Part shown: positions 1 through 64,000 of the stretch, in pieces
Numbering within the stretch: the stretch's first letter is position 1
Layout: every line of letters begins with the position of its first letter
NCBI GenBank assembly: GCA_024516155.1
Contig: JAJJXM010000053.1
Coordinates: 62,001-126,000 of the forward strand
From: Pyronema omphalodes
Taxonomy: Eukaryota; Ascomycota; Pezizomycetes; Pezizales; Pyronemataceae
Direction of reading: 5' to 3'
Length of the DNA stretch: 64,000 bases
Notes under the pieces: generated by a model
The model's input: the letters and a program-made list of their open reading frames with translations, nothing else
Database searches by the model: none
What the model was told of the DNA's origin: nothing
Made by a program: the position numbers and the translations under genes

Positions 1-299
1 CATACCCAACAGCGATGCCGATGTTACTAATCTAATGCTGATGATACTCCCTGCTGCTGCTTCGCCTGATCCTGATCCTGATGCTGTGTCTGAGCCTAAG
101 GCGATATGTGCCTAACTCATAGCATAGCATCGGATTTCATCATGCTTTATCGACATGTTGATTGCATAGGATTAAATTTGTAGGTTGCATGGAAATCTGC
201 TGGGATATGGGCGTTGATGGGATGACTGATATGACGCCTGGTACGATGACTGATAATGTACATATGTATACATGCGATGATATGACGCCTGTGGGGATG

Positions 300-410
300 C
301 TGATGACTTGACTCGTGTTGACTCGTGTTAATGACTTGACGGGCTGACGGGCTGACGGGCTGATAGGCTGATAGGCTGATGATAGGCTGATGATATGGTC
401 AGGCTGATGA
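300..410. repeat. Minisatellite of TGACGGGC / TGATAGGC units
   Basis: Direct repeats of about 8-11 bases (TGACTCGTGT, then GGGCTGAC and GGCTGATA) run head to tail with small changes. This is simple-sequence expansion with no coding potential. Confidence 0.7.
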
Positions 411-1044
411 TTTTCTAGAGATACCGATGAATTGATGATGAGGAGCTCATATGCTACTATGGACTTATGGCTTCGTCTTTATGTTTTTATGTCTTTATGT
501 CTCTATGTCACTGTGTCACTGTGTCTTTACATCGCCATGTCTGGGAATTCCTTACTGTTACTGTTATTGTTATTGTTATTGTTTGGTGCTTATTTCCCTG
601 TTTACTCGATACTTTCACACTTAACTCGCCGACCCGCCGACTCGCTGACTCGCCGACTTCAGGCGTTGAGTTTTGAGTTTTGTGCTTCGAGATTCGAGCT
701 GATGTGACTGTGACCGTGACTGTGGTATGGTGATGGTGTGTGCTGCTATCGATAACCCGTTCCGTGCAACTGGCAATGGGACATTAGCCAGGCAAGGCTT
801 GAGATGGGTCATGTCAGGTCTGCTCATGTCGCCGAATAATGAATGGTCTGCTCAGGTCGCCGAATAATGAATGGCCTTGTCTTGTCTGGTGTGACGGTGT
901 GACGGTGTATCTGGGGTTATTGGTGTTACTGGTGTGATTGGGGTTATTGGTGACTGTGTGATTGGTATGACGGTGTGACTGTGGATTTACAAAAGATCTC
1001 AGATCTATGGTGACATAAGACATGAATAAAATAAGGGGGTTTAT

Positions 1045-1215
1045 GGTTTAACAGTCGACTGTTAACTGTCGAACAGTCAAACAGTCAGCTAAACAGTCAA
1101 CAGTCAACTATCAACTATCAAACAGCAGTCAATCAGCAGCTAAACAACCGAACGGCTAAACATCAGCTAAGCAGTAAAACAGTCCAACAACCAAATAGTT
1201 AAGCAGTAATTACCA
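1045..1215. repeat. Degenerate AACAGTC heptad array
   Basis: About twenty imperfect copies of AACAGTCA/AACTGTC/AAACAGC follow one another. The spacing is irregular and there are no unique spacers, so it is a decayed microsatellite and not a CRISPR array. Confidence 0.65.
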
Positions 1216-3722
1216 GATGATATTGTACTATACTGTACTATACTGTATTTACATATCATATACATTTCTAATCTTTGACATATTTCTACATACATACATC
1301 TTCTAAAACTCCGAAAAAAAATAATAAAGCTCCTCCCTCTTTGCTCATTGCTCATTGCTCATTCCTCATTAGCTCATTACCCCATGGTTCCATGGTTCCA
1401 TGATTCCATAGTGGAATGTTCATAATATCCGTTCATAATCCATTATTAATTTCATAGTCCGTTATATACCTATCTACAGGCTACAGCCTGACCTGATCTG
1501 AACTGATATATCGAACGTAGGGTATTTCCTTTCTAAACTTAAGCCTGATGACCCTACAGTAATCAGTATCCGTCTACATAGCTTATATATGTAAATCCAC
1601 ATATCGTTAGTTATTAATGTTTTTCTCTTCCGGGGAATTTCTATTCTCGAGCAGCTATGGTCCTGTGGAAATATACCGCGCCATGCCGGGTAATCTTCCT
1701 TGTTGCGTTGCGTTGCTGCATGGCCGAAACTTTAGATTGGATTTAATCCCGAAATAGCTAATTGTTAGATTGGAATTGGAATTGTAAATAACATCTCCTG
1801 CGTGTTGTGGTTTTTTTGTTTCTTCCATGCCATGAGCTGCTGCTGAGGTGTTGTGGGTAATTGGAGTTGAAATTATGTAGCGGTTGAAATTATTAGGGCT
1901 GGTATTATTACAAAATGCGTGGGGAAGTTGGGAGGCTGATTTAATTTGAAGATGCGAAATATGGTGCCAGATGCCAGGTGCCATATAAGGGCCCAGGTAT
2001 ATGGATGTTATGGATGCCTAGCTATGTAGCTAAAAGAGGGGTAGAAATAAAGTTGGCTGCTCTCTTCCTCGTCATAGTCGTCACCATCGTCATATGGTGC
2101 CATAGTTGTGGGCTTCGTGGGCGCCGTGGTCGTCGGAATTATCGATTTGTGCAGACCTACCGACTGTAAATCGTAGGAATTTCAGAATTCAAGATCATGA
2201 TTCGAACACCCACTGTACCGCACCGCAGCACGCTAGGTCTAATCCATCTGCATGCAGGGTGCAGCGGAGGCAAGGTACAGGGATTACATCTAGCTTTATG
2301 CCTAGGCGTACAAGCTAGCAACCCAGGTGTCGCATGGCTCGCAGGTGGATCTGATATTCTGTGGCCAACCAATCAGGGTTCGGGAAAGATGCGATAGGGA
2401 TGGAATTCTTGGATGATTCTTTTACGTGTCGTTACTTTGCTATTCCAAAGGTATGGTCGCCGATACAGGGGTTATTCCTACTTTTCCCGATTCTATATTC
2501 TTGGCAGATATGTGAATCATATTATTGGACGAATTTCATAATTCCGTCGGAATGGAATTTCAATCCTGGTCGTGAATATCGCACTTTGTCATGTTCGGAT
2601 GTTCGTGGGAATTCCTTTTGCTGGCTTCCTGGCTTCCTGGCTTCTTCGTTGATGCTCTTTGGCTGTTGATGCGTTTCCTGTCTTTCCCCGGATACTTCAT
2701 CGACGCGGTGCTCGTCAGGTAACGCTCCAGGTAACACTCCAGGTAACGCCAGCTACAGGTAACACCCCTGTCATGACACCCCCACACACCCCGGCTTCTG
2801 CAGACCCGCGCTATGCAGGTGGGTCGTTAGAGTTCTAGCTAAAGAACGGTTAGAGCGCGTGTGCTCACTTGGGGGAGAAGGTGGCGCCCCCGGTTTTTTC
2901 CATGGCCGACCTCCATCTCCATATTTCCGGTCCCTCGTTTTCTGAACTGGGCGAAGCAAGAGTTCAGCTCGACTGCCATCAAGTGCGACTTGTTCACGCT
3001 CCCCCCCCCCCCTTCCTCCCACATATTTCCGTCTCATTCAAACCTCGAGGAGTACACACTGTCTGTCTGTGTTCCCGCAAGATTTAAACTCCAACTTCCA
3101 AACCTTCCATTGTTCGCGATATCTTCAATTCTCACAAGCTCCGGTGGTTCCAACCCACAATCACGCCTCTTCCGCCTTACAAACAAACGCTCAATTCATA
3201 CTACAATTACCCTCCCTGAATCCCGCTTAGTCCAACGCCGTCATCATTTGGGTTTAAAGCTTTGACCCGGCGAAGATCTCACCCCAAACTAAAGCTAGAA
3301 CTTCATCATAACAATCCCTGACCTTGGTATCCTTTCGTGTGGAGCACCACCACACCACCAAGTGTGTCCTATCCGAATCCCAGTACGTCCCCGTATCTTG
3401 GATTTGGTGGTTCCTTTACTCTTAGATACCTTCACGGTCTAGCTTTGTTCTTTCTTTCACATAACCTCGCTAGGCTTTCGGGGGGATCGGAAATAAACCT
3501 AGATATCCCATCCCATCCGGTCTTTCTTTTTTATTTTTCCTGCCAGTGCGCGAGCCTCCTGCGAAAGAAAAATCTTATAACAAAACCCTTTCGATCCAAC
3601 TCCCCAAGTAACCTTTCTCGACTTTCTAGAACAAGATCACAGAAAAGAGTGCGCACTACTACTATTTGATATATCAAAGAGAACAGAACGTGACGATATC
3701 TTGAATAAGGAATACTAAAACC

Positions 3723-5612
3723 ATGTTCATGGATAGACCCCAACAACATCATCAATCGCGGAACCGCGAGCTTATGGAAAACCCTCAACAAAGAAACTTG
3801 TCTTCAGCTTTCGATTCCTTTTCTTTCGAGCGTCGCCATGCCAGTCCTACGAACCAGCCATCATATCAACCTCGAAGGTCTCCCAACTTGAGCAACTCAA
3901 ACAACACGAGGAACTATGAAGTCTCAGCCAGTGAGGTACCGGTCGAAAATGAAGTAGAAGCAGCAGCAGAAGAAGCAGCAGAAGCAGAAACCTCAGACCC
4001 AGAACAAGAAGCCCCAGCAAGTCCAAGACAAAGACGAAAATCTATAACCTTTGATTCATCTGTCAAAACATTCGGAGGTAGACAGCAAACGACCATTCCA
4101 CGACTAGGCGCAACTAAAGCTTCTAGTTCCTTATCCATAAACCCATTCGATGGTTACAGTAACAACTACTCCTTCGAACGTCGAGGATCTACTTCCTCAA
4201 GAAGAGGAAGCGGATTTTTAACCGCCGCTCAGAAGTTACTTCTCACCCCAGCTCTCAGCGAGTCAGCATGTTCCTTAACATCCGCCTCCACAGCCTGCAG
4301 CGAGGCCAGTGACGAAACCAGCGAAGTTGGTAACAGCGGAGCATCGAACGATAGGAACGACAGAGAACCCAGAACGAAAGCCGAAAACTCATACCTGATG
4401 ACCCGTCTTCCCTCCGGAGAAAGACACTCCCCAGAACTCTACATCCCACATGTCTCAGCCCGTCACGGTTCCTTCTCCTCAACCCGTAGTCGACGTCGCA
4501 CCATCAGCGAACGAAGCATCAACACCGGTTCCTTCTCTTGTTCCTCCCCCGCTAGCGTCTTCCTCTCCTCCTTTTGCGCACCCGTTGCCCCGGTCCCAGA
4601 ACCAGATGCAGAGGGCCAGGAAGTCGGATCCTATATCCTAGGCCGACAACTAGGCAGCGGGGGTTTCTCTGTTGTTAAAGAAGCCGTAACAATGGAAGAC
4701 AACCTAGAAGTTTCTCGGGCGGTAAAGATAGTGAAAAAAAGAGTTTCAAGCCCAGGTTCCCCCGGTGATTCAGAGGAGGAAATCGATCGTATCCAAGCGG
4801 AATTTGATCAGGAAGTAGCTATGTGGAGATATCTTACTCATCCTAATATCATGCAGTTAATCGCAGTTATTGATACCCCTGAAGCTACTTATGCTTTCAT
4901 GCCGCTTTGTCGCGATGGAAATCTTTTTGAACTCCTGAGACAACCAGCAAATAGAGAAGGACTATCTCATCAAAGAGTCACAAGATATGCCGCGCAACTC
5001 GCAAGCGCGTTAAGGTATCTTCATGAAGATATGAGAATCGTACATGGAGATGTGAAATTGGAAAATTGTATGCTGGATCTTGCGAATAATAAAGATGAGG
5101 GTGGAAATATCTTATTAAATGACTTTGGGTTGGCGAAATATATCTCCTCCTCGGATTCTTCGGACTCGGATTCTGCCGAGGATCATCATCCGGCTGTTGT
5201 TTCTACTAGGAAATCTCAACATCAAAACCACCAGAATAATGAATCCTTCTTCCTAACCGGTTCTCTTCCCTACAGCGCACCAGAACTCTTATCATCATCA
5301 TCATCCTCCTCTTCCTCGCATATAACACCAGCCTCAGATATCTACGCCTTCGCCATCACCATCTTCACCCTCTACACAGGCACTCTACCCTTCTCCCATG
5401 AACTTCCACCGAAACTTGCTGCCATGATAGAAGAGGGAAAATGGGATTCGGAGAGGCTTACGAATTGTAGGGGATTGAAAAATGAAGCCAGGGAAACAAC
5501 GGAGTCGGTTTTGGAGGCGCTTACGAAGGCGTTGGGGAAGGATCCGAGGATGAGAGGATCTATGGCCGAGTTGCTGGGCGGAAATTGGTTGCGCGGTTGT
5601 GGGTTGGAGTAA
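3723..5612 (+). CDS. Serine/threonine protein kinase with long disordered N-terminus
   Basis: A single uninterrupted 629-residue frame. Residues 1-300 are Ser/Glu/Arg-rich and probably disordered. The kinase domain follows: Gly-rich loop LGSGGFSVV near 310-318, ATP-binding Lys335 in AVKIVKK, catalytic loop HGDVKLEN at 441-448 with Asp443, DFG at 467-469, then SAPELL and DIYAFAITIF. The HRD motif is HGD, so the Arg that normally contacts the phosphorylated activation loop is missing. Between DFG and APE there is a long Ser/Asp/His-rich insert, with a further Ser run after APE. The catalytic Lys, Asp and DFG are kept, so activity is expected. It is probably a cytoplasmic signalling kinase. I cannot assign a named family. 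The start is the first ATG after a stop-containing leader; a further in-frame Met lies 18 codons downstream. Confidence 0.88.
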   Translation: MFMDRPQQHHQSRNRELMENPQQRNLSSAFDSFSFERRHASPTNQPSYQPRRSPNLSNSNNTRNYEVSASEVPVENEVEAAAEEAAEAETSDPEQEAPASPRQRRKSITFDSSVKTFGGRQQTTIPRLGATKASSSLSINPFDGYSNNYSFERRGSTSSRRGSGFLTAAQKLLLTPALSESACSLTSASTACSEASDETSEVGNSGASNDRNDREPRTKAENSYLMTRLPSGERHSPELYIPHVSARHGSFSSTRSRRRTISERSINTGSFSCSSPASVFLSSFCAPVAPVPEPDAEGQEVGSYILGRQLGSGGFSVVKEAVTMEDNLEVSRAVKIVKKRVSSPGSPGDSEEEIDRIQAEFDQEVAMWRYLTHPNIMQLIAVIDTPEATYAFMPLCRDGNLFELLRQPANREGLSHQRVTRYAAQLASALRYLHEDMRIVHGDVKLENCMLDLANNKDEGGNILLNDFGLAKYISSSDSSDSDSAEDHHPAVVSTRKSQHQNHQNNESFFLTGSLPYSAPELLSSSSSSSSSHITPASDIYAFAITIFTLYTGTLPFSHELPPKLAAMIEEGKWDSERLTNCRGLKNEARETTESVLEALTKALGKDPRMRGSMAELLGGNWLRGCGLE

Positions 5613-6061
5613 GATGGGCGGGGTGGACTGGGGAACGAAAGGAACTGAGGGAGCTGAGGAACTGGGGAAGGATAGGAACCAAGGGAACTGGGAAAGGAAA
5701 TGAATCAGTGGAACCAAAGCAACAATAAGATCCAAAGTAACCCGTACAACATACAACAGTGTCACAAACAATCACCACCACCACCACCACCACCACAATC
5801 TGGACCCCGACCCCGACACCTCGTAGGACGAGATCTCAACGGAAATTAAATCGAGCATCTGGCATCTGGCATTGTGGCATTTTATATCGGGAATCGGGAA
5901 TCGGGCATCGGTCGCATCCATCGCATCCCTTCATCTGATCTTCCGGGAACTGGGAATCGGGGAATCGGGGAACCGGGAACTGGGGAACCGAGATGAGATG
6001 GGATGAAATAAATAAATAAACAAATAGGTATCTAGTCATTAATGGCGCGGATAGCATCGAC

Positions 6062-6132
6062 AATATGGAATACGGGAGGGATATGGAATACGGGAGGGAT
6101 ACGGATTACGGGAGGGATATGGAATATGGAAT
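6062..6132 (+). repeat. 18-bp minisatellite ATATGGAATACGGGAGGG
   Basis: Three near-identical 18-bp units followed by a partial unit stand head to tail. No other feature is associated with them. Confidence 0.7.
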
Positions 6133-7659
6133 AATAATAGTAAGAGTAAGGATTATATAGTCGACACAGACACAGACGGAAAGAAAGAAAGAAGGAAAAT
6201 AGTTGGCTTGTCTGGTTTGTCTGGCTGGTTGTTAGTTATTGTTGGATTATGCTTGGATTGGAATTCCGGATGGCGTAATGGTGTTTTCTGTTTCTCTGTT
6301 TCTCTGTTTCTCTGTTTTTTTGGCTGGTGGTGTTGATATTTTTTGATATTTTTTTTGAGATGAGTGGTGTTGATAGTTGATACTTTTTTTTGTTATTTGA
6401 TAGTTGTTATTTGTTATGTTTCTTGTTATGTTTTTTTTTTTCTTTGGCGGATATTGTTGGATAGTAACGGATATTGGTTGTATTGGTTGTATTTACTTTT
6501 GATGCATGTATTATTAGCAGAGTTTAGCAGCGTTGACAATGTTCGATAATTTTTCTTGAGTATGTTTATGTTTATGTTATGTGTTGAGTCGAGAATTTTC
6601 CTTTCCTTCCTTTCTATTGTAGTCTGTTTTGTCGACTGTTTTGTTTTATGTCGAATGTTTTATTCTGTTTGTGTTTGTGTTTGTGCTAGCGTTGAGCGTT
6701 ATTTTGCTTTGCTGCTTTGCTGCCTGCCTGAATTGTTATTTTTGAGGATTTTGAGTTATTAGTTGAGTAATTAGTTGAGTTGAGTTGAGATGATGTGTTA
6801 TGTTATGTTGTTTTGTGTTATGTTCTGCTGTTCTGCTGTTATGTTGTTTTGTTCTGCTGTGTTGTTTTGTTCTGCTATGTTTTGTTTTTATTGTTTTATT
6901 GATTTCTGCTGCATTTATTTCTGCTTTCTGCTTTCAAATTTGCTCCTTTCAGATTTATTGGATGTCTTGTTGTTTTATTCGCTATCTTGTTGTCTGCTAT
7001 GTTGTTGTCTGCTATCTTGCTATCTGAAGTCGGGAAAAAGGTGGAGATTTGAAAGTTTGGAAATGCTGAAGACTGGATAACTGAAAGTCTGAAAGTCTGA
7101 AAGTTTGAAAGTTCGGAAGTTTGCAAATCCTGAGGTTCGGAAGTTTGAAAATCTTGGAGATTGGAATTTCTGAAGATTGATATTATATGCTGATATGTTG
7201 ATATTCTGATATGCTGATATGCCGATATCTTAAGTAGCAATATATTAGTTTTAGTTACTGAAAAAATATTAGTTAAAAATCTACTCTGTCTGTATTGTAA
7301 TGCAGAGTATTCTGTTATCGTGATTGTTATTGTGATGAATCCGCGCTTTGCGAGATCGCTGTTAGATTATCCCACTATTCCACTATTTCACTATTCACTA
7401 TCCTACCATCCCACTATTCCACTATCCCACTGTGAATCAAAAAACTTGTATAATCAATATCGTAAACTTAATTCCGTCGTCCAAATTGTGTCTTAAGCCT
7501 TTTAATCTGTTATGATTCGTTGCATATCACTAGGGCATGCCTGGGTATCGCATTGAAAAATGGTTCGAATTGCGTTCGTGTATTTCTAAGATCGTTGGTT
7601 GATTATGTTCGTTTGGTTGCTTGTTCGGTTATTTGTTCGTTTGGTTGTTCGTTCGTTCG

Positions 7660-7985
7660 TTTGGTTGTTTTTGCTATTGCTATTGCTATTACTGTTACTG
7701 CTGTTACTGTTACTGTTACCGCGGCCGCTGCCGTTGTCGTTGCTGTTGTCGTTGTTGTTGTCGTTGTTGTCGTTGTCGTTGTTATTAATGTTACTATTAC
7801 TGTTGTCGCTACCGTTACTATCACAGCTACCGTTGCTATTAGATACTGTTGTAGTTGTCATTACTATTGCTATTACTATTGCCGTTGTGATTGTTATCGC
7901 CATTACCGCTGCCGTTGTCATTACTGCTGCCGTTGTCATTGTTATTGTTATCGCTATCATCGCACATCATCGCATATCATCGCAT
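7660..7985 (+). repeat. Trinucleotide array (GTT/GTC/GCT/ATT)n
   Basis: About 320 bases of imperfect three-base periodic repeats. All frames stay open on both strands, giving Leu/Val/Thr/Asn homopolymer-like products that are not credible proteins. Confidence 0.75.
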
Positions 7986-8109
7986 CTGCAGAATAAAGTC
8001 GTAAGTAAAGTTGTAAGTAAGATACCCAAACCCCGAAACAGACAAGAAACAGAATAGAAACAGACGAGAAACAGACACAGATCAGATCAGATCAAGGGGC
8101 AATCCAAGA

Positions 8110-8300
8110 GCCACAGCAGTAGCAATAGCCGCAGCAGAAACAGAATAGAAGTCGCAGCAGAAGCCGCAGCAGTAGTCGCAGCAGAAGTCGCAGCAGAAGT
8201 CGCAGCAGAAGCCGCAACAAAAGACAAGGAGATCATCGGTAGCAATCGCAGTCGCAGTCGCAAAGCAAGAACAAGAACAAGAGCAAGAACAGAAGCAGGA
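8110..8300 (+). repeat. Trinucleotide array (AGC AGA AGT CGC)n
   Basis: Imperfect GCAGAAGTCGCA units followed by AAGAACAAGAGC units. It lies 120 bases from the previous array and is also three-base periodic. No gene model is supported. Confidence 0.7.
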
Positions 8301-9876
8301 GCAGAAGCTAAACTATGCCATGTACCAGGTACCAGGTACCGGTCTTTAAGCGATTTGACCCTCGACGGACCACGGTGCACCGTACCCGTTTATGTACCTT
8401 GCGCAGGGGCATCGTGGGTTCATTGCGTATCACTCGATTATTCGATGTTGGTGTAAGGGCTTGCGGAGAAATTGGGAGGGGGTTTATTATGTTGGATGAT
8501 GTGATGGGGGTAATAGAGGTTGGAGATATGAATATGCGGGATAGGCAGGGTAGATGGATTGAGAGGAGAATAGAGCGGTAATCTTCGATGAGCTTAGGGA
8601 GGTCCACAGAAATGGCTGCTTGAATTTGTAGTAGTTGTAGGATAGAGATGATGGGATAGAATAGGGTGAATATAATATGGCCTGTGGTAGTGGAGCGGAT
8701 ATCAACATCGTTCGTCTGCTACTTCCTCTACTTCTTCTATTGCCCCTTCTGTTCTTTCTTCCGGGTGTTATCTGGACCATTGATCAAGTGCAGAAATTTG
8801 GAGCGCTTTCCTTGTGATGCATACGCCGGAAAATGCATACATACCGGTTAGATTTTATTCCCAATCCCGATGACCGAAAAAAATAGAAACTTTGTCTATC
8901 GTTGAATGTGGAAACTTTTCTTGGCTCACTGCTATGATGAGAATGGAGTGAGAGGTTATGAAGATGGATTAGAATTTGGTCTCGTGATTTGGCATTTGAG
9001 ATGTTGTGTTTGGCGGATATGCAGTATACAGTTTTGAATTTGATTACCGGCCTAGAGTTGCATACCTGTGGGGCAATAAAGATGGATGAAGGAGGAGAAA
9101 GGGCAGACAAATGGTGTAATCAGTTATAATCGAAAAAGACCGGAGGATTGGGCGGGCAAGCGGGAAACTGACGAGGGTCGATGATGTAGTTTTCCTTTGA
9201 TTTTTTCGTTCACTTGCAGAGAGAATTGTATGGGTTCTTTCTTGAGAAATCAGGGAGACTCATTAAGTGTCTTGAGCCAGGGGAACGAAATTTGTATTTC
9301 TTTTGTCCTGAATCTATAGGCCTTTCAGGTCTCAGTCAGCGTTTGATTAAATAATTGAATAAATGAATACATCACATATATATTGACCTTGATATTCTTT
9401 TATGCCAAGCGCGTAAAAATTCATTCAGATAAATCCTGCGGTTTGTTCTTGAAACTTATAATGGGTTACAAAGCTGACTGGTCAGCACAATTTATATTCG
9501 TATGGATGAAACCGTGGGTGCCATGAAAGAGTCTCAGAGTTGCCTGACGTGCAGCAACTGAAAGTAGTCAAAAATAGCCTCTATGAATTAGGAAGTTTTT
9601 GTACGGTATATACACAATTAATGTTTATTTACAGCATATCTCTGCCGAAAATCCGTCGGAAATCCGGCGGAAACCCGTCGGAAATATGGCATTCTTCCAG
9701 AAGCCGCACTAGCGCCACGCGCAGGGTTAGGTACGTACGGCTTTCCAGGCAATGCGCACCCGCTCCCGGCTTAGCCTAGTCCCTCTAGTAGACAGCTGGA
9801 GCTTACGACGACGTAATCAAACTCTCATCGCCAAACCAACTCAACAACGCATCGCCATACACAACAAACCTCAGTC

Positions 9877-11787
9877 ATGTTGCTGAGTCGTGGCCTATCG
9901 TTAGCTGCGCTGGCTGTATTCACTGCCATAGCTAATGCTTCTGAATTCTTACTCGTGAGTCTCCCCGAGCTTTCGCGGCGGGCGCCGTTGGCAGGCGTTG
10001 GCAAGGCGTCGTGATGGAGCGGATTCATTGGAGGCGCGCTTTTTCTACACTGGCTACGCGATACAGCCTCAGCGAAGCTTCAACCGATGCGATGGAGTCT
10101 GGAGCTTCGTAACCCGCATAGAAACGAGCTGGGCAGAGCTACACCCCGCTACCCCCACGTCTCATCCACCCGCTCCACCCCGCCATCTGCCCCCCCTCAC
10201 AGCCGTAGCTAACATCCACAGGACACCTCTGAAGAAAATAGTCAACAATGCCAGGGAATGTACAGTCGTAAAGCCTGGGGCGGTAACAGGGACGCGGAGA
10301 TTGTAGTTCGGTTTTCACCTACGGAATCTCACGAAGATATCGTTTCCTTGACCATCTTCGAATTCATGGATGTTGAGAACCTCGGAAGATACCTCCCTGG
10401 AAACCAAGGCGATAAGGAATATATCTGTACCCCAAACAACGTTAAGGAAAATCTCTGTCAGAAGAAGGATCTCGGAAAGTTCATCACTTTAAAGGAAAAT
10501 GCTACGAGCATCTACACCGACGCGATCCACCTTGCAGACAAGAAGCCTATTCTCTACCCTATTAAAAAGACTGGTTACTATTGTGTCTGGGCCGTCCGCT
10601 ACTCTCCCAGCAACCTTGAGTTTTCCGCCGTAGCCAGATTCCAGAATTCCTATGGAGAGCTTCCCGGCGCACAGATTCCCAAGCTCGCATTCTACGGAGG
10701 ATTGACGATTGTCTACGCCGTGATTGGTGCCTTATGGGCCTTCCTCTACGTCCAGCATCGCCGGGATATCTTGCCTGTTCAGAACTACATCACCGCTATT
10801 GTCCTTTTCCTTATTTTGGAAATGGCAATCACCTGGACTTACTATGACTACCAGAACAACCATGGCCAAACAACCATGAGCAAAGTCCTAATGACCATCG
10901 TCTCAGTCCTTAACGCAGGCCGAAACTCATTCTCCTTCTTCCTCCTTCTCATCGTCTGCATGGGCTACGGAGTCGTCAAGCCATCTTTAGGCGGTCTCAT
11001 GAAGTGGGTACGAGTATTGGCACTCCTCCACTTCGTTTTCGGCGTCGTCTACTCAGTCGCCTCTCTCACCATCACCCCCGAATCCGCCGGTCCTTTCGTC
11101 CTACTAGTTATCCTCCCCTTATCCGCCACCCTAACCGCCTTCTACATCTGGACCCTAAACTCCCTAAAGCTCACCATGAAGGAACTAGAAGAGCGCAAGC
11201 AGCACCAGAAAGGACTAATGTACAGACGTCTCTGGTGGGCACTATTGATCTCAATTTTCGTAATCTTCGGCTTCTTTTTCCTCAACTCCCTAACCTTTGC
11301 CGGTACCGGATCCCCTGACTTTGTCCCAACACACTGGAAAACTAGATGGTTCGTTCTCGACGGTTGGTTGAACCTCGTCTACCTTGCAAACCTCTGCACA
11401 ATCGCCTATCTCTGGCGTCCTACCGCAAACAACAGACGCTTCGCCATGTCCGATGAACTCGCACAGGATGATGAAGGAGGATTCGAAATCGCTTCAATCG
11501 GAGGCTCGGAATTAGATGAAGATGAGGAAAGAGAAGGAAGAGATAAAGATATTGAACGTGGAATTCCTGCTGCAAGTGTAGCCGGAGGACTAGGAGGAAG
11601 TTCTGCAGGCCCCTCAGGAGGTGCAGGTGCTACTGTTACCCCCGCTCAGAATACTAGGAAAAAGAGTATGGATGAACCGATTTTTGAGGTCGGTGAAGGT
11701 GAGGGTTGGTCAGATGGTGAGATTATGAGTGATAGTGATGATGGGAAGAAGGGTGAGAGAAAGGGCTTGACGGGGAAGAAGGATTAA
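9877..11787 (+). CDS. PTM1/GOST-family seven-transmembrane protein (Lung_7-TM_R)
   Basis: Two exons, 9877-9954 and 10222-11787. The intron 9955-10221 begins GTGAGT, has GCTAAC near 10208 and ends CACAG. The product is 547 residues. Exon 1 is a signal peptide (MLLSRGLSLAALAVFTAIA). A luminal domain with several Cys (CQGMYS, YICTP, NLCQKK, YYCVW) runs to about residue 175. Seven hydrophobic segments run from about 181 to 424, with the family-typical FVLDGWLNLVYLANLC and YLWRPTANNRRFAMS near the end. The tail is acidic and Gly/Ser-rich, probably cytosolic. Family members (yeast Ptm1, human TMEM87/GPR107/GPR108) sit in Golgi/endosomal membranes and are implicated in trafficking. The start is fixed by the signal peptide; an in-frame Met in exon 2 would lose it. 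Confidence 0.92.
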
Positions 11788-12634
11788 GTAATCCGGGCTA
11801 GAGCAGGCTGGTTTATGGAATGGAAAAGTGGAAGTTGGCGCCACCGATGAAAGATGAATGAATATCTAAAGATGGAGATTGTATAATGTTATATGCTGCA
11901 CGGTGCTCTTTTTTTGAGCGGTTATGCGAAGCTGTCATGCGAAGCTGTCATGTTAAGCGGTTATACGCAGAGGTTATGTGAACAGGGGCAGGGGGTTTCA
12001 AAATATTTTCTTTTTCTTCTTTTTCTTCTTTTTTTCCTCCATGTTAGATTTCTGTTTCCTCTTTTCTTTTTTTCTTTTTTTTGTTCTTTTGATTTCAGAT
12101 ATATAAAATCAGTAATGAGATGGTATTGGTGTTGGTATCCAATTGGTTTGATTTTTCTTGTGATGAAATGAGATGACATGACATGAATGACATGAAGTGA
12201 ATTGGTGTTGCGGAATTGTTACTTATGGACTGACTTACGCTTTTGTCTTTTATTTATTTATTCTATCACCAGAACCCCCCCCCCCCCCCACCCTATACCA
12301 TCACCATCTTTTTATGCATAACTGGGTGATAAATGATGATTCATGGTATACGGTTTATCTCGGAGAAGTCAACGAAATTAATACTACAAAGATTAACTAA
12401 ATACAAGTTACCACGGGAAAAAAAAGAAAAAGAAAAAAAAAAAAGCTATGATTGAGTTTCGATTGAACTTCGGTTGGGCTGTAATTGAGTTTCGTATTGC
12501 TTCGATTGAGTTTCGTATTGCTTCGATTGAGCTTCGACTGAGCTTCTTATTGCTTCCACTGAGCTTCGATTGCTTCGCCTCGCTTCGCCTTACTTTGTCT
12601 CACCACCCCCTCCTCCTACCACGTTCCACCACAT
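11788..12634. other. Convergent 3' spacer
   Basis: Lies between the 3' ends of the PTM1-like gene and the DUF1308 gene. It holds T-rich tracts (about 12000-12090), a C-run at about 12277-12290, an A-rich run at about 12415-12445 and TTCGATTGAG-type repeats at 12450-12560. No gene is visible. Confidence 0.6.
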
Positions 12635-14230
12635 CTACTCCCTCTCCAACTTCCCATCCACCCCAACCCTAATCTTCCCCTTCCCGACTAAACTCCTAGC
12701 AGACATAACCACCATAACATCCGGACCCTGTTCCATACCCTGACACGCGGCCGCAACAACCTTAGCAACGGCTCTATTGCTAGTAACAGTCGTAACATCT
12801 CTCTGCCAACCCGTCATGAAAGCTCCTCTATTAACCACTGATAATTTCAATGCCACCTCTTGATCTTTTCCTGGTTCATCAACTACTGTTTCAACCGGTA
12901 ATTTCAGTCCCTCAAGGTTCCTGCAACTTAGTTCTTGGAACCTTTTGATTCTTGCCTCGGGACTGAGAGTGGAAGTGGAATTGTCATCTGGGTAGGATAG
13001 GAGAAGATGTGCACGCTCTCGCTCGGTCTCGGAGGCCACGATGGATACTATTTCATCGAATCTTTCTCTGGCGCTTTCGGCGGTTATCAACTTCCGCCCC
13101 TTCAAAACGGGCATGAGATGGACATCCATCATTGGCTCGGCGGCTTCGAATTCTAGCTGCCGGAGAATGGCGGGGTGGAATCTTGGCTCTGGGGTGACGG
13201 AGGAATGGTGGGAGATATCGCTGATCATGGCGAGTAAGATGGTGGTGTCGAGGTTTAAGGTATCTGATAGCGGGGTTGCGCGCCGGGAGAGAGGAGATGA
13301 GAGGGAGGAGATGACTTCGGGGATACTTGGAGCTGGGATAAGAGAGCTGTTTTCTCCGGTGCCGGTTACGACGGTGATGCCTTTGGCGGTTAGGTGGGAT
13401 ATCACGGCTTCTATCTCTGGGCTAGAGGGACAGAGACATGGCAGGATGAAGGTTATGGCGGGGTGGAGATATTGAATGCGGGTTTGGCGACTGGCTAGTA
13501 GAAGGTGATCCGCCAGTTGGGAGAGGGAGGTGGAACCGACGGCGAGGGGTGCGCTGCCAAGGGATGGAGCAGATTCCTCAGAGTCCGAGGAGCTGTCGCT
13601 GAATTCTTCCCAGCCGGCTTTGGCGAGCTCGAATAAGAGGCGACGAGGGGTGATGAGGGAGACTTTGATCCTATAGATGATGAGCAAATTGGAATCAGGT
13701 GTAGTGGTGAGGGCTACCATTCAAGGCCGTTTTGTGCTACGATATCGACGGTGACTGAGGCTTTCCCTTTCTTTCCGCGATTGTTGACACTGCCAGGATC
13801 AGAGTAGCCGAAGCTTTTGAAGAGTGCAGTAATGCCGTTTGATTTCTTTGCGTTTAACCAGACCGCCTCGAGGTATGGAAGGTTGCTACAGTGGACGCCA
13901 TGTCGCGATTTCTTGGACCCGGGGGTTTCGAGAGCTAACTAGAGATTCCGAAGTTGAGCAGTACTGGTGGGAAGAAAGTAAAGGAAACTGTGGACGAACG
14001 CCTTGTAAACTCCGGTATTCTGATTTAACCTGATTGAGGAAGAGACGAAGCTCGACCTTTTTCTCGAGGTTGTTTTGGCGGAGGGATCGTTGGAAAAGCT
14101 CGATTTCTTCAACGAGGGCGGTCGATCGGTCGAGGAGCGCTTCGGCGAGAGGATTGAGAATTGAAGCATCGGAGGCTTCTTCACCATCGGATGAAAAGTT
14201 GTATTTGTCGTTCTCGTCGTAGTCTGACAT
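12635..14230 (-). CDS. DUF1308-domain protein (C7orf25-like)
   Basis: Three exons on the minus strand: 14230-14000, 13938-13718 and 13670-12635, giving 495 residues. Intron 2 (13671-13717, GTAGCC..CTATAG) is well supported because it joins a frame ending NGLEW to one starting IKVSLITP. Intron 1 (13939-13999) starts GTTCGT and ends CTCTAG; its exact edges are less certain, since a GC donor nearby also gives an open frame. Exon 1 has an acidic start (MSDYDENDKY) and a helical part ending KSEYRSLQ. Exon 2 carries SNLPYLEAVW and FGYSDPG. Exon 3 carries NLDTTILLAMISDISHH and a conserved C-terminal AACQGMEQGPDVMVV segment. These match the order of conserved blocks in the eukaryotic DUF1308 family, whose biochemical role I do not know. 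It is transcribed away from VPS16. Confidence 0.85.
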
Positions 14231-14825
14231 GTTGTTACTGTTGTTATTCGTGATGGCCGATGGATGATGAGCTCGGGGGAGGAGCTGAGGCGTGTCGTGT
14301 GGGGCGACTAGAGATCGGTGGCATCCTTGCACTTGGTCTGTGTATCGAATGCGCAGGCAAGCTATGTCATGCGCAGTCACACTATCGCTGGATTCTCGGA
14401 ATGCTCTGCGATGGCCTTATTTCTTCCCAGACCATATTCTGAAACTCAGTACTCGATTTTCAGCTTTTGATATATTTTTGCTGATTATTTAGATATCAAG
14501 TCTGTCACTTGTTGAGAAGCAAAGATGCGGTTTTCTCTCTCTTCGACAGCTACCCAAGCTTGCTCTGAAAGGTGTTTTTTTTCCATGTCCAGAGGTCACA
14601 AGAGCATACCAGATCCTGAAGCATTTCAAACCATTCCAATCAAATCTTCTTCGACATCTTGATACTACAAATAACTGCTTCTGATGCTCTCACTCATCGC
14701 CGTTTCACCTCTCCCGAAACACCGCGCGATGTTGAAATACGGTTTAGTCGCGTCCCTCCATGACGCACAATCCCTGAACTCCGTCACCAAGCTCTCCGCC
14801 TCCTCACATCTCCACGTCCAGGACG
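14231..14825. promoter_or_regulatory. Divergent intergenic region between the DUF1308 gene and VPS16
   Basis: 595 bases separate two start codons pointing away from each other, so it must carry both promoters. I see no clear TATA box. Short open frames across it have no recognisable content. Confidence 0.5.
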
Positions 14826-17519
14826 ATGACCTCCGCCGTCTCCGCTACCGCCGATTGGGAGCAGCTCGAAGACCGATTCTACCGCAAGATCCTCTTGTAT
14901 TCCGAGATCTTTGGACCCGACTACGACCTCAATGATTACCAGATTGCCGGTGCTCCCTTCAGTGGAGCTATAGGTTGGTGAACCAACCTCGCAAAACAAC
15001 TAAGCTAAGACGTCGGAACAGCCCTCTACAAGAATGATGATGTCCTACAAGAATTCCGCAGTGGCGCTGCACAGACGAAACCCAGTATCGAGATTTACTC
15101 CTGTGCTGGGAAGCTTATCCGCCGGATTGCCGTACGTCTTCTATCAAGCTGCTCGGACACATCGTTAACATATAAACAGTACGACAAAGGACTTATCCGC
15201 GGTCTGGGGTGGTCTGAAGACGAGAAGCTCCTCGTAATCGCAGAAGATGGAACCGTCCGCTGCTACTCAGATCTTCAAGGGGACTTTACACAGTTCTCAC
15301 TTGGCCATGTCAGTACCTCCCCTCCTCAGATACCTCCATTCTAACCAGAGTAGGGCGCTGAAATGGTACGCGTAAAAGAGGTGCGCTTCTGGGCCACCGG
15401 CTTTGTGGCGCTTCTCTCAACAAACCGTCTTGTCGCTGTATCGCGCTACGATGAACCGCGCCCGAAATATCTTGCCGACCCCTCGCCGTATATCGAAGAT
15501 GCGCTTATTCACTCTTGGGCTATTATCCCTCCAGCTTATACCCTCTCGAGACATGTAGAGGTTCTGCTCTCTACGGGATCAACTATCATTGTACTAGATG
15601 CTACAGATGCTCAGGACCAGGACCTTCAGAATGGCCCCTTTACAAATATTTCCGTATCTCCCAACGGCAGATATGTAGCGCTCTACACAACCCAAGGAAA
15701 GCTCTGGGTTATCAAAGCCGACTTTCAGGATAAGCTTTCCGAGTATGATTCAGGTATGGGCAGCGTAATACTTCCCCGAACCGTCGAATGGTGCGGCAAC
15801 GACTCCGTTGTGATTGCCTGGGACGACGAAGTCCACATGGTCGGTCCACAAGGCCACTCCTTGAAGCACTACTACGAAAGCCGGGTGCACTTGATACCGG
15901 ATATTGATGGTGTCCGTTTAATCACCTCCGACAAATGCGAGTTTTTCCAAAAAGTCCCCGACGTAACCGAAGAGATCTTCAAAATCGGAGCTACATCCCC
16001 AGCGTCAATTCTGTTAGACGCCGTGGATCAACTAGAAAAGAAATCCCCTAAAGCAGACGACAACATCCAGCTCATCCGCTCCCACCTCACTGAGGCTGTC
16101 GATAGCTGCATTAAAGCTGCCGGTCATGAGTTCTCCGTCTACTGGCAAAAACAACTTCTAAAAGCCGCTTCCTTCGGGAAAAGTGTCCCTGCTTTATACT
16201 CCAGTGATGACTTTGTCGATATGTGTGAAACCCTGCGAGTCTTAAATGCAGTTCGCTACTTCGAAGTTGGCCTACCCATAACTTATGAGCAGTACGTGGT
16301 TCCCCCTCTTCTCTCTTCTTAGCTAACCCAAATGCTCCCTAGATTCATCCGCCTCACCCCTGAAAAGTTGATCCAACGCCTCGTCAACCGCCAACAACAC
16401 CTCCTCGCCCTCCGCATCTCTGAACACCTCCGCCTCCCCACTGACCGAATCTACATTCACTGGGCCTGTATGAAAGTCCGTCAATCCACCGACGACGAAG
16501 ACAGTATCTGCCGAACAGTTGTAGCCAAGCTCCAAGGAAAACGTGGTATATCCTTCGAAGAGATTGCACGGACCGCATATGACGAAGGTCGTGGTCGCCT
16601 TGCAACTCAGCTATTGAACTATGAGCCCCAAGCCGGTCGCCAGGTTCCTCTTCTGCTGAACATGGAAGAAGATGAAATCGCCCTGGATAAAGCCATCGAG
16701 AGCGGCGACACAGACTTGGTGTTTTTCGTTCTCCTGCATCTAAAGAAAAAGCACCCTCTTGCAAGCTTCTTTCGAATTATCAACGATCGTCCGTTTGCAG
16801 CTGCTCTTGTTGAATCTAGCGCCAGAGAAACAGACCTTGAGTTACTAAAGGATTTCTATTATCAAGATGACAGAAGAGCCGATGGTGCTCATGTAATCCT
16901 CCGAGAAAGCATGGAAGCAAAGGACCTTCAACTAAAGCTAGAAAAGCTGAAAGTCGCCACAAAGCTATTATCTGATTCCAAAGACCATGTCCTCGAAGCC
17001 AAAGCACTTGATGAATCTGCCAAGCTTCTTCACATGCAGGAGACATTTGAAAGAGATCTTAATGAACGCTTCATGGGAATTTCTGTCAACGATACCATTT
17101 TTAGACTAATACGCACTGGCTATTCCTCCCGTGCTCTAAAGGTTAAAAATGAATTCAAGGTCCCGGAAAAAAGATACTGGTGGTTAAGACTCCGAGCTTT
17201 GGTCGCGAAAAGAGATTGGAATGAAATTGAAGAATGGGGAAAAACTAAAAAGAGTCCAATTGGTTGGGAACCTTTCTTTAATGAATGCCTTGCAGCTGGG
17301 AATACTAAAGTTGCGGCGGGATTTGTTGGTAAATGCTCGAATCTGGGTTATAAGGAAAGATTGGATATGTATATGAGATGTGGATTGGTACTTAGAGCGG
17401 CAGAAGAGGCTAGTAAGGGTAAGGATCTAGAGGCCCTCGAAGGTCTGAGAAGTAAGGCTGTAGGAAGGGATATGGTCGAGATTGAAAGGTTGATTAAGAT
17501 ACTTAAGGGTGGGAAGTAG
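14826..17519 (+). CDS. VPS16: Vacuolar protein sorting protein Vps16
   Basis: Five exons: 14826-14973, 15022-15131, 15180-15308, 15354-16291 and 16343-17519, giving 833 residues, close to yeast and human Vps16. All four introns are short (45-51 nt) with GT..AG ends, and the phases join exactly: ATAG|CC gives IALYKN, and CA|A gives TYEQFIRLTPEKL. Residues 1 to about 390 form the Vps16_N beta-propeller (ADWEQLEDRFYRK, GLGWSEDEKLLVI, SVSPNGRYVALYT, VEWCGNDSVVIAWDD). The rest is the Vps16_C helical solenoid (ALRISEHLRLP, IHWACMKV, ARTAYDEGRGRLA, DLKKKHPLASF-type repeats). Vps16 is a core subunit of the HOPS and CORVET tethering complexes, binding Vps33 and acting in fusion at endosomes and the vacuole. 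No defects are seen. Confidence 0.96.
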
Positions 17520-17989
17520 TTTTGGTTGATGATGGGGTTATGGTGACGCTGTATATGCAATGAGCTTAGGATGTTAATGAATTTCATGCGTGTTTTTTTT
17601 TGTTATGGGTCAGAAAGAGATGCTTGCATAGGCTTTGAAATATCGAGTCTCCTGATATCGAGAAAAAAAAGAGTGGTCCACTACACTTATGACTTTACAT
17701 CCTAGATCACTCGGCTGCCTCCCGTTTATCCCATATGTAGTCAGCAAAACTCACCTTAAAAAAACCTAGCTATAATCGACACAGCACGAGCTAGAAACCA
17801 CAAACCCCTCATCAATGATAATAATTTTCTGCTTCCGCTTCGCTTTTTGGTTTCCCCGTAGATTATTATTCTGCTCACTGTCTTCCTTTTGCTGGTCGAC
17901 TCCCGCTTCGCTGTTCGGTTTCCCTGCGGTTCCTCTTTCTTCTGTTGAATTCTCCCTCCATTATTCCGAATATAATGACCTGCATCTTT
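17520..17989. other. Convergent 3' spacer between VPS16 and the hydrolase gene
   Basis: 470 bases containing T- and A-runs. It serves as the 3' ends of two convergent genes. No further gene is visible. Confidence 0.55.
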
Positions 17990-19578
17990 TCAGTCTGTGG
18001 CACATTCATTGATTTTGACAGATTCACCTTGCAATCTTTCCTGAGCCCTACGCTTCTCATAGGCTTTTGTAATGTCTTGAATCTTGGAAATAACTCGCTG
18101 GTAGTTCTCATCCGATCTTGACTCGAACTTGATCATCTTGGAATGGTCTGCATGGATTCCTATCTTATTGTGCTCCTCTGATATAGAGCATATCGCAGAT
18201 TCCAGTGGTACCATCCGAATTGGTAGACCACTACGCTCGAATCTACCATCGGGGGTTTTCTTCCGCATGTTAGGTTTTACAGCTAGTACTCTTGATTTAT
18301 ATTATTCCCCTTAGGTAGAGTATTACTCACCTTAATAGATAATGTATCTACAGTTTCGTAGAAAGAAACAACGGTGCAGTTTTTCATACCTCCGTGGCAA
18401 ATTTTAAAATCTTTTTCGAGCTCAAAAAGATATTCAGATCTAGCGCTGATGGATTGTAGAAAATATTTGTTCCATTTCCCATGTACTATGCACTCGATGC
18501 TCGTCGTGTCCAGACCACGAATAGGCACTCCAAAGAATAATATACCAATGCATGATCCATAAATGGCTTTATCCTGCTCACAATTACTTTTACTGGCATC
18601 TACAAGGGCCTGATGTTTCCTCGATTAATACACCAAATATCCGGTGGGGTATGCGTACAGAACTCGCCTTCTGTATAACCAACCCCCCAAGGCTATGTCC
18701 AATAAGTATCAATGGTTTCTTCATAGCCTAGGATGACTGAAAGTTAGCCTTACATGTACATTATAGTTTTTAGACTGAATCAAAAACTGGAGATCAATAA
18801 TTTTCTGGGAAATCACCTGGTTTTGTCGAATTAGATTCACATCCTCAAGAAACTTCCGGGATATAGATGTAATGGAAGTTGTGCTCCGGTCATCCATCAT
18901 ATTGGAATGGTAACCCCATGTGTGGACACGCATATTTCGGAAGTCGAAGCGTAGAAAATCTCGTAACCACATTGTGTTGGCTTGTAGTGGCGATTTCCAG
19001 GATCCAAAAGCATGACCCGCAAGCCCTGTAACTGCAATAATGCTGCAGGGATTTTTTATCCATCAGCATGCCAGCCAGCCATAGAAATCATCTTTTGAAC
19101 CGGAAAATTTCCTTGGAGGGAGGATTTACTCATATTCTGCGGTTACTTTTACGGGTTGATATAGCGGCGTCATACCATAGAAGTCACAGTCGATCATAAT
19201 ACCGATAGGTACTACTTGGACTCGATTATCGCGGTTGTTTCGGTTGATGTTATCTGCCCCCTTATTACCCCCCGTCATAACGCGCTTTGGAAATTGTAGA
19301 GGTTTCCGATGACCTGGCTTGCAGTCGTTGAACTCATCAGGTATATCATCAAACGAGACCGTCGCAACCTGCCAGGATCTGTATGTGGCTAGGGAAAAGA
19401 CCGCGGAATTCCCAGCTTTGATAGAACATCTACCAACTAGCAAAGAATCTAAACCCTGATGCAATTCAGTGGCGTTCATGTCGAGAGGTATCTCGGATAG
19501 TCGGTAAGTAAGACATTGCGACGGCTGCATGGGATCGATGGATCGATGACTTGGATATATGTGGTTTTGGAGTTGCAC
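17990..19578 (-). CDS. SERAC1-like alpha/beta hydrolase, five exons
   Basis: Minus strand exons 19578-19130, 19042-18817, 18727-18668, 18609-18331 and 18259-17990 give 427 residues in one frame. Exon 1 encodes the N-terminal block often seen ahead of such domains in fungi (LTYRLSEIPLDMN, ending MTPLYQPVKVTAEY). Exon 2 opens DIIAVTGLAGHAFGSW and MWLRDFLRFDF. Exon 3 holds the nucleophile elbow LIGHSLGGLV with Ser237. Exon 4 carries SCIGILFFGVPIRG. Exon 5 has a likely catalytic His377 in IHADHSKM. Intron 3 (18610-18667) appears to use a GC donor (AAG|GCGAGT). The acceptor of intron 4 (18260) is a less usual AAG but has CCTAAC just upstream. In fungi this fold is often fused to NACHT or ankyrin modules; here it stands alone. 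The substrate is unknown, probably a lipid or ester. Met at 19530 is an alternative start. Confidence 0.8.
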
Positions 19579-22088
19579 GGAAGATGGAAGACGGATGGTG
19601 GATGGGGGATTGTGTTGTTAACTTCTAGGACCTATTACCCGAGACGTTTGGTAACTGTTGATGGCGATGAAACGGAAACTGTGTTTTTCATGCCTCAGCC
19701 TCAGAGTCTTGATGTACCCGTCTGTGTGGTTTCAACCACTCGTTTCATGCAACAAGGTAGCCAATTGGAGGATGCTCCACTTCTGAACATCGGTAAGCCG
19801 AGTGATCGTGACGAGTTACGGGCGGTGATCGGTAAGTCGTGAAGTAAGTTAAATCACGTGGGCAAAGGTAAGAAACGCTGCTTGATGAGTTTTTGTTGTG
19901 CTGATAGTGCTTTCATATTTGCTGATTTTTGATTGCTGATATATAGGATTAGATCATTGACTACGAAGATAGTGAAAGCAGAGAAAATTATTTCAAGGTA
20001 TGTTTAGGTATGCCTGTTTCTTAGAAATTGAGTTTACATGCATCTACAGGTTGCGGGGATAAAGAGAAGGTGTAAATATGCACTGCAGCACTGCTCCTCC
20101 CCCCCCCCCCCCCCCCCGATGTTTATTATTCCAATTCCCATGTATGTAACATCCCAAATTCTCACTATAATAATATGTCACGCTATATCCTAACTGTGGC
20201 TATGTGAAAAATAAAATTACAGCCCCGGACTGGCTTGGGCGGACACAATGTGATGTGATGACGTATAGACTTTGAGGTTTGCTCCTTATATGTAGCTAGC
20301 GTACAACAGATCTTTATATGTACCTACCTAGCTACATAGCGTGTGGCAGGCTATTTTTATTTCTGTGCATACATAGTAGCCAAGACTCAGGAGCCTGGAC
20401 TCTTGAAGTGCTCTGTTGGGGATCGCTCGTTACCGATTTTGATTCTTCATGATTGCGTCAGCATGATTTTTAGCGATTACGTACAGTATAGTAGTTGCTA
20501 TGCTATAGATGAATTCAGAATGCTTGATTGGTTGGTCGCTGGTCGCTGGTCGCTGTAGGGTAGGACCCTTGGGCCTTAAGTTGGGATGATTTAGGCTCCC
20601 TTTGAATATGTATAATTCAACTTTGGGAGCATACTGGGAATTTGCATGAAAACGCAGAAAATTCTTCCGTGACAATATGATAATAATCGGAGCTATGAAG
20701 TCGGAGATGGCGGTGTTTGTATGCTGTTTATAAGAGCGCCATGTTCATTCATGGACTTCGCAGGCTTCAGACGCTTCACAGGCTTCGCACCTAAAACTTG
20801 AACAGGGTGGGATCGGGTTATATAATGTATCTTTATTCCCAGATGATCCTAACTATATTTTATGTTGCATTAGGTTTACGGGGCGGTACTTAATGTGTGT
20901 CTTGTAGGTGCTTTGTGGACCGCGATTCCGCGTGTGTCCAGCCTCCTAGGCATTTCCAGGTACCCGATGGAGGTGTCGTATGGACGGAAGATTGTATGTC
21001 TACATAGTGGCAGTGTTTACGGTAAGGGATATCAGATTGGTGTGACAAGTATAACATGGGATCTTGCAGGGTTGATTTTGGGTCGATGATACTCAATTGC
21101 ATCATCTGGAATTGAGCTGGATCCGTATATGTACATTGTCTGCCTATAAGCTACTACTTGATTCTAGACTGGTGTAATTAAATTGGTGTCAATTCAATTC
21201 TTCGATTGTTCTGATCAAATTCATTCGCTTGAAATCTTGTAGATTCATACGAAATTATTTTTGGTATATGTTTAGATGTATGTAACATCGGACTAATTAC
21301 GGTACTGAGCATCTGATCAGTTGTACTCCATCTCATTCACTATATGCGCTGGGCTATCGGAGGATTCTGGTGAACTGTTTGTGTTGCGGGAATGCCTCAT
21401 GCCGCAGACAATCATGTCTATGAGAAAACTGGCGGCAAGTTGCGGGAATGTTGGTGCCTGGCGTCTGAAAGTGCTGTTGAAGACCAGAGAACAATGAGCG
21501 GGGGTTGGGTTGACACTGGCCGATCGCGATCGATGGCGGTATTAGACTAATATAGACTAGTAGATGTAGGAATTATTTATGCCTGCCAGACTGCCAGAGC
21601 CAAGACTCGATGTCAACACCATAAGTGATCTCACGAGACCACAATGGTTGCATGAAATCGATGATGGCAGCATCCACGGTGTACCGTGTACGAAAGCGAA
21701 AACGACTTGACTTGTGCGCTGGGAAAGTGCTGGAATGAAATCGGCCCCAAAACTGCGCACCAATCTGTGCCGTAGACTACCTCACCACAGTACGGGAAAG
21801 ACTCAACCATGCAAGTCGGACAGCAGCAGTGTCGAATGCGTCATGACTTCGACCCGTTCAATTTTTGGATTCATGCCGGCCAAACATAGAATCGGCCACC
21901 TGCCTTCTTATAAACCATCCGATCCACCGCCACCTCTCTACCTACTCCTCTTCTCTTATCTCTCAACACTCCATCTTCCTCCACCTCGAGCTACCTGGAT
22001 ACTCGACTCTTTGCCTTTTGTTCATCCTCTCTACCTTCTTACACTCGTTACCAATCGACTCTCGGCTTCCGCATCTACGTCAATCAAC
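19579..22088. other. Gene-free spacer upstream of the fasciclin gene
   Basis: 2.5 kb with no supported gene. Notable only for a C-run at about 20097-20117 and a GGTCGCT triplet repeat near 20533-20556. The open frame across 19516-19842 shows no domain and overlaps the hydrolase start. Confidence 0.55.
21909..22088 (+). promoter_or_regulatory. TATA box and CT-rich leader of the fasciclin gene
   Basis: TATAAA at 21909-21914 lies 175 bases before the start codon. It is followed by a strongly pyrimidine-rich stretch (CTCTCTACCTACTCCTCTTC), a layout common in highly expressed filamentous-fungal genes. Position and composition are seen; strength is inferred. Confidence 0.6.
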
Positions 22089-23307
22089 ATGCAGCTCTCC
22101 AAGCAACTCTTCACCCTCGTCACTATGACTTGTTTGGCACTTACCCAAGCTGCCGACCCAACTCTTTTGGACTTGCTCACTTCCGATGCTGGAAAGGACT
22201 TGTCCATGCTTACTGAAACTGTCAAGACTGCCGACCTTCTTGACACCGTCTCCAAGGCCAAAAATGTCACCATCTTGGCTCCTAACAACGATGCCTTCAA
22301 GGCCTTCGTCGCAATGCCTAGAAACAAGGATGTCAGCAAAGAGGTCCTCCAGCAGGTTCTCACTTACCACGTCATTGAGGGTACGGTCAAGTCTAAGGAT
22401 TTGGGTATGATGTCCATGTACTATCCCACCATGCTCAAGGAGGGCCAGTTCAGAATGTTGGATGGTATGAAACAGGTTGTCACTGGATACAAGCATGGGG
22501 ACTCGATGATTCACTTCAACGGTGGATTGGGAATTAGCAGCATGGTCACCAAAGGGGTAGGATCTTCCATATCTTCGATGTTCCACTTAATTTCATATGC
22601 TGATCAGGAATAGGACATCATGTTCGACGGAGGTGTCATTCACATTATCGACAAAGTTCTCCCTCCCCCCATGAACATCTCATTGACCGCCGAAGCTACC
22701 AACATGACCAAGATTCTCGGGGCCATCAAGAAGGCTAAGCTCGCCGACACTCTCGACAAGGCTAGCAAGCTCACAGTTTTTGTTCCCAACGATATGGCAT
22801 TTGACAACATCGCCAGCGTTGTCAACAATGCTACTATCGAATCTTTGACTAGCATCCTCAAGTACCACGTCGTTGAAGATGTTGTTGCGTACTCTGCAGG
22901 CTTGAAGGATATGGAAGTTAAGGCTATGGATGGAAAGACACTCCGAATCACCGTCGGAAAGGACGACAAGGGTATGGAGACTGTCATGGTCAACGGCGCC
23001 AAGGTTGTTATGGCCGATGTTTTGACTAGCAATGGTGTTATTCACGTTATTGACCAGTAAGTCACCCAATCCCTATGACTAATGAATAATTGCTAATTCC
23101 CTGTGTAGAGTCCTTAACCCCGATAATATGGGCGAGAAGCCCGACCCCACCAAGCCCTCCAAGCCCGCATTCCCCGGTGCTTCTAACGGAACTGCCTCTA
23201 TTCCCGAGAATCCTACTCCTCCTAAGAACAACGGCGCAGGAAAGATGGGAGTTAGCTCCATCGCCGCTTTGATTGCTGGAGTTTTTGCATTTGGAATTGT
23301 TGCTTAA
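22089..23307 (+). CDS. Secreted, probably GPI-anchored fasciclin (FAS1) protein with two domains
   Basis: Three exons, 22089-22556, 22614-23056 and 23109-23307, encode 369 residues. The introns (57 and 52 nt) join in frame: KG|DIMF and ATTGACCA|A giving IDQVLNP. Residues 1-21 are a signal peptide (MQLSKQLFTLVTMTCLALTQA). FAS1 domain 1 holds NVTILAPNNDAFKAF and YHVIEGTV and ends DGGVIHIID. Domain 2 holds LTVFVPNDMAFDNI, YHVVEDVV and NGVIHVID. Then comes a Pro/Lys/Asn linker and a hydrophobic C-terminus (SSIAALIAGVFAFGIVA) behind Gly/Ala/Asn residues, as in GPI-anchor signals. Fasciclin proteins are cell-surface or wall adhesion proteins. The codon use and CT-rich leader suggest strong expression. 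An in-frame Met at 21714 is upstream of the TATA box and not used here. Confidence 0.92.
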
Positions 23308-24790
23308 ACGACGGCAAATCTGATTTAATGTACATGCATTTGATGGTGGCATTAGCGGCTGCATTAATACTTTGTTTTCAAAATCTTGTTTGTTTTACTA
23401 GAGAATCTTGCTTCTTATAGTTGCAATAATGATACGAATTGTCTACTAAATTTTGTGCACAGAACGTGGTTGATGTCTTGTAAAACCCCCACTCTCCGAT
23501 GAGTTGAGGAGATTGTTGAGTTGAAAATTGCGATTGATTCTCCATCTCGGAGGTAACATCACCCCCGCCTCTTTGCTTCTCGCATCTATCCCATTTCTGC
23601 ACAATGGTCTCAAGGCCGAAAATGCAGAATTTGCCAAGATTCTTCTCGCGCGCGCTCATAATTCACACACAGCAACATCACAACCATATCTTCAGATGTT
23701 TCCCCGGAAAAGCTAGAAGGTTTAGAACTCTACAACATCCAATTCCAACCACAACCATCAAAAAATCACAAGTACCCCAGAAAAAGCGATCATCGAGGCC
23801 CCTAATATTGTATTGTGGAAAAAGTTAAGCGCAGTGATACAATAAAGCGCCAGAAGTTCCTTTGTACCAGTAATCCAAGTACACTTTATGTACACTTTTG
23901 GTGCATTTATGCTATACTTTAACGCCTGGGGGAATTGCGTACTTGTGTACTTGTGTACTTATGCTATGTATGGCTATCTATCTGACTAACTATCTAACAA
24001 GCTATCTATCTAACTAACTATCTATCTATCTATCTAACTGTGTCGACTTTTTGGAGTAATAAGTGACTATGTTTGTACTGACAAGTAGGTAATTTGTCGT
24101 TTCGGGAATGTATGTATGATGGATATGGAAGTGTATAGTGTAGGCGTCATGACATTTATGATTATGATTATTACTGTAGGAGATTTGGGAGGTGGAGGTC
24201 TATGTAGAGATCTTTGGGGAGTGTACTGTATTGGTCTTTGTTTGGATTACTTGATGTTGGTGTTGGATAAGCTTAGATTAGATAAGCTTAGATTGGACGG
24301 TTTGGATTAGATAAGCTTAGATTAGATTGGATTGGAATAGCTTAGCTTGGATTATGCGCTTCCATCAGCTCAATATAATCACGAACGACAAAAATTTTAG
24401 GATCATCTGATATGAACAATAGGAGGAATTGTTGTTTTGATACATCTATAAAAAACATACAGGAGACCTTCCCATCATTCTATAGTAGCGCATGGCAGAT
24501 CCTATTTCACCACGAAAACATTTTTCTATTGCTATCGATTGGCATACATAGGTGAAGTTTTGGTTATTATTTCTATTCACCTAGAATAGAGCGATGGGAA
24601 GTCCTCCATTGTAATTATGATCTATATTGTAATGTTGTATGTAGAACAACCCTGTATATCGAAAGCTCTCGGTGCTAAGATATACTTCATGATTGAGCTA
24701 GCGCTGTTAACAGCTTACGATCTATGAACCCTGAAAAGTTCAATGTAAACATAAAACTGAAATCTCAGGACAGGGAAAAATAATATTTAT
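23308..24790. other. Gene-free spacer before the repeat array
   Basis: 1.5 kb without a supported gene. Contains the tetranucleotide tract at 23960-24040 and AAGCTTAGATTAGAT-type repeats at about 24265-24335. Confidence 0.55.
23960..24040 (+). repeat. CTAT/CTAA tetranucleotide microsatellite
   Basis: Interrupted run of CTATCTATCTAACTAA units. Confidence 0.75.
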
Positions 24791-25193
24791 TATCCTACTT
24801 ATTTACTGGAATTATAGTTGACATTGATTACGGGCGAGGAAGTATATATAGAGGATTAAGAGGTTGGGGTAGAATACGGGTTGTGATCTGGATGATCGGA
24901 TTTCCAGAATGTGGGCAGGGGATATAGTTGACAACTTTTGGTGCGCACTTGCTTTAAGCAGATACACCGTTGTAACATGATGGTCTTGCTTGCAGAACAT
25001 TAGTGATTGACCTGTTGATGCCGTGTTTCTGCCATTCTGATGATGAGTCTATTACCCCCAGTATGCCATTCTCGAGTGTTCGATTACAACCCCAGAGACT
25101 CCAAACACAAATTCTTCCTTCGCTTCAAACATTGCGTTGGTCAGCGAAAAATAAAAATATAATAAGCTTCTCACTTAACAAAAACATTAAAAA

Positions 25194-25326
25194 GCCGAGC
25201 ATCGCACTGGTGAGGCCTCTCAGCATCATCTGATCAAGTCAGATGAGCGGACTCGAACCGGGGTTCGCAGACACGCTTTCCTCTCCACTTCAAGTTGTAT
25301 AAGCCACTACACCAGGCGGACTCGGC
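25194..25326 (-). ncRNA. tRNA-derived Pol III-type element, copy 1
   Basis: On the minus strand the element begins GCCGAGTCCGCC, has an A box TGGTGTAGTGG and a perfect B box GGTTCGAGTCC, then a hairpin CATCTGA/TCAGATG, and ends GATGCTCGGC followed by TTTTT. The first and last six bases (GCCGAG, CTCGGC) are complementary, closing the whole 133-nt unit. A normal tRNA cloverleaf cannot be closed, because the acceptor ends do not pair around the B box. It is therefore a tRNA-derived small RNA or SINE head and not a tRNA gene. Transcription is inferred from the promoter boxes and terminator only. Confidence 0.6.
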
Positions 25327-26654
25327 TGTTATCTGTATCGACACCAGGCTGTATTTATGTTGCAAGGGTTGAAATCGCCCTGCGCTTAGCGCGGCTCTGA
25401 TGGGGCTTTTTATGGGACGGAAGATGATATGGGGTGTGATTTTGGAAGTTTTGTAGGCTTGCGGTATATAGATTATGATGAGGGATGACTCAAGTTGGGA
25501 TAGAACGCGGTAGAAAAGGGTGAGGTTTTGAGAGCGGCTTTGGGTATACATGCGGAATCACTCGAATACCCGCATGCTCCGCCGGACCACCCGCCGCGCA
25601 ACACTTTCCTGGCCTCGCAATATTACTATAACATATCTTCAATACTCAATGAAGAAGTGATGATATTTATAGAATCAAAGAATGACTGAATCACCGTTGA
25701 ATTTTCCCCAGTCCACAGTAAACTCATCACACCATTCCTGCCGTCCCAACTCCATTTCCTCCATCCTCCATGTCCCACACCTCGCCTACCCATACCCTTA
25801 ACAAACAAAAGACACAGAATCACGGCACGGATGCAAATAGTAGATAATGTATGCCATAAACCCTAGGGTTTGCAATGCTGTGACTGGTTTTTTCATGTTC
25901 ATGATTGTTTCCTGAGGTGCGCGCACAACGCGTCACTCTGCATCAGCAGGACCAATTTTCTCGAAGCCTACACACTCCCCTCTTTCCTTTGTCACTAGCT
26001 GCCCACCTAAGACTTGTTCATCTTCTTCTGTGATTATTCCCGCCATGCATGACTTTTGGTTTCTCTGTTTCGCTTCCGTCATCTAAAGCCACTTGGATCC
26101 GAAAACTGCTATCGCCAGCGACCCGATTTTTGCATTCTTTTCCTCCCCCATGGTCGATTACGAATGTAGTTTCCCTTTTTCCGCCTGAGCGTTTCCGCTT
26201 CGTTATGGGCATTGTAGACCTTTGCTCTTTCTCCTTTTCTTCTTCTTTTTTCTTCCGGAAAGCCAAATGGCTCTGAGCTTGATGTCGTCGTTGACGTTGA
26301 GTCTGTCTTGCGTTTTTCCCTTCTAATTCGATAAAGATTCAAAGGTTCCTTGGTCTTTCCTGCTTCTCCTATTACCCCTCGACACTCCCTCCGTAAAGCC
26401 ACTTGGCTCTCTTTTTGTCAAGCAAATCATGCTCACATTCCACTGGGAATCCTTTCTTCCCTTTTCTTCTCCCTGACCAAGACTTTCTCGTCCTGTGTCC
26501 TTGTCTTTGTCTTTCGGTGCGGCATGGGTCGGCTTCTCTCTGCTTTGAGTTAGAACAGAGGTTCTGAAATGCAAATCGTAAGTTCCCTTTCCTATTCCTT
26601 ACGACAACATCAGTTAAAACTTCAACCTGCTAACGTTCCGTTTCCTTGCTAGGT

Positions 26655-27046
26655 ATGAAAACCATCCACTGCTTACAGTCCCTTCCTTTACGTCTGCGTC
26701 CCGCCCTACCTCAGTCTCAAATCCCTTTTTCCGCTTTCTCCTTTTCCCTCTTCTACCCCCGTTTCTTCTTCTCCTTCTTTCGTCTGTTGATAAAATGGTA
26801 TGTCTACTCCACCATTTCCTATCTTTTTGTTCATCAATTTCGGTACGGTTACTAATATTCTTCTTCTTATCCAGCAGCAAGTTTTTCCTCCCCCTTCTCC
26901 ACTTTCATCAACGATTCAAGTGCACGATGCAACCACTGTTGGGCTTCGATGAAGGCTCTTTCTGGTTTGCGACGGTATGTGTGTTCCTAATTTTTCGGCT
27001 TATGTTCTGGATTGAATTATGCTAACGGTGACGAGTATAGGACTAG
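26655..27046 (+). CDS. Putative small spliced gene within the repeat array
   Basis: Three well-formed introns lie close together on the plus strand: 26578-26652 (GTAAGT..GCTAAC..CTAG, in the leader), 26798-26874 (GTATGT..ACTAAT..CCAG) and 26975-27040 (GTATGT..GCTAAC..TATAG). Removing them leaves a frame starting at 26655 (MKTIHCLQSL), crossing both later introns and stopping at 27044, 82 residues long. It is rich in Phe, Leu and Pro with no recognised domain. A different frame in the last exon would stay open longer, so the product is uncertain. The surrounding DNA is pyrimidine-rich, which can create chance splice sites, but three complete signal sets in 460 bases is more than I expect by chance. 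It may be a non-coding spliced RNA. Confidence 0.3.
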
Positions 27047-28097
27047 CTATTATGTTTCCGAATCTGTGTCGCGACTTGTCGACGGTTTGAAGCCCGATAT
27101 CATGTCAGCTGTCGTTCCGGAGAGGCACGTTCCCAACACCTTACCCTCTCGGTCCTAACCACAACTAAAGCTAACCAACCCTTCTTTCAGAAACTTCAAC
27201 TCCGCCAACAACCTCAATTCCCGTTTGCTCCGGCCTTCCTCCATAAGGTAATGAAGAACAGAACCTTAGGGTTGTTGTTCTTGTTCTGTTTTTCGTTCAT
27301 TGGTAAGCCACTATTTATTCTCTCCATCAATAATTTCTCATTCGCTGATACGCCTAGCTAGATATCGATCCGAAGCATATTTGTGATTTGCTGGGTGCCT
27401 TTGTATCCCAATGGGAGACTGGTGGGTGTAGGCAACTTTGCCTTTGTTTCGGTTTGTTTCTTGTGAACTCAGAGGAGCTTATTAAGATCTCTCTGCTTCG
27501 TGTTTTTGCCTTTGCCGGGAAGGGATGTTAAAGCTCGGGGATTTTGACTTTGATAAGCGCTAATGTGGGGGCGGGGTTGGGGGAACCAAAATACAACTTT
27601 GTATGTAAATTGTATGTAAATTGTAACTTTTAACTTATAACTTCAACTTCCTTTACTTGTAAATTCCTACGCGTTTGGAAATTAGACCAAGTGATTTCTG
27701 TTGGACTTTGTTTTTGTTTGATGACCGGAAATCCGAAAATCTGGGATATTAAAATCTTGAGATTGCAAAAATATCTATATCTCTATTGATTTGTACCTCT
27801 TGTCTTAGTTTATAGTATCTATATTATACATATATCTATTTACAAGTTTACCAAGGACTATGATTTGTTTTGTAATATCTCATTTTCAGTACCGCGGCCT
27901 GGTGGAGCAACCCGCCAAGACTCATGTGACCAGCAACAGTTGTCTCTAGACCCGAATTGCGTCCCGTCTCAACATCCGACTGGTAACTTACGACAAGAGA
28001 AACAACATTTATGATGCCGCGTAATTCTGCTTATTGGATTGGTTGTGACTTCAGTCGACTGGGAGGGGGGGCGAGAAGATATATATATCGAGGCTTA

Positions 28098-28900
28098 GGG
28101 TGCGTCTGGATAGCAGAATGCAGGGTTCTTCCGTTACAAGAGACCATCCGTTTACGGTCGGAAACGGACTCTGCGATCTAACGGACAAATTTGCCAAACA
28201 CAAAAGTCCAGATCAGATGAGTTATCCAAACACAGAGGTGAACTTACTTTAGAACGCGGGGCATAAGCACGGGTCGGGAAATTTTCCCCGCTAGGGATCT
28301 TGCCCAAAATCCTCGGTCGCGGGAGACATTACCATACACTCTCCGGCACAATTCTCGGTCGCAGCTCCACAACCGTGTCAACTCAATCAGAACCACCCGA
28401 ATCACGACCCAGATCATTTCCCATACTCTCGCCTGCACAGTTGTCCGTCGCAACCCCACAACCCTCCTTGACTAACCGTGAGTAAAACTGTTGGGCTGAA
28501 TAGATCACCCATTTTGTGTAGGAGCGACGCAAATACGGTTCGGGTGTTGGATATTTCCGAGGTGTTTGTGGTTTGGGAATGATGGATATCGCGGTTAGGG
28601 TAACACAGAAAGCGAAGTATGAAAAAAAAATTTTTTTTTGGTTAGTCACGGAAATTTTGGGCGGGATGAAGCATGTGATGCGAGCAATTTTTCATTTTTG
28701 TAGGACGTGGTTCCGTAACGGACATGAAAAGTACCTCGAGAGGTACTTTCTTGTGACGGACAATTTCTTAGCGACGTAACGGACGCTTTCATTAAGGAAA
28801 GGAGCAAATCGTCCTTTCCAAACACCCCAAAATTTTGCATAACGGAGGGACCCCTGTTAACGGACAAAACCGCCCATTTTCGGCGTATCCAGACGCGCCC
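28098..28900. mobile_element. PIF/Harbinger-type (Tourist-like) MITE
   Basis: An 803-bp element with imperfect terminal inverted repeats: left end GGGTGCGTCTGGATA, right end reverse complement GGGCGCGTCTGGATA (one mismatch). Both ends are flanked by TTA (28095-28097 and 28901-28903), the target duplication typical of this superfamily. It holds no transposase frame and is non-autonomous. The interior has several CGGAC/AACGGAC motifs and a near-perfect palindrome AAAGTACCTC-GA-GAGGTACTTT around 28729-28750. It sits inside a repeat-array unit. Confidence 0.75.
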
Positions 28901-28956
28901 TTAGGATGAGATGTGGGTCGTGCTCTGGATTATTCAATTGGCAGTTTTCAGACAGG

Positions 28957-30096
28957 TGTCACGGCTCGAGAATTATTACCTTCCCCCTCCTCGTCATTTA
29001 TTCATCTATTATCATTCGCTTCATTATCCAGCACTCGTTTGTTTATTTATTTCTATTATCCTTCGGTCTTCGATCATCACTCGTCACTCGCCTGGGTTAG
29101 GGTTACGCTCAATTCCCAAATTGTCAAAAAGGTCACGTGACCTACCTCCAGGGTTAGGGGTCAACTCGGATCCCTTTTCGGAAATTCCGTACCTACGGTC
29201 TACCGATCATCTTATCCGATCAGATAAGATCGGTCACGTGCTCTAATCAATAGTAGATCAGTATGCACGCGCACTGGTCTACTAATGTGCGCACATGTGA
29301 CTAGGGCTAGGGCACGATCATCTTATCGATAAGATAAGATCTAGTCATGTGACCTTATCAGTATTGCACCATCTTTCCAATCGCAGCTGATCTGGATTCA
29401 CGTGACTAGGGTTAGGGTTGCACCCGCACGCACACAAACTAGGGTTAGGTTTGTGACCGTACGCGCACAGCTAGGGTTAGGGTTACGAACGCACGCGCAC
29501 GATTAGGGTTACAGAAGCGCGCGCGTGACTACGCTTAGGGTTACGCTAGCGCGCACGCGAAGTACGCTACCGCGCACGCGAGTTACGCTATCGCGCACGC
29601 GAGATACGCTAACGAGCGCGCGACGAGGCTGTGCACGCAAACACGCTAATTTGGTACGAACGCGTTAGCGCGTCTAGAACGCGCAACCGCGACCGCGTTG
29701 TTTACTTAGTTATTTTTCGGGAAAATTCTGCAAGTAGTGGCTCGGCGTGTAAGGAGGAAAAATTGTATATAAGAGGATTGTTTCTTTGTTTGTTTATTTT
29801 GTTTTTCTTTTCTCCTTACACAGTTATTTGTTTATTTACAAATTCAAATACTTTGTCGAAATCTTTGTTTACGTCCTCGTCCTCGTCCCCGTCTTTGGAT
29901 CTCGTTGTCCCTTGATATCTTTGTTTATTTCCTTAAACTTCTAAACACAGAAAGTCTTTAAGTTGATGCTCGACACAGCTTAAGAGTTTCTAACGTTCAA
30001 GTTATTATAAGGATATATCCATTGAACTCAAGAGTGAATAATTGAGAAGAGCCCTCAGGTTCTCCGTCAGCTATCTCTCCCTTGTTCGCCGTTACA
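28957..30096 (+). repeat. G1 5' LTR
   Basis: Starts TGTCACGG and ends CGTTACA. Carries seven or so TTAGGG-like motifs (about 29094-29547), several CACGTGA and GATA (CTTATC/AGATAAG) motifs, a region of CGCGCACGCG repeats (29510-29615) and a TATA box TATATAAG at 29766-29773 followed by a T-rich start region. Differs from the 3' LTR at only two bases that I can find (near 29616 and 29998). Confidence 0.93.
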
Positions 30097-31279
30097 ACAT
30101 AACTGTGTAATCAAGACCTGCCGGCTCTACCGTCAACTCTCGACTACAGCAAGCTTTACATGCTTCACAACCTCTGGTTCTACGAATTCATCAATCTATT
30201 ACCAATCTTCCGTTCCCTCGAAAACCCCGTCGTCCTCGACGAAATCGAAATTGCTCGACAACTCGGAAACGAATACGCAGCAACTCGAATTCAATATAAC
30301 GACGAAACCAACATCTGGCACCTCCGTTAATCCCTCGAAATGGACCAAAACAACAAGGTCGTCGTGGCCCTGTACCTCAACGAAGCCGAAAGGTTGGAGG
30401 TCGAACAGGACCCCACGAAGATCAAATTGGTCCGCAACGCCGTAAAAGAATACGAACGAGACTGTCAACTCAGGGACGACCTCCGAGCCGAACTCACAGA
30501 AGCTCGAAAGGACAACTCCCTCTACGCTCAACGAATTACCGACTTGGAAAGGGATCACGAAAGCGCCAACGCCTCCGTTCGACTCCTACAAGCCCTTACG
30601 AAGAACGGTCCCCTTCCGAATACCCGTCCTATCGAATTACCTCACCCACCTGAGTTCTCTGGAGAACGCAAGGAACTCTTGAACTTCATCTCGAAGGTCA
30701 GATCCAAGCTCGCCGGAGACTCCTCCCGTTTTACCGATGATCAACATAAGCTACGTTATACTTATGGATATCTCAAAGGCAACGCTCAGAATCAAATTCA
30801 ACCCTACGTCCTTACAGATAAGATTAAGCTTAAGGACGTTGAGGCTCTCATTACAATTCTGGAAGCTGTCTTCGGAGATCCTGATCAAGTTGGTACTGCA
30901 TCTGCGGAATTGGATAAACTTCAACAGGGCAACCGTGAGTTTAGCCAATACTACGCAGAGTTCCAACGATTAATGGCTATTTTGAACTACGATGAAAACG
31001 CAAAGAAGGCTGCTCTGAAGCGTGGGCTCTCTCGAGACCTTCAGACCAGTCTTGTTTACCAAGCCGAAGAACCTCAGAACTTCACCAAATTTGTGGATCT
31101 TTGTATGAAGCTAGATTATAGGATTCGAGCTCATTTAAACACTACAAAGCGGCACGTTCCTTCGGTCCCCAGTCGTTCCAGCTCCACGCCGTCTCGCCCG
31201 GCGTCCCACCCAACGAATACCAATAGTGGTAATTACGGATCGGCCCCCATGGACCTATCAGCTTCCCAAAAGGCTCAGA

Positions 31280-32637
31280 TGTGAACCTGGGTATTGAGGC
31301 TTTCAATACAGAGGCTTTTCCGATCAGTTGGTGCTTCGTTCGAAAGTTATTCAACTAATAGATTTTTCTCAAGAAGCCAGGAAGTTAACTAATCGATCAC
31401 AGGCCGAATAAACTTAAGGGTCTCGTCCTGAGGTATTGGTGTAGAAAGGTATATTCGTAACAAGAGATCAAGTTGCTGATGCTGGAGGAGACGGTGGGAA
31501 GACTTAGGGTCTTTTATAGACTTTCGTCGACAAGTTCGCCCAGACTTCCCAAGGGAACCAACTTCCAAACTAAGCTTAGGAGATAAGACGTGAGTCAATC
31601 CTTTGACAAATCTGCCGATGGCTCGCATCATGCTGTGGGCGCAATTATATTAATTGCGCACTTGCATGATGACCTCGTGTCAGATTAATCCTTGACATTC
31701 CTTGCCGTGCTACCACACCTTCCAATCAGGTATTGGGGTTAAGCGCCTAGTGGAGGGTTACTCCACTTGAGCGCATAAAGCAATGACTCCTCTGATAATG
31801 ACATGTGAGTCATATATCTTATGAGTCGTCTTGATCATACATCTCCCTAGAGAATCTCGATTGCGAATGAAGGAATCTGACATCATAAGGCAGACTATGC
31901 CTTACCGGAGCGCACTGCCCCGTCACATTCCGGTGTGATGTCATACAGCCCCACCTGCGCGCACATGCGCGCAGCCACACCCTGGTGTGTACGCAAACGC
32001 CGTCTTATCTTGCAGTTGGTAGTCATTGGCCTAAGGTCGCGTCATATCAGTTCCATCCAACAGTTTCCCTGAGTGGTGTTCCTTGCTGCAGGACGTCGTC
32101 TCATGCTAATGCAATCTTGACCCTTGTCCTGAGCTCCACTCCTGTTGGCTGACTAGACTCTGCCTTGTTCCTTGGCCGACTATCCGCCCAACTCAGACCT
32201 CGGATGATCCTATTCGTCTGCCTTGCATTGTCCTGAAGAATTCCCTTCTCTTGCAAGCCCTCTGGTAGCCGTGCGTGGTGGAACACGACCTCAAGTATAA
32301 GGAGGTGTCCTCTCGCCGTCGTCTTCTGTCTCCATCAGCGTCGTCTGTAGTTTTCTCATGGGTAAGTCGACACCCATGAGGTAAGTTGATACTCGTTCCC
32401 ATCCATCTGTGATCCTCCCAAACTGACAGTGAATAACAGGTAGCGACGCCTCGGGCCGGGATCCTCGTGAGGTCCTTTCGGAAAGTCACGAATCACGTGA
32501 CGTGGCTAGCTGGAGCTCCTCAGGGGGTTCCGGCCCGGGGCACTAACCTTAATATTCATTCTCCTGTCGAGTTTGCCATGTTCTCATAATGTTATACATG
32601 TTACCTATCCTATACTCACACAATATAGGGTGTGACA
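31280..32637 (-). mobile_element. Solo LTR of the G2 family inside G1 gag
   Basis: 1358 bp from TGTGAACCTGGG to GGGTGTGACA, the same ends and order as the G2 LTRs but visibly diverged. Flanked by TCAGA (31275-31279 and 32638-32642). The host gag frame continues exactly after removing it. Such solo LTRs arise by recombination between the two LTRs of a full element. Same orientation as G2. Confidence 0.92.
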
Positions 32638-32808
32638 TCAGAACCAACGCCGTCGTGATGAACGAATGGCCAAGGGACTTTGTCTTTATTGTGGATCAGC
32701 CGATCACTTCAAGAACGAATGTTCTACGTTGGCAGCAAACAACTCCCGCAAGATTCGCCTAGCCGCCGCCGAGGTTTTGGATATCCCAACAAACCCCGAC
32801 GTCGACCA

Positions 32809-32821
32809 GGGAAAAGAGTAG
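32809..32821 (+). promoter_or_regulatory. G1 candidate -1 ribosomal frameshift site
   Basis: Slippery heptamer G GGA AAA (32809-32815) in the gag frame, followed by GAG and the stop TAG. Shifting back one base continues as AGA GTA GTC into the pol frame. The heptamer fits the X XXY YYZ rule. The same arrangement occurs in G3. Confidence 0.65.
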
Positions 32822-33370
32822 TCCATCAACAGCCTGTTGGCTCTGTTGTTGGACCAGCCCCTGCCTCATCTTTCGTTTCATCTCAGGAAATCGTTTATGT
32901 ATCCGCTAGTTCTTTGTCAAGTAAACAAGAAAACGAATTGGATGGGAATCATTTGGTCGTGCCATGTACACTAACTGAACACAATACCAAAATCGATACT
33001 CATGCTCTCGTAGACTGCGGATGCACAGGAATTTCCTTCATGAACGAAGACTTCGCACGCCAACACAACTTCCCCCGTTATCAATTGAAAAACCCCAAAA
33101 TGGTCGAAGTAATTGATGGACGACCTATTTCATCAGGAGACATCACCGAATACGTTGAAGTCGAATGTACAATAGGAGACCACCATGAATTACTAACTGC
33201 CTACGTTACTCGGCTTGGTCATTATCCCCTCGTTTTAGGAATCCCATGGCTTCGTAAACACGATGTTACAATAAACTTCGCCGATAACGATATCAAATTC
33301 TCATCACCGAACTGCCTCCCCCACCGAACCACGTTAAAACCCACCCCTGTTAAGGGTATTGCTCCGAAAC

Positions 33371-34756
33371 TGTGAACCTGGGCACAGTCCTAACTATGCA
33401 GAGGCTGTTCCGGTCGTATCTCAAGTCTCCTGTCCTGGTGTAGACAGACGCTTCGTTCTCAAGAACTAAAAGAACTTATTCCGAAGATAAGCTAGGAAGA
33501 GAATTAACCGATCACAGGCCGAATAAACTTAAGGGTCGTCTTCGGAGGTATTCGTTGGTGTAGATGTGGTATCGTCGCGTATGGGATCAATGGATGATGA
33601 TGGAGGAGACAGCGGGAAGACATAGGGTCTTTTATAGACTTTCGTCTACAAGTTCGCCCAGCCTTCCTTGGGGAACCAACTGCCGAACTCAGCTTAGGAG
33701 ATAAGACATGGGTCAAAGCTGTGACGCATCTGCTGAGGCTTGCATTATCCTAAGCGCGCAATTAAATTAATTGCTCACTTGCATAATGCTCGCCCTGGTC
33801 AGATTAATCCTTGAAATAGCTCACCGTACTACCACACCTTCCAATGAGGTGCTGGGGTTATGAGTCACACCGGAGGGCAACTCCGTCTGACTGCATTATG
33901 CATGAACTCTTGTGATAATGACGCATGAGTCGTTTATCGGATGAGTCGCGCCATCATAGATCTCCCTAGAGAATCTCGATTGCAAGTAGAGGTCACTGAC
34001 ATCATAAGGCATCCTGATGCCCTACCGGAGTCGATCACTCCGTCACATTCCTGTGTCATGTCATATGTGCCCCACCTGCGCGCACTTGCGCACAGCCACA
34101 CCCTGGTGTGGATGCAAACGCCGTCTTGTTCCAAGTTGGCAGCTCTAGGCCTAAGGACGCGTCATATCAGTTCCATCAAACAGGTTTCCTGAGTGGAGTT
34201 CCCTGCTGGACGTCGTCTCATGCTAATGCACTGTTGACCCTTGTCCTGCATTCCACTCCTGTTTGCTGACTAGACTCTGCCTTATCTCTTTGCCCAACTG
34301 TCCACCCAACTCGTAACACCGGATGACACTCTTGCGCCGCATCTGCATCTTCCTGGAATCTCCTGTTCCTATGCAGCCCCTATTGTAGCCGTGTATTGCC
34401 GAATACTCCTCAGGTATAAGGAGGTGACCTTTCGTCGTCTTCTTCATTCTCCATCAGCGTCGTTCGTAGTTGTCTCAAGGGTAAGTCGACACCCTTGAGG
34501 TAAGTGTTCCTTTCCCCTTCTCCGTCCTGAATCCTCCCAAACTGACAGTGAATAATAGTTTCGACGCCTCGGGCCGGGATCCTCGTCAGGTCCTATCGGA
34601 AAGTCACGAATCACGTGACGTGGCTAGCCGGAGCTCCTCTGGGGGTTCCGGCCCGGGATACTAACCTAATTATTCATTCTCCTGTCGAGTTTGCCATATT
34701 CTCCATAGCGTTATATATGATACCTATTCTATTCTCACACATTATAGGGTGTGACA
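33371..34756 (-). repeat. G2 LTR, left (3' LTR in element orientation)
   Basis: TGTGAACC..GTGTGACA on the plus strand. Eight substitutions and one 1-bp indel separate it from the right LTR by my line-by-line reading; five of the eight look like C-to-T changes at CpG in the right copy. Confidence 0.92.
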
Positions 34757-34926
34757 CCACCTCCCCCCTGTTCAAGCTTCGTCCCGAAGCTCGTAGTTCA
34801 TCATTCTGTGATCGCACCTCGCCGCAGCCAAGTGATTAAGTGATCAATTATAGATGTAGTCCTCCAGCCCCTACATCCTACTACCAACTCTACTTAATGA
34901 AAACCGCGTTGGAAAAAACATTAAGC

Positions 34927-36016
34927 CTAGTCTTTGAGTCGGTAGTCCCTCGGAGAGTCAGGGTGCTTGAGATGAAATTCTCTCAGCTTCTCCTGACCTC
35001 CTACTGAAAAGTTGTCGAAGGGTTCCGCCGTCCAATCTTTCTTGTTGGGCCACCCAAGCCATTTAACGAGGTAAAGTACTCTGTTTCCTGATTTATAACT
35101 GCTCATGATTTCATCAATGTCGTACTCCTCGCTTCCCTCAACATCGTCTGCTTCCCTAAGAATTTTATTTGGGTCTGGTGGAGCTCTTGTACCGGTGTGA
35201 AAAGGCTCAAGTAGGGAAATATGAAAGACGTTATGAATCTTCCATTTTCGTGGTAATGTGAGACGTAATGCTGTGGGGGATATGACTTTTTCGATTTGAA
35301 ATGGACCGTGAAGTTTGTGTTCCAATTTATGTGATGGGCGTCTTGTTTTTATGTGTCGTCCATCGAGCATAACCAAGTCTCCAACTTGGTAAGTAGGTGC
35401 CTCCTTTCGTTGTAGATCTGCATACTTTTTCATTCTTTCTTGTGCTTTCTGTAAGGATATCTTTGCTCCTTCGTGCACAGTATGCATCCAGTGGGCGTAT
35501 GCTTTGCTGGCAGGATTTCGCACAGCTGTTGCAGTAGGGTTGCTGGCAGAGGGTTTGTAACCGTAATTCGCATAAAAGGGTGATAGTCCTGTAGCGGTGG
35601 TTACTGAGTTGTTATAGGCAAACTCTGCCATTGGCAACAAGTCAACCCAATCGTCCATCTCATGATTGACAAAGGAGCGGAGGTATGCTTCAATTGTCTG
35701 GTTGAGTCGTTCCGTCTGTCCGTCAGTTTGAGGGTGGAACGCTGTGGACATTCTAGGCTTGATTGCTAGTGTCCCAAGAAATGCTTTCCAGGTCGTACTT
35801 GTGAACCTGGAGTCCCTATCCGAAACAATGTCTGTTGGCAGCCCATGTAATTTCCATATTTCTTTAGCAAAGATCCGGACAAGGTCTGCAGTTGTCTTGC
35901 CGTCCTTTTGCAATGGTATAAAGTGGGCCATCTTCGAAAATCGATCAACTACTACCCAGAGTTGATCACATCCATTTGATTCCGGTAGGTCTGTAATAAA
36001 GTCCATGGCGATTGAT
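34927..36016 (-). pseudogene. G2 pol, 3' part (integrase core and chromodomain)
   Basis: Continuation of the G2 pol frame after removal of G3. Holds the integrase core (MDFITDLPESNGCDQLWVVV, IVSDRDSRF, HPQTDGQTERLN), the Gypsy integrase tail (YQVGDLVMLDGRHIKTRRPS) and a chromodomain (YDIDEIMSSYKSGNRVLYLV, KWLGWPNKKDWTAEP), ending at the stop 34927. No stops or shifts within it. The chromodomain is expected to guide integration to marked chromatin. Confidence 0.9.
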
Positions 36017-36555
36017 TGTCAGGGAACCGAGAACGGACGTTCAAGGGACACACTGAACACTACCGGCAAGAGGGACTAGGCAGGTTCCGGGACGGGGAAC
36101 GGCAGGACAAGGACCGAAGTGCTCGTCAGACGGGCGGCACACTAAACAGGAACAGGGACAAGGACAAGAGTGACGTAGGACTTGGGAGAAGAAGTCTTAT
36201 ATTAGGAGCAAGGAGAAGACACAAGACGTTCGATGGAGAACTCGACAATGGGGAGGCAAGCCTCCTTATGTACAAAGGGGCGGCCAGCACTCTTGCGGGG
36301 CCGTCATCCAACATCGCTACATGAAGCTTCCGTTCTCCATCAATTCACCTGCGACGCCACAGCTCTCCAGCTCGTGGTACGTCATCCATCATCAATCAGT
36401 CTATCAGTCACAACGGCACGGCACACACAACAACACAACAACACAACAGCAACACAACACAACACGGCAAGACAACGGCACGATGCCAATGAACAACCAC
36501 GACAACACAATGATGACGCAACAACACAACGGCTCGTCAGCCGTGTGCCGTGACA
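36017..36555 (-). repeat. G3 LTR, left (3' LTR in element orientation)
   Basis: 539 bp. Includes a CAACA/ACAAC microsatellite at about 36427-36466. Four differences from the right copy, all transversions as far as I can see (C/G, A/T, C/G, G/C). Confidence 0.93.
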
Positions 36556-36566
36556 GTACCCCCCCG

Positions 36567-39500
36567 TTAGGCTCGAGTTCCTACGAGAGGAGAAGGTTTG
36601 TCTGGGTATAACTGGTGGAATTTCTCAGCGGCCTCGGTTTCGGATAGGTTCGTTTCCGGTTCCCAGGTTGGAGAGTCATGGCCGGTCCACTTGACGAGGT
36701 ACTGCAGGTTTCCTCTTGACCAACGGCTATCCAGAATTTCATCCACGAACCATTCTTCTTCGCCGTCTACTACTACCGGTAGGGGCGGTGGGATAATCTG
36801 GCCAGGGAGGGGGTCCGAAGGGGCTGGGTTTAGTAGGGACACGGGGAAGGTCCTATGATGTTTCATTGTTTCCGGTATATCCAATTCATAGGCGTGGGAT
36901 CCAATGGGTCGCAACACGGTGAAGGGGCCTAGGTGTTTGTTTTCCAGTTTCTTTGAGGGGCGGCGGGTTCTGAGGTTGCGGGCGTCCAGCCATACTAGGT
37001 CTCCTGGTTTGAAGACCGGCGCGGGGAGTCGGGAATTGTCGGCGCCTTCTATGTGGCGGGCTTGGGCGTATTTCATTTCCGAACGTAAGACGTCATGGAT
37101 GTGTGACATCCTTTCCGCTACCTCGTTCGCTTTCACTTCTTCAGGATTGTCTGTCCTGATTTCCAGTTCGAAAGAGCACTTGGGGTGTCGACCGTATATA
37201 GCGTAGAACGGAGACAGCGACGTTGTATCCGATACTTGGTTATTTGCAGCAAATTCTGCCAGTGGTAAAAATTTCTTCCAATCGTCTTGTAAGTAACAGA
37301 CGTACGCGCGGAGATATTGCTCCGTAACCGTGTTAATTCTCTCTGTTTGGCCGTCGGTTTGGGGATGGAAGGCTGTACTCGTGGCAATTTCGATACCCAT
37401 GCAATTTGCCAAGTGTTTCCAGAAATGGGCCACAAATTGCGGACCGCGGTCGGACACTACTGTGTCTGGCAGGCCGTGTAGTTTGAATACGTTTTCCAGG
37501 AAGAGTTGCGCGAAGCCTTCTGCGTCTATCGTGGAATGACAGGGCACTAAGTGCCGCTGTTTCGTTAGTCGGCAAACGATCGCACATATTGCGTCGAAGC
37601 CTTCTGATGTTGGTAGTCCAGTAACAAAGTCCACCGATATATTCTGCCAAGGGTGGTGCGGAACCGGTAGGGGCTTCAAGGTTCCATAGGGTGCGTGGCG
37701 GGTAGCCTTTGTTCTTTTACAGGTGTGGCAATTTCGGACGAATTGGTCCACATCTTTTCTCATCGAGGGCCAGTAATAATTCCTGGCGAGGAGTTTGAAA
37801 GTCTTCGCACGGCCCGGGTGTCCCATGGTGGGGGGGTCGTGGTGATCTTGCAGTAGTTTCAATCGCAGTTTATCCAGCGCGGGGACATAGAGGCAATCTC
37901 GGTAGTACAATCTGTTTTCCAACACGGAGCAATCGGCGAGTGATATGTCCTTACAGATTTGTGTGCCATCTTCCAGCATTCCCAACACTCGGTTGGGGAA
38001 TGAATCTGTCTTGTAGCCCTCTGTGAACAGGAGGTCTACTTCGGAAGGTGCGAGTTTCATGGGCGGGGTCATGCATAACTGAAAGTTCTGTGGCTTCAGA
38101 ACAACTTGCTGGTTCGCCAGTATGCGTTCGTCTCCCTCTTCCGGGAGGTCGGCGGCTCTCCTAGTCAGGGCGTCCGGTTTTCCTCCCAACGTTCCCGGTC
38201 GATAGGTGATCACAAAGTTAAACCGAGACAGGAACTCGGACCAGCGTGCTTGTCGTCTGTTCAGCAGCTTTGTCGTCATAAAGTATTCGAGATTTTTGTG
38301 ATCCGTCAATACTTTTATAGGGAAGGCGGAGCCCTCTAAGTGGGGACGCCATTCCTCGAAACAACGAACTATTGCCAGTAGTTCTTTGTCGTAGATTTCG
38401 TAGTTGCATTCTGCCGGGGAATGCTTCTTGGAATAAAATGCGACGGGGTGTAACACGTTATCGTCGTCGTATTGTGATAAAACTCCAGCAGACACATAGT
38501 CAGATGCGTCTGTTTCTACTACAATCGGTTTCTCGTAGTCGAAGTGCTTGAGAATCGGTGCTGATGTAAATGCATCCTTCAGTCGGTCGAAGGCGCTTTG
38601 CTGATCGTTACCCCAGGTAAAGGGGATTGCTTTACCATCTTTCTTTTTGGTCAGGGCCGTCAGAGGGGAGACGACTTTCGAGTAGTCTTTGATAAATCTT
38701 CGATAGAAATTCGCGAAGCCCAGGAACTCTTGGACCTGTTTCAAATTGGTTGGTTCCTTCCAATCTCTCACTGTGGCTACTTTGGAATCCATCATGCGCG
38801 CGCCGTCGCGGCCGATGTTGTAGCCCAGGTACTGTACTTCTGCCTTAGCAAACTTACACTTCTCTGGCTTCAAGTGCAGTTTTTCTTGTTTGAGTCGTTC
38901 CAAGATCTTTCGGACGTGTGCGGTGTGATCGGACTTTGTTTCGGAGAATACGAGGATATCGTCCAAGTATGCCGTACAAAACTGGTCTAGGTATGGTCTC
39001 AGGACATCATTTATAAATGCCTGGAAATCGGCAGGCGCGTTGGTGAGCCCAAAGGGCATCACTTTCGATTCAAACAGGCCGTACCGTGTGCGGAAGGCCG
39101 TCTTCCATTCTTCGCCCTCTGCCATTCTGATAAGGTTATAAGCGCTGCGGACATCAAGGGTCGTAAAGTATTGAGCTTTGGAAAGATTCATCATCATTTC
39201 CTGTATCAATGGCAGCGGGTACCGGTTCTTCTCGGTACCTTCATTCAGTCTCCGGTAGTCGACACACAGGCGTAGGGATCCGTCTGCTTTTTTCACGAAT
39301 AATATCGGCGAGGCGGCTGGTGATTGGGAGCGTTGTATAAATCCTTTCTCCAAATTCTCATCGAGCCACGTTTTCAGCGTCTGCAACTCGTTGCGTGACA
39401 GCGAGTATAGCGGGCCAAAGGAGGGGACGAATCCCTCTTTCAGTGGGATCTTGTGGTCGTAGGGTCGGTGCGGGGGAAGTTCCTTCGCGTTGACCTCCTT

Positions 39501-40295
39501 GAATAAATCGAGGTAGTCATGATACTCTTCGGGGATCATGTCTTTCAGTTCGTCGTCCGTGAGGGGGGGCTTGTCTTGTAGGGCGACGGTGATCTCGTCC
39601 AACGATAGCGAGAACACTGTCAGGCTTTCGTCTTCTACCATTTCTTTGAAGTCGGAGATGGTTAGACTTGAGATCTCTATTGGGGGTTCTTCCGGGGGGT
39701 CGGGGACCGAGTCCTCTAACTCCGGCATGGGGTTTGTGTCGGGCTCGTGGACAGCGGGAGGGGGCCTCGAGTCCAGGACCTCGACACCGGTTGTGCTTAC
39801 AGGCAACCGGGTGCAGTTCCTTAGGCAGTATTGGGAGTCGAAGCTTACAGTGTTGGAACTGAAGCTTATTGTTACATCGTGTTTCTTCAACCAGGGGATA
39901 CCCAACACCACCGGGTAGTGACCCAGCTTGGTGACAAACATGGGAAGGATTTCCGAGTGACCGTTGATGGTACACTCTACTTGGGCGAGGTGCGTGATTT
40001 TTCCTGAGGATATGGGGCGGCCGTCGATAACTTCGACCGTTCGAGCGGTGGATAGGGGGGTTAGGGGGAGTTTGTGATGGCGGGCGAAATTGCGGTCAAC
40101 AAAGGCGATACCAGTGGTGCCGCAGTCAACGAGCGCTACTGTTTTCACGGAGCGGTTATTGGAAAACAAGGAACAGCAGAGGACAAGGTGTTTGCATTCT
40201 AACTTTCCAGTAAAACTTGCGCCCGATAATAGCAATGTATCAGCAATAATATTCCCACCAGCGGCAGAGCCATCTTCTTGCAGCTGGTTTATTCT
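36567..40295 (-). CDS. G3 pol polyprotein, intact
   Basis: Read in the -1 frame after the slippery site, 1242 codons are open; the part from the first Met (40235) is 1222 residues. Order: aspartic protease (ALVDCGTTG); reverse transcriptase (LYSLSRNELQTLKTW, AYLDDILVFS); RNase H (VVETDASDYVSAGVLSQYD); integrase zinc domain (HHDPPTMGH, CHTCKRTK) and core (SVDFVTGLP, VSDRGPQF, HPQTDGQTER); GPF-type tail (FKPGDLVWLDARNLRTRRPS); chromodomain (WFVDEILDSRWSRGNLQYLV). All catalytic residues I can check are present. The protease has DCG in place of the usual DSG/DTG. It supplies all enzymes for copying and integrating the element. Confidence 0.93.
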   Translation of the reverse strand, partial: RINQLQEDGSAAGGNIIADTLLLSGASFTGKLECKHLVLCCSLFSNNRSVKTVALVDCGTTGIAFVDRNFARHHKLPLTPLSTARTVEVIDGRPISSGKITHLAQVECTINGHSEILPMFVTKLGHYPVVLGIPWLKKHDVTISFSSNTVSFDSQYCLRNCTRLPVSTTGVEVLDSRPPPAVHEPDTNPMPELEDSVPDPPEEPPIEISSLTISDFKEMVEDESLTVFSLSLDEITVALQDKPPLTDDELKDMIPEEYHDYLDLFKEVNAKELPPHRPYDHKIPLKEGFVPSFGPLYSLSRNELQTLKTWLDENLEKGFIQRSQSPAASPILFVKKADGSLRLCVDYRRLNEGTEKNRYPLPLIQEMMMNLSKAQYFTTLDVRSAYNLIRMAEGEEWKTAFRTRYGLFESKVMPFGLTNAPADFQAFINDVLRPYLDQFCTAYLDDILVFSETKSDHTAHVRKILERLKQEKLHLKPEKCKFAKAEVQYLGYNIGRDGARMMDSKVATVRDWKEPTNLKQVQEFLGFANFYRRFIKDYSKVVSPLTALTKKKDGKAIPFTWGNDQQSAFDRLKDAFTSAPILKHFDYEKPIVVETDASDYVSAGVLSQYDDDNVLHPVAFYSKKHSPAECNYEIYDKELLAIVRCFEEWRPHLEGSAFPIKVLTDHKNLEYFMTTKLLNRRQARWSEFLSRFNFVITYRPGTLGGKPDALTRRAADLPEEGDERILANQQVVLKPQNFQLCMTPPMKLAPSEVDLLFTEGYKTDSFPNRVLGMLEDGTQICKDISLADCSVLENRLYYRDCLYVPALDKLRLKLLQDHHDPPTMGHPGRAKTFKLLARNYYWPSMRKDVDQFVRNCHTCKRTKATRHAPYGTLKPLPVPHHPWQNISVDFVTGLPTSEGFDAICAIVCRLTKQRHLVPCHSTIDAEGFAQLFLENVFKLHGLPDTVVSDRGPQFVAHFWKHLANCMGIEIATSTAFHPQTDGQTERINTVTEQYLRAYVCYLQDDWKKFLPLAEFAANNQVSDTTSLSPFYAIYGRHPKCSFELEIRTDNPEEVKANEVAERMSHIHDVLRSEMKYAQARHIEGADNSRLPAPVFKPGDLVWLDARNLRTRRPSKKLENKHLGPFTVLRPIGSHAYELDIPETMKHHRTFPVSLLNPAPSDPLPGQIIPPPLPVVVDGEEEWFVDEILDSRWSRGNLQYLVKWTGHDSPTWEPETNLSETEAAEKFHQLYPDKPSPLVGTRA

Positions 40296-40301
40296 TTTCC
40301 C
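40289..40301 (-). promoter_or_regulatory. G3 candidate -1 ribosomal frameshift site
   Basis: On the minus strand, G GGA AAA (40301-40295) in the gag frame, followed by GAA and TAA. A -1 slip continues AGA ATA AAC into the open pol frame. Same heptamer and same one-codon distance to the stop as in G1. Confidence 0.7.
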
Positions 40302-41821
40302 GACACCTCTTCTTCAGCATCCAATAATTCCACGCTCGCCACTTTAACATTCGTCTTGGCGGGGCACGACGCAGCCATGTGGCCGAGGCCACCGCAGTAG
40401 AGGCAACGTCCTTCTGATAGGCGGGTCGCGCGCTCCTGTGCCGACAGTTTCTGACGGGGTCCCTGGGCCGGGGTTTGCTTGCTGGAGGAGGCGGTGGTGG
40501 CTTGGGTAGCGGGGGTGGGGCGACTGGTGGCGGGGGTGGCGGTGGTAGTGGGTTAAACGTGGCCGCGGTTGGTACGCAGCTTGCGGAGGTTCTCAAGTGC
40601 TCTGAATTGGGAGTCCAATTTTTGGCACTGGTCAACGAATTCGTGCATCATGGTGGTGGGCGGGGCACCAACCAACTTCTCGTGCAGCTCAAGGGATAGG
40701 CCGTTACGCAGGGCATCCATGGTGGCGGCTTCGTCCCAGCCTAACTCTGCGACTAGGCGGGAGAACTCTGCATAGTAGTCTGAAAATTCGCGGTTGTTTT
40801 GTCGGAGATTTTGTAGTTTGAAACGAGCCGTTGCGCGCTCGTCCGGGTCTCCAAAGGTACGCTGTAAAATTTTAATGACGTCCTCGACGTCGTTGACGGC
40901 CCAGCGGTTGCCATTTTCCTTGATATAAGGAAGAATCTGATCCAAGGCGCGTCCGCGGAGGCGGCCCATGGCGTAAGAAATCCGTTTATGGGGGGTCGGG
41001 AAACGTAGTTCGTCGCTAACCAACTTGATGCGAAGCAAGGAGACAAAGCGGCGGAGGTCCTCCCTGTTGGACCCGTCGAAGGTTGGCGGATCCGAGATTT
41101 TGTCTCCGGTCACGTGGATGCCGGGGGAGGCGGGTAGCGCGTTGATGAGTTCACGCTGGCGGGTGAGCTCCTTCTCGTAGTAGTGGATTTCATTTGTATC
41201 GGCTTGTTCCTCCGGGGTTAGGAGGATCTCAGGGTCTCGGGGGGGGGGTCTTGGAATTGGTGCGATTATAGCGGGGGCGGGGGCTGCGGCTGCGGCTGTG
41301 GTAGGGGGTGCGGCGGCTCGCGGTGCTGGTTCTGGGCCGTTCGGGTAAACCTGGACGGAGCCAGTCTGGATCACGACAGGGGGAATGGGGGCAGGGGTGG
41401 GAGCTTCCGGAGCGCGGGAGGCGACAGGGCTGGATACCCGAGTGCTGTTGCGGGAGCCGGGGGTTTCCGCGAGGTCGTTTAAGAGGTAACCCGTGGGGTG
41501 GTCCTGAGCGTCTAAGATGGATTGTGCGAGTTGTTTGGTGAAGGTAAGCGGTTCATGGCCGTCAGGGAACTGGGTCATGGTGGCAGCGTTCACAATTTGC
41601 TGCCAGTGTCCTTCGTCAATAAGTTTAATATGCATTCTGGCGGGCTCTGAGGATTGGCTTGAGTCTGATGGTGCGGCGGATGTGCTCCTGATACGTGTAG
41701 TCCTGGAGTTGCCAGCGGACCACAAGGTAGCAGTTATTTTCTGCTCGTCGGATGGTTCTTCGCACTGCGCCAGCGAATCTGTCGGGAATCCCAAAGGTTT
41801 CGTGTAAGGTGTGCGTTTCAA
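40289..41821 (-). pseudogene. G3 gag with one in-frame stop
   Basis: A 511-codon frame from Met at 41821 to TAA at 40289-40291, broken by a single TAA at 40553-40555, where CAA would fit (one C-to-T change at CpA). Features: Pro/Ala-rich N-terminal third; gag domain (PPTFDGSNREDLRRFVSLL, ISYAMGRLRGRALDQILPY, FSDYYAEFSRLVAELGW); after the stop a Pro/Thr linker and zinc knuckle CLYCGGLGHMAASC. The frame ends SGKE-stop directly behind the frameshift heptamer. The stop removes the zinc knuckle and blocks pol expression unless read through. Confidence 0.85.
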
Positions 41822-41902
41822 GAGCTTGTTTTAGTGCGTAGGTCCAGGCAGAACCGGTGCGGTTCATGCGTGTCGGTTGAATAATTAATCGATCGAACGT
41901 AA

Positions 41903-42441
41903 TGTCAGGGAACCGAGAACGGACGTTCAAGGGACACACTGAACACTACCGGCAAGAGGGACTAGGCAGGTTCCGGGACGGGGAACGGCAGGACAAGGAC
42001 CGAAGTGCTCGTCAGACGGGCGGGACACTAAACAGGAACAGGGACAAGGACAAGAGTGACGTAGGACTTGGGAGAAGAAGTCTTATATTAGGAGCAAGGA
42101 GAAGACACAAGACGTTCGATGGAGAACTCGACAATGGGGAGGCAAGCCTCCTTATGTACAATGGGGCGGCCAGCACTCTTGCGGGGCCGTCATCCAACAT
42201 CGCTACATGAAGCTTCCGTTCTCCATCAATTCACGTGCGACGCCACAGCTCTCCAGCTCGTGGTACGTCATCCATCATCAATCAGTCTATCAGTCACAAC
42301 GGCACGGCACACACAACAACACAACAACACAACAGCAACACAACACAACACGGCAAGACAACGGCACGATGCCAATCAACAACCACGACAACACAATGAT
42401 GACGCAACAACACAACGGCTCGTCAGCCGTGTGCCGTGACA
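41903..42441 (-). repeat. G3 LTR, right (5' LTR in element orientation)
   Basis: 539 bp, same length as the left copy. Serves as promoter for minus-strand gag-pol. Confidence 0.93.
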
Positions 42442-45091
42442 TTGATTGCCATGGGGCATAGGGTAATTCCAAAGGTTGAAGTAATCCATACTTCAGGTGC
42501 CGCGCCTTTTTGTCCCTTTGACATTCCATACAACTCTTAACATAATTGATTATTCCTTCTTCCATCTTCGGCCACCAGAAGTTCCTTCGAATTAATTCAA
42601 TAGTTTTGTCTTGTCCGAAGTGACCTGCAATTTTAGAGTCATGTTCGGATTCAAGAACCGTATTTACCAAATCCTTTGTTACCCATAGTTTTTCTTTTCG
42701 ATAGAGTATGCCGTCCTCTATCGTCAGTGGTTCCTTTGTTCTCTTTGTTGCCTCCACGTATATCTGATCCAGTTTTCCAGCTTCCTTGACCATCTTCAAA
42801 AATTCTGCAGACCATTTAACCAAGGGAATAGAGGAAAGACGTGCTGAAGAAATGATGAAAGATGTTCCTTCTCCAGCAGTGCTGATTGACGAAATCGATG
42901 CAAAATGACTTTGATGCAGGATCGTCGTAATCGGCTGATCTTCACCGCCCCCCTTTTCAGGGCGGAACTCCGGACGCCTAGATAAAGCATCAGGTTTCCC
43001 ATTCTTTACCCCAGGTCTGTAATAAATTTTGAACTCAACGCCAGCAAGCTCCTGAGCCCATCTAGCTTGACGTCGATTGAGTACTTTTGTTGTTGTGAAG
43101 TACTCCAGGTTTTGGTGGTCGCTGTAAACTTCCACAGTAAACATTGCTCCTTCAAGATATCTTCTCCATACTTTCAATGAGTCCACAATAGCCAATAGCT
43201 CCTTGTCGTGAATCTCATAATTTATCTCAGCAGGAGTGAATTTTCTTGAATGGAAAGCAATTGGATGCAACTTTCCATCATCCCCTTTCTGGGACAGAAC
43301 TGCGCCTAAAGCAAAATCCGAAGCATCAGTCTCAACTATACAAACCTTTCTTGGATCAAAATGACGCAAGATTGGTGCTGTTGTAAATCGATTCTTCAGT
43401 TCGTCAAATGCTAATTCCATAGCAACAGTCCATTCCCATTTCTTCGGATCGTCTTTCGTAGATTCTGTAAGAGGACGACATATTCTTGAGAAGTCCTTAA
43501 TGAATCTCCGATAGAAGTTAGCGAATCCAAGAAAGCCTTGTACTTCCTTCAAGGACTTTGGGGGTTCCCATATAAGGACGGTTTCCACCTTGTCCTTAGC
43601 CATTTCAATCCCGTTTTCACTGATAATATATCCCTGAAATTCCACTTTCTTTTGTCCCCAGACACATTTTTCCGGTGATATAACCAACCCATTTTCTTCC
43701 AACCTTTTTAATACTTCTTTTACCAACTCATCATGCTTTTCTTCCGTCTCCGCATAGATGAGTACATCATCAATATATGCAATAACTCCCTGATCCAACA
43801 TCTCCCTAAAGATATGATTCATCATATCTTGGAATGTGGCTGGAGCATTGCTCAACCCAAAAGGCATAACCAAAAATTCATATAATCCATAACGACACCT
43901 GAAAGCCGTTTTCCATTCATCTCCTTCCTTTATTCTTATTAGATGGTATCCATTCTTCAGATCCATCTTCGTAAATATTTTAGCTCCTCTAACTCTGTCT
44001 TGTAATTCTGACATGAGTGGGAGCGGGTATCGGTTGGCAATTGTTATTTTGTTTATGCCCCGATAGTCAACACATAACCTTAGACCTCTGCCATGGGCCT
44101 TTGGGACGAAGAGAATAGGGGCTGCTGCTGGTGACTTGGAGGGTCTTATTTTCCCCGTACGCAGCATGTCTTTCAACCATTCTCTCAGTGTCTCAAGCTC
44201 AACTTCGTTAAGAGCGTAGACAGGTCCCCAGGGAGGAGTTTCTCCTTCCTTAAGGTCAATTGCGTGGTCGTATGGTTTGTGTTCGGGAAGCCTATCTGCT
44301 GCTTCCTTTGTCATAATATTGATCCAGCCACGAAACTTCTCAGGGACTTGTTGCAGTGCCTCTGATAATTCTTCTGTGGTGGATACGGATGAGATATGGC
44401 CTAAAACTAAGGCCTCTGGGTGGTCGAGTACATGTTTGTCAACCTGAAGGGAGAATGCACTGGCTTGCGCCTTAGTGCATTTCTCTTTGCAACGTGAGGT
44501 GGTAAATGAGATCTGGTTTTGATCTCCCCAGAGGTTGCAAGGCTGATGTTGTGCCATCCACCAATATGGCAGGATAGCATCGCAGTCACTATCTAGCGGA
44601 GCAACTTCAAATGATTCTGCAGCAAAATGTTGCTTGTGCTGCAATAAGAATGGAACCGTAAAGAAGACTCCTGCTCCAGCAACTATTTCATTGTTGAAGT
44701 TGCGAATTTGGAGTGGGGTGTCTCTTTGTACGGTTGGGATTTTGTATTTGTGGACAAAGGCTTTGTCCAGGAGGGCAGCAGTAGAGCCTGTATCAAGGAG
44801 GACTCTCACTGTGCGTTGCTGATTTTTAGACCAATTGAGAACCATATTAATTATTGGTCTCGGTCCATGGTGAGGAGGAGTTGGTGCTGATTCCCTAGTT
44901 CCTGGGATTGCATCTCCGTTGTCCGATCGTCGACTCTTAGTCCTGGTCGACTCAAGGCTGTCCATATTTTTCCTTTTTGTTCCCGCACATTTCCCAGTTA
45001 ATGCGTCTGTAATCGTTTCCTCCTCGGGTGACGCCTCCCTAGAGGACTTTAAAAATCCGATTCCATATTCTGATCTTCCTCCAATTCCCAT
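42442..45091 (-). pseudogene. G2 pol, 5' part (protease, RT, RNase H, integrase zinc domain)
   Basis: Open from 45091 to the G3 insertion. Protease has a standard DTG (RVLLDTGSTAALLD). Reverse transcriptase holds YALNEVELETLREW, LRLCVDYRGINK and AYIDDVLIYA (YIDD variant). RNase H holds CIVETDASDFALGAVLSQ. The integrase zinc region holds HDSKIAGHFG and CMECQRDKKARH. It ends PWQSI at the TTGAT duplication. The open frame runs on into the G3 LTR but that tail is not element protein. Overlaps gag by 43 bases in the -1 frame. Confidence 0.92.
45049..45055 (-). promoter_or_regulatory. G2 candidate -1 slip at T-run before the gag stop
   Basis: Minus-strand TCG GAT TTT TAA: the P-site TTT codon can re-pair one base back on the T5 run when the stop is in the A site, giving TTA AAG in the pol frame. 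It is not a classical two-tRNA heptamer, so reinitiation at the overlapping pol ATG (45091) is an alternative. Confidence 0.4.
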
Positions 45092-47235
45092 ATTCTTGGC
45101 TGCGCATCAGGCATGTCCATATCCTCATTATCCTGCCGTACTGCAGCAGTCTTAGCCTTCTTCTTTTCCTTAGGCTTCTCCTGTTCTTCATTCTCATCAT
45201 CATCACGCTTCCTCTTCCCTGAAGAAGCTACCTTTCCATCCTTTGACAATTCAGTTCCCCCAACTGTCTTTTTTGCGTAGCAGTCATACATCTTATGTCC
45301 AGAACGACCACACCGCCAACAGTCTGCCTTTTCCTTCTTGTGCTTATGAATTTCTGCTTGGGGAACTCCTTGTAGCGCCTCCCTTCCTGAGGCATATACC
45401 GCCGGTTTCTCTGATTTCTTCCCAGCAAAAACTTTCTTATCCTTTTTCTCCCTTAATCTGTCTTTGTGCTGCACCTCCTTGGGGCGCACCGTTTCCTTAG
45501 GCTTATTTTTATCTTTTGTACGATCCTCACGTACCTCCAGAGTCTTCTTCTTTGAACCCCTCAATTCCTCTTCTAATTCTTCAACAACATGTGCAGCATC
45601 CTTTACTGCATCAATCATTTCCTCATCATCCGTTGGGATACCCCCACATCTCTGATATACCATCTTTTTAATTGCAGGTGTCATCGCCTCCCAGATGACA
45701 TTCCTATACATGGGGCCAATTGCCCCTACCCTCATATTAAGATCCTCCAATTTGGTGATATAGTCGTCAATGTCTCCGTCGTATTGCAGTTCGGTGATTC
45801 TCTTGACGTCTTTTTGGGCCTCCCGCCTATCCTCAAATCTGGTCTCAATTGCGCTTGAAAATGCAACCCAAGTATCCCGCAATCCTTGCCGTTGAATATT
45901 TTTCCTTCTTTCTTGGTGCCAGCTCAATGCCTTATGTGTGAGCAAGCTTCCAACCCATTTAACCTGATCATCCTCGTCAGGAAATGTTTTTGTATATGTT
46001 TCAATATAATCTTTCACCGACATCCACCATGTTCTAAACAATGTTTTATCCTTTCCACTAAAGAACTGTGGCGCCTTCATCTCAGGCATCTTGGGCCTTT
46101 TCGGTCCAACAGGTTCTGATTGTTGCAATTTCTTAACCAGCGACTCTAAGAATGCCTCTGTTGCATTCTTTGCTTCTGGGTTCTTCTCCTTCTGTTTTTG
46201 CTTGCGCTCCTGGCGCTTCCTTTCCAATGCCTTTCTGATGTGCTCATTATCTGAATCTTCATCATCTGAAGGGTCAGATGGGGGTGGTGGAGGTAGCGGA
46301 AGTCTCCCACCAGGTGGCTTTCCTCCACCGTTTCCTTGACCAATATCAAGGGCTCCATCCTCTGATGGTGGTAACGGGAATTCTGGCGCTCTGCCAAGGG
46401 AAGGGGGTTTTGGAGTCATCTCCTCATGCATAGCCTCAGTGAGAGACTTTGCATCAAAATTTTCTTTTTTCTGGATTTTGGACATAACAAGGCTGATGAC
46501 CTTGTTGACCAACTCCAATTTCTCCTCCTCCCTTTGCTCCTCGTAGTCGAGTAGGCGCTGTTGATGTGTTTCCTCAGCTACACAAAGAGCTTCAATACGC
46601 CTGTCCCGTTGCTCATCGTCCTGTTGTCTAATGGCATCCCGAGTGTTCTTCTCGAATGCCCATCTTTCGATTTCTCTGTTAATTTCCCTCTGCCTCTGAG
46701 CAAAGGCTTCGAGAATGGCATTTGTCGTTTGAATGCCCTGATTCAATCTCTCAGCAGCTGCTTGATTGGCTGCTTCCTTTGACTTTGCATCTGTAGCAAG
46801 GTCGCCAATTGTCTTCCATACTTGCCCAGCAAATTCATTGCTGGCCTGAACTAGCCGCGTCACAGTTTGGAGGTTAACCTCCTGGTCCAAGTCCCCTTTT
46901 TTCGCCAAGATATCATAGGCTTTCTGCATGCCTTGGGCCATTTCCTGGTATGACCCTTTCATCTGCTGCAACTGTTCGTTCATAGCAGCTCCTTCCCCGG
47001 CTGCCTCAATCAACTTCTTGATATCCCCTTCTGTGGCGCTCATTCTTTCCATCATCAAAACTACCCATTCAGGAACATCGCCTGTGTTGATCGTTGTTCC
47101 ATGATGGACCGGTGCTGGTCCAAGAGTAGTAACCTCGTCCCATGAACGAGGACAGGTGATGCTGATGGTGTTGCCCATAGGAGCATCGAGGCCGTCATCG
47201 TGACCAGCAGGTCCAGCGATTCTGCGTGAGGCCAT
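45049..47235 (-). CDS. G2 gag protein, 728 residues
   Basis: Intact frame. The N-terminal half is mostly helical and charged (likely coiled coil, residues ~60-270). A Pro-rich stretch (RLPLPPPPPSDPSDDEDSDN) follows. The gag domain is at about 390-510 (APQFFSGKDKTLFRTWWMS, WHQERRKNIQRQG). A Lys/Glu-rich linker comes next, then a zinc knuckle CWRCGRSGHKMYDC and an acidic tail ending ESDF-stop. It forms the particle shell and binds element RNA. Larger and different in layout from G1/G3 gag, so G2 belongs to another Gypsy lineage. The last codons TTT TAA sit on a T5 run that lets a ribosome slip back into pol. Confidence 0.9.
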   Translation of the reverse strand: MASRRIAGPAGHDDGLDAPMGNTISITCPRSWDEVTTLGPAPVHHGTTINTGDVPEWVVLMMERMSATEGDIKKLIEAAGEGAAMNEQLQQMKGSYQEMAQGMQKAYDILAKKGDLDQEVNLQTVTRLVQASNEFAGQVWKTIGDLATDAKSKEAANQAAAERLNQGIQTTNAILEAFAQRQREINREIERWAFEKNTRDAIRQQDDEQRDRRIEALCVAEETHQQRLLDYEEQREEEKLELVNKVISLVMSKIQKKENFDAKSLTEAMHEEMTPKPPSLGRAPEFPLPPSEDGALDIGQGNGGGKPPGGRLPLPPPPPSDPSDDEDSDNEHIRKALERKRQERKQKQKEKNPEAKNATEAFLESLVKKLQQSEPVGPKRPKMPEMKAPQFFSGKDKTLFRTWWMSVKDYIETYTKTFPDEDDQVKWVGSLLTHKALSWHQERRKNIQRQGLRDTWVAFSSAIETRFEDRREAQKDVKRITELQYDGDIDDYITKLEDLNMRVGAIGPMYRNVIWEAMTPAIKKMVYQRCGGIPTDDEEMIDAVKDAAHVVEELEEELRGSKKKTLEVREDRTKDKNKPKETVRPKEVQHKDRLREKKDKKVFAGKKSEKPAVYASGREALQGVPQAEIHKHKKEKADCWRCGRSGHKMYDCYAKKTVGGTELSKDGKVASSGKRKRDDDENEEQEKPKEKKKAKTAAVRQDNEDMDMPDAQPRIWELEEDQNMESDF

Positions 47236-47352
47236 TATTGTTGATTGGATGGTTCTTTGGAGATGGTTTTCGTTTTCGTATTGCCCTAGAAGAGGGTCTT
47301 CCGTATTCGTGTCGATTAATAAACTTGGTAGCTTGTAGCCTTAAGTTTATAG

Positions 47353-48737
47353 TGTGAACCTGGGCACAGTCCTAACTATGCAGAGGCTTTTCCGGTCGTA
47401 TCTCAAGTCTCCTGTCCTGGTGTAGACAGACGCTTCGTTCTCAAGAACTAAAAGAACTTATTCCAAAGATAAGCTAGGAAGAGAATTAACCGATCACAGG
47501 CCGAATAAACTTAAGGGTCGTCTTCGGAGGTATTCGTTGGTGTAGATGTGGTATCGTCGCGTATGGGATCAATGGATGATGATGGAGGAGACAGCGGGAA
47601 GACATAGGGTCTTTTATAGACTTTCGTCTACAAGTTCGCCCAGCCTTCCTTGGGGAACCAACTGCTAAACTGAGCTTAGGAGATAAGACATGGGTCAAAG
47701 CTGTGACGCATCTGCTGAGGCTTGCATTATCCTAAGCGCGCAATTAAATTAATTGCTCACTTGCATAATGCTCGCCCTGGTCAGATTAATCCTTGAAATA
47801 GCTCACCGTACTACCACACCTTCCAATGAGGTGCTGGGGTTATGAGTCACACCGGAGGGCAACTCCGTCTGACTGCATTATGCATGAACTCTTGTGATAA
47901 TGACGCATGAGTCATTTATCGGATGAGTCGCGCCATCATAGATCTCCCTAGAGAATCTCGATTGCAAGTAGAGGTCACTGACATCATAAGGCATCCTGAT
48001 GCCCTACCGGAGTCGATCACTCCGTCACATTCCTGTGTCATGTCATATGTGCCCCACCTGCGCGCACTTGCGCACAGCCACACCCTGGTGTGGATGCAAA
48101 CGCCGTCTTGTTCCAAGTTGGCAGCTCTAGGCCTAAGGACGCGTCATATCAGTTCCATCAAACAGGTTTCCTGAGTGGAGTTCCCTGCTGGACGTCGTCT
48201 CATGCTAATGCACTGTTGACCCTTGTCCTGCATTCCACTCCTGTTTGCTGACTAGACTCTGCCTTATCTCTTTGCCCAACTGTCCACCCAACTCGTAACA
48301 CCGGATGACACTCTTGCGCCGCATCTGCATCTTCCTGGAATCTCCTGTTCCTATGCAGCCCCTATTGTAGCCGTGTATTGCCGAATACTCCTCAGGTATA
48401 AGGAGGTGACCTTTCGTCGTCTTCTTCATTCTCCATCAGCGTCGTTCGTAGTTGTCTCAAGGGTAAGTCGACACCCTTGAGGTAAGTGTTCCTTTCCCCT
48501 TCTCCATCCTGAATCCTCCCAAACTGACAGTGAATAATAGTTTCGAGCCTCGGGCCGGGATCCTCGTGAGGTCCTATCGGAAAGTCACGAATCACGTGAC
48601 GTGGCTAGCCGGAGCTCCTCTGGGGGTTCCGGCCCGGGATACTAACCTAATTATTCATTCTCCTGTCGAGTTTGCCATATTCTCCATAGCGTTATATATG
48701 ATACCTATTCTATTCTCACACATTATAGGGTGTGACA
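47353..48737 (-). repeat. G2 LTR, right (5' LTR in element orientation)
   Basis: Near-identical to the left copy. Acts as the 5' LTR for minus-strand gag-pol, whose gag ATG lies 118 bases inside it. The short leader gives no tRNA primer match that I can recognise. Confidence 0.92.
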
Positions 48738-51700
48738 GAAACAACAGAATAAGATCTGTGCCATTTCAGCTACGACGTTTCGACGAATTGTAAACAATGC
48801 CAACAACCGTTACGGAAAAGTCGAACAATTCTCCTTATCTTTGAATGAAATCACCACAGCTCTTCAACCAGAGAAAGAGGAACCGGATCTTAAGACTATT
48901 GTACCACCCGAATACCACCAGTACTTGGGAATCTTCGAGAAAGTCAACGCCGATAAGTTACCGCCCCACCGACCGTCGGATCACAAGATATCACTCGTCG
49001 ATGGTTTTCAGCCTCCCTTCGGCCCCCTTTACTCCCTATCACGTCCAGAGTTGGAGGAATTGAAACGTTGGTTAGACGAAAACCTCACCAAAGGTTTTAT
49101 CCGTGCCTCCTCATCCCCAGCGGCTGCTCCCATTCTTTTCGTAAAGAAAGGCGATGGTTCATTACGTTTGGTGGTCGATTATCGTGGAATCAACGCCGGA
49201 ACGATCAAGAATCGCTACCCTCTTCCCCTGATGCAGGATACCTTAATGAACCTTTCAAGAGCTAAGTGGTTCACTAAGCTCGACATTAGGGGAGCGTATA
49301 ACTTAATACGTATGGCAAATGGGGAAGAATGGAAAACCGGTTTTCGTACCCGGTACGGACTATTCGAATCATTGGTTATGCCCTTCGGACTTACCAATGC
49401 CCCTGCAACGTTTCAGAACTTCATTAACGACGTATTGGCACCTTACCTTGATCGATTCTGTACTGCCTATTTGGATGACACCCTGATCTATTCGGATAAT
49501 CTCGAAGAACATAAACAACATGTTAAATTGATCCTCGAAGCATTCGAAAAAGCAGGGTTACATCTCAAACCAGAGAAATGCGAGTTCCATCAGAAGGAAG
49601 TTAAGTACTTAGGACTCATCATTAGTACAGAAGGAATAAAGATAGACCCTGAGAAGATTACTGCAGTTCGAGATTGGGAATCTCCCCGGAACCTCAAAGA
49701 TGTTAGAGCGTTTTTGGGGTTTGCAAATTTCTATCGACGTTTCGTTAAGAACTATTCAAAAATAGTCCAACCTCTCACGTTACTCACACGCAAAGGAGTT
49801 CCTTTCGTCTGGTCGGAATCCCAACAACAGGCCTTTGAGGAATTGAAATCAACATTTACATCCGCCCCCGTTTTGGCTCGTTTCGACCCAGACCGGGATG
49901 TTATTGTCGAAACCGATGCTTCTGATTATGTCTCCGCCGGAGTTCTTTCTCAATATGATGACGAAGGAATCTTACATCCTATTGCTTACTTCTCAAAGAA
50001 ACATTCCCCCGCCGAATGTAATTATGAGATATACGATAAAGAACTCATGGCTATCGTCCGGGCCTTCGAAGAATGGCGTCCCGAATTACAATCTGTTATC
50101 AACCCCATTTGAGTACTGTCAGATCATAAGAATCTGGAATATTTTACTTCGACAAAGCTCTTGAACCGCCGTCAAGCCCGTTGGTCCCAGTTCTTGTCTC
50201 AGTTTAATTTTAAGATTGTTTACCGCCCCGGTACCGCAGGCGGTAAACCAGACGCACTGACTCGTCGATCCGGAGATCTGCCTAAAGAGGGGGATGAACG
50301 CTCCCTAGAGAACCATACAACGATCATTAAGCCGGAGAATATCCTTCACGTTGCGGCTGTTACCCCCAGTAATCAACAAACAATAACGAATTTGCAACAA
50401 ACTGTAATACCGGACCCACAACAAACAAACCCCACCTTATCCCAGCTCTTCACGGAAGCCTACGATAAAGACCCATTCCCTACTAAGGTTATTGAAATGC
50501 TAAACAATAACACTCGTTATTGTAAAGACATTACATTAGCTGAATGTACAGTAAACAATAACCGTTTACTCTACCGGGGATGTTTATGGGTCCCGAATTA
50601 CGAACCTCTACGATTACACCTAATGCAACAACACCATGACTCTCCTACGGCTGGACACCCAGGTAGATCTAAAACATTAGAATACCTCTCAAGAACCTAT
50701 ACGTGGCCCCAGATGAGAACGGACGTGGAAAGATATATTCGAAATAGTCATACCTGCCAACGTTCGAAACCTACCAGACATGCCCCGTTTGGTATCCTAC
50801 GACCACTACCTATTCCAGAAAGACCCTGGCAGGACATATCAATGGATTTCGTAACAGGATTACCATGGTCCAATGGGTGTTAATGCAATTTGGGTAGTTG
50901 TGGACAGATTAACCAAAGAACGACATCTGATTGCCTGTCGAACAGACATCGACGCAAAGGAATTATCGTCTTTGTTTATTACCCACATCTTTCGATTGCA
51001 TGGACTCCCTCTTACCATTATCTCTGATCGAGGACCCCAATTCGCTGCTTTGTTTTGGAAGAATCTCTGTCGACATTTGGGAATCGAGCCTCGATTATCT
51101 ACAGCATTCCATCCCCAAACGGACGGTCAAACAGAACGAATGAACGCCATTATGGAACAATACCTCCGAGCCCACGTCAACTATCTTCAAGACGATTGGG
51201 CTGACTGGTTACCACTAGCAGAATTCGCTGCGAATAACCAAGCATCCGAGACAACGGGAACTTCCCCGTTCTTTGCTAATAAAGGATTCGACCCCCGTTG
51301 CCAATTCGATTTACTCCCAGCAGCTACGAACGATGTAAATGATCGACGGGCCCTCACAACTTCGAAAACCCTCGCCGAAATCCATAACCATTTACGAGCT
51401 GAAATCAATAGAGCTAATCTACGTTATCAAGAGAATGCCGATAAACATCGACTCCCGTCACCGAATTATCAGCCCGGAGATCTGGTATGGATGAATGCCC
51501 GCAATTGGAAAACCCGTCGACCCTCCCGGAAATTAGACAACAAACGTTACGGACCCCTCAAGATTATCGCCAAAGTATCCCCCTATGCCTATCGATTAGA
51601 GCTACCTCCAACAATGAAATGCCACAACGTTCAACATGTTTCCCCATTGGAACCAGCTGCGAATGACCCCTACCCCGGTCAACAATCAGACCCACCACCT

Positions 51701-51949
51701 CCGGTGGAAATCGACGGTGAAGACAAATACTTCATCGAAGCTATCCTCGACTCCCGAATTCACCGGAAGAAACTACAGTATATGGTTAAATGGGTTGGAT
51801 ACGATATGGCCGATTGGGAACCCGCCGAACTCCATTCCGACAGTAAAGCCGTCGACAACTTTCATAAAAAGTACCCCGATAAACCGGGACCCCTCCCCAA
51901 CTTATCTTAGAAGTTACTTCGCCGGAGCTCAGTCCAAGAAGGGGGATCC

Positions 51950-53089
51950 TGTCACGGCTCGAGAATTATTACCTTCCCCCTCCTCGTCATTTATTCATCT
52001 ATTATCATTCGCTTCATTATCCAGCACTCGTTTGTTTATTTATTTCTATTATCCTTCGGTCTTCGATCATCACTCGTCACTCGCCTGGGTTAGGGTTACG
52101 CTCAATTCCCAAATTGTCAAAAAGGTCACGTGACCTACCTCCAGGGTTAGGGGTCAACTCGGATCCCTTTTCGGAAATTCCGTACCTACGGTCTACCGAT
52201 CATCTTATCCGATCAGATAAGATCGGTCACGTGCTCTAATCAATAGTAGATCAGTATGCACGCGCACTGGTCTACTAATGTGCGCACATGTGACTAGGGC
52301 TAGGGCACGATCATCTTATCGATAAGATAAGATCTAGTCATGTGACCTTATCAGTATTGCACCATCTTTCCAATCGCAGCTGATCTGGATTCACGTGACT
52401 AGGGTTAGGGTTGCACCCGCACGCACACAAACTAGGGTTAGGTTTGTGACCGTACGCGCACAGCTAGGGTTAGGGTTACGAACGCACGCGCACGATTAGG
52501 GTTACAGAAGCGCGCGCGTGACTACGCTTAGGGTTACGCTAGCGCGCACGCGAAGTACGCTACCGCGCACGCGAGTTACGCTATCGCGCACGCGAGATAC
52601 GCTAACGAGTGCGCGACGAGGCTGTGCACGCAAACACGCTAATTTGGTACGAACGCGTTAGCGCGTCTAGAACGCGCAACCGCGACCGCGTTGTTTACTT
52701 AGTTATTTTTCGGGAAAATTCTGCAAGTAGTGGCTCGGCGTGTAAGGAGGAAAAATTGTATATAAGAGGATTGTTTCTTTGTTTGTTTATTTTGTTTTTC
52801 TTTTCTCCTTACACAGTTATTTGTTTATTTACAAATTCAAATACTTTGTCGAAATCTTTGTTTACGTCCTCGTCCTCGTCCCCGTCTTTGGATCTCGTTG
52901 TCCCTTGATATCTTTGTTTATTTCCTTAAACTTCTAAACACAGAAAGTCTTTAAGTTGATGCTCGACACAGCTTAAGAGTTTCTAACGTTGAAGTTATTA
53001 TAAGGATATATCCATTGAACTCAAGAGTGAATAATTGAGAAGAGCCCTCAGGTTCTCCGTCAGCTATCTCTCCCTTGTTCGCCGTTACA
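51950..53089 (+). repeat. G1 3' LTR
   Basis: Matches the 5' LTR over its full length with two substitutions. The shared sequence runs three bases further (ACA), but that is chance: placing the edge at 53089 restores the ACAGG target duplication. Confidence 0.93.
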
Positions 53090-53194
53090 ACAGGAGACAG
53101 AGATGATATATGGTTTCCGAAATTTGATGTACGTTGGCTGTGAGTAGACTGGCTTCCATTAGACATCGGTTTTCCTGAATCCTAAGGAAGAGCG

Positions 53195-53355
53195 TGTTGA
53201 AGTGCGCCTAAGGCCCTAGTGCTTAGGTGGAGGTGGACCACTCTCTATGTATAGGCACTCGCTTGCCCGTCTATGTCTGACTCCTTACGCTCGTTAATAC
53301 ATTCGGTCACCACCTCCACTTTCTTCTTCTCCTCGTGCCTGTGAGACCTTCGACA
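53195..53355 (+). repeat. Copia 5' LTR
   Basis: 161 bp, starts TGTTGAAGTGCG and ends CCTTCGACA. One difference from the 3' copy (CTTACGCTC versus CTTACCCTC). Confidence 0.92.
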
Positions 53356-53367
53356 GGTTATGAGCCC
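53356..53367 (+). other. Copia primer-binding site for half initiator-Met tRNA
   Basis: GGTTATGAGCCC directly abuts the 5' LTR. It is the exact complement of GGGCTCATAACC, the anticodon arm of initiator tRNA-Met. Priming from a cleaved half tRNA at this place is known for Drosophila copia and related elements. Confidence 0.75.
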
Positions 53368-53461
53368 TTGCGTAACCGCTACACTTACCGTTATCCTTGA
53401 TTAGTCATAAGTTATATATATTTCCTCACTTTCCCCTTAATTTTAATCACTCTCTCCCACG

Positions 53462-54376
53462 ATGTCCGACGAAGTCCAGGAACCAACTGCCCTAAAGTGC
53501 CCCATTCTGACGGTGGCCAATTATGCGGAGTGGAAGGACCCCATCCACTTTATCTTGGCCGGGAAAAGCGCCTGGAATATCGTGAACGGGAAGGAGACGC
53601 GCCCTGCTGGCGGTACCAGCCAACAAGCTGCGAGGGATCTCCAATACTTCGATGAAAGGCCGGCCAGAGCTACCCAGATCATATTTGATCACTGCGACAT
53701 CACCTGCCGCAGGGTCATCACCGGACTCGACAACCCACGGGAGATGTGGCTTAAACTCGAAGCCCGGTTTGATAACTCGAAAACAAACTCTGGACGAAGG
53801 AACCTCTGGATTAAGTTCTGGAGATCAAAGCCTAACCCCGGGGCGTCCATGTCGAAATGGATAACTGATCTCCTTCACATTCAGGCTCCACTTACTGGGA
53901 CGGTTATAGATATCAGCGACACTGCGCTGGTTAATTATGTTATTGCAAATCTCCCCGACTCCTACGGAGTTACAAAACACGAGCTCGCAAAACTTGATAA
54001 TATTGCAGTTGACGAGCTCCAGAAGATCCTGCACGACCACGAACACATGTGGGAAGCCACCCTAGGATCCCCGAAGGGCGAGGCGCATGCTACGACGACC
54101 AAGTGGTGCGACCACTGTAAACGCTCTAGCCACAACACGAAGGAATGCTACGCAAATCGCAACACCAACAAAGGCGCGGCATCTGCGAGCGCCGGACCGT
54201 CCAGACCTACTAAAACTTCGAAAAAGGAGGATGTCCAATGCCACTACTGTACAAAGAAGGGGCACGTTGCGACAGAGTGCAAACTCAGATCTTCGGCTAA
54301 CGCCATACGCGAGCGGTACAAGCTTCGCTCCAGTGCGAAAATTGCCGAGTTAGACAACACTGATCTCGGTATTTGA
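53462..54376 (+). CDS. Copia gag
   Basis: 304 residues from the first ATG after the leader. The N-terminal and middle parts match Copia gag (TVANYAEWKDPIHFILAGKS; GASMSKWITDLLHIQ; YVIANLPDSYG). Two CCHC zinc knuckles follow, CDHCKRSSHNTKEC and CHYCTKKGHVATEC. It ends at TGA (54374-54376), after which the same frame goes on into the protease. It packages element RNA. Confidence 0.88.
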   Translation: MSDEVQEPTALKCPILTVANYAEWKDPIHFILAGKSAWNIVNGKETRPAGGTSQQAARDLQYFDERPARATQIIFDHCDITCRRVITGLDNPREMWLKLEARFDNSKTNSGRRNLWIKFWRSKPNPGASMSKWITDLLHIQAPLTGTVIDISDTALVNYVIANLPDSYGVTKHELAKLDNIAVDELQKILHDHEHMWEATLGSPKGEAHATTTKWCDHCKRSSHNTKECYANRNTNKGAASASAGPSRPTKTSKKEDVQCHYCTKKGHVATECKLRSSANAIRERYKLRSSAKIAELDNTDLGI

Positions 54377-57300
54377 CTCGGGAACTCCAGCACCTCCCTC
54401 ACAGCGCAAGTCTTGATCGCAACAGACTCGTCCGCTGAGACACATACATGGGTGCTCGACTCTGGTGCAACGCACCATTTTTGTAATGATAAATCTGCTT
54501 TTCTTATTGATTCTTTAGCTACTTGCAAGTCCATCAACATTCGCTTAGGTGACAATAGTACAGTCACCACCAACACCTACGGAAAAATCATACTCAATAA
54601 TCTCTTTCAAATTTCTGCACTATACGTTCCCACGTTTCGACTTTCCCTTTTCTCCCTGCCCCTCTTCGATAAAAGGGGGTGGTAAATTACTATGGCGGAC
54701 GGTACTTGTCCTGTGAAAGACAAGACCTCCAAAACAATCATTGTCGCTCGCATGAAGGACAATCTTTACAGATGGACAGCAGAGGCTATTAAGGAGGACC
54801 ACGACGCCCTGATAACCACTCGTTCTGGTGCAGGCGTCGACATTAACTCTATTCCCTCCTCGACCCGAACAACAATATCATCGAATAAACGAACAAGTGC
54901 AGACGTTGACTTTACGCGTCCAAGCGACAAAGACCTTCGAACAGCACATAGACAGTCTTTCCGCCTTGAACCAACAAGCAATTTTGAGATGTGGCACAGG
55001 AGACTGGCCCACCTCAATACCGAGTCCTTGTCTAAAATCATTAATTCGACTGATAAAACCACAACATCAGATCATCTCCAGTCCTGCACAACGTGCATAC
55101 AAGCCAAAAATCGACAGTCCTTTATTCGATTACCAACCGAACGTGCGAGCAAGCCCTTCGAACTTGTCCACTCGGATGTCTGCGGCCCGATGTCGACTCC
55201 GTCAATCAGCCAACAACGGTATTATATCATCTATATTGATGACTTTAGTCGTTTCGCCAAAGTTTACTTTCTGAAATCAAAATCCACAGACGCGGTACTA
55301 CCGGTATTCCAAGAATACAAAGCGTGGATTGAATCTCAAGGACATAAGATTCATCGATTCAGGTGTGATAATGGCACAGGGGAATGCAACAATCAACAGT
55401 TCCGTTCTTTCCTGGCGAAAAACGGTATCTCGTTCGAACCCTCACCACCCTTCACACAGCATAAAAACGGAACAGCCGAGAGATTCATTCAGACGATCAA
55501 CGGCAAAGCACGTTCCATGCTAATAGACGCCCAAGTTCCTCATCGCTTCTGGGCTGAGGCTGTTAACACAGCGGTGTACCTTTACTCGATATCTCCGACT
55601 AGGACGCTCAAAGGCTGGCTAAGTCCTCATGAGGCCCTGTTTCACAGGCCGCCTCAGCTGCTACACCTTCGAAGATTCGGTTGCACGGTCTTCAAGCATA
55701 TACCGAAGGAGCAGAGGACAGACAAGAACTGGAGCGCACGCGCGTCACACAGTATGATGGTTGGATACACGGATTCGTCAAAGATTTGGCGCATCTATGA
55801 TTTCAATTCACGTTCTGTCGTGCGCGCTTCCAACGTCGTTTTCCTAGAGGACAATAATGCTTTCGATTCTGAAGGACGTCCCAATACATCAGAGGAAATC
55901 ATCAAGGCAATATCTGACTGTTTCCCTGATATCGTTGAAGGGGGTGATGAGAATGCGTCAGCGCTCATATCACATGAGATAGACGCCCTCATTCAGAGTA
56001 TGTACAAATGACCACCCCAACTTTTTCCGCGTCACCGCTGTAGGACCTTTCACGGCCACACGGTATAGTCTTTATCACATTATCTTCGAGTCGGATCAGC
56101 CTTCATGCTGACTCACTCTAACTATACATTGACAATTCTGTCTTGAATGTCACTGTCCCGATCAGCCTCCATGCTGTCCGGACTACTCTTGCTAGGCGAA
56201 TATGCCACGCACTGATTATCATCAGTTCAAGCATACTTATCCTGGAATTTTATCCGATTAACACTCCGCTGTGCATCTCCTCACGAGATTCTGCCACGGA
56301 ATCCCTGTCTACTGCATTCCCTTGTTTCTCAAATTTCTTTCTCTACTGCTCTGATATTCACTTCTCTGAACTAACATCCTAATTCTCAGATGCTTCTAAT
56401 GACATGAATTCACTGTCCCTACGCGACGAGCGACTGAAGGCCAACAAACTAAACAAGTCCCGCTACGAAGACATTGATGTTGACGACGCCCTGGCCTCGG
56501 CCTTTCTCGCCAAAGCAACTATAGACGATCCCGACGAGGCCATAGGTCCTGATTTACTTGACGGCAACCCGACCTCTTACCCCGCAGCAATGAAGAGCGC
56601 TGACCGGGACAACTGGAGAACTGCGATGCAAGAAGAATGGAACTCTTTACTGATAAACGAAACCTTCCAGGCCTTCAAATCAAATGACAATGCAGAACCT
56701 CTCCGACCAGTGTCATCGCCTGATGCATTTGACAATCAAACATCCTACAGCGGCATCACTGTTCCCTTTGGATGCAAGCCCTTGAAGTGTCGATGGATTT
56801 ACAAAACCAAACGCAACATTGACGGCAGCACAAAGTTCAAGGCCCGACTGGTTATAAAGGGTTATGAACAAGTTCCGGGAATTGATTATGATGAGACATA
56901 TGCACCTGTCTCCAAGCTAAGTACTCTACGTTACCTGCTAAGCTTATCTGCAACCAGGGGGTGGTCAGTCGATCAAATGGATGTTGTCACGGCCTTCCTC
57001 AACCCAGCCATTGACAACGACAGGACTTTCATGTCCATGCCTCCTGGCATCGAATGGCTCGATAAACGTCTATCAAAAACATCGACGGTCCGCCTGCTGA
57101 AAGCCCTGTACGGCCTAAAACAGGCACCCAGATTATGGTGGGCCCAGATTAATGACTTCCTCATGAAGCAAGGTTTCCGACAGGCACACGCCGACTCCAA
57201 CCTCTACCTCATGAAGGACGCATTTCTACTCTTATATGTCGATGACATCTTGATCTTCAATCTGACAAAACAGAGGATGGGCGACAACATCAAGAAGGCC

Positions 57301-58233
57301 CTCAGTGCTCGCTTCACAATGACAGATCTCGGAAAAGCGACTCGTTTTCTCGGCCTGGAGCTCGAATACTTGCCTGATGGAAGCATTGCCATCTCGCAGA
57401 AGCATTACATTGAGGGGGTGATTGCCAGATACGGTCTTCTTGAGGCCGCACCCACCTCTTCCCCAATGGACATACATGTTGATCTTGAAAATACTGACTG
57501 CGAAGACAAGACCACTGATGAACAGCAAAAACGCCTGTATCTATCAATGGTCGGATCACTGATGTACGCAGCAATCGGAACTCGTCCTGACATCGCCTTC
57601 GCGGTGACTGCCCTCAGCCGATACAATCAGTCGCCTCTAGCAATGCACATGACTGCTGCCAAAAGGGTCATCCGATACTTGAAAGGTACGAAAAATTTGT
57701 CGATTATCTACAAACGTAACCACGACATACCGCAGGACTGTTTGCGACTCTTCTCCGACAGCGACTGGGCCGGCAGTACAGCCGATCGGAAAAGCGTCGG
57801 GGGGTGCGTAGTCCTTGCGCCAGGAGCGGACGGGCCGATCCACTGGAGCTCAAAGACGCAGTCCGTCATCGCCCTCTCCACTCTTGAAGCCGAGTACATT
57901 GCATGCAGCAATGCGACCCGTGAAGCGATCTGGTTCCGCCTATTGATGGACGACACCGAAGCCTGGGATAACAAAGTGCCGACCTCGGTCTGCTGCGACA
58001 ACATGGGAGCACTTCGCCTCCTTCAGACCGGCGTCATCAAGGCAAAAACAAAACACATCGATGTGAAGTTTCACCACTCGATCGACGAAGCTAGAAAGGG
58101 AACGGTATCGTTCGAATACATTGCGTCCAAAGAAAATGTCGCAGATATCCTCACCAAACCGCTCCCTGGACCAACACACGCGTTGGCCGTGAAACTTTTA
58201 GGGATGGAAACGCTGAGTGGCAATAATGATTAA
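54377..58233 (+). pseudogene. Copia pol (protease, integrase, RT, RNase H)
   Basis: Same frame as gag from 54377 to 55997, then, after a 392-nt intron-like gap, 56390-58233. Protease: WVLDSGATHHFCND. A stop TAA at 54683-54685 follows KRGW where CAA would fit. Gag-pre-integrase: MWHRRLAHLN, CTTCIQAKNR. Integrase core: SDVCGPMS, CDNGTGECNN, KNGTAERFIQ. RT: FKARLVIKGYEQVPGIDYDE, QMDVVTAFLN, LYVDDILIF. RNase H: FSDSDWAGSTADRKSVGG and STLEAEYIACSNA, ending KENVADILTKPLPG. Catalytic residues are present; only the stops and the gap break it. The gap may be a true intron and the gag stop may be read through, so the TAA could be the sole disabling lesion. Confidence 0.85.
55998..56389 (+). other. Intron-like segment in Copia pol
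   Basis: 392 nt beginning GTATGT and ending in a pyrimidine-rich stretch with ACTAAC about 18 bases before TTCTCAG. Removing it joins ATTCAGA|ATGCTTC in frame, between the integrase C-terminus and RT linker. The segment itself is closed by stops in every frame. Splice signals are of the fungal consensus type. It could also be an insertion or decayed linker. Confidence 0.55.
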
Positions 58234-58477
58234 TGGGTCTGGTTTGAATGAATAAGTGTGTGTTGTGATTGAAGTATGGCTGCTGATTGCTGATTATGAT
58301 GATGATTGAATTGTGTTGTTTCTATTTGGGTTGTTCTTCTTATGGGTTTTTACTTCTTCTTTTATGGGTAATTGGGTATTTTCTTTTTCTATGGTATTGT
58401 TCTTGTTTTCTGTTATGATGGATTGTTATTTTTTCTTATTATTATGTTTGTAGCACCCGTCCTTAGACGAGGGGGTG

Positions 58478-58638
58478 TGTTGAAGTGCGCCTAAGGCCCT
58501 AGTGCTTAGGTGGAGGTGGACCACTCTCTATGTATAGGCACTCGCTTGCCCGTCTATGTCTGACTCCTTACCCTCGTTAATACATTCGGTCACCACCTCC
58601 ACTTTCTTCTTCTCCTCGTGCCTGTGAGACCTTCGACA
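58478..58638 (+). repeat. Copia 3' LTR
   Basis: 161 bp, matches the 5' copy except one base. Confidence 0.92.
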
Positions 58639-58832
58639 GAGTGATAACTGACTGTTGATACTGCATTGATAGCTATGCTCATAACGCACCTCTTGCCCCG
58701 AGCATACAGTTTCTGGGGTTCAATTACGACCCCAGAGACTCCAAACACATATCTTTCCTTCGCCTTGCAAATAATATTAATGTGAGAAAATAAAATATAA
58801 TAAGCTTCTCGCCTAACAAAAAAAATCAAAAA

Positions 58833-58965
58833 GCCGAGCATCGCACTGGTGAGGCCTCTCAGCATCATCCGATCAAGTCATATGAGCGGACTCGAACCGG
58901 GGTTCGCAGACACGCTTTCCTCGCCACTTCAAGTTATGCAAGCCACTACACCAGGCAGACTCGGC
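58833..58965 (-). ncRNA. tRNA-derived Pol III-type element, copy 2
   Basis: 133 nt, ends GCCGAG/CTCGGC complementary, A and B boxes intact, TTTTT then T8 downstream. The internal hairpin has one broken pair (CATATG for CAGATG). Confidence 0.6.
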
Positions 58966-60264
58966 AGTTATCTGTATGGACTGCAGGCTGTATATATGTT
59001 GCAAGGGTTGAAGTGGTCCTAGTGTGTCTGGAGCGGCTCTGATATGGGGCTTATTGTGGAACGGAAAGTGATAGGGAGTGTCGGTTTATGAGCCTTCTAA
59101 ACTTGGGATATGTGAATTGTAATGACGGATGACCTTATAGTTATAGGACGCGGTATAAGAAGGTGTGAGCGGCTGAGGCCGGCATCATCGATACATGTGT
59201 GATCACTCTAATGGCCGCATATAGGTTTTGGGTGTTAGAAGTTGGGGGTTAGGTTCTTGGTATGTAATGACCTGCGTTGCCATGTATCATGGTCGTCAGC
59301 ATTTTTGCTTTAATAAGCGCTAAGGCGCGGGGGGTGGGGAGAATCAAAAGACAAACTTTTATGTCAATTTAATCGTACGTTAAATCTGTTATTCAGAATA
59401 CATTATTGAATGTTAGCTTTCGTTTGTGAATTGCCCATGGAACGATTGCTGTAACCTAGGATTCTGCAAGCATATCCCTTTATATATAGCGTCTCGAAAG
59501 ATGACTTATAGTAGGTTAAAATAAGCTTTTTCCCATTTAAAGTTATTTTTCGCCGATAGTTAATTCCGGATTGGATCTCATCATGCGCAATGTGCCAAAT
59601 TTCTATATATCAAAATAACAAACCACCACTTTCCTCTCACAACTTTCAAATTTTCAATAAGTAATCTAATCCCTCTGTCTTCTCTACAATTCCTCATCCA
59701 TCATCTCCTTTCATTAGCCATGAAGCCCATACGTAATAGCGATGGCCAAAATGAGTGATTTTCAGACTTCTAACTTTATGTTGCGAGTCCGAAGTGATGT
59801 TTTTATTGAAATTGAGGTTGCGATTAAAATTAAGATCAAGAAAACCGGTCACGAAAGACGACTAACAAAACGGTAGGAATTGTAAGAAAAATAGTGATGG
59901 ATAATCATCATATATGACTCGGCATTGGCGGGTGTCGAAATCGGCGTCGCCGTCAGCCGGAGGAGTTGTCACATTTGTCAAAGAAATATTTTTGTTGAAC
60001 TTCGGCGTAGTTCAGCGTAGACCTGCTGTGAGCGGGTGAACTGAATTGATGCGGTATTTCTAACCGAAGAGTGATGAGCTTGACTTTTGAAACCGCGTTG
60101 AAGCCTTGCACGAAACGAGGCTCTTACCCACAGTATACCGTTCTCGGGTGTTCGATTACAACCCCAGAGACTTCAAACACATACGTTTCCTATGCTTAAA
60201 ACAGTGCGTTCATCAGAGGCAAATAAAAATATAATAAGCTTCACGCTTAATAAAAAAATCAAAA

Positions 60265-60397
60265 GCCGAGCATCGCGCTGGTAAGGCCTCCCAGCATCAT
60301 CCGATCAAGTCAGATGAGCGGACTCGAACCGGGGTTCGCAGACACGCTTTCCTCACCACTTCAAGTTGTATAAGCCACTACACCAGGCACACTCGGT
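60265..60397 (-). ncRNA. tRNA-derived Pol III-type element, copy 3
   Basis: 133 nt, ends ACCGAG/CTCGGC (five pairs), A and B boxes intact, TTTT then a T7 run downstream. Confidence 0.6.
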
Positions 60398-61529
60398 GTT
60401 ATCTGTAAGGACAGCAGGCTGTATTTATGTTGCAAGGGTTGAAATCGCCCTGCGCTTTGTGCGGCTCAGATGGGGCTTATTATGGGACAGAAAATGATAG
60501 TGGGTGTGATTTTAAAAGGTTTGTAGACTTACGGTATATGCATTATTCTGAGAGATGACTTGGGTGTAGATAGGACGAGGCAGAAAAAGTGGGCTTTTGT
60601 GAGCGGCTAATTTGGATATTCATGCGGCATCACTCGAATAGCCGCATGCTCCGCCGCGCAACATGCACCTTCCCAACCTTGTAATATCATTGTAACTTAT
60701 CTTCTACATTCAGTAAAACTTTATTTTCAAAAATTACTGCATCTCCGTTGAATTTTCCTCAGTCCACCTTAAACTCATCCACCAATGTCTCAGCTGCCCC
60801 CCATTTCTGCCGTTCCAACCCCATTTCCTCCATCCTCCACGTTCCACACCTGCCCTAGCTAAGTCTCAAACTTCGGAAAGAGACGGTACAGACAGCATCA
60901 ATGCAAACAGAAGAAAACTCTTGGAACAAACCCTAGGGTATCCGGTGCTGTGACTAGTTTTGATACCTATGATTCATACTGTAATATTCAAGGCGCAAAG
61001 GTCTGGTACAGCAGTCCGGTATTTAGAGTGCATTCTTATTCGACCAGCAAATTGGACAAAACACTTACGGTAAGAAAAATAGCTATTTGTTATACTTTAT
61101 AATTCCTGTTATACTGTGTAATTCTAGTTATCCAGGTGATTATGGCTTTCATTGACTGGGAGGTAAAAAGGTATATAATCGAAAATCGAAGATTGAGGTG
61201 TTTGGGTAACATGCGGGTCGTAATCTGAATTAACTAATCACCAGGAGATGGAGAGGAGATATATATTTTAAACTATGGCATGGACCTGGTGCGAGCATAT
61301 AGACAGATTTCATATTATTGGCGTTGCTGCGGCAGAGTGATAGTGGAGTCATGATACTGTGTTGCTGTTATGCTGATAATGAGCCTTCACCCCGAGTACG
61401 CCGGTCTCGAGTGTTCGATTAGAACCCCAGAGACTTAAAACACATATCCTTTTTCCGCTTAAAATATTGCGTGTATCAGAGAAAACTAAAAATATAAGAA
61501 GCTTCTCACTTAATAAAAAAAAGTTAACA

Positions 61530-61662
61530 TCCGAGCATCGCGCTGGTTAGGCCTCTCAGCATCATCTGATCGAGTCAGATGAGCGGACTCGAACCGGGGT
61601 TCGCAGACACGCTTTCCTCACCACTTCAAGTTGTACAAGCCACTACACCAGGCACACTCGGT
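61530..61662 (-). ncRNA. tRNA-derived Pol III-type element, copy 4
   Basis: 133 nt, ends ACCGAG/CTCGGA (five pairs), A and B boxes and the internal hairpin intact. The T-run starts about 10 bases further down. Confidence 0.6.
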
Positions 61663-62882
61663 GTTATCTGTAAGGACAGCAGGCTGTATTTATCTTGCAA
61701 GGGTTGAAATCGCCCTGCGCTAAGTGCGGCTGTTCTCTGGAACTGAAAATGATAGGGGACGTGATTTTGGAAGTTTTGTGGACTTCTGGTCTATGTATTA
61801 TGATGACGGATGGCTCAAGTTTGGATAAGACGCGGCATAAGAAGGTGTGAGCGGTTGAGGCCGGCATCTTCGGTACATATGTGATCACTCGAACAGCCGC
61901 ATATAGTATCTGGGTGTTAAAAGTTGGGGATAGGTTCTTGGTATGTAATGACCTGCGTTGCCATGTATCATAGTCGTCGGCATTCTTACTTTGATAAGGT
62001 CGCTAAGGCGCGGGAGGTGGGGGGAATTAAATTACAGACTGTTATGTCAATTTAACTTCACGTTAACTCACTTTAGAATAAGTTACTGGTTGTGACCTAA
62101 AATTCTCCAAGCATATCCCTTTACATATTACGTCTCGAAAGATGACTTATAGTAGTTTAACATAAGCTTTTTCCTCTCTGAACTTATTTTTCGCCGATCG
62201 TTGACTCCGGATTGGATCTCATGATGCGCAATGTGCCAAATCTCCATATATCAAAATAACAAACCACCACTTTCCTCCCACAACTTTCAAATGCTTAATC
62301 AGTGATCTAATGCCACTGTCTTCACATCTATAATCTTCTTTCATTAGTCATCAAGCCCATACGTGATACCGATCGCCAAAATGAGTGATTTTCAGACTTT
62401 CAACTTTATGTCGGGAGTCCGAAGTGATATTTGTATTGAAACTGAGATTTCAATTAAGGTTGAGATCCAGAAAACCGAGCGCGAAACACGACTAACAAAA
62501 CGGTAGGAATTGTAAGAGAAATAGTGATGCGTAATCACAATATATGACTCGGCATTGGCGGGTGTCGAAATCGGCGTCGGCGCCAGCCGGGGGAGTTGTC
62601 AGATTCGTCAAGGAAATATGGCTGTCAAACTTTGGTTTAGACCTCTTGTGAGCAGAGGGAATGATTTGATGCGGTATTGCTGACCGAAGAGTGATGAGTG
62701 GCTTTTGAAATCATGTTGAAGCCTTGCTTGAAACGAGCCTCTTACCCCAGTATACCGTTCTCGGGTGTTCGATTACAACTCCAGAGACTTCAAACACATA
62801 TGTTTCCTTCGCTTCAAATATTGCGTTGATCAGAGGCAAATAAAAATATAATAAGCTTCTCACTGAACAAAAAGATCAAAAA

Positions 62883-63014
62883 ACCGAGCATCACCTAGTG
62901 AGGCCTCTCAGCATCATCCGATCAAGTCAGATGAGCGGACTCGAACCGGGGTTCGCAGACACGCTTTCCTCACCACTTCACGTTATGCAAGCCACTACAC
63001 CACGCCCACTCGGC
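62883..63014 (-). ncRNA. tRNA-derived Pol III-type element, copy 5
   Basis: 132 nt, ends GCCGAG/CTCGGT, B box intact, A box altered (GTGGTGTAGTGG context preserved but CGTGG before it). T6 directly downstream. One base shorter near the 3' end. Confidence 0.55.
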
Positions 63015-63606
63015 AGTTATCGGTATGGACAGCAGGCGGTATTTATGTTGCAAGGGTCGAAGTGGTCCTGTGTCTAGAGCGGCTCTGTTGGGGCTTATAT
63101 TGCACGAAGAATGTCAGAGTGCGTCCGTAGATGCGTCTCGTGAACTTAGAATATATGTATTGTAATGTGGGATCACTTCAGAGGGGATAGAACTCGGCAT
63201 AAGAAGATGGGGGAGGTTGAAAGCAGCTTTGGTACATGCACAATCACTCGAATTGCCGCATGTCCCGCCGCGCTGCAACGCCCCGCCAACTCTGCAATAT
63301 CACTCCAAATCGGAGGAGTTGCCAGAGTTATCAAGGATATATGGTTGAAAAACATTGGTGTAGACCTGCTGTGAGCAGATAGACTAATGTTATGAAGCGG
63401 CGTTGCTAGAAGAGGAGTGGTAATTGACGTTGGGTACATTGTTGATGCCATACTGATGATGAGCCTTCACCCTGAGTATGCCGGTATCGAGTGTTCGATT
63501 ACAACCCCAGAGACTCCAAACACATATCTTGCCTTCGCCTTGCAAATAATATTAATGTGAGAAAATAAAATATAATAAGCTTCTCACTTAATAAAAAAAG
63601 TGAACA

Positions 63607-63739
63607 TCCGAGCGTCGCGCTGGTTAGGCCTCTCAGCATCATCTGATCAAGTCAGATGAGCGGACTCGAACCGGGGTTCGCAGACACGCTTTCCTCACCA
63701 CTTCAAGTTGTATAAGCCACTACACCAGGCAGACCCGGA
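63607..63739 (-). ncRNA. tRNA-derived Pol III-type element, copy 6
   Basis: 133 nt, ends TCCGGG/CTCGGA; pairing is kept with one G-U wobble in place of an A-U pair. A and B boxes intact, T-run about 12 bases downstream. Confidence 0.58.
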
Positions 63740-64000
63740 GTTGTATGTATGGACAGCAGGCAGTATTTATTTTGCAAGGGTCGAAATCGCCCTGCGCTTA
63801 GTGCGGCTCAGATGGGGATCATTATGGGACGGAAAGTGATAGGGGGCGTGATTTTGGAAGTTTTGTAGACTTGCAGTATATAGATTATGATAAGAGATGG
63901 CTCAATTTTGGATAGGCCACGGCAGAAAGGGGTGGGCTTTTGTGAGCGGCTTTGGCTATATATATATACACCCGGAATCACTCGAATAGCCGCATGCTCC

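What the first reader, a model, noticed from the sequence alone, without database searches (positions are those of the whole stretch)
25194..63739. Six-copy, length-constant 133-nt RNA-like element with tRNA promoter boxes and a closing stem
Copies at 25194, 58833, 60265, 61530, 62883 and 63607 (all minus strand) are 133, 133, 133, 133, 132 and 133 nt long, although the flanking array has drifted and gained indels. Each keeps an A box, a perfect B box GGTTCGAGTCC, and complementary ends (GCCGAG..CTCGGC). Copy 6 keeps the stem through a G-U pair. A 7-bp hairpin CATCTGA/TCAGATG follows the B box in most copies, and a T-run terminator stands directly or shortly downstream. Constant length plus paired ends suggests selection on a folded Pol III transcript, for example the head of a SINE or a stand-alone small RNA derived from a tRNA.
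Basis: partly seen in the sequence, partly recalled or inferred. Interest (0 to 1): 0.75.

Follow-up and report, generated by a model that had tools for sequence, protein, structure and literature searches.

The report
Arrayed small-RNA genes in a fungus
A fire-loving cup fungus appears to carry a clustered family of 35 copies of a small folded RNA gene, with tRNA-type start and stop signals but no known relative; the sequence argues that the RNA is functional, although no transcript has yet been shown.

Summary
The six window copies belong to 35 full-length copies in Pyronema omphalodes: 34 within the first 134 kb of contig C182, in both orientations, and one on C189; two more are fragments. 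Every full copy has a TATA-like box at -31/-32, an A box, an invariant B box and a T-run starting within 8 nt of its 3' end. Mean pairwise divergence is 6.8% inside the unit, 0.3% in its core and about 27% in the flanks. The predicted RNA is a paired-end, three-armed fold (mean z -3.1; flanks about 0); 32 of 35 copies keep all five closing pairs. Two-sided compensatory changes were not found (0 of 42 pairs), so covariation is no evidence here. It is not a dispersed SINE nor a recognisable tRNA, matches no Rfam family, and shows no target duplication or paired LTRs. Best reading: a tandemly amplified Pol III small-RNA gene family, working like rodent 4.5SH (tandem genes, A/B boxes plus TATA) with 4.5SI-like paired ends. 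Expression, relatives in other fungi and the RNA's target are untested. Up- and downstream flanks have unrelated genealogies, so recombination shuffles the array and may contribute to the homogeneity.

The parts
25194..25326 (-). RNA gene copy 1 (133 nt)
25352..25358 (-). TATA-like box of copy 1, at -32
   Evidence: sequence
25303..25314 (-). A box of copy 1 (RNA positions 13-24)
25249..25259 (-). B box of copy 1 (RNA positions 68-78), identical in 35 of 35 full copies
25249..25283 (-). near-invariant core (RNA positions 44-78), 0.3% mean divergence
25189..25193 (-). T5 terminator of copy 1, directly after the closing stem
25333..25576 (-). conserved upstream part of the repeat unit of copy 1, ending at the shared left end
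58833..58965 (-). RNA gene copy 2 (133 nt)
58991..58997 (-). TATA-like box of copy 2, at -32
60265..60397 (-). RNA gene copy 3 (133 nt)
60422..60428 (-). TATA-like box of copy 3, at -31
61530..61662 (-). RNA gene copy 4 (133 nt)
61687..61693 (-). TATA-like box of copy 4, at -31
62883..63014 (-). RNA gene copy 5 (132 nt)
63040..63046 (-). TATA-like box of copy 5, at -32
63607..63739 (-). RNA gene copy 6 (133 nt)
63764..63770 (-). TATA-like box of copy 6, at -31

Best explanation
A tandemly amplified family of RNA-polymerase-III small-RNA genes. TFIIIC would bind the A and B boxes and place TFIIIB on the TATA-like box at -31/-32; Pol III would start at about the first base of the 133-nt unit and stop at the T-run that follows it, giving an RNA of about 135-150 nt. 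The RNA folds with its 5' and 3' ends paired (helices 2-6/128-132, 9-17/115-124, 22-26/109-113) into a closing stem that opens into two arms (32-76 and 79-104); the paired ends would protect it from decay. The near-invariant stretch 44-67, which lies between the boxes and has no known promoter role, would be the working surface that binds a protein or another RNA. Shown: gene anatomy, copy number, divergence pattern, stable predicted fold. Inferred: transcription, the ends, stability, and that the RNA rather than the DNA is the selected product. The partner is unknown; many copies would supply dosage.
For: TATA-like box at -31/-32 in 35 of 35 full copies, and a run of T4 or longer starting within 8 nt of the end in 35 of 35, against T4 in 8.7% of 20-nt windows 100-500 nt downstream. 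B box in 35 of 35, A box exact in 33 of 35 and consensus-like in 35 of 35, internal T4 in 1 of 35. Divergence 6.8% in the RNA, 0.3% in core 44-78, 1.0% in the A box, 11% at the TATA box, 27% in both flanks, and not monotonic with distance (-20..-1 is 18%, the TATA region further out 11%). Fold: mean z -3.06 on the sense strand, 0.16 and -0.33 in two flank windows. The consensus fold pairs 98.5% of 1426 cells. No reading frame: stops in frame 1 of 34 of 35 copies and in frames 2 and 3 of 35 of 35, with 1-nt length changes. The 24-nt core 44-67 occurs 35 times in the genome with up to 3 mismatches, each time in one of these copies (33 exact, 2 with one mismatch).
Against: No transcript data were available. 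No two-sided compensatory change was found (0 of 42 pairs, shuffles 0.6 on average); by my count of the pair types, variants that break a pair (19 types, 17 of them in one copy only) outnumber those that keep one (13 types). The antisense strand also folds better than shuffles (mean z -2.41). Upstream and downstream flanks have uncorrelated distances (r 0.05), so recombination around the unit could add to its homogeneity. Inside the RNA, C-to-T changes fall mostly at CA and CG (32 of 700 and 26 of 691 cells, against 1 of 560 at CC and 4 of 699 at CT), which I do not explain. No relative in another species could be searched for.
Confidence: 0.7

Rival explanations
1. Homogenised satellite: the unit is a non-functional or formerly functional tRNA-like piece kept similar only by unequal crossing-over and gene conversion inside the array.
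For: 34 of 35 full copies sit in one array; upstream and downstream distances are uncorrelated (r 0.05, p 0.21), and RNA distances correlate weakly with flanks (r 0.08 and 0.15), which points to frequent exchange within or near the unit.
Against: Conversion does not explain why conservation follows promoter, core and terminator and is not monotonic with distance, why TATA position and T-run are kept in 35 of 35, or why the single C189 copy has the unchanged core.
Confidence: 0.12
2. DNA element: the A/B boxes recruit TFIIIC as a chromatin boundary or clustering site, and any RNA is a by-product.
For: Identical B box in 35 of 35 copies; in the window, retrotransposon ORFs lie between the copies, which would suit a boundary role.
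Against: TATA box, terminator and paired ends, of no use for TFIIIC binding alone, are kept in 35, 35 and 32 of 35 copies; the 24-nt stretch 44-67 between the boxes is unchanged in 33 of 35 copies.
Confidence: 0.1
3. Head of a tRNA-derived SINE, or a SINE family that became arrayed.
For: A and B boxes 55 nt apart, start to start; tRNA-related SINEs of 140-493 bp in low copy number are described from Aspergillus fumigatus (PMC5063351, abstract).
Against: Copies share both flanks and were found on two contigs only; no target duplication seen at the single C189 copy; a T-run follows the closing stem at once or after 7-8 nt, with no body or tail.
Confidence: 0.04
4. Pol III promoter inside the LTR of a small non-autonomous LTR retrotransposon (Helenus, TRIMp3).
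For: The single C189 copy is a 1.54-kb unit with sharp ends in unrelated flanks; Helenus is known from fungi, animals and plants with boxes A and B in its LTRs (PMC10886601, abstract and passages).
Against: No second terminal repeat, no inverted ends and no 5-bp target duplication were seen by eye at the C189 unit; copies are not dispersed.
Confidence: 0.04

Closest known systems
Rodent 4.5SH RNA genes
   Same: Small Pol III RNA with A and B boxes plus a TATA-like box at -31/-24; hundreds of copies, each part of a longer tandem repeat; lineage-restricted (PMC10137851 passages; PMC3440375 passages).
   Different: About 100 nt, related to 7SL RNA and SINE pB1, 4-5 kb unit, ends not complementary and short-lived. 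Here 133 nt, unit pitch from about 0.73 kb, 35 copies, paired ends. No direct sequence comparison with 4.5SH was made.
Rodent 4.5SI RNA
   Same: A and B boxes with a TATA-like box; 5' and 3' ends pair over 16 nt, which was shown to prolong the RNA's life (PMC3440375 abstract and passages; PMC10137851 passages).
   Different: Three genes in mouse and rat, related to SINE B2; here a 35-copy array, and no dispersed relative was found in the genome.
tRNA-derived SINEs of fungi (AfuSINE2)
   Same: Pol III promoter in a tRNA-related part, and some are transcribed (PMC5063351 abstract).
   Different: Flanked by 4-14 bp direct repeats, with an extended tRNA-unrelated region; here neither was seen.
Helenus / TRIMp3 retrotransposons
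   Same: tRNA-like Pol III promoter inside a repeated fungal element (PMC10886601 abstract and passages).
   Different: LTR pair, primer-binding site and 5-bp target duplications in fungi; none seen here.

Membership tests
Type 2 Pol III gene | A box and B box inside the transcribed region | tested here: met
   B box 35 of 35, A box consensus 35 of 35
Type 2 Pol III gene | T-run terminator directly downstream | tested here: met
   T4 or longer starting within 8 nt in 35 of 35
Type 2 Pol III gene | Transcribed by Pol III | not testable with these tools
   no RNA or ChIP data held
4.5SH-like tandem Pol III RNA genes | Gene repeated as part of a longer tandem unit | tested here: met
   pitch 724-1535 bp in 23 of 35 intervals on C182, larger in 12; both flanks shared
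4.5SH-like tandem Pol III RNA genes | Homology to 7SL RNA / SINE B1 | tested here: inconclusive
   only indirectly: no Rfam family reached its threshold in the window; no direct comparison made
tRNA-derived SINE | Dispersed copies with independent flanks and target duplications | tested here: not met
   (target duplication judged by eye at one copy)
tRNA gene | Cloverleaf recognised by tRNA models | tested here: not met
   ARAGORN found none in the window (bacterial setting) and none at default threshold, introns allowed, in 6 of 6 copies given out of 34 (relaxed to 60% it forced calls, the one fully shown being on the opposite strand); RF00005 not among matches up to E 10, which cover the six window copies
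Helenus / TRIMp3 | Two LTRs, PBS/PPT, 5-bp target duplication | tested here: not met
   ends of the C189 unit and two array units aligned; no LTR pair or target duplication seen; PBS/PPT not looked for
Y RNA | Ro60 (TROVE) partner in the genome | tested here: not met
   PF05731: 0 matches in a six-frame search without regard to introns; the control rang in 1 of 14 prokaryote genomes
Any Rfam family | Score at or above gathering threshold | tested here: not met
   0 matches in 64 kb; chance-level matches at E 3.2-6.9 around copy 1

The most novel reading that the evidence does not exclude
A previously undescribed, lineage-restricted class of abundant structured Pol III RNA in Pezizomycetes, kept at high dosage by an array of 35 genes, with a near-invariant 24-nt element (44-67) that binds an as yet unknown partner, possibly RNA from the retrotransposons that crowd the same region, in the way 4.5SH RNA is reported to neutralise antisense B1 insertions.
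Probability: 0.4. Interest if true: 0.65.

Novelty: new member of a known kind. Interest (0 to 1): 0.5.

Why it matters
The lineage-specific Pol III RNAs with tandem genes or paired ends that I read about are from rodents. None of the papers listed (listings capped at 8-20 rows; titles and starts of abstracts) names an arrayed small RNA of this kind in a filamentous fungus. If expressed, this one would add an abundant RNA without known family to a genus with a published developmental transcriptome (P. confluens), and the contrast between a near-invariant core and 27% diverged spacers in one genome is a ready map of which bases matter. It also warns that repeat annotation can hide RNA genes: the array looks like a satellite.

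Tried and rejected
SINE, tRNA, Helenus-type TRIM, Y RNA and Rfam membership were considered and rejected as listed. RIP as a source of the spacer divergence was rejected: in the flanks C-to-T rates show no CpA bias (upstream CA 0.066, CC 0.091, CG 0.069, CT 0.074; downstream 0.085, 0.102, 0.125, 0.076), and the RIP indices of three array stretches (TA/AT 0.80-0.83) are close to those of four other stretches (0.73-0.77); the RNA itself does show CA and CG as the main C-to-T contexts. A coding role was rejected: stops and 1-nt length changes. Covariation was tested and gave nothing. The exact 24-nt core was not found in viral contigs or genome contigs; by their description these hold viral, bacterial and archaeal sequences, so this says nothing on fungi. 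Complementarity to ribosomal RNA was planned but the rRNA search did not complete. Vault (MVP) was not tested. No other fungal genome could be searched.
Full report
What and where. The window is C182:62001-126000 of a 60.8-Mb, 232-contig genome. A window ORF is 100% identical over its whole length to a Pyronema omphalodes protein on a contig of 483,662 bases, and C182 has just that length, so the host is taken to be this ascomycete (taxonomy).

The observation. A genome search with copy 1 found 36 matches at E up to 0.001, 35 on C182 and one on C189 (the tool warns that counts of repeats are lower bounds, here 36 of 36 candidates were scored); BLAST on the fetched stretches added one more diverged fragment. 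After completing the ends, 35 are full-length (34 on C182:333-133664, one on C189 from 127190) and two are fragments. On C182 they form three blocks of minus, plus and minus orientation; the pitch is 724-1535 bases in 23 of 35 intervals and larger in 12. In the window, ORFs of Ty3- and Ty1-type retrotransposons (types named from recall) lie in the large gaps.

Gene anatomy. In 35 of 35 full copies a TATA-like box lies at -31 or -32, and a run of four or more T begins 0, 7 or 8 nt after the unit; T4 occurs in 8.7% of 20-nt windows 100-500 nt downstream. The B box is identical in 35 of 35, the A box exact in 33 of 35 and consensus-like in 35 of 35, and an internal TTTT occurs in 1 of 35. The tRNA-Ser-like loci and nearly all tRNA-Leu-like genes seen also end in T-runs, so this is how other Pol III genes look here; the U6 genes show no clear TATA box at that place.

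Selection. Mean pairwise divergence over the 35 copies is 27.4% at -245..-60, 11.3% over the TATA region, 17.9% at -20..-1, 6.8% in the RNA, 1.0% in the A box, 0.3% in positions 44-78, 6.2% in 79-104, 11.9% in 105-133, 19.2% in the first 15 nt downstream (where the T-run shifts), 11.6% at +16..+45 and 27.1% further down (profile). Core 44-78 has 2 minor-allele cells of 1225 where the flank rate predicts about 224.

Structure. Copy 1 folds at -56.9 kcal/mol, z -3.66. Over 35 copies mean z is -3.06 (86% below -2), against -2.41 for the antisense strand (63% below -2) and 0.16 and -0.33 for two flank windows (9% and 11%). The RNAalifold consensus on 34 distinct copies has helices 2-6/128-132, 9-17/115-124, 22-26/109-113, an arm 32-76 and an arm 79-104. 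98.5% of 1426 cells pair, but no pair has a two-sided change, and shuffles of the letters do as well on every measure. One position pair (86-96) occurs as U-G 24, U-A 9 and C-G 1, which is compatible with pairing but is not a proof. By my count, 13 variant types keep a pair and 19 break one; the keeping ones include the frequent ones (10-123 G-U 9, 17-115 G-U 9, 14-118 G-U 5, 86-96 U-A 9), while 17 of the 19 breaking ones occur in a single copy. 32 of 35 copies keep all five closing pairs, against 24 of 2286 windows of the array. The fold is thus supported by energy and end pairing, not by covariation.

Not a SINE, tRNA or LTR element. With the C189 upstream part as query, 33 of 34 matches lie next to an RNA copy, the exception being a partial one at C182:30283, and no match to any part of the unit was found outside C182 and C189 (at E up to 0.001). 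The C189 unit is about 1.54 kb with sharp ends shared with two array units, and I saw no target duplication, inverted ends or terminal repeats there (judged by eye). In 34 of 35 copies the conserved upstream part begins at about the same left end (ATGCGG..., often an imperfect palindrome with CCGCAT), with several different sequences before it; copy 32176 lacks it. ARAGORN found no tRNA in the window and none at default threshold in the 6 copies of 34 given to it; Rfam gave none. TROVE/Ro60 was not found.

Recombination. Distances of the upstream and downstream flanks are uncorrelated between copies (r 0.05, p 0.21); RNA with downstream r 0.15, p 0.016. I infer that units have exchanged halves through the RNA region. 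This is the main caution: exchange may help to keep the units alike. It does not by itself place the minima of divergence on TATA box, A box and core.

How it most likely works. By analogy, not by homology: rodent 4.5SH and 4.5SI genes have A and B boxes and a TATA-like box at -31/-24 needed for efficient transcription, 4.5SH genes come in hundreds of tandem repeats (PMC10137851, passages), and pairing of the 16-nt ends of 4.5SI RNA lengthens its life (PMC3440375, abstract and passages). The present genes join the tandem layout of the first with the paired ends of the second. The stretch 44-67 lies between the promoter boxes and has no known promoter reason to be invariant, so I take it as the binding surface.

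Novelty. My searches for Pyronema or Pezizomycetes with SINE, tRNA, Pol III or ncRNA terms and for fungal Pol III RNAs or SINEs listed no title or abstract start that describes this element; the listings are capped and most subscription papers are not held. The P. confluens genome paper, seen in passages only, reports 12% transposable elements and RIP-like sequence in 0.46% of the genome and, in those passages, no such RNA. I class it as a new member of a known kind: tandem type 2 Pol III small-RNA genes.

Noticed in passing
G000 C159:229990-392024; loci L050-L054, L002: A second arrayed Pol III-type family: tRNA-Leu(UAG)-like genes on both strands (23 B-box sites on C159 in the cut listing; 14 aligned). 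13 of the 14 have a T5 or longer run just downstream and 11 of 14 a TATAT about 33 nt upstream (counted by eye); ARAGORN calls the three in L051 tRNA-Leu(tag).
   Followed up: partly
RNA units, +16..+45 downstream of each RNA (for copy 1 about window 25149-25178): A block like GAGAAGCTTATTATATTTTTATTT after the terminator is conserved (11.6% divergence) about as well as the TATA region (11.3%); no role known.
   Followed up: partly
left end of the units, about 250 nt upstream of the RNA (copy 1: about 25550-25576): 34 of 35 units begin at about the same place (ATGCGG..., often an imperfect palindrome) while the sequence before it falls into several unrelated classes, as if units were joined or moved at this point.
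   Followed up: partly
L055, L056 (G000 C156:1054401-1055300): Two U6 genes in opposite orientation about 700 bases apart, each with a B-box-like GGTTCGATCC shortly after its T-run, recalling the downstream B box of yeast U6 (recalled).
   Followed up: no
window 29405-29511 and 52398-52504: Two arrays of a 32-base unit with TAGGGTTAGGG inside, on either side of retrotransposon ORFs, probably in LTRs.
   Followed up: no
G000 C182:1-724: The contig begins inside the array, so the true number of RNA genes may exceed 35.
   Followed up: no
RNA positions, all copies: C-to-T differences inside the RNA sit mainly at CA and CG (58 of 63 cells), unlike the flanks, where contexts are even.
   Followed up: no
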